Part shown: positions 1-64,000 of the stretch, one piece after another
How the letters are laid out: every line of letters begins with the position of its first letter
How positions within the stretch are numbered: the first letter of the stretch is position 1
Assembly (NCBI GenBank): GCA_963971405.1
Contig: OZ020489.1
Span: forward strand, 45,214,510 to 45,278,509
Direction: 5' to 3'
Length of the DNA: 64,000 bases
DNA from: Psococerastis gibbosa
Taxonomy: Eukaryota > Arthropoda > Insecta > Psocodea > Psocidae
Notes under the pieces: model-generated
What the model saw: only the letters and a program-made list of their open reading frames with translations
Told to the model about the DNA's origin: nothing
Database searches by the model: none
Made by a program: the position numbers and the translations under genes

Positions 1-1305
1 TTCGCAGCTTGGACTGTATCCATCCAAGTAACTAATTTTATACAACCAGAGGCAGATGTCAGGTAAGCATGCGCCGTCGATAATACTGATCGTTATATAT
101 AACCGACGATACAGTCGAGCCATATTCCATGTTATTATATCGTTCCTGCTATCAGCTTAAGCTGTAGACAGATTACTAGTTGCTTTCCAATTTATGCGTA
201 GTATAAGGAAAGCTTTGTGATGGTCCAAATTTTCGATTCCGAGATTTCAACGGATTTACATGTTTTAAGGTCCCAGGAACCCAAAAAAGTGTTTTTTACG
301 ACATGTCTGTCTGTCGCTCTGTCGCTCTGTCTGTCTGTCTGTTCGTCAATTTCCGGGCAAACTACTCGGTCGATTTTTGATGAAATTTGGCTTGTAGGTT
401 CAAAAAGATCATACCTCGAGACTATTTTTTTTATTTTGGGCTAACTCAATTTGTAGGGGGGGGGGGGGTTTATTCTCGAAAAACACCAAAAAAACATCTA
501 AAAAAATTATTTCTCAAAAACGGCTCCAACAATTTCTTTTAAATTCACATCTATTGTAGTCGTCATTAATGTTGACGCTTGCCCCTTGATAGCTTGCTTC
601 TGGGAAAAAAAATAAATATAACTAAATTTTAATGAAAAATGACTAAAAAATAATTTTTCTGCGAAACCTTTCTATCGATGATTTCTACCTTCAGGCATGT
701 TTTAGGTGTTAAATTGATTAACGAAACCGGATAGGTTGCTTTCCCAAAAAACTATTTGGTTTTGTGCAAAAAAAAAATGTTTTTGAAAAAATGAAAATTC
801 ACGCTCAAATGCATTGCGTCATGGCATTATTGCTGTGTGGTAATGTAATGTAATGTCTGACCTATCTAGAATTTACTTCACCTCCAGATACGTCAGGTGG
901 ACAAACCCCCCCCCCCCCCCCCCAGATGTCCGAAATTTAACAATAGGAAAATTATTTACCTTGAAATTACTCATTTTCTCTATCTACTATAATTGATAAA
1001 TTGGAAAGCATGTTCGAGTAAACTCGGTCCGGTTCTATTTTACTATATCACTGGAAGATGATGGGTGGAAATTCGGAACACTTTTAAAATTCGAATGAAC
1101 TCGGTGTTCCAAATGCCATTTTATCGTGGTTAGGCAGTACTAAAAGCTTGAAAACAAAACATGAAAAAAAATTATTTCGAGTTAGTTTTATAAGGGAGAC
1201 ATTTTGTTTCACTCAATATAAAATCATCCCAGTAATTTTTTTTTCAGTTCATAGTTTCAAAGTTTTATAAGCTAACATAGGTGTAATTATAGAGTAGTAC
1301 TGTAC
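1..1305. other. Gene-free left edge with a dispersed repeat
   Basis: No exon of the flanking lipase gene was recognised here; its next exon should lie left of the window or be too short to see. Positions about 190-600 belong to a dispersed repeat. It includes a CTGTCTGT-rich stretch at 301-350 and an ORF at 217-444 that I regard as repeat-derived, because an inverted copy lies at about 19700-19975. Homopolymer G (about 457-468) and C (906-922) tracts flank it. Confidence 0.6.
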
Positions 1306-2668
1306 CTAGGCCATTTTCGACCCCAGATATAATCCAGTCAATAGCGTTGGACAGAAGTCCGTGCTGCAGAAGGATGGGCGACTTGCGAGCTCCGTCTGGG
1401 CCGCATTTCTGGCCGTACGGTATCCGGTACAGTTTCAGGATGTATCCGTCAGCAGTAATGACGTCATGAGCTTCTCCGGGGTACCCGTATTTTGAAAGTA
1501 TCTCCAGCTGAAATCGACCTTATTTATATTAAATTCAGTACGGTAGCCAATTGCAATATTACGGCAAACTACAAACCAGAAAGCGCGTTTACCCACATGG
1601 GTCGCTTAAAAAAAAAAATTGCAATATATTGTTAATCTAGTAATATCTTATATTTTAAGCCTATCGTCACTTATCAGTGGCAATTTCAGTCGATTCCATT
1701 CGTGTAATTAAACAAGCATGTTTTATCGCGAGTTACAGGTATTGCAATTTATTATTAAGACCGAAGACCCGAAGGAAATTTGCAGCCCGAAATTTAATAC
1801 TGTCTTTTTATTTTTTATTTAATTAACAGCATGTTATTAAAGATTAGTCATATCAAAGCTGCAGAAGACTACTTCATGCATCATGTTATAAGATATTTTT
1901 AATTTTCGAAATTGTAGTTCTTTAATAAACCTGCAAATATTTTATAAAGAATAACTTTTCGATAATCGATTTTTTATAAAAAAAATTACAATTTCGAAAA
2001 CTAAAAATACCTTATTATATGATGCATGAAGTAGTCTTCTACAACTTTGATGAGCCAAATCTTTAATAACATGCTTAGTTAATTAAATAAAAAATAAAAA
2101 GTAATAAATTTCGGGCTGCCACTTTCCTATGGGCTGTACCATCTTGAAGAGTCGCTTCTTATTTTTCTAGCTTCTTCTAGCCTTATATTTTAGTTTTAAA
2201 GTTTCAACTCTAGTAACAGGGGGCCCAGCACAGGCTCGTTCTAAAGGGTCTCCTCCCACTGATATATATCTTTTATATTTTATTAAATTCTTGAAGCAAA
2301 TAAATTGATTTTTTACTGACTTACTTTTCCTTAGGCCTACTTACTTATTCTCACAGGGACGACATATTTTGGGGTCTCAGGGGTTATTTAGCATTCTTCT
2401 ACCACAAACCGTAGAAAGCCATTCATTGACAGCTATACAGGGTGTTGCAATATATAAGACAGATACAGAATGCGCCAACAATTAAACACAAACATTTAGT
2501 ACTTAATACTTAGGTAGGTGACTGGAGCATCGGACATACTCGTAGGTAGCCTATAGATATAAAACATGTTACCATTGACAGCTGACCATCGCTGACCTCC
2601 GTAACATTGCTGTTGTCTTCAGCCACGGCAGCCACTACGGCCCACACCAGCACCAACAGCACCTTCAT
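1306..2668 (-). CDS. Acid lipase (lipase 3 / lysosomal acid lipase-like), 5' part
   Basis: Two exons on the minus strand encode the start of an acid lipase; the rest lies beyond the left edge. Exon 1 (2668 down to 2573) begins MKVLLVLVWAVVAAVAE, a clear signal peptide, and has an NVT glycosylation sequon. It ends in phase 0 before GTAACA. Exon 2 (1507 down to 1306) follows a TTTCAG acceptor and reads KYGYPGEAHDVITADGYIL, then LLQHGLLSNAIDW. These are the hallmarks of the AB_hydro_lipase N-terminal domain, including the conserved HGLL oxyanion region. It ends in phase 1 before GTACAG. The catalytic serine, aspartate and histidine would be in exons outside the window. Family members are secreted or lysosomal triacylglycerol/cholesteryl-ester hydrolases, often digestive in insects; the substrate is not shown here. 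Confidence 0.85.
1775..2130. mobile_element. Foldback MITE, copy 1
   Basis: Two arms of about 140 bases are inverted copies of each other. Each carries GCAGCCCGAAATTTAATA, TGCATGAAGTAGTCTTCT or close variants, separated by an AT-rich centre. A second copy lies at 47095-47450. No coding capacity is seen, so this is a non-autonomous inverted-repeat element. Confidence 0.8.
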
Positions 2669-2701
2669 CCTGCAATGGTTAATCTACAATACAAGTAATA
2701 C

Positions 2702-2707
2702 AACTGA
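2702..2707 (-). promoter_or_regulatory. Possible initiator of the lipase gene
   Basis: Read on the minus strand this is TCAGTT, the arthropod initiator consensus, 34 bases upstream of the lipase ATG. No convincing TATA box is placed 30 bases further upstream, so this is a weak call. Confidence 0.3.
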
Positions 2708-2709
2708 CC

Positions 2710-3680
2710 TTGCCTTGTATTTTTACAATACACTTTAATAACAATATTATCCTTATCAGAGTTTCGCCTGCCTATCGCATTAAGAATTGCAATTACTGTA
2801 ATTGGTCAAGGCTTGAGATTTTACAATGCCCTTTCAATTATTTGTATTTTTCTTATAACGTTCTGGATGATAATCTACGGTACCTATACGAAATATTCGA
2901 AACACAATATTTTAGAGTTATGGAGGTAGGCTATAGAGACTGCACGTTAGAGGCTAAGAGAATAAGAGATCTATTTAAAGTTAAAAATAAAGCAGAAAAG
3001 CTAATATAAGCTCTTAACATATAGGTTAAGTAATATCCATAATAGTCTCCTTAGGAACTTCGTAAAACTTTCTGTCATCCACTCATTTACATGTAGCCAA
3101 GACGGGAAAACTTCTTGATAATTTAGAAACTATTGTGATTAAAGAAGCTATTGTTGAAAACATAACTTTACTTATATTAATGACGTTACCTTTTGAAGTA
3201 GTTCTACCTTGTTGGGGCTACCATTTTTAAATGTTTAATTATTGCTTACTGTATGCTATGCTGTACGTATGTTGGCAATGTGTTTTACCTTGCATACCGT
3301 TTTGTTTTTAATGTTTTCTTACACTTGACGATGGCATCAGCCGACACCGGTTGTGTTTTTTTTTTTTATTTTATAACGTGCGGGCGGTGCCTGCTGCATA
3401 TGCCGCAACCTTACGAAGAGGAATCTAAAAGAATTGTGATCATTTTTCTCTTTCGGTTGTTATACAAATAAGCCTACATACAGTCAACTCCGTCTTTAAA
3501 GACTCAGTGTTTCTTCTTGGTGAACAACCACTAGGGGTTCATTTGCAGCAACATGCAACTTATTCCATTCTGTTCTGTCCTCTTCATGTCACTGTACGTC
3601 GTGCAGTTCAAGCCCCTGATCAGCTGGTCTAAATACTCTGCACGCGGGCTATCGCGACATAGGTAACCCATTTTATGTCC
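2710..3680. other. Gene-free stretch between lipase promoter and repeats
   Basis: AT-rich sequence with short ORFs (2710-3009, 3253-3471) that match no family I recognise and show no splice context. Nothing else is supported here. Confidence 0.4.
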
Positions 3681-4860
3681 TTCCCAGGGCCGGCCCGTGG
3701 TTTTTCAGCGCCCAAGGCGAAATTTTGTCAAGCGCCCCCCCCCCTGCCCCTCCTGAAAATCAATTTAACATTTTTCCTCTGGCTTTCTTTCATTGGCGTA
3801 AATTCCCAAAATTTCTGGGGGGGGGGTGCATTAGGATCCCAAGACTTTGATTCATTACTCATTCACTTTTGAAGTATGCCTAGTAAATTATATGACTTTT
3901 ATTATTTAAATTTTATTTTTTTAATATGTATGAAATATACACTAAACTATTCAAGTTCAGTAAAACAAAAAAATTAAAAAGTAAACTGTTGTTTCCAAAA
4001 TTTTAAAAATTTAAAAAAAAATTGTTTTTAGTCCCCTGAAATTTTTTTAAGTTCTGACACGCTCAGCGTCCTAGTTAATTGTCTCATCCTCTATATGCAT
4101 GACGGCCCAATTGCTGAACCTGTTCTAAATGGCGGTACTGGGCGCGGATTTAGACATTTTTCTCTGAGGGGGCGGGAGAATTTTGCCTAAAATTGGAACC
4201 TATGCATTCAACTTCCAAGTATTAAGTCTTTGCAGTTACATTATTAAGTAGGTACCCAATACACATACTATACCCTGGATGGAGATAGGGTGGTCCGGGG
4301 GTCTCACCTAGAGAAAATAAATTATTAAATAGGCTCAAATTAGTGAGGTCTGCGCATGTAAGACCCTGGAGAAAGGGGGCCCGGGGGTCTCCCCCGGAGA
4401 AAAAAAATTGATAAACAGGCCTAAATTAGTGAGGTTTTTGCAAGCAGTACAGGTGAGATAATACCGACGAATAAACCTACCGCACTGAGGGGTCTCCCCT
4501 GGAGAAATCTTGTAGAAAAATAGGTAAGAAGTATTGGGATTTTAAGCATTTTGAGTAATATATTTTTTGTGAAAGTAGGCCTACTTGGTCAATATGTTGA
4601 TTTTTTTCATGATGTCTTTTCATGTAAAATAAGCATACTATGAATTAATTTCCATTTCGTTATTGTGGATACTATGCCTTTAGCCTCCAGAGCGTCTTTG
4701 TCACCAGAAATCCGGGGGGGGGGGGTGGTCGCACTACGTGTGGACCTGGGGGGACTAAGCCCCCCCGGACCCCCCTATGTACCCCAATGCTTTTTGGAAA
4801 ATTTTGATACTTTTTTGCTGAGGTTAATTTTTTGCGCCAATTCAGGTTCAATAGATATGG
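3681..4860. repeat. G/C-tract-rich degraded transposon sequence
   Basis: The stretch contains repeated blocks of the type GGGGTCTC(A/C)CC around 4290, 4390 and 4490, runs of C at about 3730 and G at about 3823 and 4713, and a CAGGGCCGGCCCGTGG start at about 3687 that resembles a hAT terminal inverted repeat. It directly precedes a hAT transposase remnant (4861-4985) on the minus strand. It is likely one or more decayed hAT-type elements. Confidence 0.5.
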
Positions 4861-4985
4861 TTGCCTAACCGACCAATCTGTCTTGAGTCATACTTGACCT
4901 CAAGTAAGTTTTGATTAGCTTCAACTTGGAGAAGCTTCTTTCACCTGAGGCCACAGAAATAGGCAGCGTCAGCAGAGTGCGGAGA
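4861..4985 (-). pseudogene. hAT transposase dimerisation domain remnant
   Basis: On the minus strand this reads LPISVASGERSFSKLKLIKT and then YLRSSMTQDRL, the core of the C-terminal hAT-family dimerisation domain. A TAG stop follows soon after, and no other domain of the transposase is intact nearby. It is a dead fragment of a DNA transposon (or a ZMYM-like domesticated relative, less likely given the setting). Confidence 0.75.
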
Positions 4986-4999
4986 GCCACAAGCAAATT

Positions 5000-6430
5000 A
5001 GATTTTATTGTGTTGCTGTTTTATTTTCTTATTTCTTACTTTGGTCAGTGGATCACCTGATATATTATGTCTCTGGACCACCGGTGGTGCATGGACAACA
5101 GTTTGGGAACCCCTTCCTTTATGATCAATAATCTTTGATAAACTATGCGCGTTTTGCACCAAGCTAACATTTTGTATTTTCTAGCAGTCAATGAGATGAT
5201 TCCAGTGATAGGCTACCACCAACTCAAAATTTATTTTTGTGGGATAAATCGCCTTTTGCGTACATGCCCCTCATCCATTTACCATTCAAAATGTCTCAAA
5301 TATAGGTTGTAATAATATGATGTGTAATGTAATGTTGATGACACACTGTATGTTTACATTTGAAAATTCCAAAATAGCAATCATTATAACCGTCATCTCC
5401 CCCCTCCCCCAAAATATCTATAGGCTAATTCCTATAATTCCATAAAAAGATAGCCTGACACAGACTTTGTTATCGAAGTTTTCACCGCGTTATCAAAATC
5501 CTCATAGTAAATGAGTTAAATAGGGTATCTCAGTGGTCCGGAATGCACAGCATATTGGTTCCAGCCGAGGATAGCCTGTGATCCTATGCTGACAGTATTT
5601 TGGGAACTTCAAGTCACAATAGATGATGTCCACTCAAGATTGCTTTATCAAAGTGAAGGAGGTACTTCACATAATATGAACATGGAAACGTCATTCACTG
5701 TCAATGTCACTCGAAAGCTTACTATATTAGGCCTATATTGATATTAGGCTATCATACTGTATTGTTCACATGATGTCGATAGCATATCAAATCTGCTACC
5801 CACTTATCTCAGTCTATAGTTTTAATTAGGCAAGTAAGGCATCCCATGACGGTCGCAAAACAATTCACTTGCGCAATCCCATCAATATTAACCTAACAAT
5901 GGTTATGTAAATGTCACGAAGAACCAGTTGATTTAGCCCAAAATAAAAATAAATGGTCCCCGTAACATGATTTTTGTAAACCTACATGCAAAATTGAATC
6001 AAAATCTACAGAGACACGCAGTTTGCCCTCAAATCGCCGGACAGATAGACATTAATTTCGTAAAATCCATTTTAACGAAATGTAGACTGCTACTGCTAAA
6101 CCAAATTGTATATGTAGAAGCATAATAATTAAAGTAGAGGATGGATTTCCGCCACGAATATCATGATTGAATACTGTGGCTTTGCAAATAACTAATTCTT
6201 CTATTTAAAAAAGGTTTTTTAATTTTAATTTTATTCTTTATTCATTTGAACAATTTAAATTATCGGGAAATATAGCAAAAAACAAAATAAATGAAACTTA
6301 ATGAAAACTTTGAAGACTTCACCATAAAAATTACGGGAGCACCAACATAACGTTATGGCGCGCAAATACACGATTCTCATTGGCTGATCAAAATGTAAAC
6401 AAGAAACAGCTGAAACCTCCGTAAACAGAA
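5000..6430. other. Gene-free interval upstream of the small heat-shock gene
   Basis: No exon-like sequence was recognised. The interval is AT-rich with scattered short repeats and includes one TAGGCCTA octamer at 5728-5735. Distal regulatory DNA of the downstream gene may lie here, but nothing specific is visible. Confidence 0.4.
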
Positions 6431-6432
6431 GT

Positions 6433-6466
6433 TTCCAGAAATTTCACATTCTGACGAAATTCTAGA
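6433..6466 (+). promoter_or_regulatory. Heat-shock elements
   Basis: Positions 6433-6445 are TTCCAGAAATTTC, a perfect three-unit nTTCnnGAAnnTTC array for heat-shock factor. A looser set of GAA/TTC half-sites continues to about 6466. The array lies 50-90 bases upstream of the TATA-initiator pair of the small heat-shock gene, the usual distance, so heat or stress induction is expected. Confidence 0.8.
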
Positions 6467-6495
6467 CAATTCTTGATAATTCTAACTAAAGGTCT

Positions 6496-6528
6496 TATAA
6501 ATTCGTAAGCACACGCAACAGTTCAGTT
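6496..6528 (+). promoter_or_regulatory. TATA box and initiator of the small heat-shock gene
   Basis: TATAAA occupies 6496-6501 and TCAGTT occupies 6523-6528. With +1 at the A (6525) the TATA box begins at -29, the expected spacing. This predicts an 82-base 5' leader before the ATG at 6607. Confidence 0.8.
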
Positions 6529-6606
6529 CATATATTCTATTGATTGGGCCAGTCTGATCAGGATTACGCGAGTCTTTACTTGTGTGTCTCAAATTTGTGT
6601 CTTAAA

Positions 6607-7185
6607 ATGTTTCGAAAAGCATTGCCAGTGGTTGTTACAGCGTCAAAAGCGATGAAATCAGTGTATCCAAAGAATTTACCTGCGCGAAACTACGCTTGGG
6701 GAAATTTTCCCATACCACTAACCGACATCCGAAAGGTGATGCAAGAAATGGACCGAAGAATGGCCGATATGGAAAAGGATCTTTGGAATGTTTCTCCGTT
6801 CCGCGGCACGCTGGTGCCCAGAATGCTGGCCATTGATGGAGTTCAGGTGCGGAAGAACCGCAAGTATTCTGTTGAATTAAACGCGAGCGGTTTCAAGCCA
6901 GAGGAAATCAAGTTGTCCTTAAAAGATGGTAAGTTGCGAGTCGAAGCCAATATGGAAAGATCGGACGGCGACGGAGCTGTCAAGCAGTCACTAGTCCATG
7001 AGTTTACGGTTCCTCCGAATTTGGATGTCGCTACGGTGGAGTCACAGCTGCATGGCAATGGCGTTTTGGAGATTGTTGGCGAGTTGAAGGAGGAGAGTGG
7101 AAAGAAGATTCCAATTGAGGGGGCCGGTGATGCTGCCAAACAACTGGAAAATGATGATAAGGATGCTGTCAAATCTAAATTGTAA
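6607..7185 (+). CDS. Small heat-shock protein (Hsp20 / alpha-crystallin family)
   Basis: Intronless gene for a 192-residue ATP-independent chaperone that would hold unfolding proteins. Residues 79-160 form the alpha-crystallin domain (VRKNRKYSVELNASGF, then GKLRVEAN, ending near GNGVLEIVGEL). A C-terminal IPI motif at 168-170 is the I-x-I/V signature used in oligomer assembly. I chose the ATG at 6607 because the upstream extension of the frame begins only with TTG and lies in the predicted leader. Residues 1-32 hold six Lys/Arg and no acidic residues, starting MFRKALPVVVTASKAMKS, which could be a mitochondrial targeting sequence. That is unusual for this family, though Drosophila Hsp22 is a mitochondrial precedent. 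The C-terminus is acidic and lysine-rich. Heat-shock elements, TATA and initiator lie just upstream. Confidence 0.93.
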   Translation: MFRKALPVVVTASKAMKSVYPKNLPARNYAWGNFPIPLTDIRKVMQEMDRRMADMEKDLWNVSPFRGTLVPRMLAIDGVQVRKNRKYSVELNASGFKPEEIKLSLKDGKLRVEANMERSDGDGAVKQSLVHEFTVPPNLDVATVESQLHGNGVLEIVGELKEESGKKIPIEGAGDAAKQLENDDKDAVKSKL

Positions 7186-7231
7186 ACTGACTGGTAAAAT
7201 CAAGTATTTTTTTTATTGTTAAAAGACTGAA

Positions 7232-7237
7232 ATTAAA
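7232..7237 (+). terminator. Poly(A) signal of the small heat-shock gene
   Basis: ATTAAA, a common variant polyadenylation hexamer, lies 47 bases past the stop codon. Confidence 0.5.
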
Positions 7238-7374
7238 AAATATAGGCTTCATTGTAATTATTTTGGTTCCTTCACTGTTTTATTTTTATATTTAACCTGC
7301 CCTAATTGCAGATTTGCAGATAGCCTATGAACAGCTGTAACGGATAGTATACCTAGCCATAGTAGGTTATTATT

Positions 7375-7600
7375 ATTGAAGGGCTTTTTATGGACGTAGG
7401 CCTACGCGTTTGCGTATTGTGGCCCATTGAGCCTTGCCTGGCTAGCGACCCCATCAATTTTCGGACATTATTGGTATTGCTTCCGAGTAAATTTGTAGCA
7501 ATCTGCGAAGTGATTCATTCCTGAATGTCAATCTACACCGATTAAAAACTTGTGCCAATATGCATACTGAGACATTACTTGGCATTATAGTGGGCGTCAG
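7375..7600 (+). repeat. Dispersed repeat, copy 1
   Basis: Contains GGGCTTTTTATGGAC, ATTTTCGGACATTATT and ATGTCAATCTACACCG. Related blocks recur in the same orientation at about 22140-22300 and, partially, at 63930-64000. No coding content was recognised. Confidence 0.6.
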
Positions 7601-9122
7601 CTCGACTTAACCAAGCAGAGGAACGCGTCCAGGAATCAGGTACCTACTGATACATGTTACGCAAACCTGACTTTAGCTTTGATATAGGCCTACTGTAGTT
7701 ATACTAGTAAATAGTTGCCGTTTTGCTTATTTCGTTACCTACTAGATACCTCCTGACCATGTGGGGTCCATATAACGCTGAGGACAATAGTCAATTTCAC
7801 CAGATGATATGGCCTATATCTTATAAAACGGCGGTTATTCTTGCCTATTAAGATGTTCAATCCTTCTTGGCAATGATTGACCGTTGTAATGTAGCAAATT
7901 GAAAGTTGAGTACCTACCATACGTAATTTGATTTCGAACGCATACTAACCGAAAGTAATATAGGCTATATAAGTTCTATTTTACATTTTAGCAGTATTAC
8001 CTTGTAACCTTTGTAACTTTTCAGCAGTTACGCAGACATTGAGTTATGACTGAAATTCTAATAAGCTCTCTTTTAGAATCTTAACCAAGTAAAATACGCC
8101 GTAACCAAGAACTTAAGATTGACGCCGGCATACTGCACATTGATAAGCTAAAAACAATATTATAACACCCGCCCATTTTTGGCAGTCATACAGTTAATTA
8201 ATAGAATTCTTTATAATATATCATTGTCGCATTAACTTACAGTAGGTAATTAACACAATAACTCAAGAAACCCTAATAAATTATAGACTTAAAAAAGAAT
8301 TATTAATTTAAAGGATTAAAAACGGCTTCCAGATTTCCGGTTTATAATATCCGGTCATAGTGGCTCTTTAAAAATGGAAAACTAAAAGATAAGAACTTTA
8401 TTAGAACATTATGGCCATATTCAAATTACTTGTAATTTTTAAAATTAATTAGTTTATTTTATTTAACGTATTTGACAAATATTTTACATCTTAAATTATT
8501 TTCATTACCGTAGTGATTAGTGAACCTATCAAAAAAAATAAAAAATAAAAAATGAAATGTCGGACATTGTTGTCACATTTGGCATTTTATTAATTTCATT
8601 ATTTCTGGTCTCCATGTTACTAAAAATATTATTTATAAGTCGGAGCAGGTAATTATTATTTTTATATTAATTTTAACACAGTTTTCAGAAGCAAAACATT
8701 TGATACACATGAATTCCAAGGTTTGTTTATGGCGGCCCTCAAGTGCAGTGTTGAACGATTTCTAATTTTGAATTTAATGTTATCCAACGACGCTAACTTC
8801 AATCACACATGAGTTCTGTCAAAAAAAAAAAAAACAATTTTAGAACTTATTTTTACCACTCATTAAAACGGCTAGAGATTTTTAAAGTGCCGTTACCATG
8901 TCCCCTAGTTTTGCTTCCTGATGTCACTGAGCCAAATCTAAGATATGTATCTACAGATGTTAGATACGTTACAAGTTAGGTTTATTTCTCGATTTACAGT
9001 AACTATTAATAAATAAGGGCAACAAGGCACCCCGTGTTTTAAAAATTCTGGGGGGGGGGGCAAGAATTCGGTACTATGGAAAGTATTAAGAAAATTCATT
9101 GGTAAATGGTTACTTAAAATAA
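7601..9122. other. Gene-free AT-rich interval
   Basis: No exon, RNA gene or clear transposon was recognised. One TAGGCCTA octamer lies at 7685-7692. The 7735-7920 minus-strand ORF has no recognisable domain. Confidence 0.4.
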
Positions 9123-9330
9123 TTATAATGCAGAAAACATTGATAGACGTACACTCGGGCTTTCTATAAAATTATTGACTAAAGCCTTTATATCAAGGTT
9201 TTGTGTCTCTTCTTTGTGAATGCTCATGATTGCCATGGCATTAAGTCTCGCTACGTCTACGCGTGATTGCAAGAAACTCTTTAGGTGGTGGAGAGCGGAG
9301 AACGAGCGCTCAGCCGTGCAGGTCGACAAA
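9123..9330 (-). pseudogene. hAT-type transposase C-terminal remnant
   Basis: The minus strand reads STCTAERSFSALHHLKSFLQ, then RLNAMAIMSIHKE, which is the dimerisation region of hAT/ZMYM-like transposases. It ends at a stop near 9123. No upstream catalytic region is seen, and G and C homopolymers bound it (about 9051 and 9341). It is a dead 3' fragment close to the zinc-finger gene's first exon. Confidence 0.75.
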
Positions 9331-9594
9331 TAAATAAACCCCCCCCCCCTGCCAAGTTGAGGGCAACTGCGGCTATCATTGCTAATTTATTCGTTTTTAG
9401 GAGGGAAAGATAAGATATCGGCTTGAATACTGTTTACTGTAAAAGTTTGTCTTTAATCACACCGTGGCTATACGACGTTTAAAAAGTAGGAATATCAATA
9501 ACAATTGCAAAAACGGCGCATGTCTACTTCTTAAATAATGACAATATTAAACATTTTTAGTTCCAGGATGTAACCGGACATTTTTAATGCAAAC

Positions 9595-12500
9595 ATGAGG
9601 CTATCACGTGCTGACGACTCAGTGTCGCAGAGGAGCAAGTCTATCCCATTGGACCATGGGGCTTACCACTACGCGCGGGAACCTTCTACGCCTGTATCCA
9701 AAGGCAACAACGAGTTAGACCACGCGAGCAATGCACAGTACCTGCGCGTGCCTGACCTGGTCAGCGCCAAGAACCTGACGACGATTCTCAACGGCAACGA
9801 GTTCCTGGTGGACGCGCACGGCGACCTGATGGCCGGGGCCACTCTGGACCGGTACATACCGCAGGAGTACGACGGCGACCTCATTCATGACGACTTGACT
9901 GACGAAGACAGACGGCTGGCTGCGGCACTGGTCGCTGTACAGCTGGTCAACCAGCAGAAACAGCCCGCGGGGTATGTAGAATTTCTGGATGTGTTACTAT
10001 TAATTGAGACAATGGTCACGAACAGCAGACAATATAGTAAAATACCCTTGGCTATGATGAAGTTCATCAGAACAGCCCGTCAGAGGACAAGATGGGATAG
10101 GATTATAATGGAATTGACGTGAATAGAGTTTGGGCATGATGGAAGAACCACGGACACGGAAAAGAAATTGATAACATGAGGTGCTGGAGGTAGTAATACA
10201 AATGTGTACCGCTCTCTATTGTAGCCGAGAATCCGTTACTGCATATAATAGTTAGCTGCGGTTTATTCTAGGAGATAATTAGAATTAACAGGCTCCAAAA
10301 AAAGAACAATCCGCATGCATAATCACGACAAAGTCATGTAGAAAGCTTTGTCGAGAACTGTTTATGTTTCACAATATCCTTACAGCTCCTTCTATTTATA
10401 TACGTAAAGTCTGATTTTTTGTAAGAAGCCATGTGTCAGAATTCATGAGAAACAATTAAATCCATGGATACTCTACGAGGAGTAGCAGCAGGCTTTGAAC
10501 TGTCCGCGTCAAGCTTGCTATGACGTAGAGGATGTTTCCCCACATCGCTACAGATAATACTACAAGCCACCAGAGGACCTGGGCCTGAAATCCATAGCTA
10601 CAAGTTCCTGATCGAAGCTTGCTACTACTCCCCCCCCCCCCCTCGCAGAGTTTCTAAATACTACTGACTAACTAACTAATAAAGAAACTTCTACTTTCCT
10701 ATTTGAATGAAAACTTACTGACTAGGCAGAGACCAATGTAGCTTTTTTGCCCATAACCTTGATGTTTCTTTGTATCGCAGTGGCCAGCTATTGCCGCTGC
10801 TGACTAGCGCCTCCCTTCCGGAAAACAGTGGGAAGGTCCCGGGGTCCAGCGACCATGCTGTGGTAGAAATGCCGCCCTTACTAGGTCCTAACAAGGGAGA
10901 GTCTACATCACTCATCACTGCCGCGCTCGGTTCGTCGTACCTACAGGTTGGTAGCATTGCTATAAACCTGCCATCCCAGCGAAGTTGCTATATGTCGATT
11001 GGTTAGCAGCAAATCATTCCATCTTCGCCGCCATCCTTCCTGTCCTGGGCCGTTCTCTTGTGTTCCATGTAGGTTCCGCATCCCATATCTTGCTTGAGAT
11101 CTTCTCCGTGCGCCTTTCTTGGTGGGCCCCTCCATGTTAACTTCTAATATACAGTCCTTGAGCTCCTTCCTAGGGACTGCCACACCAATAGTTTTTTGTA
11201 AAGATAAAATACAATCATTGTGGCCACTCTGTGTTATATCATGAATCAAAATGCTCAAAAAAATGATTTCTATTTGTCCTGATATATTGACAGCTCTACG
11301 AAATATGATATTCCGTGAGATATTTGATGTTAACACTTATAAGGCTTTTCCTCCTCCGATTGTCTCTACTGAAAGAACAGTGTGGATTTTATTTTGTTGT
11401 CGTTGCCTAGGTTACCAACACCCCGCACTTGCTGACCAGCAGCAGCAGTTTACAAACGCTGCCACCTCTGAAGAAGGCCATAGCCAAGAGCAAGTACCTG
11501 CGGCAAATCAACAGCACGACATCGCTCGAGTCGCTGGGGCTGCACCAGGAGATCGACGACATGGCGCTCACCATAGGTGGCAGTGAGGTCATCAAGACGG
11601 AGGACATCCACTATATGATGGCCGACGACGACTTCGAGAACGAGGTCAGTTTCCAATAAGTGAGAACATTACATATCGACCCGGCTGATTAATAAAAAAT
11701 AGATCTGAAAAACTTGGGGGGATGGTATTCGAACGCGAGTCACATGGTGGTATGATGTCTCCTGCACTAAACTTCCCTAAGTCTAACCAATTTCTCATAT
11801 CTTCCGGTAGATCAATGCTCTAGTAGCAAGGCGCAGATGTTGGTAGAGTGTTGGTAATGAACTGGACTTTGAAGATGAAAGTTGGGGTTGAGACTCTAGA
11901 CATCAAATAACCAATTTTCCCCGATTCCTGGACCCAGTCAACCTTAATGGTTACTTTAAGGCACAGAGGAAAAAACCTGGCTCACCACATTAAGCAGTTC
12001 TTCATCTGCCTCTTCTAATGAAGATTGGCGAATATCATGGCAATTTGGACCTTGGAGACTGCCGGTCTGAAAAGGCAAGTCGTGCTCTTGCCAAACCACT
12101 TTCAACTAGAAAGTTCTTCTGCTGGGAGCCCTCAGTCCTTCTATCCTTCCTTGGATTATAACCTATAATAATAATGCGTGTATTTCTCAAAAAAACATAA
12201 CAAATTTTACTGAACCGGTGCCACAAAGCCAAAAAGGCGCGTTGGGATCACCACGCAATTTACTATTGTAGGTTATTTACTAGTTCGTCACACTAACAAT
12301 ATTTTTTTTAATCTGTACCTGTGAGTAGACTTACAATATAGTTCGTAATAATAGACAAGGTAATATTTTCATTGTAACCGGCCCTGATCATTTCAATGTA
12401 GTAACTCAAACCTCTATAGTTGACAGAATTTCTGCCGTGTTACTTTGTAATTAGGAACCGTGAGGAATCCACGTCCTGTTTGCCTAGTGCTTATGTTATT

Positions 12501-15500
12501 AGCAGAAATTCTGTCAACTGTCAACTTGTTTTATTGGGCATCCTCATGGCAAATTTTTGGCAAGTAACTATTTTTTTAGTTTTTGTAACTCCAGCACCAA
12601 AAACCGATTCCATATTGCAATATAGATTGATAAAAAGCATAATAAATAGGTACCATGTTTTTTGTAGACATGAATTTTCCCAAGTTGTAAAAAAGTAAAT
12701 TTATAGGTCTTAGCTTTTTATATACGTTATTAACATGTTGATCCCAAGAAAGGTGGTTATCTATTAATAAGCCCAAGTATTTCGTACCCTTTACTATACT
12801 GATTAGAGGGCAAGAGCAAGAATATTTGTCTATAGTGCAGTTCATAGAAAGGTGACATTTAAATTCTCCGGAGCTGGAGATACTTGTGGCGCTCCTATAG
12901 TTGTAAGTATACTCTATAATATTAGTCTTACTCCAGTTCGGTATTTATTTATGTCAATGATCCATTTCATTGCAATTCTTAGAGCAGCCATTAAATTAAC
13001 CCGTACATATTGTAATTCTTTTGCCACACAGACTAGAGCACAGTCATCAGCAAAACTTAAAAAATAACAATTAGGCAATCTCAATTTACATAATTCATTG
13101 ATAAAAAGCAAGAAAAATAAGGGTGCCAGTCCAGAACCTTGTAAAATTCCATAATCAAAGGGCAGTTCGGTACTTATGAACGTATTATGAATTTTCGTTA
13201 CCTGACGACGATTGGACAGGTAAGATGTAATCCACATCAAAATATTACCTCATATTCCCGCTGCTTCAATTATATGTATTAGTATTGCTCTATTAATTAT
13301 ATCGAAGCATTTCCTGAGATCTACATGGGCAGCGACCACTTTATTACCATTGTCAAGTCCTGTAATTATTTGCGTGAGATAGCTAAAAATTGCTTTTTCA
13401 GTTCCGTACTTGACTCGGTAGGCGTACTGATTTGGTGATAGTATGTTAAAGCGAGTTAAATATTTCATAATCCTCCTCTGAATTACTAACTCAATTACTT
13501 TGCCAATAGTCGAATTTAGATAAAGAGGTCTGTAATTTTCAATTTTTTCTTTTGGACCATCTTTATGTAATGGAAGAACCGTACTCAATTTTAAAGCATC
13601 AGGAAAGACACCCTCATTTAGCGAAACACAACAGAGGTGATGTAGAGGCCTTATTAGTTCATCTTTACTGTATTTAATTAGCTCACTTGAAATTTTATCG
13701 AAACCAGAGGATTTTTTGGATTTCATATAATCAATAGCTACATCAACTTCCACTAGTTTCAGTGATGGGCAATACATAGAATAATCAACCGAATTTATGA
13801 AAGGAAAATGAGTAGTATGCATACCACTCTCAGCAATCAATTTAGGAGCAATATTAACAAAGTATTCATTAAACAAGTTAGCGGAATGCGTCCCATTCTG
13901 TGATACGTCAATGTCATTACCATCAGCATCTGTTAGTTTTATTGGCGTTTCTCGATCCTTTTTGCAATTCCCATTTATAATAGAATTTGTTAATTTCCAA
14001 TAATCCTTAGTATTATTAGCACCATTAAATTTGTTTCCATAATAATTAGTCTTAGCTATCTTTATTTCTCTTTTCAACTCCTGCACAAGGCGATATTTTT
14101 TGTTACCCTTTGTTTCTGAGAAAAGGATATTTATTTTTAATGACTTTATCAACGCGGGAAAAATTATATTATTTTGCTCTGTGTTGGTACGTCGACCTGT
14201 TGGGTCTTGTTCACGTAATGGCTGAAAGAAGAAGTCGGAATTCAGATATTTTTCTCACGCAAAGTTTTAATAATTTTAGTTGTGTGGTCGCTATATCCCT
14301 CCTCATTCCTTCCCACACCCACCCTACCGCACCGCTAATTAAATATACAGTCCACTCCGAACCGTACGTAAGTAAACCCACCGACACCCTTAATAATAAT
14401 AATAATAATAATACGTGTATTTAACCAAAAAAAACATTTCACATTCTTCTAATAACCGGTGCCTCAAAGCCAATACCGAAGTATGTTTGTTTCCGTTTCT
14501 TAACCGTCAGGAGCAACTCGGCTTGTGTATTCATTCGCCTCAGTTTTTGAATAGTGCAGCTCCTTCATATTTCTATGACCGCCTATAGCCATTGCTTTCG
14601 CATAGAAATGGACTTGTATTGAGGATACCCTGACATAACACAGCTTTATATCGTAGTTCTTTTTTTGTAAATGTTTGCCACCAGTGGAATTCCCTAGAAA
14701 AGGAAATCAGATCGCAGCCAATGATTTGTGGGTGTAAAAGCCAGTTACTAATAAAATTGCTAATAGCAGAAATCAGAACAAATGAATAAATGTCAGTTGT
14801 TTCTTTCCATGTTTTCACCTTTCGAATACGACTTATGTCTGTAGGTCTTTTTATAAATACGCTTAGAATAAGATTATATAAATACAGTATCAGGCGTTTA
14901 TTGTTATTATTATAATAAATTGAATATGCGGACGTGTATCCTGGTGTATTTTGTATTTTTGTAAATGTGATCGTTTTGGTTTCTCTTGACAACTGTGATT
15001 CACATTATATATATATATTATTTATTTATTTATTTATAATGAAGTAAAAGGCAAACCTATATCTCTGCAGGCAAGAATGGTCGGAGTAACCCAATGTCCC
15101 GTGGTTTCATATGGTTGCAGGATGAAGTGCGGGAAGTGCTGGACTCTGACTATGACCTTGCGGACCAAAACAACCGGCACAGCCTGCCGCACAAGAAGCG
15201 CATAGCAAGGCGTCTGCGGCAGCCCAAGAAACAGGTGGTGGTGCGAGCCAAGGCCCCCCGACGGCCCAACAACCCCACTGGCTGCACCCAGACCCCCAAC
15301 CTTATGTTTTCCTGCGAAATATGTTTCCTGTCGTTCAATGACCAACTCAAGTTCTTCGAACACCTCAAATCGCACTATGAGGTAAGTGAGGCGCAATGTT
15401 GTAGATAGTGAATTTAAAAAAAATACGCTGTGTCAAGACTACCCATTGAGTGCATAGGCAGAAGACCACTGCTATGTTTGATTATTGTGCCCATTGGTCT

Positions 15501-18500
15501 TTATCTTGTCTTGAACCTGGACTTTGCGGTTGATTGTCGAGTTGCCTACCAACCTTGTTGTTTATTCCAGCCGGAACATGCTACGAAGCCCGTGGCTGTA
15601 TACCAAACCAAACCGCTGTCCAGCCAGACCAGTAGCCCGTTGTCGGAGGCGCTCCGGCGAGAACCCAAGAGGTTGGTGGCCAAAGCGAGCGCGTGTGCCT
15701 TCACCCCGACCCGGACTGTCACGGTCGTGCCCCGGAACCCTTCGGCCCCCCCGGCCAAGATCAGTCCGCCCAAGGCTTCGCTGATCCCTGCGAGACCTCC
15801 CAGGGCCAAGCTCAATGTTCTTAATCTCCGCGACTTGATGGTGAATATCTCAAGGATTTTAATCAGGCTCTAGTTACCCGGGTATACTGTATATTGCATG
15901 TTAGCCATTGACACACATTGCTTCTTCCAGTGCGGCCAACTTGAACGCAGTGTACACTATACGGCTATGTTCACTAGCCTCAATAACCGTAGACATGTAG
16001 ATAGGTACCTGACTTATGGCTTAATAACACAATACAGTCTACGCCACAAGATCTGCAGTAGTCGTGAAGTCGTAGTAGTCTTAGCCGTGTTCAAGGATTA
16101 CTCTATAGAATCCGCCTTAGGATATTGTAAACACGGCGAAAGCTTTGAACTCACAACGTGGACAACCGCGGTTCACTCAATCAACGATTCTGCAATTGTG
16201 ATTGAGTGAAAGTGGGTGGCTCTCACCATGAGCCAAATGCATTCAAAATCAAGCTATTAAGAATGCCACCCAGCTCAGGCATGTCATCGATTCCCATTGT
16301 CAAGTCTGCAGAACTCATGTTCAAGCGTTTCTGTTATCAGCCCAGCCTGTTGAATTCATTTGTTTTTCATTCTCCTTTATTTCAATGTTTGCAACCCCAA
16401 AACTTGGTCGCATTTCCTTTGACATGCCCCCTTACGTTTGCCCGCTATTGGCAATACTTAGGTTATGGTCAGGTGCGATATATTCTATTTTATTATCGTT
16501 GTTTAAACTATATTTATCAACAGTATAAACATTAGAGGGCAGCTTCAGACCTACATACTTACATATACAGGTAGTTAGTTACAGAGGCTTTCACGGCCGG
16601 AGTCAGATGATTAAGTATTAGAATCCGGGCTGATAGGCCGTGGGGGATTTGAAGCACGTTTTCAAATCGACCACGGTCTATCAGCCCGAATTCTGCTCCG
16701 TCAGAGGTAGTTATTTCATAATGTGTGAAAAAGTCACAATGAAGCTGCTATGACTATACTGTTAACCATTATTGTTCACTCTCTTGGTCGCAGATGAAAG
16801 AGAAGCCGTCTATCACACAGGATGCGAACAAGATTGTGCAATTTTCGAGCCCCAACCTGCAAGACATCGGCACCACGGCGTCACCCTTGCTGGAGGGGAG
16901 CGTGGTGCAGGCGTTGTGGGAGTGCCAGCATTGCAAAAGGATATTCCGTCGCCAGAAGGTGTTCGAGAACCATATGGCCACCTCACACCAGAAGGTGGAG
17001 CCACTGGAGGAGTTTAGCGACCCCGAGGACATGAATATGATGGCGGGCATTAAGGTGTTTGTTGTCAGCGACGAGGAGAAAGAGACTGTCAGGTGGGTGG
17101 GTTATGGATAGGTGGAGTCTCCGTGGAGGAGTTCAAGAATATGAGCATGATGGCGGGCTTTGAGGGGTTTGTGAGAAAGAGACACTTAGATGAGCGATTA
17201 ATAGATAAGCAGTTACATGGGGCTAATAAGGAATATTGCATTTAACCGCAAACCTTATTTCCCCTCAGACGAGCGCTCCACATTCCCATTATAATTTGAG
17301 TTGTCTCGCTGGACTGTATCAATCAAGCATAGGGGCCTTGAATGGAATTGAATGCTCATTCTTGTGGTTCAAAGTTCAGTTCGCTATTATGTACCAAAAA
17401 TAACACAGCATCGTGGCACAAGGCACGGCCTTTCAATGATTCAGGTCTGAAAATTGGTAGAGGATCCTCTTCCATGACCATTACTCTATATGGGATGTTG
17501 TGGTCAGCAACATTCCTTCTACTGCGGCTGCCACTTAATGTTTAGCTAGTTACCAACCCTTAGGCCAAAGGAGACTGGAAGTTGCTTCCTTATATTTTGA
17601 GGCTCGAAACTTCCCATTCATAATGCAGTTCTCTAACAACTGACTCAACTGAAATGAAATGCAACCACGCTTCCAATGAAATGAATTTTAATGTTGCATA
17701 GAGGTGGCTACCATAAATAAGGAATTTTACGGTGACGAGGAACTAGCAGGGAACTTTTGCGTGACCACTGACGTGACGAAGGACGAAGGTCGAGACTCAT
17801 CATGGGGACGAAGAACTTGGAGGGGGTTAAACCGAATGACGCCCCTTGCGAGATTGAAATACATTTTAATGTTGCAGAGAGGTGGCTAGTATAGATAAGG
17901 AATGGTACGGGGACGAGGAACTAGCAGACGACTTTGGCGAGACCACAGACGTGATGAAGGTCGAGGCTGTCATGGAGACGGAGGAGGTGAAACCAGATGA
18001 CGTCACATGCGAGATGTGCAAACACAAGTTTGTCACGAAGCGTGAGCTGAACCAGCACATAGCCCAGGCCCACAACGTTATAGTCAATTCTATCACCAAG
18101 GTTGTTAGAAGGTACAGTGTGTTTATCTCGTTTTGCATAGTTGTAATACTATTTGTTTCATACAAAACCATGTATTTTAGATTTAAGTGATGCTCATGGG
18201 CTAGTAGCAGCTTTCCATTAGTCGCTGTGGCACGACAACCTGTCGAGGTCTACAAGGTGCCGGAAGCTGATGAAGGTAAGGTGCTACACCGCCAACTTTC
18301 TGAACAGGAAGGAATATTGACTAGAACACGCTACAAGGTATCAGGCTTCAACAAGAAACTAAATGACTCTTTGGAAGTATGTGTGATTGCATTGTTTTAA
18401 ACTCCGAAGCTGTCACCACAGGAGTAGGTACTAGGTGTCCTGACATTTAAACGCTTTACTAATTAGGCGCCATGCGTAATATTTATGAATTTAGGCTAGA

Positions 18501-21500
18501 TTAAGTGAAGTTGTTAGTTGAATATAGGGTTATTCTAGCAGGTCTTTCTTTCTCAGGAGACTCGAGTGGTAAATTATTAATTTTTAATGGAATTTGGAAC
18601 GTTGACTTTCCGATTTATGGTCTAGTTCAGCGCATTCGGTCGGCATTTCAGTCTGCTGGAAATCGGAGTTGTGCAAAGGAGGAATTCTGTCGCGTCACTT
18701 GTCCATTGAGAAATTCCAAGTGCAAGGCTCTGCTATTTAACCACTTTGCTAGACAGTGAGGATGGACCGGGACCACTTGTTGAACTGTCCCCAGCTCCAG
18801 ATTAACAGCACTGAATGCAGATACTGGGATGCTCATCGTCGGTTGACTGAATAGCCTAGGCTAGTAAGTATTTATTTATGCGGTGGCTTGTTATTTGTTT
18901 GCAGAGGAGGCGGTGGGGCCGCAAGGAAGGGGAGCCTCAAGTGCAAAGAGTGCGGCCGGCAGTTCCACCACCGCAACTCGCTGGTGTACCACGAGCGCAG
19001 CCACACCGGCAACAGGGCCTTCCAGTGTGAAGTCTGTGAGAAGGGATTCTTTGCCAGGAGTGCGCTTAAGGTGCGTTGCATGGTTTACCGTGTGCCGTGA
19101 ATTTTCTTTACAGGTTCATTGTGAAAACTATTTATTTTATATTATTTTTATTTAATTTAAAAAAGAGATTAATTTACTGGAGGCAAGTCAATGAATTAAT
19201 GAACGCATACGATTAACCTCTTCAGTCGCCTCTATGGGCAATACCTGCATTGAGTTACGACAGATCTCCGAACGCATGTTGTTTAAGAGACTCGTACAAC
19301 TTTTGAAGCAATTGGGCTTTTGTTCAGATTCAAAGGCGGACTGTGTTTATTTCAGGTGCATATGCGTCAGCATACGGGGGTAAAGCCTTTCAAATGCGAC
19401 TTCTGCAGCCGCGCGTTCCGCCAATGGGGCGATCTCAAGTACCACACCATTTCCATACACTCGGATGAGCGAAACTACCAATGCGAATTCTGCGGGAAGG
19501 ACTTTGCGAGGAAGTACTCGCTGACGGTGCACAGTCGGATACACACCGGTGAACGCAACTATAAGTGTGACTTCTGTGGAAAGAGTTTCCGGGCGGCGTC
19601 CTACTTACAAAACCACCGGCGTATCCACACAGGTAAGCCAACAGAAACCAGTGCCTGGTATTATTGACATTTTTATTTTTTTACGCCCCGAACTAAACTA
19701 TCAAGGACGCGGCCTAGTGGGGTTTGTTTTTGTATTTGAGAAAACATTTTTTAGTACTTTTTTTGGGGGGGTCTTGGGGTTTAAAAAAATTGCCACTGCA
19801 AAAACTTTTTGTGAACCTACATGCCGAATTTCAGAAAATTCTATCGAGTAGTTTGCCCAAATTGAGTTGCCGATTTCGTTAAAACCATGTTTTTCGGTCC
19901 TGGGACCTCAAAACCAGTAAATCCATTGAAATCTCGAAATCTCCCCTTATACTAACGCATAAATAGGAATGCAATGAACTATTCAACAGGCGGGGCTGCC
20001 ATCAGGATACATACGCAGTAAGTTCTGCGCACTTGACCTTGAGTCCCTCGCAATCTGAAAATTCTTATTGTTACCGTATTGGGCTTATGGCGAGAACCAC
20101 TCACTTAGACTAGGAGGCGGCTTCTTGCCTGTGCCCCGCCAGCCTGGTTGCAACTCTACAACCTGCGTCACATATCCTAGACATTTAGCCCATACCGCTA
20201 TCAGCCATACTTAACTTATCGTTAGGTGCCATCTATTCTATTTTAGTATCGTTAATACCATACTATAATTGATAATATTGTATTGTGGTATGGACTCCAA
20301 CCTTCACATGGGTTAGCTCATGTCCCAAATTTGAAAAATCAATTGTGGTCTCTGTAATGGTTTCACCCTAATCCGCCCCTGCCTGGACTGGGGTATTCAA
20401 TAGGTTTCTCACCCAACCCCAGTCCTCAGGCTCCTCAGTGTCCTTCAAATACGCGGCGGTGAGACATCTCTTTGTTGGATAATAGTGCCCTTTTACAATA
20501 CACACATACACATTACACCTTACACACTGTCAACTGTTGAGACGCCGCGGACCGAAGGTAGGTTCATCTCAATTATATTAAAATATACAGTCCACTCATA
20601 AACCAATCGAAGGCGTGTGGTACCGCCACAGTCTCTGATATACGGAACGGTTGAACTGTCCACTAGGCCAATGAAAAAATGATAATACTCCATTGGGCAA
20701 CATTAATATGGTATTTTATTGGCAGGAGAGAAGCCGCATGAGTGCGAAATTTGCGGGAAGCCGTTCCGCGTACGGTCCGACATGAAGCGACATCTACTGA
20801 CTCACAAGGACGGCAGTGCCAAAAAATATCTCCGTCCGAAAATTGAGCCCTCGGCTTCCAATTCCAACAGTGTCGATTCCAAATTTATGACTGAGGTAAG
20901 TATAAGTAAGAATTCAGTCCATTTCACACCGTATTAATAGTTATTAATACCTCTCTAGACACATTTTTGCGTCTTTTCTCTTCAGTGAACTAGTCTCATA
21001 TTGTGGTTTGGATGCAACGTTACCAGTGGGTTACCTCTGTCGGTTCTGCCTATGACAGCTTTTACTGAAATTAAGAGACAATTGTAGGGGAAAATAATTA
21101 TAAGTATAAACATCAAATATCAAGCTGATGATGATCAAAATGATCAGGACAAACAGAAAAAAAAATTCTGGGCATTTTGATGTACCTTTTTCTAACACAG
21201 CTCGACCACAATTATTGAATTTGATTAGTAACAAAAAAAAAGTACTCAGATTTGCCCGTAATAGGTTACTCTTACAAATATTACTGTGTTTATTTGTTTA
21301 TTAATGCCTTGTAATTGTCAATTTCAATACTAAATTGACTTTCGGTTATGATATTATCCACGTTCAACTGCTCAAGCATGCCCATTTCCAGTTGGAACTC
21401 ATAAAATCATTAAATATGTAACTTTTTTTTTATAAAAATTTGGTCCAATTAATGTAAAGTTACCTGACGGAGCAGCCCTTAACGTTATACTATGTTCCTC

Positions 21501-21700
21501 ACGTGCAGGTTACTGAAGGAGAGCCGGGTATGGACGATATACCGAAAGTGGAGGAGCTAGAAGTTAGCACCGTCGAGGGTATTCTTTCGGAGGAGACTGT
21601 GCGCGCCTCAGACCGTTTACAGGAGGAACTACAGTTCATACCGGGTGAGGGTCAGCGAGAACCCAACACTCTGTACTTCTGGCAAGTGTTCCCGACATAG
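9595..21700 (+). CDS. Nine-finger C2H2 zinc-finger protein, 11 exons
   Basis: Probable nuclear DNA-binding transcription factor of 881 residues. Exons: 9595-9971, 10781-10946, 11411-11644, 15121-15381, 15571-15840, 16794-17092, 17878-18111, 18905-19070, 19356-19632, 20726-20895, 21509-21700; every junction is GT/AG and keeps frame. The ATG is the first one after an in-frame TAA at 9571. Residues 1-320 are acidic or low-complexity, with no known domain. Nine C2H2 fingers begin near residues 324, 480, 580, 627, 655, 683, 712, 740 and 768. Fingers 1-3 stand alone, each in its own exon. Fingers 4-9 form an array with TGE/TG-R linkers (for example TGERNYKCDFCGKSF). The C-terminal exon is acidic and ends FWQVFPT. 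I do not recognise the orthologue. Intron 3 carries a LINE, and broken exon copies lie in introns 6 and downstream. Confidence 0.88.
11986..12255 (-). repeat. Retroelement 3' fragment in intron 3
   Basis: On the minus strand this has an (ATT)n run, a poly-T stretch, the GGCTTTGTGGCACCGGTTC block, and a reading frame with YNPRKDRRTEG. Copies sharing these blocks lie at about 14390-14480 and 40050-40140, and a related coding stretch lies at 62630-62830. It looks like the 3' end of a non-LTR family, whose members share a trinucleotide tail. Confidence 0.55.
12576..14152 (-). pseudogene. Decayed non-LTR retrotransposon, reverse transcriptase
   Basis: Three minus-strand frame segments (14152-13250, 13240-12914, 12845-12576) together span the middle and end of a LINE reverse transcriptase. 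Recognisable pieces are KSSGFDKISSELIKY, ENYRPLYLNSTIGKVIELVI, the SFADDCAL catalytic motif near 13048, and TKYLGLLIDNHLSWDQHV near the thumb. Two frameshifts and the absence of the endonuclease mark it as dead. The style is Jockey/CR1-like, but the clade is not resolved. It sits antisense in intron 3 of the zinc-finger gene. Confidence 0.85.
14390..14545 (-). repeat. Second copy of the (ATT)n-tailed retroelement end
   Basis: A (TAA)n run at 14391-14413 is followed by the same CGTGTATTTAACCAAAA block found at 40050 and, diverged, at 12178. It lies just past the 5' side of the decayed LINE and may be an independent insertion. Confidence 0.5.
14573..15000 (-). other. Minus-strand ORF of uncertain origin in intron 3
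   Basis: A 139-codon frame includes DLISFSREFHWWQTFTKK and YKAVLCQGILNTSPF. The pattern resembles the C-terminal tail of some LINE ORFs, but I cannot assign it. It lacks splice context for a host gene. An (AT)n and (ATTT)n microsatellite follows at 15005-15037. Confidence 0.3.
16615..16700. repeat. Near-perfect inverted repeat (large hairpin) in intron 5
   Basis: Arms GAATCCGGGCTGATAGGCCG... (from 16621) and its partner ending in ...TATCAGCCCGAATTC (to about 16693) are complementary over roughly 32 bases with about four mismatches, around a short GCACG loop. It lies in intron 5 of the zinc-finger gene and is probably the end of a mobile element. Confidence 0.7.
17111..17188 (+). pseudogene. 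Broken copy of the 3' part of zinc-finger exon 6
   Basis: GTGGAGTCTCCGTGGAGGAG, then AGCATGATGGCGGGC and GAGAAAGAGAC repeat the order of GTGGAGCCACTGGAGGAG, AATATGATGGCGGGC and GAGAAAGAGAC in the live exon (16996-17090), with internal deletions. It begins less than 20 bases after the live donor site and has no open frame of its own. Confidence 0.75.
17685..17866 (+). pseudogene. Decayed tandem copy of zinc-finger exon 7
   Basis: This stretch aligns with the live exon 7 at an offset of 178 bases. GAGGTGGCTACCATAAATAA matches GAGGTGGCTAGTATAGATAA, followed by shared GACGAGGAACTAGCAG and GTGAAACC-like blocks. The acceptor GTTGCAG has become GTTGCAT. The finger's C-x2-C is lost (CEM-C replaced by CEIE), and the next available AG shifts into a stop. 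The frame nevertheless stays open for about 60 codons, suggesting fairly recent loss. Confidence 0.85.
19190..19320 (-). repeat. SINE-like dispersed repeat, copy 1
   Basis: This is an inverted, degraded copy of a family seen at 22760-22935 (-), 23450-23660 (+), 30285-30455 (+) and 61925-62095 (+). Shared blocks are GCGAGTCTTTACACGCCATG, ATCGGAGACGT, TACAGAGGCGACT and GATACATTCATTAAA. Full copies begin GATGGCCAGGTGGTA, reminiscent of a tRNA-type box A with one mismatch. A tRNA-derived SINE is possible. Confidence 0.55.
19700..19975 (-). repeat. Inverted copy of the 190-600 repeat
   Basis: The minus strand reads TTTCGAGATTTCAATGGATT, GTCCCAGGACC and ATAGAATTTTCTGAAATTCG, matching the blocks of the repeat at the left edge. 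A shorter relative lies at about 51640-51715. It lies in intron 9 of the zinc-finger gene. Confidence 0.6.
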
Positions 21701-24310
21701 AAGCGCGCCACCTCCTCACGGAGGTCTGGAATTATAAAGACTGTGAGGCGTTGACTCTGTTGAGGTATCGCCGTTACTGTAGCTCACTCCGAGAGAGTGA
21801 ATTTGTTCCCAACATTGAAGCGCGTCACCTCCTCACGCGGAGGTGCAAAGAATTGCTAAATAGTGTATTGTATTATGGTGCTGTGCCTGTCTTACTTAGT
21901 CATTTGTAATAGTGTAGCCCCCTAGATAATTTGTTTTAGCATAATAGGTTACTTGACAATTTATGAAAATCTAATTTTAGTGCAATTTATTTATTTTGAC
22001 CCTTTACAAATTTTTTAACCTTATTTAGTGGGGGGTAATTTTTCGCGTCATTTTAAGATTGATGATTAAAAAGCGGGTTGTTGTGGGATTGGAATGTGGT
22101 CATTTGTGATGCCGCGGGGGCGGCCAGTTATTAGTTATTATTTTTTAATGACTTTTTATGGACCCAGGCCTACTTAGGTCCCTTGACTTCGGACATTATT
22201 TGTATTGTTTCCGTATGAATTTTTGGCCATTGGCACCCTGGCATACGTTCTCGATGTCAACCTACACCGGCTACAAGCGATAATGGACAAGCCGAGACAA
22301 GCTTACCATTGCCGTAATGAAACAGGCGAAAGCATGACTTAACCAAGTATAGATACGAGTCGGGGGGCGGCCAGTGACAACCTGTCTGTTGGCGTTTTGG
22401 CTCCTGTAATCCGAAGCTAATAAACACTCATAGGTATTTATTAAGATATAAAATTGTTCATGTAAATAGCATATTCTATTATTATTGTTAACCTTTAAGC
22501 TACCTTATCTAGCTTATTTTATATTTTGTTACAACTGTCAGGAACTTGTCAACAGCCAGATATAGTGACGGTTATCTCCCGAATTGCGTGTATCGAAATT
22601 GTTCATCTCCCTTCAGAAACACAGAGTGAATGTCGGTAGAGAGACGGCTCGAACGGCCGCAGACCTGGTTACTGGTTAAACTGGGTCATGGTGGTCCTAC
22701 CGTCTGCCGGCACTGCAATGAGTCCGAGAACACATTATTATTATTCATTTATTCTAATGGTTAATCGCGCACAAACACTATAATGAATGTATCCGATTAA
22801 CCTATTCAATCGCCTCACTAAGTAACCTTACAGGTACTTGTATTGAGTTACGACACGTCTCCGATCGCAAGGTGTGTAGAGACTCGCACAAGTGCAAGCA
22901 CGCTACCACCTGGCCACTGAAGTCGTGTGGTTGGCCACTGTCCACCCCTGTGGTGGGCGCGGTTGGACTGTTTTGGGGCTGCCTACATCGACCAGGTATT
23001 TAGCTGCTGTTTTTGAACAGTTGATCAATTGGCAATGGCCATAATATCAATGATTGGGGTACACTCCAATAATTATGCTGTTCAAAGAGTCCCAAGACCT
23101 ATGTCAGCTCAACTCTATAATAATAATAATACAACTGTCAAGTAACCTAGTCAGCTGTAAATAATGTGCCTAGTACGACTATTGTGAATATAAAAGCGAA
23201 TATTTTGAAACTATTATCTATTAACTTACTTACGACTTTATTAGGAAAAAACCCTTTGTCAGAGTAGATGATACTGAACGTAAATTTAAATTTTTGCCTT
23301 GAAAACTGCTTGCCTTATAAAAATAGTTAGGCTACTTGGTCGAACTTTCTTGGCTACAAAAGTTATAATAATTACCGTATAATTATTAAATATATAGATC
23401 TAAAACAAGCAATATTTTAATAATAATTACAATTTACATCGTCTTTGAACTTGTGCGAGTCTTTACACGCCATGCGATCGGAGATGTATCGTAACTTAGC
23501 ATGGGTACCAACCTACAGAAGTAGCTAGAGTCAATCGCATCTTGTTGAGTTGCAATCTATCGATTGGTTTGCAGTGAATGTTGTATTCTTGTTCGCCACT
23601 CCTGTGCGGTCAATCGCATGCATTCATTAAGTTGTATACGATTAACCTTGCTTCTATTTTTTTAAAAATTAGTTCGCTAAAGTCGTGTTTCGAGAATGCA
23701 ACTATAACACCAGGTCCCAGGAATGCTGGTAACTTCATGTTTGGTAAAAATTCTGTTTGACTGGAATTAGTCGGCTGAAATCAAGGGGATCGACAAGTTG
23801 GACACCTGCAGGAGTGCTTTGGTTAAAATTATGCGGAATAATAAATTGCACGGTTATTGTGGTACCACTAAATCAACTTTACTGTGATCGATGGATTATC
23901 GGCAATCATTTGCATTACATGCTACTATCAGCAACATTCCAAAAATGGTACTCTTGAGATTGCTGTTGTCAACGATATACATAAATTGGCTGTTGTGCGT
24001 TAAATTGTTTTTATGTTGTAAGACTGTTGCTAGGACGTTAATATATTTTATTTCTCAAATAAGGAAATGTAATATTATTTTTTAAAGCTGCCTGAAAATA
24101 TAATTCAGTATCCTACATGACGGAAGAACTATTTCCCGCGCATTTTTGGCATTCTAACAAGGCTGTGAGCAGTTGACTACTTCAACTAGCCGCCATTTTC
24201 CTGTTTATAATTTATATGTTTACATTACAGAAACAGGGGGCAAGTTGGATTTTGATTTCCAATGACTTTTCGCAGTTTTTCCTCAGCAATCTTTATTCTA
24301 ATTTTTGAAA
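21701..24310. other. Intergenic region between zinc-finger gene and SLC38A10
   Basis: It holds the 3' UTR of the zinc-finger gene with a partial duplication (21690-21716 repeated at 21809-21837), a copy of the 7375 repeat (about 22140-22300), and two SINE-like copies (22760-22935 minus, 23450-23660 plus). A short stretch near 22690-22730 reads CRHCNESEN, like a LINE C-terminal cysteine motif. AATAAA at 22419-22424 is a possible but repeat-embedded poly(A) signal. No gene was recognised. Confidence 0.5.
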
Positions 24311-27300
24311 ATGACGACCCAATCAGGGTATGTAATGACCCTGGCAAACAGTATAATCGGCGTAAGCCTGCTAGCGATGCCCTACTGTTTCAAACAGGTA
24401 AGCTTACCTTTCGATTTGTATGGGCTACTTCTTTAGTGAACTTAGGCTTATGGTCTGCCCACGCATGTGCTCCACTATTCTGAAGATAAGATAGTCGATA
24501 GTAAAATTTATAGGTGACGAGGGACCTTTAAATTTTAAGGACGATTAACATTAACGTACAGTAATGGTAAATTAGCAAGTCTGGCCGATTGGCGGAACCA
24601 CTGCATTAGCATATTCATTCTATAGTAGCCTATATCGCGTGGCAAAATGACCTCACATTTTGACACTAGCTACCGTACGAGAATCGTTGTTAACATTACA
24701 TATAGCTCCTTAAATTTGTCAAAGACGGTTAGGTAAGGCCGGGTAGGGTGTGAGATGGTTGGTCTTTGTCCTGTTTGCAGTGGCAAAACTTCGTAATTTA
24801 TTTATTAGCAGTTCTCGTATACAAATACAGGAAATTATATCAGCGACTCTACTGTTTTGCCTAACTTTTTTTCTTTTTTCCGCGCGGCCCTACGGGAGTC
24901 GGCGAGGATGTATGGCATTGGCGCTTCAACAGCCCTCTATCAAGGGCGTCTTGGTGTGAGAGTATGAGCTGTCACCTGCTCCATATCTGTCAGTATCTTT
25001 ATCTACGGCGTCATCTTCAATCTTCCTCTATTCCTGTTTCCTGGGACCTCAACCCTTTTCAGGAGATGAGTTTTGCCCCCGGCCCCTTAGGCATGCCCAT
25101 GCCTTAAGAAGCGTTTTCCCTGAGATTGAGAACTCTGGTCGTTTCTTTGCCTGTCTGTCAGGGCCTAGGATGTATAATAACCTGTCAAAAAGTTGAAGAA
25201 GATCCTGAATAAAAATTGAACTAGGAATATAACCAATTGAGATTTATAGTAAATATTATTGATGTAATGATTATGGAAAAAGTCGGCTGCCAACCGCTTG
25301 ACTATGAAATCCAGATCTCCAATTAGTCACAAAGCCTCAATCCAGAATTACCCGTTTGAGCCAACAAATGTCTCCAAAATTATGTGTGATTCTCGTCTTG
25401 TTGCAGTGCGGCATACTGCTGGGTATCCTATTGCTGATTGGTTGCAACATCGTGACCCGCCTGGCCTGCTACTTTCTCATCAAGTCGGCGGTCATGTGCC
25501 GGCGGAAGAACTTTGAGTTCGTCGCCTACCACGCGTTCGGTGGTCCTGGGAAGTTGCTCGTCGAGCTGGGTATCATCGGGTTCCTGATGGGCACCTGCGT
25601 AGCCTTTTTTGTCGTCATTGGTGACCTGGCGCCCGCCATCATATCCAACATGTTTGAGTTGGAGAATAGTCAGTATTTAAGGACGGTTTTGCTTATTGGT
25701 AAGTACCAAAATAAAATTTCTCAGGAAATATTGACCTTAGAGCCATTGGTACACCTGTAGAACAAATGTTTCTCTACATTTTGATTCATGCTATTTTATA
25801 TGTTGCTGTCACTTACACGGTTTGACCTCATTACTGTAAATTAGACGCCTTCAAAGCTGTGCCAAACCGCGTTAGTGACGGCCTCATTAGGTGCCCATTC
25901 CACATACGTACAACGTCAATGGGATGATAGGTCATGTTCGTTCTGAATGTGTACTTCCGTCGACGATACGTTTGAAAGTATGCGGAGCGGTCTCCTAGGT
26001 TGAAGCATGATACTGTATATTTTTTTTAAGCGTCTGGAAATACGCGTTAATATTTTACTGATATGGAGTTTAACGTCGCTTTTGAAATTTCATATTCACC
26101 AACGCTTTCGCCTTTTTTCATGTTTTTATGATGTCCTCAACATCGTCGTGTGATATCGGGGTCAGAAATATAGTATTTGTTTTTTAATTTATTTCCATTT
26201 CTGGTTCGGTGGGGTTGTTATACTGTTCTCCAGGGGGTGGTCAATGGTGAAGTGTTCATTGAATGTGTTCAAGTTTGATGGAGTCACTTTGATTCTTATA
26301 TATTGCTCTTAACTGTGGAGCCGTGGGGCTGGCTTATTTATCATGCCCGCTCTCCATGCTGTTCTATACATCTACATGCCGTAGTCGTACCTGGCGGTAA
26401 CCTTTCCATTAATAATCTAATTTTGTTATTTCAGTGGCCGGTCTGTTTATCATCCTGCCGTTGTCATTGGTACGTAACATGGAGTCACTGGCGGTCGTAT
26501 CCACGCTCTCCATGCTGTTCTACATATCACTACTGATCAAACTGTTGGTTGAGTCATTGCCGCACTTGACCTCCGCCGATTGGACGTCGTCCGTTAACTT
26601 TTGGCGACCGCAAGGCATTCTGCAAATTCTACCCATTTTTGGCGTCGCTTTATCATGTCAAACGTACGTGCGCTTATCATTAGTTTTGTACCAGGGGACT
26701 ATGTAAAGATGGCACATTCAGTGGTAAATACGTAAAACAAATATATAAAGAGTCCTTAAACCGATAGTTTAATACAAAACCTAAAAAAGCAGGGATATGA
26801 GCTAAGGCAAACGCAAGTAACCAGCAATATTGAATTTTTAGGGAAAGAAAGGTATGAAGTGTGAGTACTATTCGAAGAAGTGACTAGCGCTGACCAGTAT
26901 GTCTCCACGAAGCCGTTGTCGCTTGGCAGTAATCATGGGATTTTCCCTGAGATAATTTGGGAATTGTGCCCTTGACCTGGTCCTGATGGGTCGGTTGATC
27001 GCTGACTTCGATAATTAGCCAACACTTACATGTAATGGCAGAAAAGCCACGGGCAATTGCGAGCGAGCGATATAAAAATCGACTACTGCCCGCGGAGCAA
27101 GTCCCTTGTACTTTAAATAATAATACTTTAATAATGGACAACTTTCGTATAGAAATCCTCCTCTGATTAGCGGGGCGCATCCCAATACTTTACTTTTTGC
27201 TATATTAGCCGTTACGCCTCACCAATAAATCAGAGCGTTGGATTATGTACGAAAGTCATACGTTGCCATGGCAATGTCCTCTCTCTGTAAGATAAGTATG

Positions 27301-30300
27301 GGGATGCGCCCCACCAAACAGCGAGGCAGAGGCCCACCATTTATATTTCCTTTAAGAAAAGTACTGCATTGTAATCGGATTTGTTTTCAGACAAGTATTT
27401 GAAATTCTACAAGTTCTGCCGAACCCAACCCTGGAGCGGATGAACAGTGTCGTACACTCCGCCGTGGGAATGTGCACAGTCATTTACATAGGTAACTCAT
27501 TATTTCTCATAATTGTTGCCCATGCTTTTTTTGGACAGACTAAAACATCTTAGCATACAAATTTGTCCTCCTATTTGACTTTGCGGTAGTTGACATGAGC
27601 ATGATTAAAGGACAAGTGTAGTTGATTTTTAATTACTTGTACATTTATATTTACAACAATGGCAGAGATATGGGCGCTTTGGCGTTGATGGCTTGCTTGT
27701 AGTGGGACGGGTCGTTGCCGACTCCGGACCGCCTGTAGAACGACTCGTAGATGACGTTGACCCGTCCTCGGCGACTTTCCATCAAGGCGGGGTCCATGCC
27801 GTCCACCCTCCAGCCATATTCCCAGTTGCCGCTCTCCATGAAGTAGAACTTTTGTTTGGGGCGCTCCTTATAGCGCTCTATCAAATACTTGTGCTTGCCT
27901 TCTCCCTGTGCGCTGACACCTGACACAAAATTATTCAACGTGAGCTAGACCACTCACAACAACCATTGTTCTTGGAGAATTTGGGCACAGAGAATACGAT
28001 CACTTGAAGTTTCCTGAGAAAGGTTCAGTTTCGACTTAGAAATGGGAGTTTGCAAGGGTCATACTTATGCAGTTTCTTGAAATTTCCAAATATAAGTAAG
28101 AGTAATGCACTGCCACCCCCTCCCCCCCTAAAGGTTTGACTAGATAACACCAGACACCACGTAATATAAAAAATTGCGGGGAATTTAAATCAATTAGATT
28201 ATAATGTATAACTTTTAAAATTTCAAATAAACCCCTGAACACCTTTGCACCTGTCCTCCCCTCCCCCCCCCCTGGATTTAATCCTAGCTACGACCATTCG
28301 GGTAGGTTCTTTTGGTAAGAATGCTGAATGAGTTCGATATACGAGGGAGGGGACATTCTCTCCCGCAAAGGAATTTGTAGTGCCACCTTCTTCGACCAGT
28401 CAAAGCTTTAGTTACTCAACAAGTCTTCTTTTAACCAATCAGACTACGCCTTACAACCACGATGGGTTTTGTTACTTGGAAGCAATTCTGATTGGTCGAA
28501 GGAGACAGGGGCAGGTGGAACCAGAAATACAAAAAAATTCCCATCTCTCCTATATACAGGTAGAACTCGGTGACCAAGTATAAATTTTACTGTATAGTGT
28601 GAGATATGTAATAATTTTGGAAACATGTATAATTTGAAACGAAAACTTTCACCGTACCTGTGTACAACAATTTTCTAACATTCTCCGGGACGGGCCGCAT
28701 TATGTCCGTGTTTATCGGTTCGTCAGGCTCAACCGGGACCAAGACCGGGGCAGGCGGCTTAGCAGGTTCACAGACTGCATTACGTCTACCACCTCCTCCT
28801 TTCTGCTCAACTAAAGGCTAAATATACAAACAAGCTGAAAACATCTCATCTACCGTTTCGGAACTCTTGCCTGTGTTTTCGGATAAGGTGAAATGTGGGG
28901 AAAAAAACTTGACCGTGGTATTTAACGGTAGTTGGTCCTAGTCCCCCTAAGGGCCCCACTCACTATCAATATTCGGTGGCGAACCAAATTACGGCATAAT
29001 GGGGAAAAAGAAATGCTCGTCATTAAAAATAACATGTACGCCATGGAACAAAAAATCTCGCACATCTTTGTTTTTTGAACACATGCAACACACGAACTGC
29101 CCTCAGAGGACCATTTCAACAAGGCATTAGGATTTTCAATAAACTACCCAAGGAAATTGTGTCGCTCCAACATAAAATTTTTAAAGTCAGATTAAGGGCC
29201 ATCCTCCAGAAGGCATGCCCCTATTCCGTGGCTGAGTTCATGCAATTTTTAGATGGTTTACATAAATAGGTAATTTTCAATTATTAAACTTTTTTTTTTT
29301 GTTTAATTAATTCTTCATTAGGTTGTTTGAGACAACTAATTATTTTAGACAATTTACTGTATGACGACGTCGAGAACCTTCATTGTTTTGCACCTTGAGG
29401 TGAAAATGAAATAAATATACGGTATTGTATGTGTATTGTATTGCCTTTTCAGACGCTGGCGATTCTCTTTTTCGATAGCCTTTAGCTACCCAATATTCGG
29501 AACTGGAATTTTTTGAAGTGAAACTTCTTTATCGACGAAGGGAGAGAATCCTTGTTACTCGCCATCTTGGTGACGCGCCATCCTGATTTCTGTACTTATG
29601 GATGACGCTCATTTTTGGGCAGATGTAGAAGGCCTATCTCAATTATACCCATGTCTTCGTCTATTCTTCCTCGTTCAGGCCATTCTATATTTGTTGTGAT
29701 AGGGCAAGGAGTTCGACTTTGGGGGGGGGGGGGGGGGAAGAAACGTGTGGAGGTGCGCCCAAATTTGGCCAGAATTTGCCGATTTTCATCGAAAATAGAC
29801 CTTTTCCAGCCGCGTTTTTTGGGGGTGTTAATATCAATTTGAAAACTTCAAACTACATTAGTTCTTTTCCACCTTTCTTACTCTTTCCAGACATATATTC
29901 AGTTTTCCTATCCGTCCCATCGTTCAGGCTCACATCTTCGTCTATTCTTCTTCTTTCAGGCCATGCTATATTTGTGGTGATCAAGCAAGGAGTTTGGTTT
30001 GGGGGTGTGAAACGTCAGGGGGTGCGCACGATTTTCAACAAAAATAGGCCTCTTTCGGTCGCGTTATTATCTATTTAAAAAATTCAAACTACTTAAGGGC
30101 TTTTCCACATTTTTTTCTCTTTCCAGCCATATATTATGTAAGTGGAATTTAGTAATTTAGGCGTTGTCACGTTAAACTATCGTCTGTAAACCGACTTTAC
30201 AACAGACTTACAGGCAACCAATATAATTAATGAAATGCTATTATAATCTTAGCAAAAATAAGGTAAAATAATTGAATTATGTGTATACATCGACTTGGAT

Positions 30301-33300
30301 GGCCAGGTGGTAACGTGCTTGCACTTGTGCGAGTCTTTACACGCCATGCAATCGGAGACGTGTCCTACTCATCACGGGTTATAACCTACAGAGGCGACTG
30401 AAAAGGTCAATCGGATACATTCATTAAATTGTTTGTATGCGATTTACCTTTTATAAAAAAATAAAATAAAAATGTTTATAATAATAAAGCCTTTGGCTTA
30501 AAATTGATCTATTTAGTTTTACTTAACCAATTTCTGTAAAGTTGTAAATATGCATTCACTTCTTACGTGTGTACACCGCTAATTTTTAAATATTGCATGT
30601 ATGTAATATGTATTGCATGTACCTCTGTGTCAGGGCCTGCAGACTCGAGCAGACGTTGACCCGCGTGCTTGAGGAACCATTCGAGACGCTGCCGATTCTC
30701 CTTCTCGATAGTCTCTTGATAGAATTTGGTTTCTTCTGCGCTCAGCCCCCGTTTGCTCATACTGCAGCCTAATTTTATTGACTTTTAACCGAAAGTATAA
30801 ATAATAATAATAATGTGTACAGTTATGTTTATTAAATAACTATTTGAATCTTGTTCATGAACACTTGAGGCTAAGTGATGTTGGTTTTTCTGTTACCTAT
30901 GCATAGCAATAAATGAAACAAGGCGTTTGGCAAATTTACCCTAAAAACAAGCGGGTAAGATAAGCGTCCCCATCGTAAACAATTAAGCGGCAAAAAAAGG
31001 TGACTGAGATTTAGCTTGGAGGTTGTCATCATAATCCAATCGCAGTCATAATAAAGCTATTTAGATTAAGATTTAAGTGCGAAGAAACTTAATGCACCGG
31101 TTCTGTTGGCAAGCCTGCCTGCTGGATTGTACATTTCTTCTTCATTTGCCCCAATCATATTTTTTTTATGTTGGACAGGAAAAACTCTTCAAACTTCCTT
31201 TGCCATTTTCTTGGATATTTCCCCTTACATTTCATTGTTACCCATGGGCTTTACTTAGCTTACAGCTAGACGCCATCTTTTCTATTTCATGTCACTGCCT
31301 TGAAATTATATGATTTTTTAAGACCATTCATGAGCTATTTCTGACATCTCGTGCACATACCTGTCTGTACGGTACCAAATGGCTCTACGGCCTGTGAAGA
31401 GCCTAAACTGTCTGCCTAATCGACCCTTCTACATCCGTCACTGCCCAGGGCCTTCCTCCAACCTCGGACACCCCACTCAAATCCCACAGCTCCTCATTTG
31501 TTCGCTGCCTCTTTTGAATACATCGGGGAACTTTTCTTTACCAGTCAAACTCCACGTTTCACTAAAATAAGACACAGCCTCTGTACAAATAACTCTGTAT
31601 ATTGTCTTCTTTTTCTTTTTTTTTAGTTAACGGGTGCCTGGGGTACATAGCCTACGCGCGGGAGCCTTTTGGCGGAAATATCCTGTTGAGTTTCAGCCGG
31701 TCCCTCAGTACGGACCTGTTCCAGCTGGGGTTCGTGGTGAGCGTCGCCTTGAGCTTCCCCATCGCTGTCTTTCCTTGCAGGGCCAGCTTGAATTCCCTGC
31801 TCTACAAAAATGTAAGTGTCACCTAATAGGAATGTGAAACCATAGACATTACCTGTAGAGTAGACTGCTAGCACGGTAAGCCGACTATGAACCTTATAGT
31901 GGTACTCGATGTCCCATAGTTTCAAACTGTTGAACGGTTTGACCGTTCATTAATATCGCTTGTTTTCTTGACGAGCTAAGCCAATCTTTTATTGGACGCC
32001 GGTTATATTTATTCCCTTGGTAAGCTATCGTTGAGACTAAGCTTTTCTGTTTTAGGTGTCTCAGTACCATGAACTAAATACCCAGACTAACTACATTCCG
32101 GACCGGAGGTTCAAGACTCTGACGCTAGTCATTGTTGGGTCAGCGCTCTGTACTGGTCTGCTGGTTCCCAACATTGAGTTCGTGTTGGGCTTCGTCGGCT
32201 CAACGATAGGCGTCGCTGTCTGCGTCGTGTTCCCCAACTTGCTCTTTATCAGCATCCAGGAGAAGCAGACCAGCGAACGACTAGTCGCCAAGGTGAGAAC
32301 GACTTATTTGTTGTTTTAATTAAGTTGATGAATTTCATCACAACAGAACGCCATTGTACATGAAGGGATAGTAGTAGAGTTCTGGGTGAAAGAACGATTC
32401 ATGGCAAGGATAGCGACTGCAGTGCGATTCGGACAGGTTCCAATGAAATCATTCCGGCCTCCGTAGCGACTTTATTAGCGCACTGGACTGGGTGATGACT
32501 GATGGCTCATGGCCGATGGGTCATCAATCACTATGTTCGTGACCTAAACATACGAAAACCAAATTGAGGACAATCGTGGAGGCCTTTCACACCTGGGCAA
32601 CTGAAGCTGATTGGTGATGATGCATTTAATTAATGGAGTACCCTTATTTTTAGGTGTCAAAACCAGTAAACCACAAGTTGAGCACCAAGGCCATCGAAAC
32701 CACTATCAATACAATTTAATGAGAATCAGGAACCACAAAATCCGTTTTCATGCCTCAATTATACTAAATCTTCCCTAATGTCAAGAGCTGTTCTTCAAAC
32801 TGTTTTGCAGGTGACATTAGCTTTGGGGATCGTGTTGATGGTCCTTGGGACGTACAGTAACATTGAAGCGGCGTCGGGGAAGAACGTAGTCGTACCTGCT
32901 GGTATACCTAATGTTAAGATACCGGCACCGGACCCGGACATACCTAGGGATCTCAACTTAGGTAGGTGTTGCTAAGATTGGTCAATTTTTGGCAGCATAG
33001 CTGCCCTAAAACATTATGGTTTGTTTGACAGAACTATTGCCCTGTATAATGATATGACAGTGGCATGGTATATGGAATGCACTAGTGACATTTTTATTTC
33101 TTCAAAAAATTACTCTTACTCTTAAAAAGTCAATTCTAACTGAGGTTTAAAAATCCTTATGGGTTTTTATCTAACCTATACATTATACATGGAGTTGAGG
33201 AATTGGCTTAAAAACTCATTATATTATTTGCAGGCGAAATAAAAAAAGAGGTTGCAGAGGCTGCTAAAATAGACCCGCAAAAGGTGGAACCACCCCTCGT

Positions 33301-34372
33301 TGGGTCAACCGCCCGAAATAGTCAACAAAGAAAAGAACCGCCGGTACCAGTGGAGCCTGTCATCCCTAAAGAGCCAATCATGTCTACAGAGATTATAGTA
33401 CCCAAGAAGCCTATCGTCTCTGAGGAGCCTATCGTTCCTAAAGAGTCTATAGTCCCTAAAAAGGTCAGTGAACCTCTGCCCGCCAAGGAAAGTATATATG
33501 AAGAGAAAAAACCTGCTGAGAAACCAGTTGCTTACTCAAAACCGGCCGACTCTGCAGCTGCTAACAATGCTAGTCTTTTTTCGCCTGCTGTGAAAGTAGA
33601 AGGCGCTCAAGATAATGCCATTCATCAAGATGCTATTGCGAAGGAAGAACTGGAATTAAAAGAGCACAGCCAGCCGAAAGTGGAAGAGGAACGAAAACAG
33701 AAAGATATATTGAATAAAATTTTGGAGGAACAGAAGAAATTATTACAAGAGCAGCAAAATATTCTGGAAGAAATAAAAAGCAGGGACCCAAAGCCTCTTG
33801 CAGCTGATGTAAAACATGTAAAACCCGTTGTTGAAGAGAAAGTTGTGGAGCCTATAAAGCCAGAGAAGTTCAGTGATAATATTGATAAAATACAGGAAGT
33901 TATAGATGACTTGAAGGTGAGAAAGCAAGTGATCGATAAAAATAAAGGCGAGAAAATTGCTGAAGAGAAAAAACGGTTTGCTGAAAAGAAAATTATTACT
34001 GATACAAAATCAGCAGTGAATAGTTTTATGAAGAATTTTGTGGATGAGAAAAATCTGACTGATAAATCTGTTCCTGTAGAGGTGAAAACAGCCGATTCTG
34101 CTATACCTGGTAGGGATATTTTAGAAGAGAAAACGCAGGCTGGTGATTTAAGAGAGAAAAGGGATGCTGATGCAGTGGAGGAAAAAGATGGGAGCTGCAA
34201 AAAGTCTGAGAAAGTAGTTGTGGAAGGCGGAAAAGAAGTACAAAGTGATGTTACCGAAAGACTTGTCGAGGAAAGTCTTGGGCATTCCGTGTTAGATGTT
34301 AAAGTTGCATTCGAAGAGAATATCAAAAATAGTGGTAATCCCAGGAAACAAGACATTCGACGGAGAAAGTAA
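24311..34372 (+). CDS. SLC38A10: SLC38A10, sodium-coupled neutral amino acid transporter-like
   Basis: Membrane transporter of the AAAP/SLC38 family, 806 residues in 8 exons: 24311-24397, 25407-25698, 26435-26663, 27391-27491, 31627-31811, 32056-32292, 32811-32961, 33234-34372; all junctions are GT/AG and in frame. Exon 1 encodes MTLANSIIGVSLLAMPYCFK, the first membrane helix typical of the family. Later exons give ACYFLIKSAVMCRRK, MGTCVAFFVVIGDLAP and NGCLGYIAY, matching known SLC38A10 order; about eleven helices fill residues 1-400. The tail (about 428-806) is hydrophilic, with PIVPKE-type repeats at about 468-502 and a Glu/Lys coiled coil near 585-612 (KILEEQKKLLQEQQ), a feature vertebrate SLC38A10 shares. 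Known roles are glutamine/glutamate/alanine transport; the substrate here is inferred. Intron 4 contains an antisense gene. Confidence 0.92.
26321..26378 (+). pseudogene. Truncated copy of SLC38A10 exon 3
   Basis: GTGGGGCTGGCTTATTTATC and GCTCTCCATGCTGTTCTA repeat the beginning (TGGCCGGTCTGTTTATC) and middle (GCTCTCCATGCTGTTCTA) of the live exon, with about 50 bases deleted between. It lies just upstream of the live exon, without a usable acceptor. Confidence 0.75.
27651..30760 (-). CDS. Nested antisense gene, possible ciliary/sperm microtubule inner protein
   Basis: Three minus-strand exons inside intron 4 of SLC38A10: 30760-30623, 28802-28658, 27919-27651. Junctions are GT/AG and give an unbroken 183-residue protein. 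The N-terminus (MSKRGLSAEETKFYQETIEK) is helical and charged, and the middle is proline-rich (PPAPVLVPVEPDEP). The C-terminal half carries MRPVPENVRKLLYTG, NWEYGWR and ESFYRRSGV. This motif order reminds me of the small cilium/sperm proteins of the SPMIP1 (ATP6V1FNB) type, but I cannot confirm it without a search. A function in axonemes and testis-biased expression would be the inference. An ATTAAA poly(A) hexamer lies just past the stop (27628-27633, minus). A broken copy of exon 1 lies at 29451-29488. Confidence 0.8.
28925..29275 (+). pseudogene. LINE 3' fragment
   Basis: The plus strand at 29095-29265 reads FQQGIRIFNKLPKEI, then PYSVAEFMQF before a stop. This matches the last ~60 residues of Jockey/CR1-type LINE proteins (...KIYNALP...CFYSVQE...). 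Upstream frames are broken. It lies within intron 4 of SLC38A10 and intron 1 of the nested gene. Confidence 0.7.
29451..29488 (-). pseudogene. Short broken copy of nested-gene exon 1
   Basis: AGACGCTGGCGATTCTC and TTTTCGATAG match GAGACGCTGCCGATTCTC and CTTCTCGATAG of the live exon (30681-30718). The copy is about 1.2 kb away, on the same strand, and holds no frame. Confidence 0.6.
29590..30200 (-). repeat. Complex repeat with two tandem half-units
   Basis: Two related blocks (about 29640-29860 and 29925-30110) share CTTCGTCTATTCTTC, AGGCCAT(G/T)CTATATTTGT and a G-rich TTTGGGGG core. The same family occurs at 55200-55272 plus 56292-56420 and at 57420-57660. The 30000-30045 part is an uninterrupted version of the site into which a LINE inserted at 55285. 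Confidence 0.75.
30285..30455 (+). repeat. SINE-like repeat, plus-strand copy
   Basis: It starts GACTTGGATGGCCAGGTGGT and includes GCGAGTCTTTACACGCCATG and the TACAGAGGCGACTGAAA block. This is one of the best-preserved members of the family of five noted in this window. Confidence 0.6.
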
Positions 34373-36679
34373 AGGCTGGTTCCTTTTTCTTCGACTTTCA
34401 TAACATATAGACTGTCATAAATTTTATATAGGTATTTAAGTAACTAAAAAATAGTAAGCAATTTGTCTTTATTCTATTTCATATTGAATACAGGTGAGCT
34501 TATGTCGATTATTTTTAATCTCGACCAGGGATTAAAAATTACATAAGATAATTTTAGAAGAGGAAGTGCTCTTCAAAATGGTTTTGTTTACATTTTTGAG
34601 TAGAAAGTGCTACTTTAAAATTGCTCTGTTTACATTTTTAACCCCAGGTAAACCCAGTTAAGTAGGTACCGTACTCTATCGCCTATGGTAAAGGTATTGC
34701 CAAACGGCGTAGTAGACCCGCAGAAGTCGGTAAATGGGACTAATAAAATAATATTAAATATTGTACTTATGTAATTTGTAGCAATGTGTCCTGGAAAATT
34801 ATATTCTTTAGCCTACCTATACTATAATATTTATTTATTCTGGTCGTAATTTTCCAAGATTATCATACCATTCCTCTTACCGTCAAATAGCATCCAGACT
34901 ATTTTGGCCGTAAAATATATCACTTCGATCAGAGTTGAGAGTAGGCTAAATATTTGTTACTCAGTACCTGGCATCTGCAAAATAAATATGATTCATTAAA
35001 AAAACTTGGTAGTGTGCACAGCGTTAGCAGGGGAACATGGTAGAACATGCACTGGGAGCAACTATGACTCTCTTAATTGGTCAAACCTTCAGGGATACCA
35101 GAGGCCTGGCGTTGCGAATGAGCCTAGTGTCTATGACCTATGTCGCTCTCCCGGGCAACGTAGATACATACCTGTTATGCGTGTAACAGACATGGCCGTC
35201 CACAGCTATGGGCAGATGGGTCATCTGACCCACCTCGATGTTGGAGTTAGCACGTTCTGGTCTAACATTACTTATGGTGCCAATTCCATTGACCGGCTAG
35301 GGCTATTTCCAAAAACGGTGACGTGGTAGCAGACATTCAAGACTTAGGTGGCGTTCCATCGACCTCGCATTGCAGAATTAACGGAAATGTTTATTTTCCT
35401 CTATGCCATAGTTAAAATTGATCAATGATCATACAGTAAAATCACAAACAAACAAACTAAAATTAAAAAAATGGCGTCATGGGATATGTTAAGTACAAAC
35501 ATTTTAATAGATTTCTATAAAAAGAAAAATTCTAATTTCCGGCAATGTCATTTGCATTCTGCAATGCGAGATCGGTGGAAACACAACCAAAGTCTTGAAT
35601 GTCTGCTACCACGTCACTGTTTTTGGAAATCGCCCTAGCCGGTCAATGGAATGGGCGCCTAAATACGGTATAGCCTATAAGATGGATCATCAGCTGTTTC
35701 TTGTTGTTATCACTTTTGTCGCAAGTTCTCATAGTGTCCGCTATACTTCTATTATTAAATTACTATTTAATCATGAATTATCTTTTTCCAACACTCTATT
35801 GACCCGATTTAGACTTCTAAACAAAAACGCACGAACAGATTTTCTTTCTCATATTGATGTTTTTTAAACTGCCCATTTATATTAATATACTTATAAATAT
35901 AATAAATATGAAGATTCATCGTAATTATGGATTTTTACTTATAATATTACTTTATCCCATATCTGCCCCCCCCCCCTGACAAAAAACTGGAATTTTCCAT
36001 TTTTTTTATTCGCTCTTGAGTCTTGACCCACCTGATGTTTCATCCTGCGGACGGCCATGGTAACAGACTTCTTAACTGGTCAAACCTTCGGGGATTCCTC
36101 TACAGATTTTAGGTTTCTAAGTTACAAATTGGGACAGGTGAACCGGCCCCCAAAGGTAACGTTGTGTACAAATTAAAAAAACGCCGTCTATCCCACCTTG
36201 GTTGGTCACGGTCAAAGATTGATTGATTGACTAGTTTTCACTTGTCAGTCTAAGTGTGTGTCGATCACCTCCGAATTAATCGTGTGATTTCACTGTTCCC
36301 CAATTGGTTCGGAATCGACCCTGCTCATGGTGCCTCAAGTCAATTTAAGCAGTTTAGCATTTAAAATTCTTCTTTTGGCGGAAAAGATTACCGAAGTGTT
36401 AAAAGAAAGTATTTAAGAATAATTATGTCAAATGTGGGTAAATTTTATTTACAAATATTAGTATTATTTTATAAAATGGATTTATTCTTCAAAAATAATA
36501 CGAAAAATTAAAAACTAAATTTCTAGTTTGTACAAATCTCTGTGGAAAAATTCAAAAACAAAATGGTGGAAAGTTCTTGTCATAAATAAACATGTTTACA
36601 TATTAAATTAAAAAATGTTATAATAGCTATTTTAACAGGGATTTATATTATAAAATTCTTATGTTAAATCATTGAAGAA
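34373..36679. other. Intergenic region between SLC38A10 and the TPR gene
   Basis: Beyond the SLC38A10 3' UTR this holds an inverted-repeat element at 35278-35662 (listed separately), a C run at about 35967, and two short related stretches (35075-35100 and 36075-36100) sharing TGGTCAAACCTTC. No gene or RNA was recognised. The promoter of the TPR gene is not obvious. Confidence 0.5.
35278..35662. mobile_element. Inverted-repeat MITE, copy 1
   Basis: It starts GGTGCCAATTCCATTGACCG and ends CCGGTCAATGGAATGGGCGCC, giving good terminal inverted repeats. The body includes TTGATCAATGATCATACAG. The element at 60744-61122 is a second copy along its whole length. There is no coding capacity. Confidence 0.85.
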
Positions 36680-39600
36680 ATGACGGACGTTCCGTACGTG
36701 ACGTACTTGGCACTTTACGTGCTTTCGTTCCATGTATTCCAAACTAACTCTCGGACCTCCACTGTTTGGAAGTTAAACCATGAAGAGGGAAAAATTGTCG
36801 AAGAAAATTCGGTCAACGCAGCTCTACCCGATATTATTCGTGAACAAGACCCAGTATTCAATATTATTTCTTCCACAATACATTACGGAAAAAGCTGGGT
36901 TAAGAGAAGCCAGGACAATTGTCATACATCTCTTTCAAGCATCAAGTATAATAGGTAAGATTTGTTTAAAATTTGAATTTTTAGAATAGTGATGGTTATT
37001 AAAAATGTGGGAACTAGGCCTGATTCCTGTGTTCGTGAACTACAGTTTGAGGTAAAGTAATGATTTGATTTTAATTTATAACAAGGTTATGGCGTTCGAA
37101 AATCAGATTTCAACATCTAGATTTTCTTTTGCCAGCATTCATGTTGCATGCATGTCAAGTTAAAGGCTAATAGGCACGTAATCCTGCATTTCTGTTCTCG
37201 CAAAAATAATAGCTATGTTATGGGGCCATAAGTCATGTATTGGCCATTTTAAGAATACAATGGTATTCTCGGCGTCGTTACAACTCTGTTACGTCAAACA
37301 GAAACACAGAAACATATAATACATAAGATATAAACTCAACCGTTGTTTTTGTGGTCAAAAAATTCAGGCACGGAGTTAGTGCGGTTCACACCAAGAAGCC
37401 TAATCACGCCCTCTCTAAATTGGGATGGTGTTAAAGTTGGAAGCCTTAGGAGGCTGGGTAGGTGGTTATACAACCTCGCACCTAAGTGGTGAGGTGAATT
37501 TCCCATGGCGGCTGTACGGTATTGCTCCTGGTACAGGTCACCCCCACTCCGTGTCTGATGGTGGTGAGTTTCTGCATTAAAAGCATATTTGTGCAAGTGC
37601 CTACGAGTATACGTCAGGGTCTCGAGTATAAGCACTGATGCCAGAGGGAGGATATCGAGTTTCTCGAATAAAGGTCGACAAGATCTCAATCCCATGTCCC
37701 AATCTGAGCTCTAATGGCACGCTTTTGGACTTTGAAAACCCGATCGCACTATCCCATACCGCATTCTGGATTCAAAAACAGCGAAATAAGCAATTTTTAG
37801 TATGTCTTGGCTAACGAGAGGCTGCAGTGTGCGCAGGAGAAAGACACAGGAAGATAATTTAGCGCATAACTTGTGAATGTGTGGTCGCCAGGTCAACATA
37901 TGATCAATATTGAGGCCCAGAAAAGACACGGTAAGAGCAGCTGGAAGATCTATCCCATCGGAAACCAGGCTAATGGCTTCCTTGTTGAGGTTGGCTAACT
38001 GAAATATCATAAATTCTCTCTTTTGTGCCATTTTACTTCAGCATTACGTTACGTCGAGTGGAAGTTCTCGTATGTAGTGAAATCAGTAGTTAAAGACCCG
38101 GTGCACACGGGCGATTTTGCCAGTTGCGATTTGCCGACAGCTTTACCTTTGTAGCCATAGGGCTAGCAGAAGATTTCCTGTCACTACTGAACGTTTTGTG
38201 ACGTTGACGCGTGTCTGGGACGTGCCTAGGGGGGAAACTGTGGAGTTTTGCGAGGCCGGCTTCATGCCAGCTGGCGAAGTCGTCGAGAAAAGTAAAACGA
38301 CAAGAAATCTTCTGCTATCCCTATGGCTACAATGGAAAAGACGCCGGCAAATCGCGACAGGCTGAATCGTCCGTGTCTACCGGGCCTAAGTGTTCATTGC
38401 ATTTTATGTTTGCTAATTAATACGATTTATTAGAATCTGCGTTTTTCACCACAAATAATTGTTGCCCTTCAAGCTATAAGCAAATAAAAGGTAAAATATA
38501 CTGCATGCACCAATGGCAATCAGCCTACGGATGTCTCTTATCTCGGTTCAGTTCTCCAAAATTTACTGTAGGGAGGTCTCATCTACTACACTGTTGATAT
38601 TCTATGTATCGAGTTTTTTAAAGTCGTAACTTCAGTCTGGCTAATACCTTATACAATTTCCATCTGTACGCGTAAGCAAATATACTTGTATATTGTCTAC
38701 CTCCTAAAGTCAGATAGTATTAATTGGCATCAGGGAAGCATACCAATTTTCCAACAACCAAAATTAAGCGGAAACAACGCAAACAAAACGGGATGTTGCT
38801 GGTGAAAAGCAAAGATTTGCACTGACGACTATACCCGTTTAAAAATGGCCTATAAAATATTGCTGACAGAAACACTAATTAAGAAACTGGGTTTTTTGCA
38901 GTGATAGAAACGGTACAAACAGCAATCGTTCAAAGAATGCAGCAGATCTCGACGATGACGAGGTGTTGGACTGCGGCAAGGCCGTCAACTTCACGTACTA
39001 TGACAACCTCGTCGGAGTCAACAATAGACACAACCATCCGCACGTACCTGAGCCACAGGTGGCGCTTATATTTAAGAAGAAGTCTGCGAAAACCACAGAT
39101 CTCGATGTGGATGCTTTGGAGAGGAAGCTTAAGAAAGCTAAACGGGAGGTATGCTCACTCTCAAACATAAGTGTGTTGCACATAATTATAGTCCAAACCT
39201 TGATAATCCCTATAATAATGCATTAGTTTCTAGTTTGGTTTTAATTTTAGCTTGCGCCCCCCCCCCCCCCCCCACAATGAAAATTGTTCACAGCGCCTGT
39301 GTGCACGAAGGATAAGTTTGAAGAATGATTTAATTAATGTGTACTGTATGTTTAACGACACCCTGTATGGGTAATTGCACCTCATTTTCCGCACGGAGTA
39401 TTATCGGTGAGATGACTTTTACCGATTCATAATATATTTCCTAATTGCAGAAACCTAAGTCAGTGCAGCTTTATAACCAAATTGGCAACTTCTGGAGAAT
39501 TAAAGGAGATGCGCAAAAAAGTATCGAGTGTTTCAGAAGAGCGCTCGCCGTGTCTCCGCACAATGCCGAAGTTCTTCTCAATCTAGCGAGAGTTCTTCTC

Positions 39601-39989
39601 AACCTACAGTACCTGGATGACGCCATCTACCTCACCAGGTGAGTATAATGCCCGAGCTGTACTCAACCTAGCGAGAGTTCTTCTCAACCTAACTTTGCAT
39701 GGATAACGCTATTTACCTGACCAGGTCAGTACCTGGATAACTGACATATAAGCCACAATAGATAGATTAGGACGCGACTATTACTGAAAATCATAATTTA
39801 GTATATATAACGCAGCTGTATTAGACGGGACTTATTTGTCATTTACACTTTTCAGGCGGTCGCTGGAAGTCCAGCCGCCGGATAAGAACGCGTGGCAGCA
39901 ATATTACACTCTGGGGGAAATTTTCAGGGCCTACGGCCACTACCAGGTATGGCTTAAATAGTTGTAAGCATTTATTTTAACACCAGCAG

Positions 39990-40053
<64 letters not shown>

Positions 40054-42602
40054 GTGTATTTAACCAAAAAAACATTACACATTTTTCTAATAACCGGTGC
40101 CACAAAGCCAAGAAAGGCGCATTGGGATCACCGCACAATTGACTTTATTATATTAGTTTTTAATCTGTAACTGTGAGTAGACTTAAAATATATGCAACAG
40201 GGGAACTCGCCATCATGTGTGTGGGAAAGCAATATACAATCACACTTGGTAAGGATGTAGTACTTCTGTGGAAGGAAAAGGGCGGGGTTGGGAACAAACA
40301 TTAGGAGTGGGAAGCAGTTTTGGAAAATAACCTCATTGGCTAGATTTTTGTTACCATACAAAGCTTTGTTAATTTCTATCATCTCCAATCTATCGAGAGT
40401 TTTTCCCTTTGTTAAAACAGTGTAATATTTTGAAAGTGTCAAAATTGCAAGTGCGGCCATTGTTATATAAAGGATTGGCATTCACCGAATTCCAATCATT
40501 TTTTCAGTCAGTCAGTTATAATAGCGTGGGTACTCCCTTCTCCATAAGCATATCTTCGATAATTCCTGCCCATTCCGAGGTAGGAACATGAGTAAATAAT
40601 GACGTGACATCAAAGGAAACTAGCCTGCTATTGCGGGCCAGGGGATGGTTCTTGAGTTAATTTATCAAAGCTAACGAGTTTTTAACGCCATAGGTAAAAA
40701 TAGGTAAGGCCATAGGTTCAATTCAATAATGCCCTCAGATGATCATTAAGAAAGGTTACTGGGGCATAAAATTGACCCTACAAATGGACGGATTGGCTCA
40801 TTGATTTTTTCATCAGTCATGTTTAATGTTTGTTGGGAGATTAGAGATTGGGACACTTGCTGGAGCTGAGTGCTAGTGAGCTCTTAGTGTCTGAAAGATT
40901 TGTAGATTATTCCTGAAATCACCTTCCACATCTACACGCTATTCTTATGTGTCGGATAAACTATATAATTGTGTGTTGTGTGGTAGGAGGCGTCGCTGCA
41001 CTTGAGACACTCGCTGGAGCTGAAGCCCGAGTTCCAGCCAGCGTTGACGGCCCTCAAAGACATGGAGAGTATTCCTGAGACAACCGTCCACGTCTACACT
41101 CTCCTTATTATAGTCTGTCTCGTAAGTACTATATATCTCACGCTAAAACTTAGAATTTTGTGAAATCGTTCGAGCTAATACAGGGTCTGTCCGGAAAGTA
41201 ATGTCAGTGAATTTTTTTTACGGCTCAAATTTTGGTGGGGGGATCTGGCAACAAGTTCAAACAAGTGCCAGCTGGCTACCGATCGTTGAAGTGGTCGCAT
41301 CAGTTGTTCCATGTGAGTCGGTACAGTAACCCGGTGCAAGACGAAAAAACTAAAAAAAAAAACTGGAGCAGAGTGCTGCGGAAACCATTAAATATAATGT
41401 TGAAGAAGGCTTTCGACGACGATTACCTTTCGGGCAAATTGTCCGGTGCCACAAGGTCTTCGTAGAAGGTTGGGAAGACGCCAACGACGAGCCCCGCGCT
41501 GGACGGCCATAAACCTCTACTAATGTTGTCTGTTGAAGGTTTTAGTAAGGTTTAATTTATCGGAAATCAAAGGGACACTTGCACGTCGATCAGTGTTCAA
41601 CAAGTCACGCACATGTTGCACATTGTCGTTGGTAGTGGAGTTTGAGCGTGGCGCTCGTCGCTGGCGTCTTCCCGACCTTCTGCGAAGGCCTTGTGCCACC
41701 GGAAAATTTGCCTGCCCAAAAGGCTATCGTCGTCGAAAGCCTTCTTTAACATTTTAATGGTTTCCGCAGCACTCTTCTCCAGTTTTACCCAAAACTTGAT
41801 CCCCATCCGTTGCTCAAGCGAACGCTTTTTTTTCTTCTTGCACCGGGTTACTGTACCGACTCACATGGAACAACTGATGTGACCACTACAACGATCGGTA
41901 GCCAGCTGACGCTTGTTGGAACTTGTTGCCAGATCCCTCCACCAAAATCTGAGCCAGTAAAGCGAGTGCTTGCGCGTACAGTCTCCGTAAAAGAAATTCA
42001 CTGACATTACTTTCCGGTCAGACCCTGTATGTCAACGCACTACCTGTATCGTATGTAAACATTGTACCTTCTGTTTTAAATATTGATAAATATGTATTCG
42101 TTTTTCGCCTTGCTTGCCATTTGGTAAGGTGCATTCTATTGAGTAATCGGAGAATTTCACAAAATGGCTGAGCCGACTGTAAGTTTCATGAACTTTAGCT
42201 TGTGGAAACATTGTGCTTCAAGCGGAAACTTGATTTAAGCAATCTGAACAACGTGCTCCATGATTCATACGTAGATGTTTACATTCGGATCGAGATTGCC
42301 AAAAACCTGTCTGGACACTTTTTTCTCCTATCGATGAAGCCAAGGTACCCATTAGATATGTCTGGTCGCGTTTTTCGCAGTTCTGTTCTCTAGCAACTGG
42401 ACTATGCGCGCTCACCCCGGTCGTGACAAAGTTTGGGGTGTACTTACAGGTGTTGGGAGTGCTGCTTGTGATCCTGAGCTCCGTTGACGGCAACTTCGAT
42501 GAAACGAAGACGACGCAGCGGCACTTCAATAGGGCGCTGGCCATGCGCTCCCTCAAGATGGCCGGTTGCAGGGCGGTACGGAGCAAGCGGCCCGTCTGCT
42601 AG
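36680..42602 (+). CDS. Putative lumenal TPR protein with C-terminal membrane anchor
   Basis: 362 residues in six exons: 36680-36954, 38902-39148, 39451-39638, 39856-39946, 40987-41121, 42450-42602; all junctions are GT/AG and keep frame. Residues 5-22 (YVTYLALYVLSFHVF) look like a signal peptide. Residues 90-125 carry three N-glycosylation sequons (NGT, NRS, NFT). A charged helix (about 155-174) precedes a TPR region at 175-295 (YNQIGNFWRIKGDAQKSIEC, then YYTLGEIFRAYGHY). A membrane helix spans about 303-323 (LLIIVCLVLGVLLVILSS), followed by a basic 39-residue tail. The TPR units resemble those of TTC17, but length and architecture differ, so I do not assign orthology. AATAAA lies at 42715-42720. 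Introns hold a LINE, two MITEs and a Penelope fragment. Confidence 0.82.
37330..38035 (-). pseudogene. LINE C-terminal fragment in TPR-gene intron 1
   Basis: Two minus-strand frames (38031-37711 and 37695-37336) encode VSFLGLNIDHMLTWRPHIHK, AYFAVFESRMRYGI and GARLYNHLPSLLR. This order is the thumb and tail of a Jockey/CR1-like reverse transcriptase. One frameshift separates the pieces, and the catalytic part is absent. Confidence 0.8.
38097..38388. mobile_element. Inverted-repeat MITE in TPR-gene intron 1
   Basis: The left end GGTGCACACGGGCGATTTTGCC and the right end ...AATCGTCCGTGTCTACCGGG are inverted relatives. Inner blocks TAGCCATAGGGCTAGCAGAAG and CTTCTGCTATCCCTATGGCTA are also inverted copies. 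Arms of about 90-100 bases flank a short unique centre. Confidence 0.75.
39655..39735 (+). pseudogene. Broken copy of the 3' end of TPR-gene exon 3
   Basis: CTCAACCTAGCGAGAGTTCT, then ATGGATAACGCTATTTACCT and GACCAGGTCAGTACC follow the order of the live exon end and donor (39580-39650). The copy lies directly downstream. Its donor is GTCAGT rather than GTGAGT, and no acceptor precedes it. Confidence 0.8.
39996..40140 (-). repeat. (ATA)n tract and retroelement end
   Basis: More than 15 trinucleotide units (to about 40051) are followed by CGTGTATTTAACCAAAAAAA and the AACCGGTGCCACAAAGCC block shared with 12180-12255 and 14390-14480. On the minus strand the trinucleotide run would be the 3' tail of an inserted retroelement. 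Confidence 0.65.
40130..40720 (-). pseudogene. Penelope-like retroelement fragment in TPR-gene intron 4
   Basis: The minus strand carries LVSFDVTSLFTHVP near 40620, the palm motif of Penelope-type reverse transcriptases. Then comes CNFDTFKILHCFNKGK and LEMIEINKALYGNKNLANE, the C-terminal GIY-YIG endonuclease region; the stretch between them is deleted. Stops and frameshifts are frequent. The GIY-YIG part is related to that in 49958-50260. Confidence 0.75.
40846..40957 (+). pseudogene. Decayed copy of TPR-gene exon 5
   Basis: GACACTTGCTGGAGCTGA, GATTATTCCTGAAATCACC and CACATCTACACGCTATTCTT follow the live exon (40987-41121) segment by segment (GACACTCGCTGGAGCTGA, GAGTATTCCTGAGACAACC, CACGTCTACACTCTCCTT). 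It has stop codons and no splice sites. It lies 30 bases upstream of the live exon. Confidence 0.85.
41181..42027. mobile_element. Palindromic mariner-derived element
   Basis: The ends CAGGGTCTGTCCGGAAAGTA and TACTTTCCGGTCAGACCCTG are inverted, and TA dinucleotides flank the element on both sides (41179-41180, 42028-42029). Both halves derive from the 5' end of one mariner. The right half on the minus strand (41806-41520) encodes the start of the transposase (MGIKFWVKLEKSAAETIKML, then a helix-turn-helix region). The left half is an internally deleted inverted copy. No DDE catalytic domain is present. It occupies intron 5 of the TPR gene. Confidence 0.9.
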
Positions 42603-44619
42603 CCATCTTATGTATCTCCACCTTTATTAGTTAGCCTTAACAATCACATAATAACTCCGTTATAGCGCCCTGTTGTATATCAATTATGACTTGGTGCCAT
42701 CGAAAGGTTGGATGAATAAATCCGGTGATCGCATCTGACTAAATACACTGAAACAAGTGTTTTAATGAGTTTACTGCCAACAGTTTACAGTGTTACACGT
42801 TCAAATATTAGTGCAATATTAGTTTAAATTTAGTTACCCCGTTCCGTGACTAGGCTGTTTACCCTACTACTCTAGTCGACCAAGATCAATGGCGTATTAA
42901 TGTATAGACTGCGACTAAGTATACTACTGTACCGTTATGGGCTGTGATTAGGCCATTGGCGGTACGTTACCCCTTTTTTGGTGTGTGTATTTAATTTTTA
43001 TTGTAGTGAAATAAAATATGATGACAGTATGAAGAAATATTTACATTTTTGCACACATCAAAAATTAAAAGTGGCACCAAATTTGCTTACTTATTTTTCC
43101 TTTTAAATTCCCCTAAATTACAAAAATAATTATTGTTACATATTAGTTAAACAAAAATTTTAACAGTGTCAAATTCTTCTTTAGTTGTGTAAATTTTATT
43201 TTTATATTGGTAATTTTTGGTTTTGTATCACTGCCGCCCCGACGTTCTCCTTGTCATGGGGACAAGATAGGGGCACTCGCATCATGCGCAGTCTATATAT
43301 TTCTGGGCCATTGATCAAGATGCAATTTCGAATGCATCTTGCTCAATGGTATTAAAATTGTGTGAAAGCTTTAAAAACATTGTGATTTTCTATTATTTGT
43401 TAATTTGTGGATTGGAAGAAATATTAGAACGTGTAATACCGGCAAATTAACAGCTTTCATTGCCTAGAGGGAGCTGACCCAAAGTCTACAGGTGGTTCCC
43501 GTCATTCCCATTGATTGAAAAGTGTCAGTAAGTAATCCTGGACGGTACTGACATCTGTCATTGCATGGCAGTGCCATGCAGTATCCCTTACAAATAGTTT
43601 TGAAGCTATGATAGGAGCCGCCCTTAGTCATTGCGAGTTAAGCTTTTACAGATGTTTACAATGAAATATATAGGGCAGCTCCACCAACTGTAGGTTTTCC
43701 AACGAATACGGCATATCTTTTGAAATACATTGAAATAAGTAAATACAATTGATTGATTATACAATCAATACGTAGCAAAGTCACAACACGGTTTCAATAA
43801 AAGTAGTCAGTTTCAGGTATAGTTACGTCATTGTGTGGCTATTGTCTTTTCATCTTTGTAAATACAACAATAACTCACGATGACAGATACATCGCTGACA
43901 CACAGTCACATCCCACCGAATATGTCACAGGAGAAAATAACACAGTGACCACAGCTCGAATCTCACAGTCCACCAGAAAAGGACATTTTTAAATTAATAG
44001 TTTCGTTTTTGTTGTATTCGATATTTATTACATGCATAATGCGATAATAAAAAAATGGAAATGAATAAAAGATAAATAAAATTATATAGAATAGAGGTAA
44101 ATAATTTTTACCTGCCACAGGAAGATCTAAAGTTGGTGGGACTGGCCCTTTGTTCGTCCTATAACTTGTATGCAGAAATTTTACAATCACTTAAACTGGC
44201 TTCCAGATTTTTAGAAAATAAAAACAGAGTGCAATCTCAAATGTGCAAAAGATTGTAAATCGGCGTTTAATGTAGATTTTGTCCTCTTGCCAATATAATG
44301 TTGACATTTTTTCTGCGCCATAATACTTTTTATTTAATTCAAAACCTAGCCTATGGATTCAAAATCAATAGAAATCAGGCGCAGATATTTTTAAAGCGAC
44401 GTACTGTTCGCCCAGAAAAGTTTGCAAATGTCCATGAAAATATCCCTTAATTCTTTACCAAGTCGGGGACAAGCCCCGCCTCACCATGTAAATTCCCTGC
44501 ATTTTCAAATCAGATAGAACTACTTTGCATGTGTTTGTATACACAAAACTTACGGGGGTTCCATTCCAAATTTAATGCATTAAGGTCACAAGTGGACATT
44601 GCATATTTTTTTTAGCTAA
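42603..44619. other. Intergenic region after the TPR gene
   Basis: The 3' UTR with AATAAA at 42715-42720 is followed by AT-rich sequence. A candidate MITE spans about 43673-44148, with related ends CAGCTCCACCAACTGTAGG and AAAGTTGGTGGGACTGGCCC (inverted, roughly 75% alike). No gene was recognised. Confidence 0.5.
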
Positions 44620-45899
44620 AATTGTCGATCTGTTGCACTTTTTACGAATTCACGACTCCAAAGTCAAAATTAAAATTAAAATTTTCTGAATGTTAGTTAA
44701 TTGTCTTCAATTACTGTAGCAACGTTAGTGGAACGGTTTTAGGATCATCATAGAACAAAATCAAAGCAATAGTTATTGTTATAAATATTATTGGTGATGC
44801 GTTTCTTGAATTTGAGAAATTTATGAAATTTTCATCTTACCATACTGTGTTATAAAATGGATCAACTTGAAAGTAGACAGTTAATATCGAAGTTAAGGGC
44901 ATTCAGACCACAGAAAAGATGAGTGTTAAGTCTTACCAAAGGAAGCAGGCCTAGTAAGAGGAAGCAACTGAAGCAACATTTCCGCATGAACCGTTAGGTA
45001 AGGCAAGCAAATTCACTAGGAGGCATGAATGATGATCTTAAACCTTTGCGAACTATTTAAGGAAGTTGAAAGTTATATATATTATATATAAATACAGAGT
45101 CTAGGAGTCCGTCGAGGTATAAAATCAACAAAAATATAAAGGAAAGAAGACGTCAATAATACTACAATAATCTCGACGAATGTGATGAAAGTATGATAAG
45201 GAACCTCATAATTATGTATATTCATCCTAGGAGCTGACTGTTAAGCTTGGACACCCTGCGACAAGAAATATTAGAGCTTGATGGTCGTTACCAAATGCCC
45301 AAGGAGAGCCTCCGCGCATTTATCACTAGGCGTCTTCATTTCAGGTAAAATAAAAAACACAACCAGTCGGTTGAGGAGACTATTATAAATACACGCATCA
45401 GAAGTGCAGCAGAAACAAAGTAGTCACAATTTAAATGCTGTGCAGATTTAAGATGTTTGACAAAATACAACGTCTTGGTCGAGTCGCCACGCACGCTTTC
45501 TTGGCGTTATAGGTATTTACAAGGAATCCGAAACGCCAGGTCTGAAGGAAATCGTATTGTATACCTTGACGAGACCCTTATTGGTGTGATACACAGAAAC
45601 TCTATTCTGTGGCCTGAACGCTCTTATGTTGACTGTCTACTTTCAAGTTGATCCATTTTATAACACAGTAGGCCTATGGTAAGATGAAAATTTTATAAAT
45701 TTCTCAAATACAAGAAACGCATCACTAATAATATTTATAACAATAAATATTGCTTTGATTTTGTTCAATGATGATCCTAAAACCGTTCCACTAACGTTGC
45801 TACAGTAGTTGAAGACAATTAACTAACATTCAGAAAATTTTAATTTTAATTTTGACATTGGAGTCGTGAATTCGTAAAAAGTGCAACAGATCGACAATT
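44620..45899. mobile_element. DNA transposon with ~265-bp inverted repeats and a DDE transposase remnant
   Basis: Left arm 44620-44882 and right arm 45632-45899 are inverted copies, beginning AATTGTCGATCTGTTGCAC and ending with its complement. The interior plus strand has short frames, one (45457-45651) reading RYLQGIRNARSEGNRIVYLD followed by ETLIGVIHRNSILW. The IVYLDET motif is the second-aspartate region of the IS630/Tc1-like DDE transposase superfamily. Frameshifts and missing N- and C-terminal parts show that it is inactive. Confidence 0.8.
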
Positions 45900-46656
45900 A
45901 AACAGTACTTATACTACATTACTGTTGGACAAGACACTGAAATAAAGGAAACACGGAGTTTATTAGAATTGATTAATGCATGCTCATGGAAATATTGGAA
46001 TAAACAAAAATTTTAAATGTCATTACTGCGCGTAAAACTAAAAAATGTCAGCGTACATTAGTAATTAAATAGCAAAACAGCAAAAAGTAAAAATGCTAGT
46101 ATAGAAAATCTACAATGTATTATGAAACATTCTGATAAACAATAACATAAAATTGTAGCTAACTCATAGTATATAGTGTTAATACTAAATAAAGATTAGC
46201 AATACAATACCATACACAGGTAAAATTGAGAGCTGATTTTGAACAGGTATTAGAGGACAAAAATGGTTTCATTCCACTAGGTTTTTATAATAAAATTATG
46301 ATGGCAAACCAGCATACGGTACCTCACCACATGCTCACTTTCACCATAATGGATCTATATACGGTAGGCCTACTGTACATCTGGAGTAGGTACCTACGTA
46401 GGTACGTAAGTTCCCTTATAACACCAACTTTGGTCACAGACGTAGCAAATGCATTAACATTAACTAAGCATTCATAAGAAACAACAGAGATGAATGTTAA
46501 CCAGGCAGATTTGGACCGACGACGAAGCTTTCTGCTCATAAAAGCCCGGGAGGGTGATGGTAACAGGGTGGTTTATATGCAAAAGGCTGCGTGTTGTTCT
46601 CTCACGCGAGAAGTCCACAGATATCAATAATGACGCCTCAGTCGACCAATCAGCAA

Positions 46657-49600
46657 TCATGATCCATTGCTGCGCTTTTCGAAGTGAAATCGGACGGGAT
46701 GTGATGGTTTGTAGGTGGACTGAACCTCGTAGTTGATGATGCCATCGTAGGAGACGTGATATGACCGGAAAATCTGCAAGAAATCCAAGCAAAACCGTTA
46801 GCCTATGATAGTATATACGGTACTGTAGGTAGTCATGAAGCGTTGAGATGAAAAAATAAATAGAAAGAAACAATTTAAAAAATAATTATGTTAACGAACA
46901 AACACGATGATTTCACCTTGCGATGATCCCCTGGATGATCCCATCCATAAAATAACCATTTTTTTTTTTTTACAAATTTGTCAGCATTGTTTATGGAATA
47001 ATCTGTTTAGACGGTTCTTTCAAAATTTTGCATTTTGTTGTGAAAATCATTCTCCTTCCATAGTTAGCCTTTAAGAGTGTACAGCCCGTAGGAAATTGGC
47101 AGCCCGAAATTTAATACTTCTTATTTTTTATTTAATTAACTATGCATGTTATTAAAGATTTGGCTCATCAATAAGTTGTAGAAGACTACTTCATGCACCA
47201 TATAATAAGGTATTTTTAGTTTTCGAAATTGTGGTTTTTTTATAAGATCGATAATACGTGGAAAGTTATGTTTATAAAATATTTGCATGTTTCCGAAAAA
47301 ACTACAATTTTCGAAAATTAAAAATATCTTATTTTATGATGCATGAAGTAGTCATCTACAACTTTGATGAGCCTAATCTTTAATAACATGCTTAGTTAAT
47401 GAAGTAAAAAAGAATAAGACGTATTAAATTTCGGGCTGCCAATTTCCTACACTCTTAAGTACCATAAATAAATAAATGTACATTTTAGGGAGATTCATCT
47501 ACCTATTGAGATGGCGACCAATGTTCGACTTTCGGAAAATTTCTTCACAACTTTTCATTTCATGACCCCCGGCCTGAGCATAAAACCACCCTCCGTTCAA
47601 AATGTTATATATATATATATATGTATATCGATTTTAGGAAACACTCTAACTTCCGTAAATATTATCCGATTAGGATGAAACTTGGCATAAAAATTGATCA
47701 TACAAATGCCTTGATCGAGTTCGTTAACCAGCTAGATCCGCTATTTAGTTATAAGATGGCGGCCGATTGAAAACTTATATAATTCTTATCTCAGTCAATA
47801 TTGGTCGCAGAGGAATGAATTAAAATCTGACTGAAAGATCGTATTATTATCTACGATAATGGTAATCTACACTTTTTACGACAAATTAACGATTTCAAGA
47901 GGATGTCCAGTCAAAGTAAAAATAATTTAATAAGTAAAAGTTCATAGTCGTCATAGTTTGGAAGACAAGAGTGTTTTGTGTGATGTTGATGTTGTGATCG
48001 GGAAAATAATGAAGCTTTATTTTATTTTCTATTACACATAGCGTCAGGGGCGTAAAGTTGGGCGGGGGGGGGGGGGGCACGGTCCAACTTGCCCCCCCCC
48101 CCAGCTTTGAGCATTGTAAGACGTGGTTCTTATTACTTCATAGTCCCATTTGCAGCAATATGAATATAAGCATTCTTTTTTTAGCTTTGTAAAATCTACA
48201 GCTATACTTTACAACTATTAAAAAATGCGTAAAACTCTACAATTTTTCTATTATATTATCAATTTTTTCTTCAATCCTGCCTGATGACGTCATATAAGGT
48301 CTACTTAGTTTTGCCCCCGCCATCATTCTAAAACTTTACGCCTCTGGGTAGCGTAGAGGAAAAGCAGGGTCTGCGGAATCTCCCTACGCCGAAAGGGATT
48401 TTTAAAAAATTCAATAAATATCCTGATTTTGACGTTGCATATTGAGAATTTTTCAGGAGTAACGAGTAATAATAACCCATTATATTGTATATTGCAGGTT
48501 AGGTGTCATATTGCGTGCCATTTTTGGTACCGCAGCCTATTATACGATTCACCCATGATAACTTGAGGTAATTCATCAGAAAATATTCATCATTTCCACC
48601 AAATTATCGGAACGATCCTGTTAATTTCAATGCTGTAATCAAGTTTTGTAGTCTTCTTTGAAAGGTTTTCCGTGTACGCTAGCCTGTTAGGTGTAAGATG
48701 CGCTAAATGCTTATTTTGGTGCCTATTGTGTAAACAACGTCTCTTTATAAAATATGCGAGCTTTTTCCGTAAACGTTTAAGCTCTTAGGTGTGTTGAAAT
48801 ACGAACTTGATGATGTGCTTACCTTTGACAGGAGAATTTTGAGCTCTATTTCTGCAAACCTCCGTCCAAGGCAGGTCCTCCGGCCGTAGCCGAAAGGCAG
48901 GGAGGCAAACCTGTGTATTTTACTGGACAGCGGACACCCCGCAGCGGACTTGAGCCACCGTTCAGGTACAAACCTGTCCGGTTGAGGGAAATACTCGGGC
49001 ATGTTGCCCACCACGTAGTGGGGGAAGATTATGTGTGTCTGCAAACAAAACATTCATGGTTAAGCTTTGTTCAAGTCAGCAGTTTGTCAGGTTTCCATGC
49101 AAATGATGCCGCTTTCGTAATTTGCCACCTCTGCAAGACTATTACCGGTACTTCTTTCTTCTGAGGTCACAATCTCCACTATTGCTTGCATACCATCCTC
49201 CAGCTCTCTCGGTCCTGCGCCTTCCTCTTTAGCTCTTGGTTCGTTCGAGTTCCTGCGCCCTCCTTATTCAGTTGATCTATGAATTCCTTCTTCGACCACC
49301 CTCTTCTAATGGTTCCTTCCACTGTGCCTTCAATGATGGTGTGAACTAGATTTTCGTGTCTTAATAAATGTCCTACCCATTTCGCTCTTTTACATTTTAT
49401 ATGAGGTAGCAGCTGTCTGCAATAGCCTCTCGCACTCTTTGATTTGTCACGTGGCCCCTCCTACTGATCGATAGTATCCTACTGTAACACCACAATACTT
49501 ACATAGCTATAATACCGGCTATGCAACTCCGATGAACGTATGGCGAGAAAAGGAAGTAAACGCCACTTAACTAAATAGGACACCATCGATAATTTAGGCT

Positions 49601-52600
49601 AGCTGTTGGTTCTAGGCCTGCATGGGAGCCACTTATGCCAAATTCTGTTGTTAACTGTAATAAACTGATGTTTTCTCTCTGAACTTACTCCTTTGGGGAC
49701 CATGTAGCCTCCTATTTCCGCATCAGACTGTAGACTTCTCCCATTGCCTATGATAACCGGTTTTATCCTGCAAAAAACGCAATAGGCAATCATTGTTCCT
49801 TGTGAGAGTTTCCTTGGTGACTTCGTGGAACTTGGAGAACATCATGAGTAGAGGAAGAAGAACGCAATGATCCACAGTAAAATACTTTAATAGTGACCGG
49901 TTTCAGATAAAATCCATCATCAGACAAACAACACATGAAAAAACGCCAGCTTATATACTACGGAATGGGAGTGGGAGGTGGAGGCGGGGGTTGAGTACAT
50001 AAATCGAGTAGTGGGGATACAGTTTGAAACATTATATCGTTCGTGAGAACCTCGTTATTCCTAATAGCCTTTATAATCTCTAAGCTTTCTAACCAGTCTA
50101 ATAGTCTACCTTTATTACAACAATGCAGAATTTTAAAGTCTTCAAAATTACATGAGTGCGAGTTACTTGAGAGGTGGTCCGCAAAAGCTGAGGCACAGTC
50201 ATTTTTACCGATCGCATTTTTATGCTCACGTAAGCGAAACTTAAAATTGCGTTTTTTCATGTGTTGTTAGTCTGATGATGGATTTTATCCGAAACCGGTC
50301 ACTATTAAAGTATTTTACTGTGGATCATTGCGTTCTTCTTCCTCTACGCAATCATTGTTACATTTAACAGGAATGAGATGGATACCCTTTCTTAACTACT
50401 TACTACTTCAATAAAATTTGGTCTCAGTGACGGTAATATTATAATGTTCTTCAAATGTAAAGTTACATAATTATATCTTAACTACTTTATGACAACTCTT
50501 TTTTGAAATTTGGTATTGTGCAAATGAAAAAACGAATTGCTATAATTTCTGCGGTTTGCGCAATAATTTTACTGTAAAACGTATTTTATTGTGCCTGTAT
50601 TGTTCTTGGGACGCATCGAAATCAAAACAGAATTGGGACGTTAATCTCAGCAACTCGTATATAAAGAAGTATAGCTGCAAGCCCTATAATTGTAATAATT
50701 TGATGAGGTTGCCTAATGTCTGCAGCCCACCTTAAACTTTCTTTGATGCAAGCCGAGAGGTAAGTAGCTTTGGACAGGATTTCGTTGGTGAGAGGTTGCT
50801 CGGGGTCCGGTAGTATTGTGTTGAGTTGTTCGAACACAAGTTGCTGCTTCTCGGGGTTTTTCGCCAGGTGGTAAATTATAGTTGTTGCTGCTACCGATGT
50901 CTGTAAAAATACCACATACCACAAATACCACCTATCCGACAGCAGCTTCAAGCTTGAAGCCTGCTGTCGGATACCAACAAAAGGCAAGTGTCTGCTGGAG
51001 AGCAAATTCCGCACTTCCGCAAAATAAAACAACAAATAAAAAGGTATAGCCTCAATGGACCTAAATTATTAACAAAGTTATACCTTGCTTATCGAGTGAG
51101 CTGCAAACGCGAGAACTTCAATATAATATTGTGATATCTTAGGCCACAGCATCTCTTTATATTAGTATAGTATGATGTTAACAAAAACAACTAAATAGAG
51201 CCATCGAACAGTAAAACTAGCATAAAAAGTCAAACATTGGTCGCCGTCTCAATATAGAACATAAATCTCCCGTGACACGAGACCCTAATGAGGGTATACT
51301 CGTACTTCTACTAGGGTAGCCTACGTCTAGACACATAAGCCTAGGCACTATATTCGACCAAGGTTGCAGGAAGACGGCAAATATCGTTACTTTTCAATCC
51401 AATTTCAATTTCAAGACCAAATTGTGTTGGTTGTAGCCTATTAGCTGGGCCTTCGAGACTTACTGTGTCAATGCCTACTAGCAGTAAATCCAACGCCAGA
51501 ACTGTTGCAACTTTGGGATTTCTTGTCTTGGTGAGAATTTCGTGTAAAACTCCTTCCAAACGATTGTCTGACTGACCCTCCATTTTCTTCATAGCTTCCT
51601 CGATGTACTTCAAGCATGTTCTGAAAAAATTTCGACAACTTAACAGATTTACACGTTTTGAGGTTCCGGGAACCAAAAAGAGTGGTTTTTATTAAATGTG
51701 TCTGTCTGTTGGTCTATGAGGCACCCTAAGGGCAGACTCCTTCACCTCAGGGAGTAGGGAAGTCGACTGACAGGGTGATGGAGCTCCTGATTATAGTGGA
51801 TTCCAAACAGGCTCTGTTTTGGTGGATTCAACTTGGTATGGCCATTGGCAGGTATGAGGTACTGCGCATAGTTAACTTAGCATATTCTAGCATTTTGCAA
51901 ATACTGCAGAACTGAGTTTATGCAAGTTAATTTTTGGCTTTTCCAGGCCAGCCGGTTCCTAAAACAGGTCGCAACAGAAGTTTCTTTTCCAGAACAATTT
52001 GTTGTTACATGTAGATTGAAACAATTTGCTTCGCATTATCTACAGTCTCATATATTATTTTGTATCCTCTAATAGTACCGGTCCCGTCATATTTTGTGTG
52101 ACTTACAGTCGGAACATGTCAAAGGCGTTTATGTATGTGTTGAAGGCGGGCGTCCTCACAAGCTTCCAGACAGGCAGCCTGAGCTCGACGTTGGCCACGT
52201 TAGCGAAGAACATCTTGACACTCTCGATCATCTGCTGGGCCTCCTGCCCGGTTCCATCCAGGCAGCCCAGTCGCGTGTCCAGGGCAACCTTTCCAATACC
52301 TAGCCAACAAACAATACAACCATAACACATCTGCAAAAAATTAGATTATGCAATGGCGCCAGAACCTGAAAAATTTGACACTGTTGCCTGATGCCTTCTA
52401 AATATAACATTGAAAAGATGTAACTGATCCACAATAAAATTTATTTAAAGACAAGTAACCGGTTACAGTAATAGATACCATCATCATCATCGAGTCCCGG
52501 TTATATTTAACAAAATTGGTGTGTCCTTTCAATAATTTTACATTATTAGAAGTATGTTCAAGTTCTAAGAAGTCACTTTGGAGATTGCCTGATGCCTCAT

Positions 52601-53624
52601 CATGTATACTAGAATCTCTACACCGCATGTTTTTCAAGGACTTTTGGCGTAGGCTACAAAGAAAATTCATTGAATATTTATTTAGATAAGCTATTTTGCT
52701 TACATTCGAGAGCCCAGCGGTAGAGTTCCTCTATGAAGTCTTCCGGGTGGTCCCCTCCTAGTCTGCGGTTCTCTATCCGGTGCAAAAACTCAGTGGTGAT
52801 GCCATCCAGGGGGCCTACGTATTTCTTGGCAGTGGAGGGCTGCATCATAGTCTGTTGTACCTGGCTTCGGAAACGGTCCCATTTTTCCCCGTGCCTGGAA
52901 CATATAAAAGGAGGACTCTTCCAGAACCGTAACTTTCGTTACTACTGTTCCCTAGGCCTATAAAGCTACTATAGCTGCAGCTTCCATAGTTATCTCTCTA
53001 TTGTAAATTCGGTTGGAATGCTGATCGGGGAGCCTACGTTACGAATGGGCTGCATCTGCATCATTGTCTCTCATGTCTCACAGCACTGAAAAATAACACA
53101 CGGGACTGCTGAAGAATCGTGTATACTTTTCCAATACTAATTTATGTATTTTTATATGCCAAGCTACGAGCTCGTATTTAGCATTTAACTTACCACTATG
53201 TAACTTTAGCAACTTTATTCAATATTTAAAGGGAGAAACCAAACTTAATTTAAGACTTCAACAGCAAAACTTGCATTTCCTTAAACTACAGTACCTGCGG
53301 GCTCAGGGCTGCGTGTTTTTATAAAATCATCAACAATATCACTAATAATATAAAATAAATGACAATGGAATACTCACACTCCGACAACCCCCAGGTCGTC
53401 ACCAAAGAAGTTCTTGTGCATGACCGTCTTGTAGTACTTGACAGTGGGCATACTAGGCCTGTGCGGCAACACTTCCTCCCGTTTGAACACACGCTCAATC
53501 TCCTGGGGGTTGAACACGAACACGAGGTCGGGGTGGCCGATCAACCCTCGCAGACTCACGATGTCCCCGTACTGCTGGTGCAAAGACGCTGTGATTTGGT
53601 CCAGCTTGTTGAGCTGGTAATGAC
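46657..53624 (-). CDS. Cytochrome P450, mitochondrial clan (CYP12/49/301-like), N-terminal exon missing
   Basis: Eight minus-strand exons: 53624-53378, 52894-52704, 52299-52107, 51620-51464, 50900-50731, 49767-49689, 49038-48823, 46773-46657 (TGA). All are GT/AG and in frame, giving about 456 residues. Landmarks: EKWDRFRSQVQQ (helix C), VGIDTTS (helix I oxygen-activation motif, split exactly by an intron), KESLR (ExxR, helix K), PERW, and FGYGRRTCLGRR (haem-binding, Cys ligand). The K-helix-to-meander sequence and FGYGRRxCLGRR type are those of arthropod mitochondrial P450s, which take electrons from adrenodoxin. The first coding exon, with the targeting peptide and PGP region, was not found; exon 53624 begins in phase 1. 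The substrate is unknown. Introns hold many transposons. Confidence 0.9.
47095..47450. mobile_element. Foldback MITE, copy 2
   Basis: It starts GGAAATTGGCAGCCCGAAAT and ends with its complement (ATTTCGGGCTGCCAATTTCC). The arms of about 150 bases match 1775-2130. It lies in the last intron of the P450 gene. The flanks AAGAGTGTA and CACTCTTAA extend the inverted symmetry. Confidence 0.85.
47480..48420 (+). repeat. Dispersed repeat (GATGGCGACCAATGTTCG family), copy 1
   Basis: It contains GGGAGATTCATCTACCTATT, GACCCCCGGCCTGAGC, an (AT)n run and ACTTCCGTAAATATTATCCG. It is matched end to end by 56615-57260 (same strand) and by 57750-58275 (opposite strand). A hAT-like insert occupies 48045-48346. 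The repeat body has no coding frame. Confidence 0.85.
48045..48346. mobile_element. hAT-like MITE inside the dispersed repeat
   Basis: Its ends CAGGGGCGTAAAGTT and AACTTTACGCCTCTG are inverted and follow the CAGnGGCG pattern of hAT elements. The two other copies of the host repeat (57184-57205 and, inverted, 55013-55040) read straight across this site without the insert. A clean 8-bp duplication is not seen, but TAGCGT occurs on both sides. Confidence 0.7.
49150..49465 (-). pseudogene. LINE C-terminal fragment in a P450 intron
   Basis: The minus strand reads KRAKWVGHLLRHENLVHTII, then EGTIRRGWSKKEFIDQL. This is the tail typical of many insect LINE ORF2 proteins (RxKWxGHLxRH). No other part is present. 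Confidence 0.75.
49848..50347 (-). mobile_element. Penelope-like element fragment with inverted terminal arms and ribozyme-like motifs
   Basis: Arms 49848-49946 and 50249-50347 (99 bases each) are inverted copies. The interior minus strand (50260-49958) encodes the C-terminal GIY-YIG nuclease part of a Penelope-like protein (SAFADHLSSNSHSCNFEDFK, LLDWLESLEIIKAIRNN, TNDIMFQTVSPLLDL). Each arm holds CTGATGA, a short stem-loop, then GAAACCGGTC, the conserved pieces of a hammerhead ribozyme (minus 49927-49891; plus 50267-50304). Penelope-like elements are known to carry hammerheads in their terminal repeats. The reverse transcriptase is absent. Confidence 0.8.
52400..52560 (-). repeat. Diverged Penelope-type terminal repeat
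   Basis: On the minus strand GATGATGATGGTATCTATTA, then ACTGTAACCGGTTAC and ATTTTATTGTGGATCAG run parallel to the arm of the 49848-50347 element (GATGATGGATTTTATCC, GAAACCGGTCAC, ATTTTACTGTGGATCA). The ribozyme core is damaged (GAAAC has become GTAAC). It lies in an intron of the P450 gene. Confidence 0.55.
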
Positions 53625-53660
53625 CTGTAACCAGGAATAGTTATAGGATTCAATTATTTT

Positions 53661-53788
53661 TCCTGTGCGGCCGGGGGGTTGATAACGAACACGAGGTCAG
53701 CCCTCCCAGTTCCAACATGTTCCCAAACTGTTGGGGTAGGGAGGCTGTGATCTGGTTCAACTTGTTGAGTTGCTAGTGGTCTGAATAG
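53661..53788 (-). pseudogene. Decayed copy of P450 exon 53378-53624
   Basis: Plus-strand CTGTGCGGCCGGGGGGTTGA, AACGAACACGAGGTC, GAGGCTGTGATCTGGTTCAA and CTTGTTGAGTTG match CTGTGCGGC, TGGGGGTTGA, ACGAACACGAGGTC, GACGCTGTGATTTGGTCCAG and CTTGTTGAGCTG of the live exon. A deletion of about 45 bases lies near one end and the acceptor is lost. It begins less than 40 bases from the live exon. Confidence 0.85.
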
Positions 53789-54850
53789 GAATATTATTTA
53801 TTAATAAAATAATTATAGCCTTTTCAGCAGTCTTATGAAGCCTCGGATGGTTTATCGAAGCCTTCCATTGGAACTTGCCTAAGTTTCAGGTCAAGAGGTA
53901 CGTACATCCATCGGCGTTGTACATTAGTCCATATAAAGTACAATGGATAACCCGCCTGCCAATCGGGCAGTACATTTTGGTATTCCTATATTATCTTGTG
54001 GGTGGTTTCAGCTTTATTTATGTCCCATAAACTAATATACAGAAATGACGCCCGTGAATGATGTTGTTAAAATTGATGAGTATTACTAGCCATAGAGAGA
54101 AGAATGGAGAACAAGCGGCTGCAATGGTTCGACCACGTCCAAAGGATGGGTGAGAGCAGGACCACCCGAAGGCTGGCGGATGCAAGGCCATAAGGAAGAA
54201 GGCCCACCGGCAGACCGAGGGCAACTTTCTAGGATAGGATTGAACATACTAGGACATACTTTGAACAACTCACCGGAGCAAGAGGGATAACAATGGCCGA
54301 GCTCAAGGCGTGAGCGTCCGACTGGGGCGAGTTCAGATAATGGGTTCGGGCGATCCCCCGCTGCGCACGCGGCACTAAGAGGGAAGAGGACGATGGAGAG
54401 GATTACTAGCCTGTTGTGGTATGCATTGGAATGTATTTAGCGGGTAAAGTAATATTTTAGTTAGGAGTGCTCAGCCCCCCCCCCCCTCTATTGAAAGCTT
54501 ACACTGATTGATCACCTACTACAATATTACATGCCAGTCGGAGCGACTGCTCACTGCACCACTTATACTGCCAACAACACGGTTGCATAGTCATATCTCT
54601 GAAGGGTCAGGTTCAGGGTCATTGACCCTTGTGAAGTAGAATCACAGGGCAAGCGCATTTCAATCAAGGTCGGTCCTTACCATCATTTGGCCAAGCTCTC
54701 TGTTGTCTCGTCATGTTCACCCTCTGATACGTCATCCTCTTAAATATGATTCATACGGATGTGAAAGTAGGTTCTATACAACTCTAGCAGAGGGGGTAGC
54801 AATATAAAAACTGTTAGTCGTTAGTTGTAGCCTATAGATATTTGTTTTGT
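53789..54850. other. Gene-free region upstream of the P450 exons
   Basis: This is where the missing 5' P450 exon could lie, but no minus-strand frame with a start, PGP motif and phase-1 donor was found. The plus strand at 54085-54330 has a LINE tail with stops (KRLQWFDHVQRMGESRTTRR). A C run lies at about 54476. Confidence 0.5.
54085..54330 (+). pseudogene. LINE C-terminal remnant
   Basis: KRLQWFDHVQRMGESRTTRR followed by GRRPTGRPRATF is the signature tail of many insect LINE ORF2 proteins. At least two in-frame stops interrupt it. Confidence 0.8.
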
Positions 54851-57800
54851 GCGTCTTGTTCTGAGTAAACAATTGTACCATAGCCTATTCATTCTTGTTT
54901 TTGTTTTTGTTTTTACGGCTACTATAAATCAAGCAAGTTCAATGGCCATGCCGGTTTCGAAAAAAAAAATCCCTTTCGGCTCAGGCCGATTAGGTGTAGG
55001 GAGATACTGCTTTTCCTCTACGCTACCTACGCTATGTATGTAATAAAATAAAAAAAATTGCTTGTCTGTAATTCGGTTGTAAAGTCGGCTTACGGACGTG
55101 ACAACGCCTAAATTAACTGAAACTTAATTAACTAATTTACTTAAATCATATATGGCTGGAATGAGAAGGAAATGTGGAAAAGCCCTTAAAAGCCCTCAAG
55201 ATTTTTTTTTTTTTATATCCCTAGATAATAACGCGGCCGAAAGAGGCCTATTTTTGTTGAAAATCGTGCGCACCCCCAGACATTTTTTTTTTTTTTTTTT
55301 TTTTAAATCACGGGGCCTTTCAGCCTGAATGGCGTCGACCTTTAATAGGTCTTTTGCCACCGTGGTTATCTCAGTCTTCCCATTTTGATACACCCACCAG
55401 TCCAATAAATTTTCTGATGGTGCCTATGGGGTCGTTTCTGATGGTTAACGCTTCTTCTCCTGGGAAGCCCAGGGTCTGAAGGCGTTTTCGTGCCAGCGCC
55501 TCACATTCAAGAAGGACGTGCTCTGCTGTTTCATCCTCCATCACGCACCATCGGCACAGTCGGTTTTCTTGTATAATTCCGATCTTGTGGAGATGGGCTC
55601 GAAGTTGGCAATGTCCTGTCAGCAAACCAATGACTTTCCTCATCATCTGTCTCTTTAACGATAACAGGTTTAAGGTAGTCTTCCTGCTAGGTTTTATTCC
55701 CAACTTCTGTAAGTTGCGATGTTCTGGCATGGTTCTCCATTCTTCCAGTTTTTGTTTCTGTACCCATGTACCAACTTCCGTGCGGATGCTTCCGTAGGCT
55801 ATACCGCATGCTGGTTCTGGTCCTGTCAGGGGTGTCTCTGAGCCCTTTCGGGCTAGTTCGTCTGCTTTTTCATTCCCTGCATGGCCTGAATGACCCGGCA
55901 CCCAAGCGACTGTTACGTTGTTGTGCTTGGCCAGCCTTTGCAGGTTGAGTTTGCATTCTCGTAGGATTTTTGATTTCGTACGAGATGATTCCAGTGCTTT
56001 CAATGCAGCTTGGCTATCTGTGAAAATATAAATGTTGCGGTTGGAATTCCCTGCCGCTATATTTTCAAGGGCGCACTGCGATATGGCACATACCTCAGCC
56101 TGGTAGACTGTGCAGTGTCTTCCTAGGCTTATGCTTGTGGATCTGTCAGAGTTTATCTCGACTATTCCCGCACCTGTGCCATTGGCAGTCTTGGAGCCAT
56201 CTGTGTAAAACACTATGTCTCCCTGTTTAACTTTGGCACCTTCCTCCGACCATTCTGTCCTGGAGGGGACTATGGTCTGACCCCCAGACATTCCTCACCC
56301 CCAAAGCCAAAACCCTTGCTTGATCACCACAAATATAGCATGGCCTTAAAGAGGAAGAATAGACGAAGACATGGGTATAATTTAAATTAAGATAGGCCTT
56401 CCACATTAGCCCAAAAAATTGCTTTAAACCCGCCAATGCAGTTCAAATGGGATTGTTGGGAATGCGTCATGTTTTTACCAATTTTGTGTTCCTTTTCGTG
56501 TTTAAGGGGTGAAGGGGTGAATTTAAAAATATGTATTTATACTACCTTAATTCATACTGCTTCTAATGAGACATTAACAATGAATTTCGGTTGAAAATTG
56601 CAGGCTGTGTAATTTTAGGGAGATTCATCTAACTATTGAGATGGCGACTAATGTTAGGCTTTCGGAAAATGTCTTCACAACTTTTCATTTCATGACCCCC
56701 TGAGCCTAAAACCACCCTCCGTTCAAAGTGTTAAATATATATAGTATGTATATCGATTTTAGGAAACACCCTAACTTCCGTAAATATTATCCGATTTTGA
56801 TGAAACTTGGCACAAAAATTGATCATACAAAATAAATGTCTTGATTGAGTTCGTTAACCAGCTAGATCCACTGTTTAGTTACAAGATGGCGGCCGATTGA
56901 AACTTTGTATAATTCATATCTCATGTAATATTGGTCGCAGAGGAATAAATTAAAATTTGATTGAAAGCCCGTACTATTATCTACGATAATGGTAATAACC
57001 TCTTTTTAAGACAAATCAACCATTTTAAGATGGCATCCAGTCAAAGTGAAAATAATTTGATAAATAAAAGTTCATAGTTGGCATTGTGATTCGAAATTTG
57101 GAACGCAAGAGTGTTCTGTGTGTGCTGATGTTGTGGTTGGGAAAATAATGAAGTATTTTTTAAATATTTTATTACATACAGAACATAGCGTAGGTAGCGT
57201 AGAGGAAAAGCAGGGTCTGCGGAATCTCCCTACTCCTGATCGGCCAGAGTCGAAAGGAATTTTTACTCTATGCATGTATCTTTTGAACATGTTTTCCGCC
57301 GAAACGAGGATGGCTTATACACTCACCTGAGCCTGAACGAAGAGACGATAGTAAAACTGAATAAATGTCTGGAAAGCGTAAGAAAGGTGGAAAAGAACTG
57401 AAGTAGTTTGAAAACTTCAAACTGATATTAACAGCCCCAAAAGCGCGGCCGAAAGAGGCCTATTTTCGATTAAAATCGGCAAATTCGGGTCAAATTTGGG
57501 CGCACCTCCTTACGTTTCACACCCCCAAAGCCAAACCCTTTGCCCTATCACGACAAATATAGCATGGCCTGAAAGAGGAAGAATAGACAAAGAGATGGGT
57601 ATAATTTACATTGAGATAGACCTTCCACATCTGCTTTAAACCCGCGTTACAGACCCGCTTTACAGATGAACATCACCCACCATCATCACGCATGACGTTA
57701 CACTTTTCGTACATGCACCTAGTATTCCAGCCAGCGCTCATCGATTTATTAGACGTTGTCACGTCAATAAAATATACTTCATTATTTTCCCGACCACTAC

Positions 57801-58275
57801 ATGAACACACAAAACACTTGTGTTCCAAACAATGACGGCTATGTACTTTTACTTTTTTTACTTTGACTGGACGCCATCTTTAAATCGTTGATTTGTCGTA
57901 AAAAGTGTTGATTACATTATCGAAGATAATAGTACGGGCTTTCAGTCAAATTTTAATTCATTCCTCTACAACCAATATTAACGGAGATATGAATTATATT
58001 AGGTTTCAATCGGCCACCATCTTGTAAATAGTGGGTTACTAACTCAATCAAGACATTTGTATGATCAATTTTTGTGCCATGTTTCATCAAAATCGGATAA
58101 TATTTACGGAAGTTGGAGGGTTCCCTAAAATCGATATACATACATACATCTCTATATAGAGCATTTTGAACGGAGGGTGGTTTTAGGCTCAGGGGGTCAT
58201 CAAATGAAAAGTTGTGAAGAAATTTTCCTAAAGTCGAACATTGGTCGCTATCTCAATCTGAATCTCCCTAAAAAA
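54850..58275. repeat. Nested repeat cluster
   Basis: Fragments of at least two dispersed families interleave here: the GCGGCCGAAAGAGGCC family (55200-55272 continuing at 56292-56420; 57420-57660; also 29590-30200) and the 47480 family (56615-57260 plus strand; 57750-58275 minus strand; a piece at 54950-55045 minus strand). The opposite orientation of the last pair makes a broad inverted repeat about 500 bases apart. A LINE insertion splits one copy at 55285. Confidence 0.75.
55285..56279 (-). mobile_element. 5'-truncated LINE insertion with intact RNase H end and target-site duplication
   Basis: A 995-bp minus-strand insert is bounded by the direct repeat ACCCCCAGACATT (55272-55284 and 56280-56292). 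A T run at 55285-55304 is its poly(A) tail. It encodes about 300 uninterrupted residues: RNase H (IVFYTDGSKTANGTGAGIV, QAEVCAI, IFTDSQAALKAL, GHAGNEKADELA, with the expected D-E-D-D residues), then a C-terminal cysteine/histidine motif (CRWCVMEDETAEHVLLEC). This is the 3' end of an I/R1-group non-LTR element. The ATG at 56291 derives from the flanking target, so it is not the native start. The open frame indicates recent insertion. Confidence 0.92.
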
Positions 58276-60743
58276 TCTCCATAGATTGTCGTTGATAGCT
58301 TAATCAATTAATGACATATATACCTACGCATTGGAGTATGCCAGAGGCACTGCTGCCAGTTAGTGCTGCCTACTTAGCAGTTTATATATAATAACTATAG
58401 GGCATAAATATGTATTGTTGTATTGGTGTATGTATTACTTCATTAATTAATTTTGTCAACTTTAGTTGGTAGGTATCAGGTTAAGGGGGCCTACAAAATC
58501 ATTTTTTACGCCAATCATTTTAGAAAAATATACGAATTGTTATTATTACATTACCTTATTTATTTACCAATTTACAGGCTTAGTCAAAACCATAATCAGT
58601 AGACCGTTAAAAATAGTTGTATTTAATTGAGGAACTGAATTTTATATTTTACTTGTTCAACATCCAACGTCCCTCCCTGCCCCCCTTGCGGGCACAATTG
58701 AACTAAATTTAAATATTTATTCCTGCATTCAGGTCAAGTCCGTACCCAAAAATTGTAAAAAATTCACAATAAGTCTGTTTTCATTTGATGCGCCTTGCTA
58801 ATACATTTTTAACACGGGTAATAAGTAAAATCGTGCAAGGAATATAGGTAGTACTTTATTCATATGTTTATATACTATATATTCAGGGGCGGATTTGGTT
58901 TTGTGCGGATTTGGTTTTGTGCGGATATAGGCACTGACTTGTCGCGGACATTAATAATTATTGTATGTATTGTTTTTTTATTTAAAAATATGTTAATAAC
59001 CAAAATAGCCTACTTTCTTATCCTTAACTGGAATGTTTTTTTTTTTGCTTTGACCTCAGCAGCAAACTGTGTAAGAATCTTTAATGGTACGCGCGCGCGG
59101 ATATACCTGAAGGCATTTGCCTCAGTTGCTATTGGTATATCCCGCCACTGAGTATAATTGCTATTAATTGCTTTTTTTAAAGTATTTACCATGAGACACA
59201 AAAGTTTTCTCAACCCAACAGTTCTAGATTTTGTTCTAATTTTGTCAAATTATGGAATGAACAATTGAATTTTTTTTTATTGTGTATTTAGTGTAACTTA
59301 TTAGATGAGACTCGATGGAAAACTTTAAGCAGCATTCATGGAAATTTTGGCGACCCGTGTTATTTATTCAGATGTGGGTTGCGACCCAAACCTGTAGGCT
59401 ACCATATTAAAGAAAATAAGAAGAGTCTGTACTGGGTCATGACTCTAACGCAACGTAAGACTGTAGGCTAGATATACACATGTAATTCTTTTCTACTACA
59501 GTTGTTGGAAAGAATAGACTATTTTGAAATTAAATATTTGAAATGTAGTTGAATAATTAGGTAATTGGTTATCGTGAGTAACCAGGAATATCGAGGGTGC
59601 TCCACATTCAATGTGATGACTGTTTTGTTTTGACATTTGCTGTTAAATAACCCATTAAATCACAAACTGTGAGCTGTCACTCATTCCGCTATGGCCGCGT
59701 GGCCCATTTTCCATGCCTTTCATGCATACTAAGCACCGGTCTCATCTTCCTGGTCTCATTGCGAAAAAGCATCAGGAATTCAACTGGAGACAGTCGCAGC
59801 TCGCTATTGGAGGCAATCATTCAATTTTCAAATTAAATAGATTAAAGAAGTTTGTGTTTTGAATTAACGAACGTATACGCTAAACACGAAATGAAAATTC
59901 TACTACCTAGTACAAGAAATAATTGAAACTTTAAAAATATCACGACAATAAGGAGCCTTGAACAAGACTTCTGACTTGCTCCAGAAATTCACAACAAAGT
60001 TGTCAAAAAGTCACAAACACTAACGTTGTTGAGGCACCCTGGTGGCTATCTATTTTTAAAAGACATTGCTAAAAGTAATTGATGAATACAGGTAATTAAA
60101 ATGTTCCCCTGTAATAGCTAAATTTCACTTCTATCGTGTGTCCTGTTTTTTTTTTCTTTATGCCCCCTAACCACACTAAGGCAAGTTTTTTTTTAAAAGT
60201 ATGACTTGACTTGGAAAAAACAGTTTGGTTTGGAGCTTGGGTTGGAGCTTGCAAGCCCATGGGTTTGGCAAATTTCGACTTGGCTTGGTGTTAGGGTTGT
60301 TTACGATTTCCGAGTCAAACTCAATGCCAAATTGAGCATTTGCTTGGTTTATGGTCACTTTTGGACTATCTGCGAAGCTTAAAACACGGTATAATTTAAA
60401 TAGATACAATTCATTGAGCTACAATATGAAGACGTACCGTATACAATTTACACAGATACATAATACCTATACAGATACTATAGCTAATTAATTTTTTCTC
60501 GTAAAACGTAAAACTGACATCTGCTAATAAGAAGCATAGGAAGGCTTTTTTAAAAGTTTAGTTTGTTGAACCTTTACACACCGAGAGTACCGAGAGTCCT
60601 TATAGAAGCACCCTCTCTGATCGACCACGGCCAAGCAACGGGGCCTTTCAATATTACCTAATTTCTTGTGCGGAAGCAGAATTACTGTAAATATTAACGT
60701 ATGCAACCGTGTTAACCCCTCTGCGAGGTAGGTATTGTGCTAA
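58276..60743. other. Gene-free region with a hAT-like MITE
   Basis: AT-rich sequence. 58884-59150 has ends CAGGGGCGGATTTGG and CCCGCCACTG, a hAT-type inverted pair, with ambiguous flanking duplication. The minus-strand ORF 60176-60409 arises from a repetitive TTGGCTTGG/GAGCTTG stretch and is not considered a gene. Nothing else was recognised. Confidence 0.5.
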
Positions 60744-61122
60744 GGCGCCCATTCCACCGACCGGCTAGGGCTATTTACAAAAACAGTGATGTGGTAGCAG
60801 GCATTCAAGACATTCAAGACCGACCTTGCATTGCAGAATTGACGGAAATGTTTATTTTCCTCTATACCATAGTTAAAATTGATCAATGATCATACAGTAA
60901 AATCACAAGCAAACAAACTAAAATTAAAAAATGGCTTCATGGGATATGTTAATTACAAACATTTTAATAGATTTCTATAAAAAGAAAAACAAACATTTCC
61001 GTCAATGTCATTTGCATTCTGCAATGCGAGATCGATGGAAACCCCGCCTAAGTCTTGAATGTCTGCTACCACGTCACCGTTTTTGAAAATAGCCCTAGCC
61101 GGTCCGTGGAATGGGCACCTTA
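60744..61122. mobile_element. Inverted-repeat MITE, copy 2
   Basis: This is the same element as 35278-35662 in the same orientation, starting GCGCCCATTCCACCGACCGG and ending CCGGTCCGTGGAATGGGCACC. The inner sequence is about 90% alike by eye, so both copies are fairly young. Confidence 0.85.
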
Positions 61123-61389
61123 CGGACGAGCAAATTAAAGCATGGTAGCGCTGTGGTGAGAACCCTAATTACTAATCTCCGAAAGGTTGTATACACCGTA
61201 ATATCTCTATTCACGTTCATTCAGCACTAAATCGGTCTGTGCATCTGTCTCAGGCAACACAAGCACCAAAACAATAACATTAAAATCTTTCAGGCCAACA
61301 ACCCATGCAACAGACCAATAGGCCTAATATTTAAATATTTCTAAGGCCACCTCTTTTAATCTTGTAACTTGATCGCACCATCATAAAGA

Positions 61390-61770
61390 CTAAAGTGCAT
61401 ATACGGAGGGGCGAATGAACGCGATGTCGGGAGGAGGGCAACGAAGTCGAGTTGAGACTCTGAAAAAAGAAGACATCGTTGGTTTCGCAAGAGCCCAAAT
61501 CATTCTGTGGATTGAGCATGTGGAGTGAAGGGCTCAACGCCGAGCTCCAAAGTCCTGATGCAGGGAGAGAATGGAAGGCCACGGAACCGATGGAAAGTGA
61601 CCTGCCAAAGATTTCAGTGGCTGCTTGGCAGAAGGAGATGTCTGGAGAAAGATGGAGCGAGTTGGCTAACTGTAGATCTGTAGCACCGAAGAAGCACAAG
61701 ATAATAAAATATTGTTGAAAATCCAAACGGAATTTTAAGAAGGAATACAACACCAAAAGCAATAGACAAG
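61390..61770 (+). pseudogene. LINE tail remnant
   Basis: The plus strand 61479-61718 encodes AGREWKATEPMESDLPKISV, then ANCRSVAPKKHKIIKYC. It has the look of a LINE ORF2 C-terminus with a short A-rich 3' end, but the family was not identified. No reverse transcriptase is present. Confidence 0.4.
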
Positions 61771-61924
61771 CAGCAACGATGTGAAGATGGAGATTCTAAA
61801 TAAGCGCGCGGGGCTTCTGAGTTTCAACAACTGCTTGCTTGTTCTGAAAGGTTTAGACAATCAACACAGGAAAAGCTCAGTTTGCTCTCTGAATCGAGAG
61901 TATCCTATCAATCAACTATTGACT

Positions 61925-62095
61925 ATCAATATCGACTTCGATGGCCAGGTGGTAGCGTGCTTGTACTTATGCAAGTCTGTCTCTATACATGCCATACGAT
62001 TGGAGACGTATCGTAACTCAACACGGGTAACCTACAGAGGCGACTAAAGAGGTCGATCGGATACGCCCATTAAATTTTTTGTTTGAGATTAACCA
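61925..62095 (+). repeat. SINE-like repeat, plus-strand copy at right
   Basis: It starts GACTTCGATGGCCAGGTGGT and ends in A-rich sequence after GATACGCCCATTAAATTTT. It shares all blocks of the family at 30285-30455. The A-rich end would be the retroposon tail. Confidence 0.6.
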
Positions 62096-62549
62096 AAAAT
62101 AAATAAAAAATAAAAAAAAGGAGAGATGTGTTTCCATTGGTCGTTATAATGCAGACTAATAAGACTGAGACTGCTTGACTTAATTGTGCCGTATATTGGC
62201 TATTGTTATTGCGCGAAGACTTGCGGTCAACGTGAATATATTAGGCAATAACGAGCAAGCACTTGGCCAATACTTGGTTTTGTTTAAAGATTCACCCATA
62301 TACTTACTATACCTATTGGCTACATTGCGTATGCATATAATTTATGTTGCAGTTTGTATCTCGGATTTCAAAGTCAAGACATGCCCCAATGATCTCTCTC
62401 TCTGTGATGAAACACACGATAGTAATATTATTGAAGACACTCCTAAAACATTTAGCGTGATGAAATTTGGTATATTAACGCGTAGGTCGTAGACCGATGT
62501 CTTACATATTTTATGGGATTGTTACAAAATCTACTATATACTGTATGTT

Positions 62550-62945
62550 TCCGAAAGAATAGGCTATACCATAAGTATCCATGAAAATAGATCTCTTCCG
62601 TGTAGGAAAATGCATCTTCTTCTTTATTAGCCTCCTAATCTTCCAGTGAAGATTTGCGATAATCATGGCAATTTTGTCTTTGGTGACTGCTGCTCTGGAA
62701 AGGGAAGTCGTGCTCCTGTCAAACCACTGCCCCATGTTTTTCAACCAGAATGTTCTCTTCTTATGCCGGGAGCAGTCAGTCCTTCTATCTTCCCTTGGAT
62801 TATATCATGCAAAGGGCAATATTTTTATTTCCTGATCACATGCCCGAAGCATGTTAATTTCTGTTTCTTAACCGTCAGCAACAACCTGGGTTCTGCATCC
62901 ATTCGCCAGAACCTCAGCATTACGGACACGACAAGATATGCTCAA
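62550..62945 (-). pseudogene. Retroelement coding fragment
   Basis: The minus strand reads KNMGQWFDRSTTSLSRAAVT, then KDKIAMIIANLHWKIRR. A parallel, more decayed stretch lies at 12000-12140. The shared coding blocks and 3' tail suggest one retroelement family, likely a LINE C-terminus. Confidence 0.5.
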
Positions 62946-62947
62946 GA

Positions 62948-63664
62948 CAGTGGCGTAGCCAAGGGGGGAGCCACCCCCAAAATTTAGGAAAACAAATTTT
63001 TTCAGATATTTATTCAAAAAAATTCTCCGGGGAGAACCCGGTCCCCCTGTTTCCAGCTTTGTTAATATAGTTATCATCTGCAAAATCAATTTTTTTTGCC
63101 GAAAAACTATTTCAGGCCTATCTCTTAAAAAACATTCCCCACTGCAGCCCCTGGCCCCCCCTTGTTAGCTGTAATATTCTTCATATGGAAAATATGAGCA
63201 TAACTTCTTTCAAAGTGCGTAAATTCCACTATTTTGGTCCTATTCTTCTTCAAAATAATTCCCCCGGGCCCCCCTTTCTTGCAGTAGGTCTACTATTCTT
63301 CGGTAATTCTTCTGTAAAACCTAAGAATTATTAGAATAGGTTACAATCAAATCAAATTACATCAAAATGTATAAAACTCCACAATTTCAGGCCTATTTTT
63401 TTCTTCAAAAACCCCCTTCCGCCCCCCGACCCATTGGGTGAGAAAATTAAGATCATGCCCCTAATTATAAGATGCGTACGTCCATGAGGACGGGTTTCCT
63501 ATTTTTTTTTCTACTATTTTTTACTTTACGAATATGCGGGGGGGGGGGGGCGCCGCCAAATGAAACCCCATTCGAAAACCTATCGTAAACGGGCAAACTT
63601 AATGTATTCATATTGCATGAAAACTGGATCCCCCAAAAAAAAAATTATTCCTGGCTACGCCACT
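62948..63664. mobile_element. Candidate hAT-like element
   Basis: The left end CAGTGGCGTAGCCAAGG and the right end CCTGGCTACGCCACTTG are inverted, matching hAT-style CAGnGGCG termini. The interior is rich in short C and G runs, with no transposase. The target duplication is not clear. Confidence 0.6.
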
Positions 63665-64000
63665 TGCGCAACAGATCATTCAAATCATGGGCCCAATCAT
63701 AAAAACATTGTGTTTTGAAGTCATTTCTGAATGGATTCCTATTCTTAATTGATCATACTTTGGGGTGCAGTAAAAGTTGGTAGGCTAATGTCTGTAAAAA
63801 TCGCTACTATTGATGCCGGCACATTTGCTTAAACGCAAAAACGTTCGGATATTATACTTTTCACTACTACTACAAATATGTATTATAATTTAGAGATTTT
63901 TATTTACCTTGTTCAATGTAGCCTACATATTGTTCCGCATGCATTTTTGGCTATTGGCCAACTGGTACACTTCCCAATGTCAGCCTGCACCGGCTACAAC
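63665..64000. other. Right edge
   Basis: AT-rich, no gene recognised. The last 70 bases (TTTTTGGCTATTGGCCA to CTGCACCGGCTACAAC) belong to the dispersed repeat also seen at 7375-7600 and 22140-22300. Confidence 0.5.

Follow-up and report, generated by a model that had tools for sequence, protein, structure and literature searches.

Background

The doublets of Thomas et al. (2004, PNAS) are reportedly exact matches of 25-100 bp, studied mainly in mammals. Small tandem duplications made during break repair are described, in the parts of PMC8355091 drawn on here, as fresh mutations, more frequent in human than any other kind of short insertion (<100 bp), with reference to Messer and Arndt 2007. 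Repair-mediated duplications form a third group; the sections of PMC2671141 used here report 824 proximal copies with a median length of 147 bp, a few of which have exon donors, in a survey that took mobile elements as markers and excluded, as tandem, copies lying 50 bp or less from each other. An earlier note on the DNA analysed here had reported degraded exon copies close to live exons and knew of no named description of such a pattern at this density; the accounts just mentioned, together with PMC12343006, provide such names in the portions seen, while literature searches found no published account giving this density of exon copies.

Exon copies in the window

The window is the whole stretch analysed, 64,000 nucleotides of Psococerastis gibbosa (OZ020489.1, positions 45,214,510 to 45,278,509). 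Claimed copies were compared with nearby live exons by blastn and gapped alignments, and 28 window exons were each searched for copies within +/-1.5 kb, significance being taken from 60 local Markov shuffles per exon. A dust-filtered self-blast drops the 39562/39647 pair, for which blastn, gapped alignments and the shuffle and tile tests were used. Seven copies had been claimed, and similarity to the neighbouring live exon is present at 7/7; five are solid, far beyond chance in the exon shuffle test, one is probable and one marginal, so that the claim is partly confirmed (Table 1).

The solid copies lie in the zinc-finger gene (17111-17188, with p = 7e-7 for live exon 16794-17091, and 17685-17866, with p = 4e-16 for exon 17877-18112), the TPR gene (39655-39735, p = 8e-13 for exon 39452-39640, and 40846-40957, p = 1e-10 for exon 40989-41122) and the P450 gene (53661-53788, p = 2e-15 for exon 53417-53626). 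Exons 18948 and 19310 gave p ~ 9e-6, but here each matches the other because both encode C2H2 fingers, and zinc-finger to zinc-finger matches were left out of the counts; the remaining 19/28 exons gave p >= 0.006 in the same test. For the copy claimed in SLC38A10 (26321-26378) similarity is present but only marginal, the exon matching 26302-26375 with p = 0.003 in the exon test, marginal after 28 tests, and p = 8e-5 in the tile test; the copies are 90 bp apart at their aligned ends and the alignment reaches no intron flank. The copy in the nested gene, SPMIP1 (29451-29488), is probable (p = 2e-5), but it lies about 1.2 kb off and not in tandem, the exception among the pairs; the SPMIP1 Pfam match falls on the neighbouring exon 27654-27944, not on 30677..30721. 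An eighth pair, 21687/21804, had been overlooked.

Table 1. Live exon segments and their copies in the window
Feature	Position	Strand	Evidence
Live zinc-finger exon, 3' end and 5' splice site; unit of 117-bp tandem pair	16993..17109	+	blastn, alignment, shuffle test
Decayed copy of 16993-17109, directly downstream; deletions of 9 and 13 bases	17110..17206	+	75/95 identical
Live zinc-finger exon, 5' part, 3' splice site and adjoining intron	17855..18026	+	blastn, alignment
Decayed copy of 17855-18026, upstream, abutting; period 178	17677..17863	+	143/170 identical
End of last detected zinc-finger-gene coding stretch and start of 3' flank	21687..21744	+	alignment
Copy of 21687-21744; period 117	21804..21866	+	50/56 identical; tile-test p = 1e-7
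Live SLC38A10 exon, part	26466..26533	+	alignment
Possible decayed upstream copy of 26466-26533, marginal	26302..26375	+	53/64 identical, 6 gaps
SPMIP1 (nested gene) exon, part; placement from earlier note	30677..30721	-	blastn
Probable copy of 30677-30721, 1233 bp away	29444..29488	-	35/45 ungapped; p = 2e-5
Live TPR-gene exon, 3' end, including 5' splice site	39562..39645	+	alignment
Decayed downstream copy of 39562-39645, one base short of abutting; period 85	39647..39731	+	69/84 identical
Live TPR-gene exon with 5' splice site	41002..41135	+	alignment
Decayed upstream copy of most of exon 41002-41135; period 154	40848..40967	+	92/118 identical
Live P450 exon, 5' part, including 3' splice site	53502..53644	-	alignment
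Decayed upstream copy of 53502-53644; period 169, 13-base deletion	53671..53797	-	98/127 identical

Structure of the pairs

Most pairs, in window and sample (see below), are head-to-tail on the same strand with a spacing of about 80-240 bp, by a hand list of 19 spacings that leaves out the SPMIP1 pair and two weak window pairs. Five of the seven claimed pairs are only 0-35 bp apart at their aligned ends, and 6/7 copies lie within about 180 bases of the live exon, as had been stated for most; three window pairs and the non-coding pairs in sample loci L060 and L035 abut or nearly do. Among unmasked pairs of >=40 bits within 400 bp there are 16 direct rows at 13 places, one of which (L015) is a mobile element, against 3 inverted; at 36 bits and 1500 bp the figures are 24 direct and 11 inverted. 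Most copies are partial, covering a portion of the exon together with a single edge. The alignment crosses the exon edge into the intron in 5/6 window pairs and 1/3 counted locus pairs, and the L033 pair also crosses it, by reading of its splice site.

The internal deletions described earlier are borne out by the gapped alignments and the codon analysis, and there are frameshifts as well, with frame-breaking gaps of 1, 7 and 13 bases: gaps of 7 and 1 break the frame of 17677..17863, and 39647..39731 has a one-base frameshift relative to its live exon. Dead splice sites, also reported, were found in part: the copy at 40846 has lost its 5' splice site and lacks the GT, but those at 39655 and 53661 retain GT or AG at the matching place. 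Identity between copy and exon is 77-89% ungapped in window and sample. No exon copy exceeds 90%, although a steady process would be expected to leave young copies too. Differences at codon positions 1, 2 and 3 of the exon pairs in window and sample loci number 64/311, 41/308 and 75/304, a count in which the L033 row has two open frames and a coding range extending about ten bases into the presumed intron. The third-position excess is read as synonymous substitution on the live-exon side, but copies once under constraint would give a similar pattern.

Origin of the copies

Most probably the copies are old, small tandem genomic duplications whose unit happened to cross an exon edge, a reading that rests on the head-to-tail order, the short spacing, the intron flank, the frameshifting indels, one tested copy that is single-copy and the pairs found elsewhere. 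Copying of genomic DNA irrespective of gene structure agrees with the intron flank in the units and with the pairs outside called CDS. With a 5' splice site in the unit, the spare copy would come to lie downstream of the exon; with a 3' splice site, it would lie upstream. Splicing would then leave the extra copy in the intron and the mRNA unchanged, which is presumably why the copy survived, and the spare copy would decay about neutrally. Among the pairs whose aligned unit holds exactly one edge (16993, 17855, 39562, 53502, L033, L055), 6/6 have the decayed copy, by reading of the alignments, on the side that splicing would remove, or 1 in 64 by arithmetic. The molecular source, going by the literature, is most likely either replication slippage or the repair of staggered double-strand breaks through fill-in and end-joining.

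An exon pair should be recognisable for longer than an intron-intron pair, since its live member changes very little. Simulated detection curves enclose 1.7-2.0 times as much area for exon pairs as for intron pairs, in agreement with the suggestion that exon copies are kept visible longer; they are conspicuous partly because selection keeps one of the two copies intact.

Genome sample

An independent sample of 73 further stretches of the genome, non-redundant and together 264 kb (obtained by subtraction), was treated by the tile test, with 16 shuffles per tile and p-values that are accordingly rough; events were merged from tiles by hand, and the tests count one event as one tile. The coding model calls about 20% false bases (9.2 kb in reversed sequence vs 46.3 kb), and the unannotated loci L082 and L083 were counted as non-coding. 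Repeat-masked tiles were left out (92 in the window, 6 with matches; 424 in the sample, 44 with matches), the mask recognising only repeats shared within 328 kb; L015 escaped it and was dropped as mobile, with >=40 scored matches. Local window pairs at 4240-4406 and 29633-30135 match other sequence and were set aside as repeats, and L043, L061 and one L083 pair, whose target is masked, were dropped before the counts.

Short-range duplication elsewhere in the genome, as had been proposed, is seen in the sample: decayed copies lie beside live exons in three genes (loci L033, L055 and L074, the last an ABC gene with several exon copies in a row), and eight pairs lie outside called CDS (L002, L033, L035, L051, L056, L060 and two in L083, the 10-kb left neighbour of the window). 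Together with two weak window pairs away from exons (35066/36066 and 63088/63202, tile test), these eight speak against the earlier impression, given with the proviso that decay would hide them, that introns show no local copies. Cryptic exons or mobile DNA could account for some of the pairs beyond called CDS. There may be mobile DNA among L002, L051, L056, both L083 pairs and window pairs 35066 and 63088; L033 1043/1129 and L002 have long open frames and could be coding; L060 and one L083 pair could be mobile, the L060 unit containing a dispersed element, though it was kept in the counts.

Coding and non-coding rates

Coding and non-coding rates in the sample are alike, at 4/305 and 8/892 tiles (Fisher p = 0.51). 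Moving all four doubtful pairs toward exon excess gives 6/308 vs 4/889 (p = 0.02), a result expected from the visibility factor alone with P = 0.14. Preferential duplication of exons, as earlier envisaged, thus finds no support in the sample, and the intron control, for which equal rates had been named beforehand as refuting, comes near equality there; the window differs, with 7/47 coding vs 2/261 non-coding tiles (p = 4e-5). The window exons were entered by hand as 27 intervals, of which the model used for the sample misses some, so that the window's coding count is favoured; re-annotated by that model, the window still gives 6/54 vs 3/254 (p = 0.001). The like-annotation and reclassification counts weaken the intron control.

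It is conceivable, though unlikely, that exon edges, or this stretch of the chromosome, are truly duplicated more often, for example by concentrated breaks or replication faults. Window coding tiles exceed those of the sample (7/47 vs 4/305, Fisher p = 1e-4; 6/54 under like annotation, p = 0.001), exon-involving events are 7/9 in the window against 24% expected with 1.8-fold visibility (P = 0.001; under like annotation 6/9 against 28%, P = 0.017), window and sample pooled give 11/352 coding vs 10/1153 non-coding (p = 0.003), and the left neighbour adds its two non-coding pairs. Against this stand the sample rates, which even when reclassified most favourably stay within the visibility expectation, the non-coding rates of window and sample, which do not differ (p = 1.0), and the 0/29 kinase loci with an exon copy, although the matched exons there tend to be long, so that a copy may be less likely to turn up. 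Moreover, the window is the discovery set, chosen because the reader saw exon copies there; its exon-pair excess has no explanation except that choice, and shrinks under like annotation. That exon edges, in this region or genome-wide, are duplicated in tandem several times more than introns, beyond visibility, and so supply half-exons, is improbable. The window's excess over the sample, the doubtful non-coding pairs, the uneven differences over codon positions, the lack of young copies and the non-tandem SPMIP1 pair with its distance of 1.2 kb count against plain tandem duplication.

An origin as alternative (mutually exclusive) exons, now dead or on the way to it, is very unlikely on the sequence features: several copies keep a splice-site-like AG or GT dinucleotide, the ABC gene copies resemble alternative-exon clusters and differences are fewest at second codon positions, but most copies are partial with one edge, they do not form complete exons with both splice sites and an open frame, the gaps break the frame and decay is comparable in pairs outside called CDS. 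Less probable still is that the copies are mobile-element fragments, retrocopies, leftover haplotypes or errors of assembly: although many local repeats here are mobile (L015, L060), the identities, with their indels, are too low for haplotype or assembly doubling, the genome search that covers 17685-17866 (the longest copy) and 21500-21880 found the former only at itself and its live exon in the 409-Mb assembly and the latter, which holds pair 21687/21804, as single copy, and several copies include intron sequence (in all counted window pairs but SLC38A10) and are therefore not retrocopies.

If small tandem duplication alone is true, the locus is a clean example of such duplications leaving half-exons in introns, with the caution that exon copies seem more frequent than intron copies because one member of the pair scarcely changes. 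A local exon excess that proved genome-wide would mean a mutational bias at exon edges, and half-exons in introns would then be raw material for new or alternative exons.

Comparison with known systems

With the small tandem duplications of PMC8355091, as far as its consulted parts go, the pairs share a local, same-strand, head-to-tail arrangement (SPMIP1 excepted), but those are fresh and <100 bp, while the pairs here are old and decayed, spaced mostly 80-240 bp. Like doublets (Thomas et al. 2004, partly via PMC2671141), they are abundant short local duplications; unlike the exact matches of doublets, they are diverged. Donors within 5 kb and lengths <=619 bp agree with the set in the consulted sections of PMC2671141, but tandem or near-tandem pairs predominate here, and 5/7 claimed pairs fall short of its separation of >50 bp, which SLC38A10 and SPMIP1 would pass. 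Exon sequence repeated in the adjoining intron is also described in the portions seen of Exonize (PMC12343006) and PMC9013439; the Exonize classes 'intronic' and 'inter-boundary' fit, though that work, in those portions, centres on full-exon copies and those here mostly cover part of an exon and have a broken frame. In intron gain through tandem genomic duplication (PMC4974935, in the part used) splice signals are likewise involved, but there the duplication creates a new intron, whereas here the splicing already in place would remove the extra copy. The pairs fall under existing names (small tandem duplications, doublets, repair-mediated duplications, degenerate exon duplications), and the finding is ordinary in kind, with one local excess.

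Exon copies in the window

The analysis covered the seven claimed copies, the window away from exons and, as an independent control, other genes of the same genome; the window (C14:45214510-45278509) lies within a 409-Mb assembly of 68 contigs. To judge from its Pfam matches (Hsp20, SPMIP1, P450, C2H2 fingers and an amino-acid transporter domain), the window has an animal-like set of genes; the names SLC38A10 and TPR gene are taken over from the first reading. The earlier note had described seven degraded copies of exon sequence near live exons, and when each was searched against the window by blastn, the exon named as its source was recovered every time (table). With 28 window exons each compared with their own 1.5-kb flanks and with shuffled flanks, 5 of the 7 copies leave no doubt (p at most 7e-7), that of SPMIP1 is graded probable (p = 2e-5) and that of SLC38A10 marginal (p = 0.003). 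Where the last visible coding stretch of the zinc-finger gene ends there is an eighth, overlooked pair, 21687-21744/21804-21866; the 381 bases around it gave one match in a genome search. Copy 17685-17866, the one of the seven searched against the assembly, matched itself and its live exon only. The exon copies in the window are real.

Exon copies and the live exons that they match within the window (blastn)
Gene	Copy	Live match	Identity	E
Zinc-finger	17111-17188	16994-17062	70%	9e-6
Zinc-finger	17685-17866	17863-18026	76%	3e-30
SLC38A10	26321-26378	26499-26528	87% over 30 bases	1e-4
SPMIP1	29451-29488	30684-30721	82%	5e-6
TPR	39655-39735	39570-39645	82%	3e-15
TPR	40846-40957	41002-41111	69%	3e-10
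P450	53661-53788	53502-53627	68%	1e-13

Anatomy of the pairs

In gapped alignments the pairs, each a live unit with its decayed copy, lie head-to-tail and several abut: unit 16993-17109 is followed directly by its copy 17110-17206 and unit 39562-39645 by copy 39647-39731, and copy 17677-17863 overlaps the start of the live unit at 17855. The units include intron bases, 18 and 22 in the zinc-finger pairs, 5 and 11 in the TPR pairs, 15 in the P450 pair and 11 in that of L055, one of the other stretches sampled from this genome; what was duplicated is therefore a piece of the chromosome, not of an mRNA. None were counted for the SLC38A10 pair or for those of stretches L033 and L074, although in L033 the splice site TTGCAG was read by eye as lying inside the aligned unit.

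Where a unit carries a 5' splice site its decayed copy lies downstream, and where it carries a 3' splice site the copy lies upstream. This holds for 6/6 pairs whose aligned unit has exactly one exon edge (16993, 17855, 39562, 53502, L033 and L055), for which the chance of all falling on the expected side is 1 in 64. As it spans almost the entire exon, the 40848/41002 pair is uninformative on side, the SLC38A10 alignment stops short of any edge, and the SPMIP1, 21687 and L074 pairs were left out of the scoring. To judge from sequence, in the six scored pairs the decayed copy sits where ordinary splicing would leave spare sequence in the intron.

The frame is broken by indels of 1, 7 and 13 bases. 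Differences at codon positions 1, 2 and 3 number 64/311, 41/308 and 75/304 in nine pooled exon pairs (six from the window and three from other loci, leaving out the other L074 exon, SPMIP1 and 21687). This pattern is read as synonymous change on the live side added to near-neutral decay of the copy, though the copies may also have been under constraint in the past.

Ordinary small tandem duplication across an exon edge is the best explanation of the exon copies: a duplication of this kind would cross the edge, and splicing would then render the spare copy harmless.

Among unmasked pairs of at least 40 bits within 400 bp, 16 rows, at 13 places that include L015, are direct and 3 are inverted; with the limits set to 36 bits and 1500 bp the numbers are 24 and 11. 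Spacings listed by hand (n = 19, leaving out SPMIP1 and the two weak pairs of the window) run from 82 to 389 bp, with 150 bp as the median. The window also holds a long self-folding inverted repeat at 41178-42030 (70% across 937 columns of the alignment) that is probably a mobile element of the hairpin type, and an inverted pair, 44620-44919/45601-45899, 91.5% identical and 981 bp apart, which resembles the terminal inverted repeats of a short element.

Other genes in the genome

Family searches yielded 81 stretches surrounding Pfam-matched exons, 3.1-4.2 kb in length, plus two longer ones; with overlaps removed (L041 lies inside L082), 73 remained besides the window, 328 kb with it. Broken copies adjoin a live exon in three sample genes, L033 and L055 of the ubiquitin-protease family and L074, an ABC transporter with several copies of two exons; by family, loci with an exon copy number 2/26 (UCH), 1/16 (ABC) and 0/29 (kinase). 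No exon copies were found in L082 and L083, both unannotated. About 1 kb of L074 (680-1700; C2:50.2 Mb) holds multiple decayed copies from one exon besides a single copy of the Walker-A exon. Two kinase-gene stretches, L016 and L018 (C13:14.22 and 14.24 Mb), share 99% identity over 3 kb at a distance of about 23 kb, which marks them as a recent duplication.

For a uniform test, 2021 tiles of 160 bases were each compared with their own 1-kb flanks and 16 shuffles; those not repeat-masked numbered 305 coding and 892 non-coding in the sample, and 47 and 261 in the window. Matches at p < 1e-4 were merged by hand into events once mobile elements, zinc-finger repeats and hits on masked targets had been taken out. 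L015, at first counted, was dropped as a mobile element (3078-3407) with at least 40 scored genome matches; within it a stretch of about 167 bp is repeated directly. The sample gave 4 coding events (L033, L055, two in L074) and 8 non-coding (L002, L033 1043/1129, L035, L051, L056, L060, two in L083), with no difference in rate (Fisher p = 0.51). The window gave 7 coding and 2 weak non-coding events, and there the rates differ (p = 4e-5), as they do in the pool (p = 0.003). The coding rate is higher in the window than in the sample (p = 1e-4) and the non-coding rate is not (p = 1.0). This count used a hand list for the window exons and model calls for those of the sample; with model annotation on both, the window has 6/54 coding versus 3/254 non-coding (p = 0.001), and its coding rate again exceeds that of the sample (p = 0.001).

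Some assignments are sensitive. Long open frames make it possible that L033 1043/1129 (51% GC) and L002, placed in the non-coding class, are coding; moving both gives 6/308 versus 6/889 (p = 0.09), and also removing L060 and one L083 pair, possibly mobile, 6/308 versus 4/889 (p = 0.02). L035 is a solid non-coding case, a 92-bp tandem array found once in a genome search, its frames mostly stop-broken. The tandem pair at L033 1030-1215 (86 bp, 83% identical, 51% GC) is open in one frame on the strand opposite to the gene and may be an unrecognised coding repeat. L083, the 10 kb that adjoin the window on its left, holds a non-coding direct pair, 2087-2240 and 2476-2650, 86% identical.

Visibility and exon preference

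A pair with one selected side stays detectable for longer than an intron-intron pair. Decay was simulated from real window exons and non-coding stretches, with indel rate and lengths assumed; at 38 bits the area under the detection curve is 0.39 for exon pairs with the live side fixed, 0.35 with synonymous change allowed, and 0.20 for intron pairs, a visibility factor of 1.7-2.0 over both thresholds. At a factor of 1.8 the sample exon share, 4/12, is as expected (38%), and the most favourable reclassification, 6/10 exon events, gives P = 0.14. The window share exceeds expectation, at 7/9 versus 24% (P = 0.001) or, by the other count, 6/9 versus 28% (P = 0.017). The earlier suggestion that exons may be preferentially duplicated would fit the excess within the window (p = 0.001, like-annotated), where the copies were first spotted; the independent sample gives it no support beyond visibility, although with 12 events or fewer in so small a set a preference could have gone unseen. 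The concentration in the window is tentatively, as the simplest reading, put down to the choice of window.

Comparison with known duplications

No published density like this beside exons was found in the part of the literature searched. Exonic nucleotides with homologs of at least 80% identity beyond annotated exons are put at 0.08% in D. melanogaster and about 2% in human in PMC9013439, by a method different from the present one. Intronic and inter-boundary exon duplications are classified, and degenerate exons named, in PMC12343006. PMC2671141, which discusses Thomas et al., describes human repair-mediated duplications, 824 of them proximal with a median of 147 bp, in which exon donors are only a handful.
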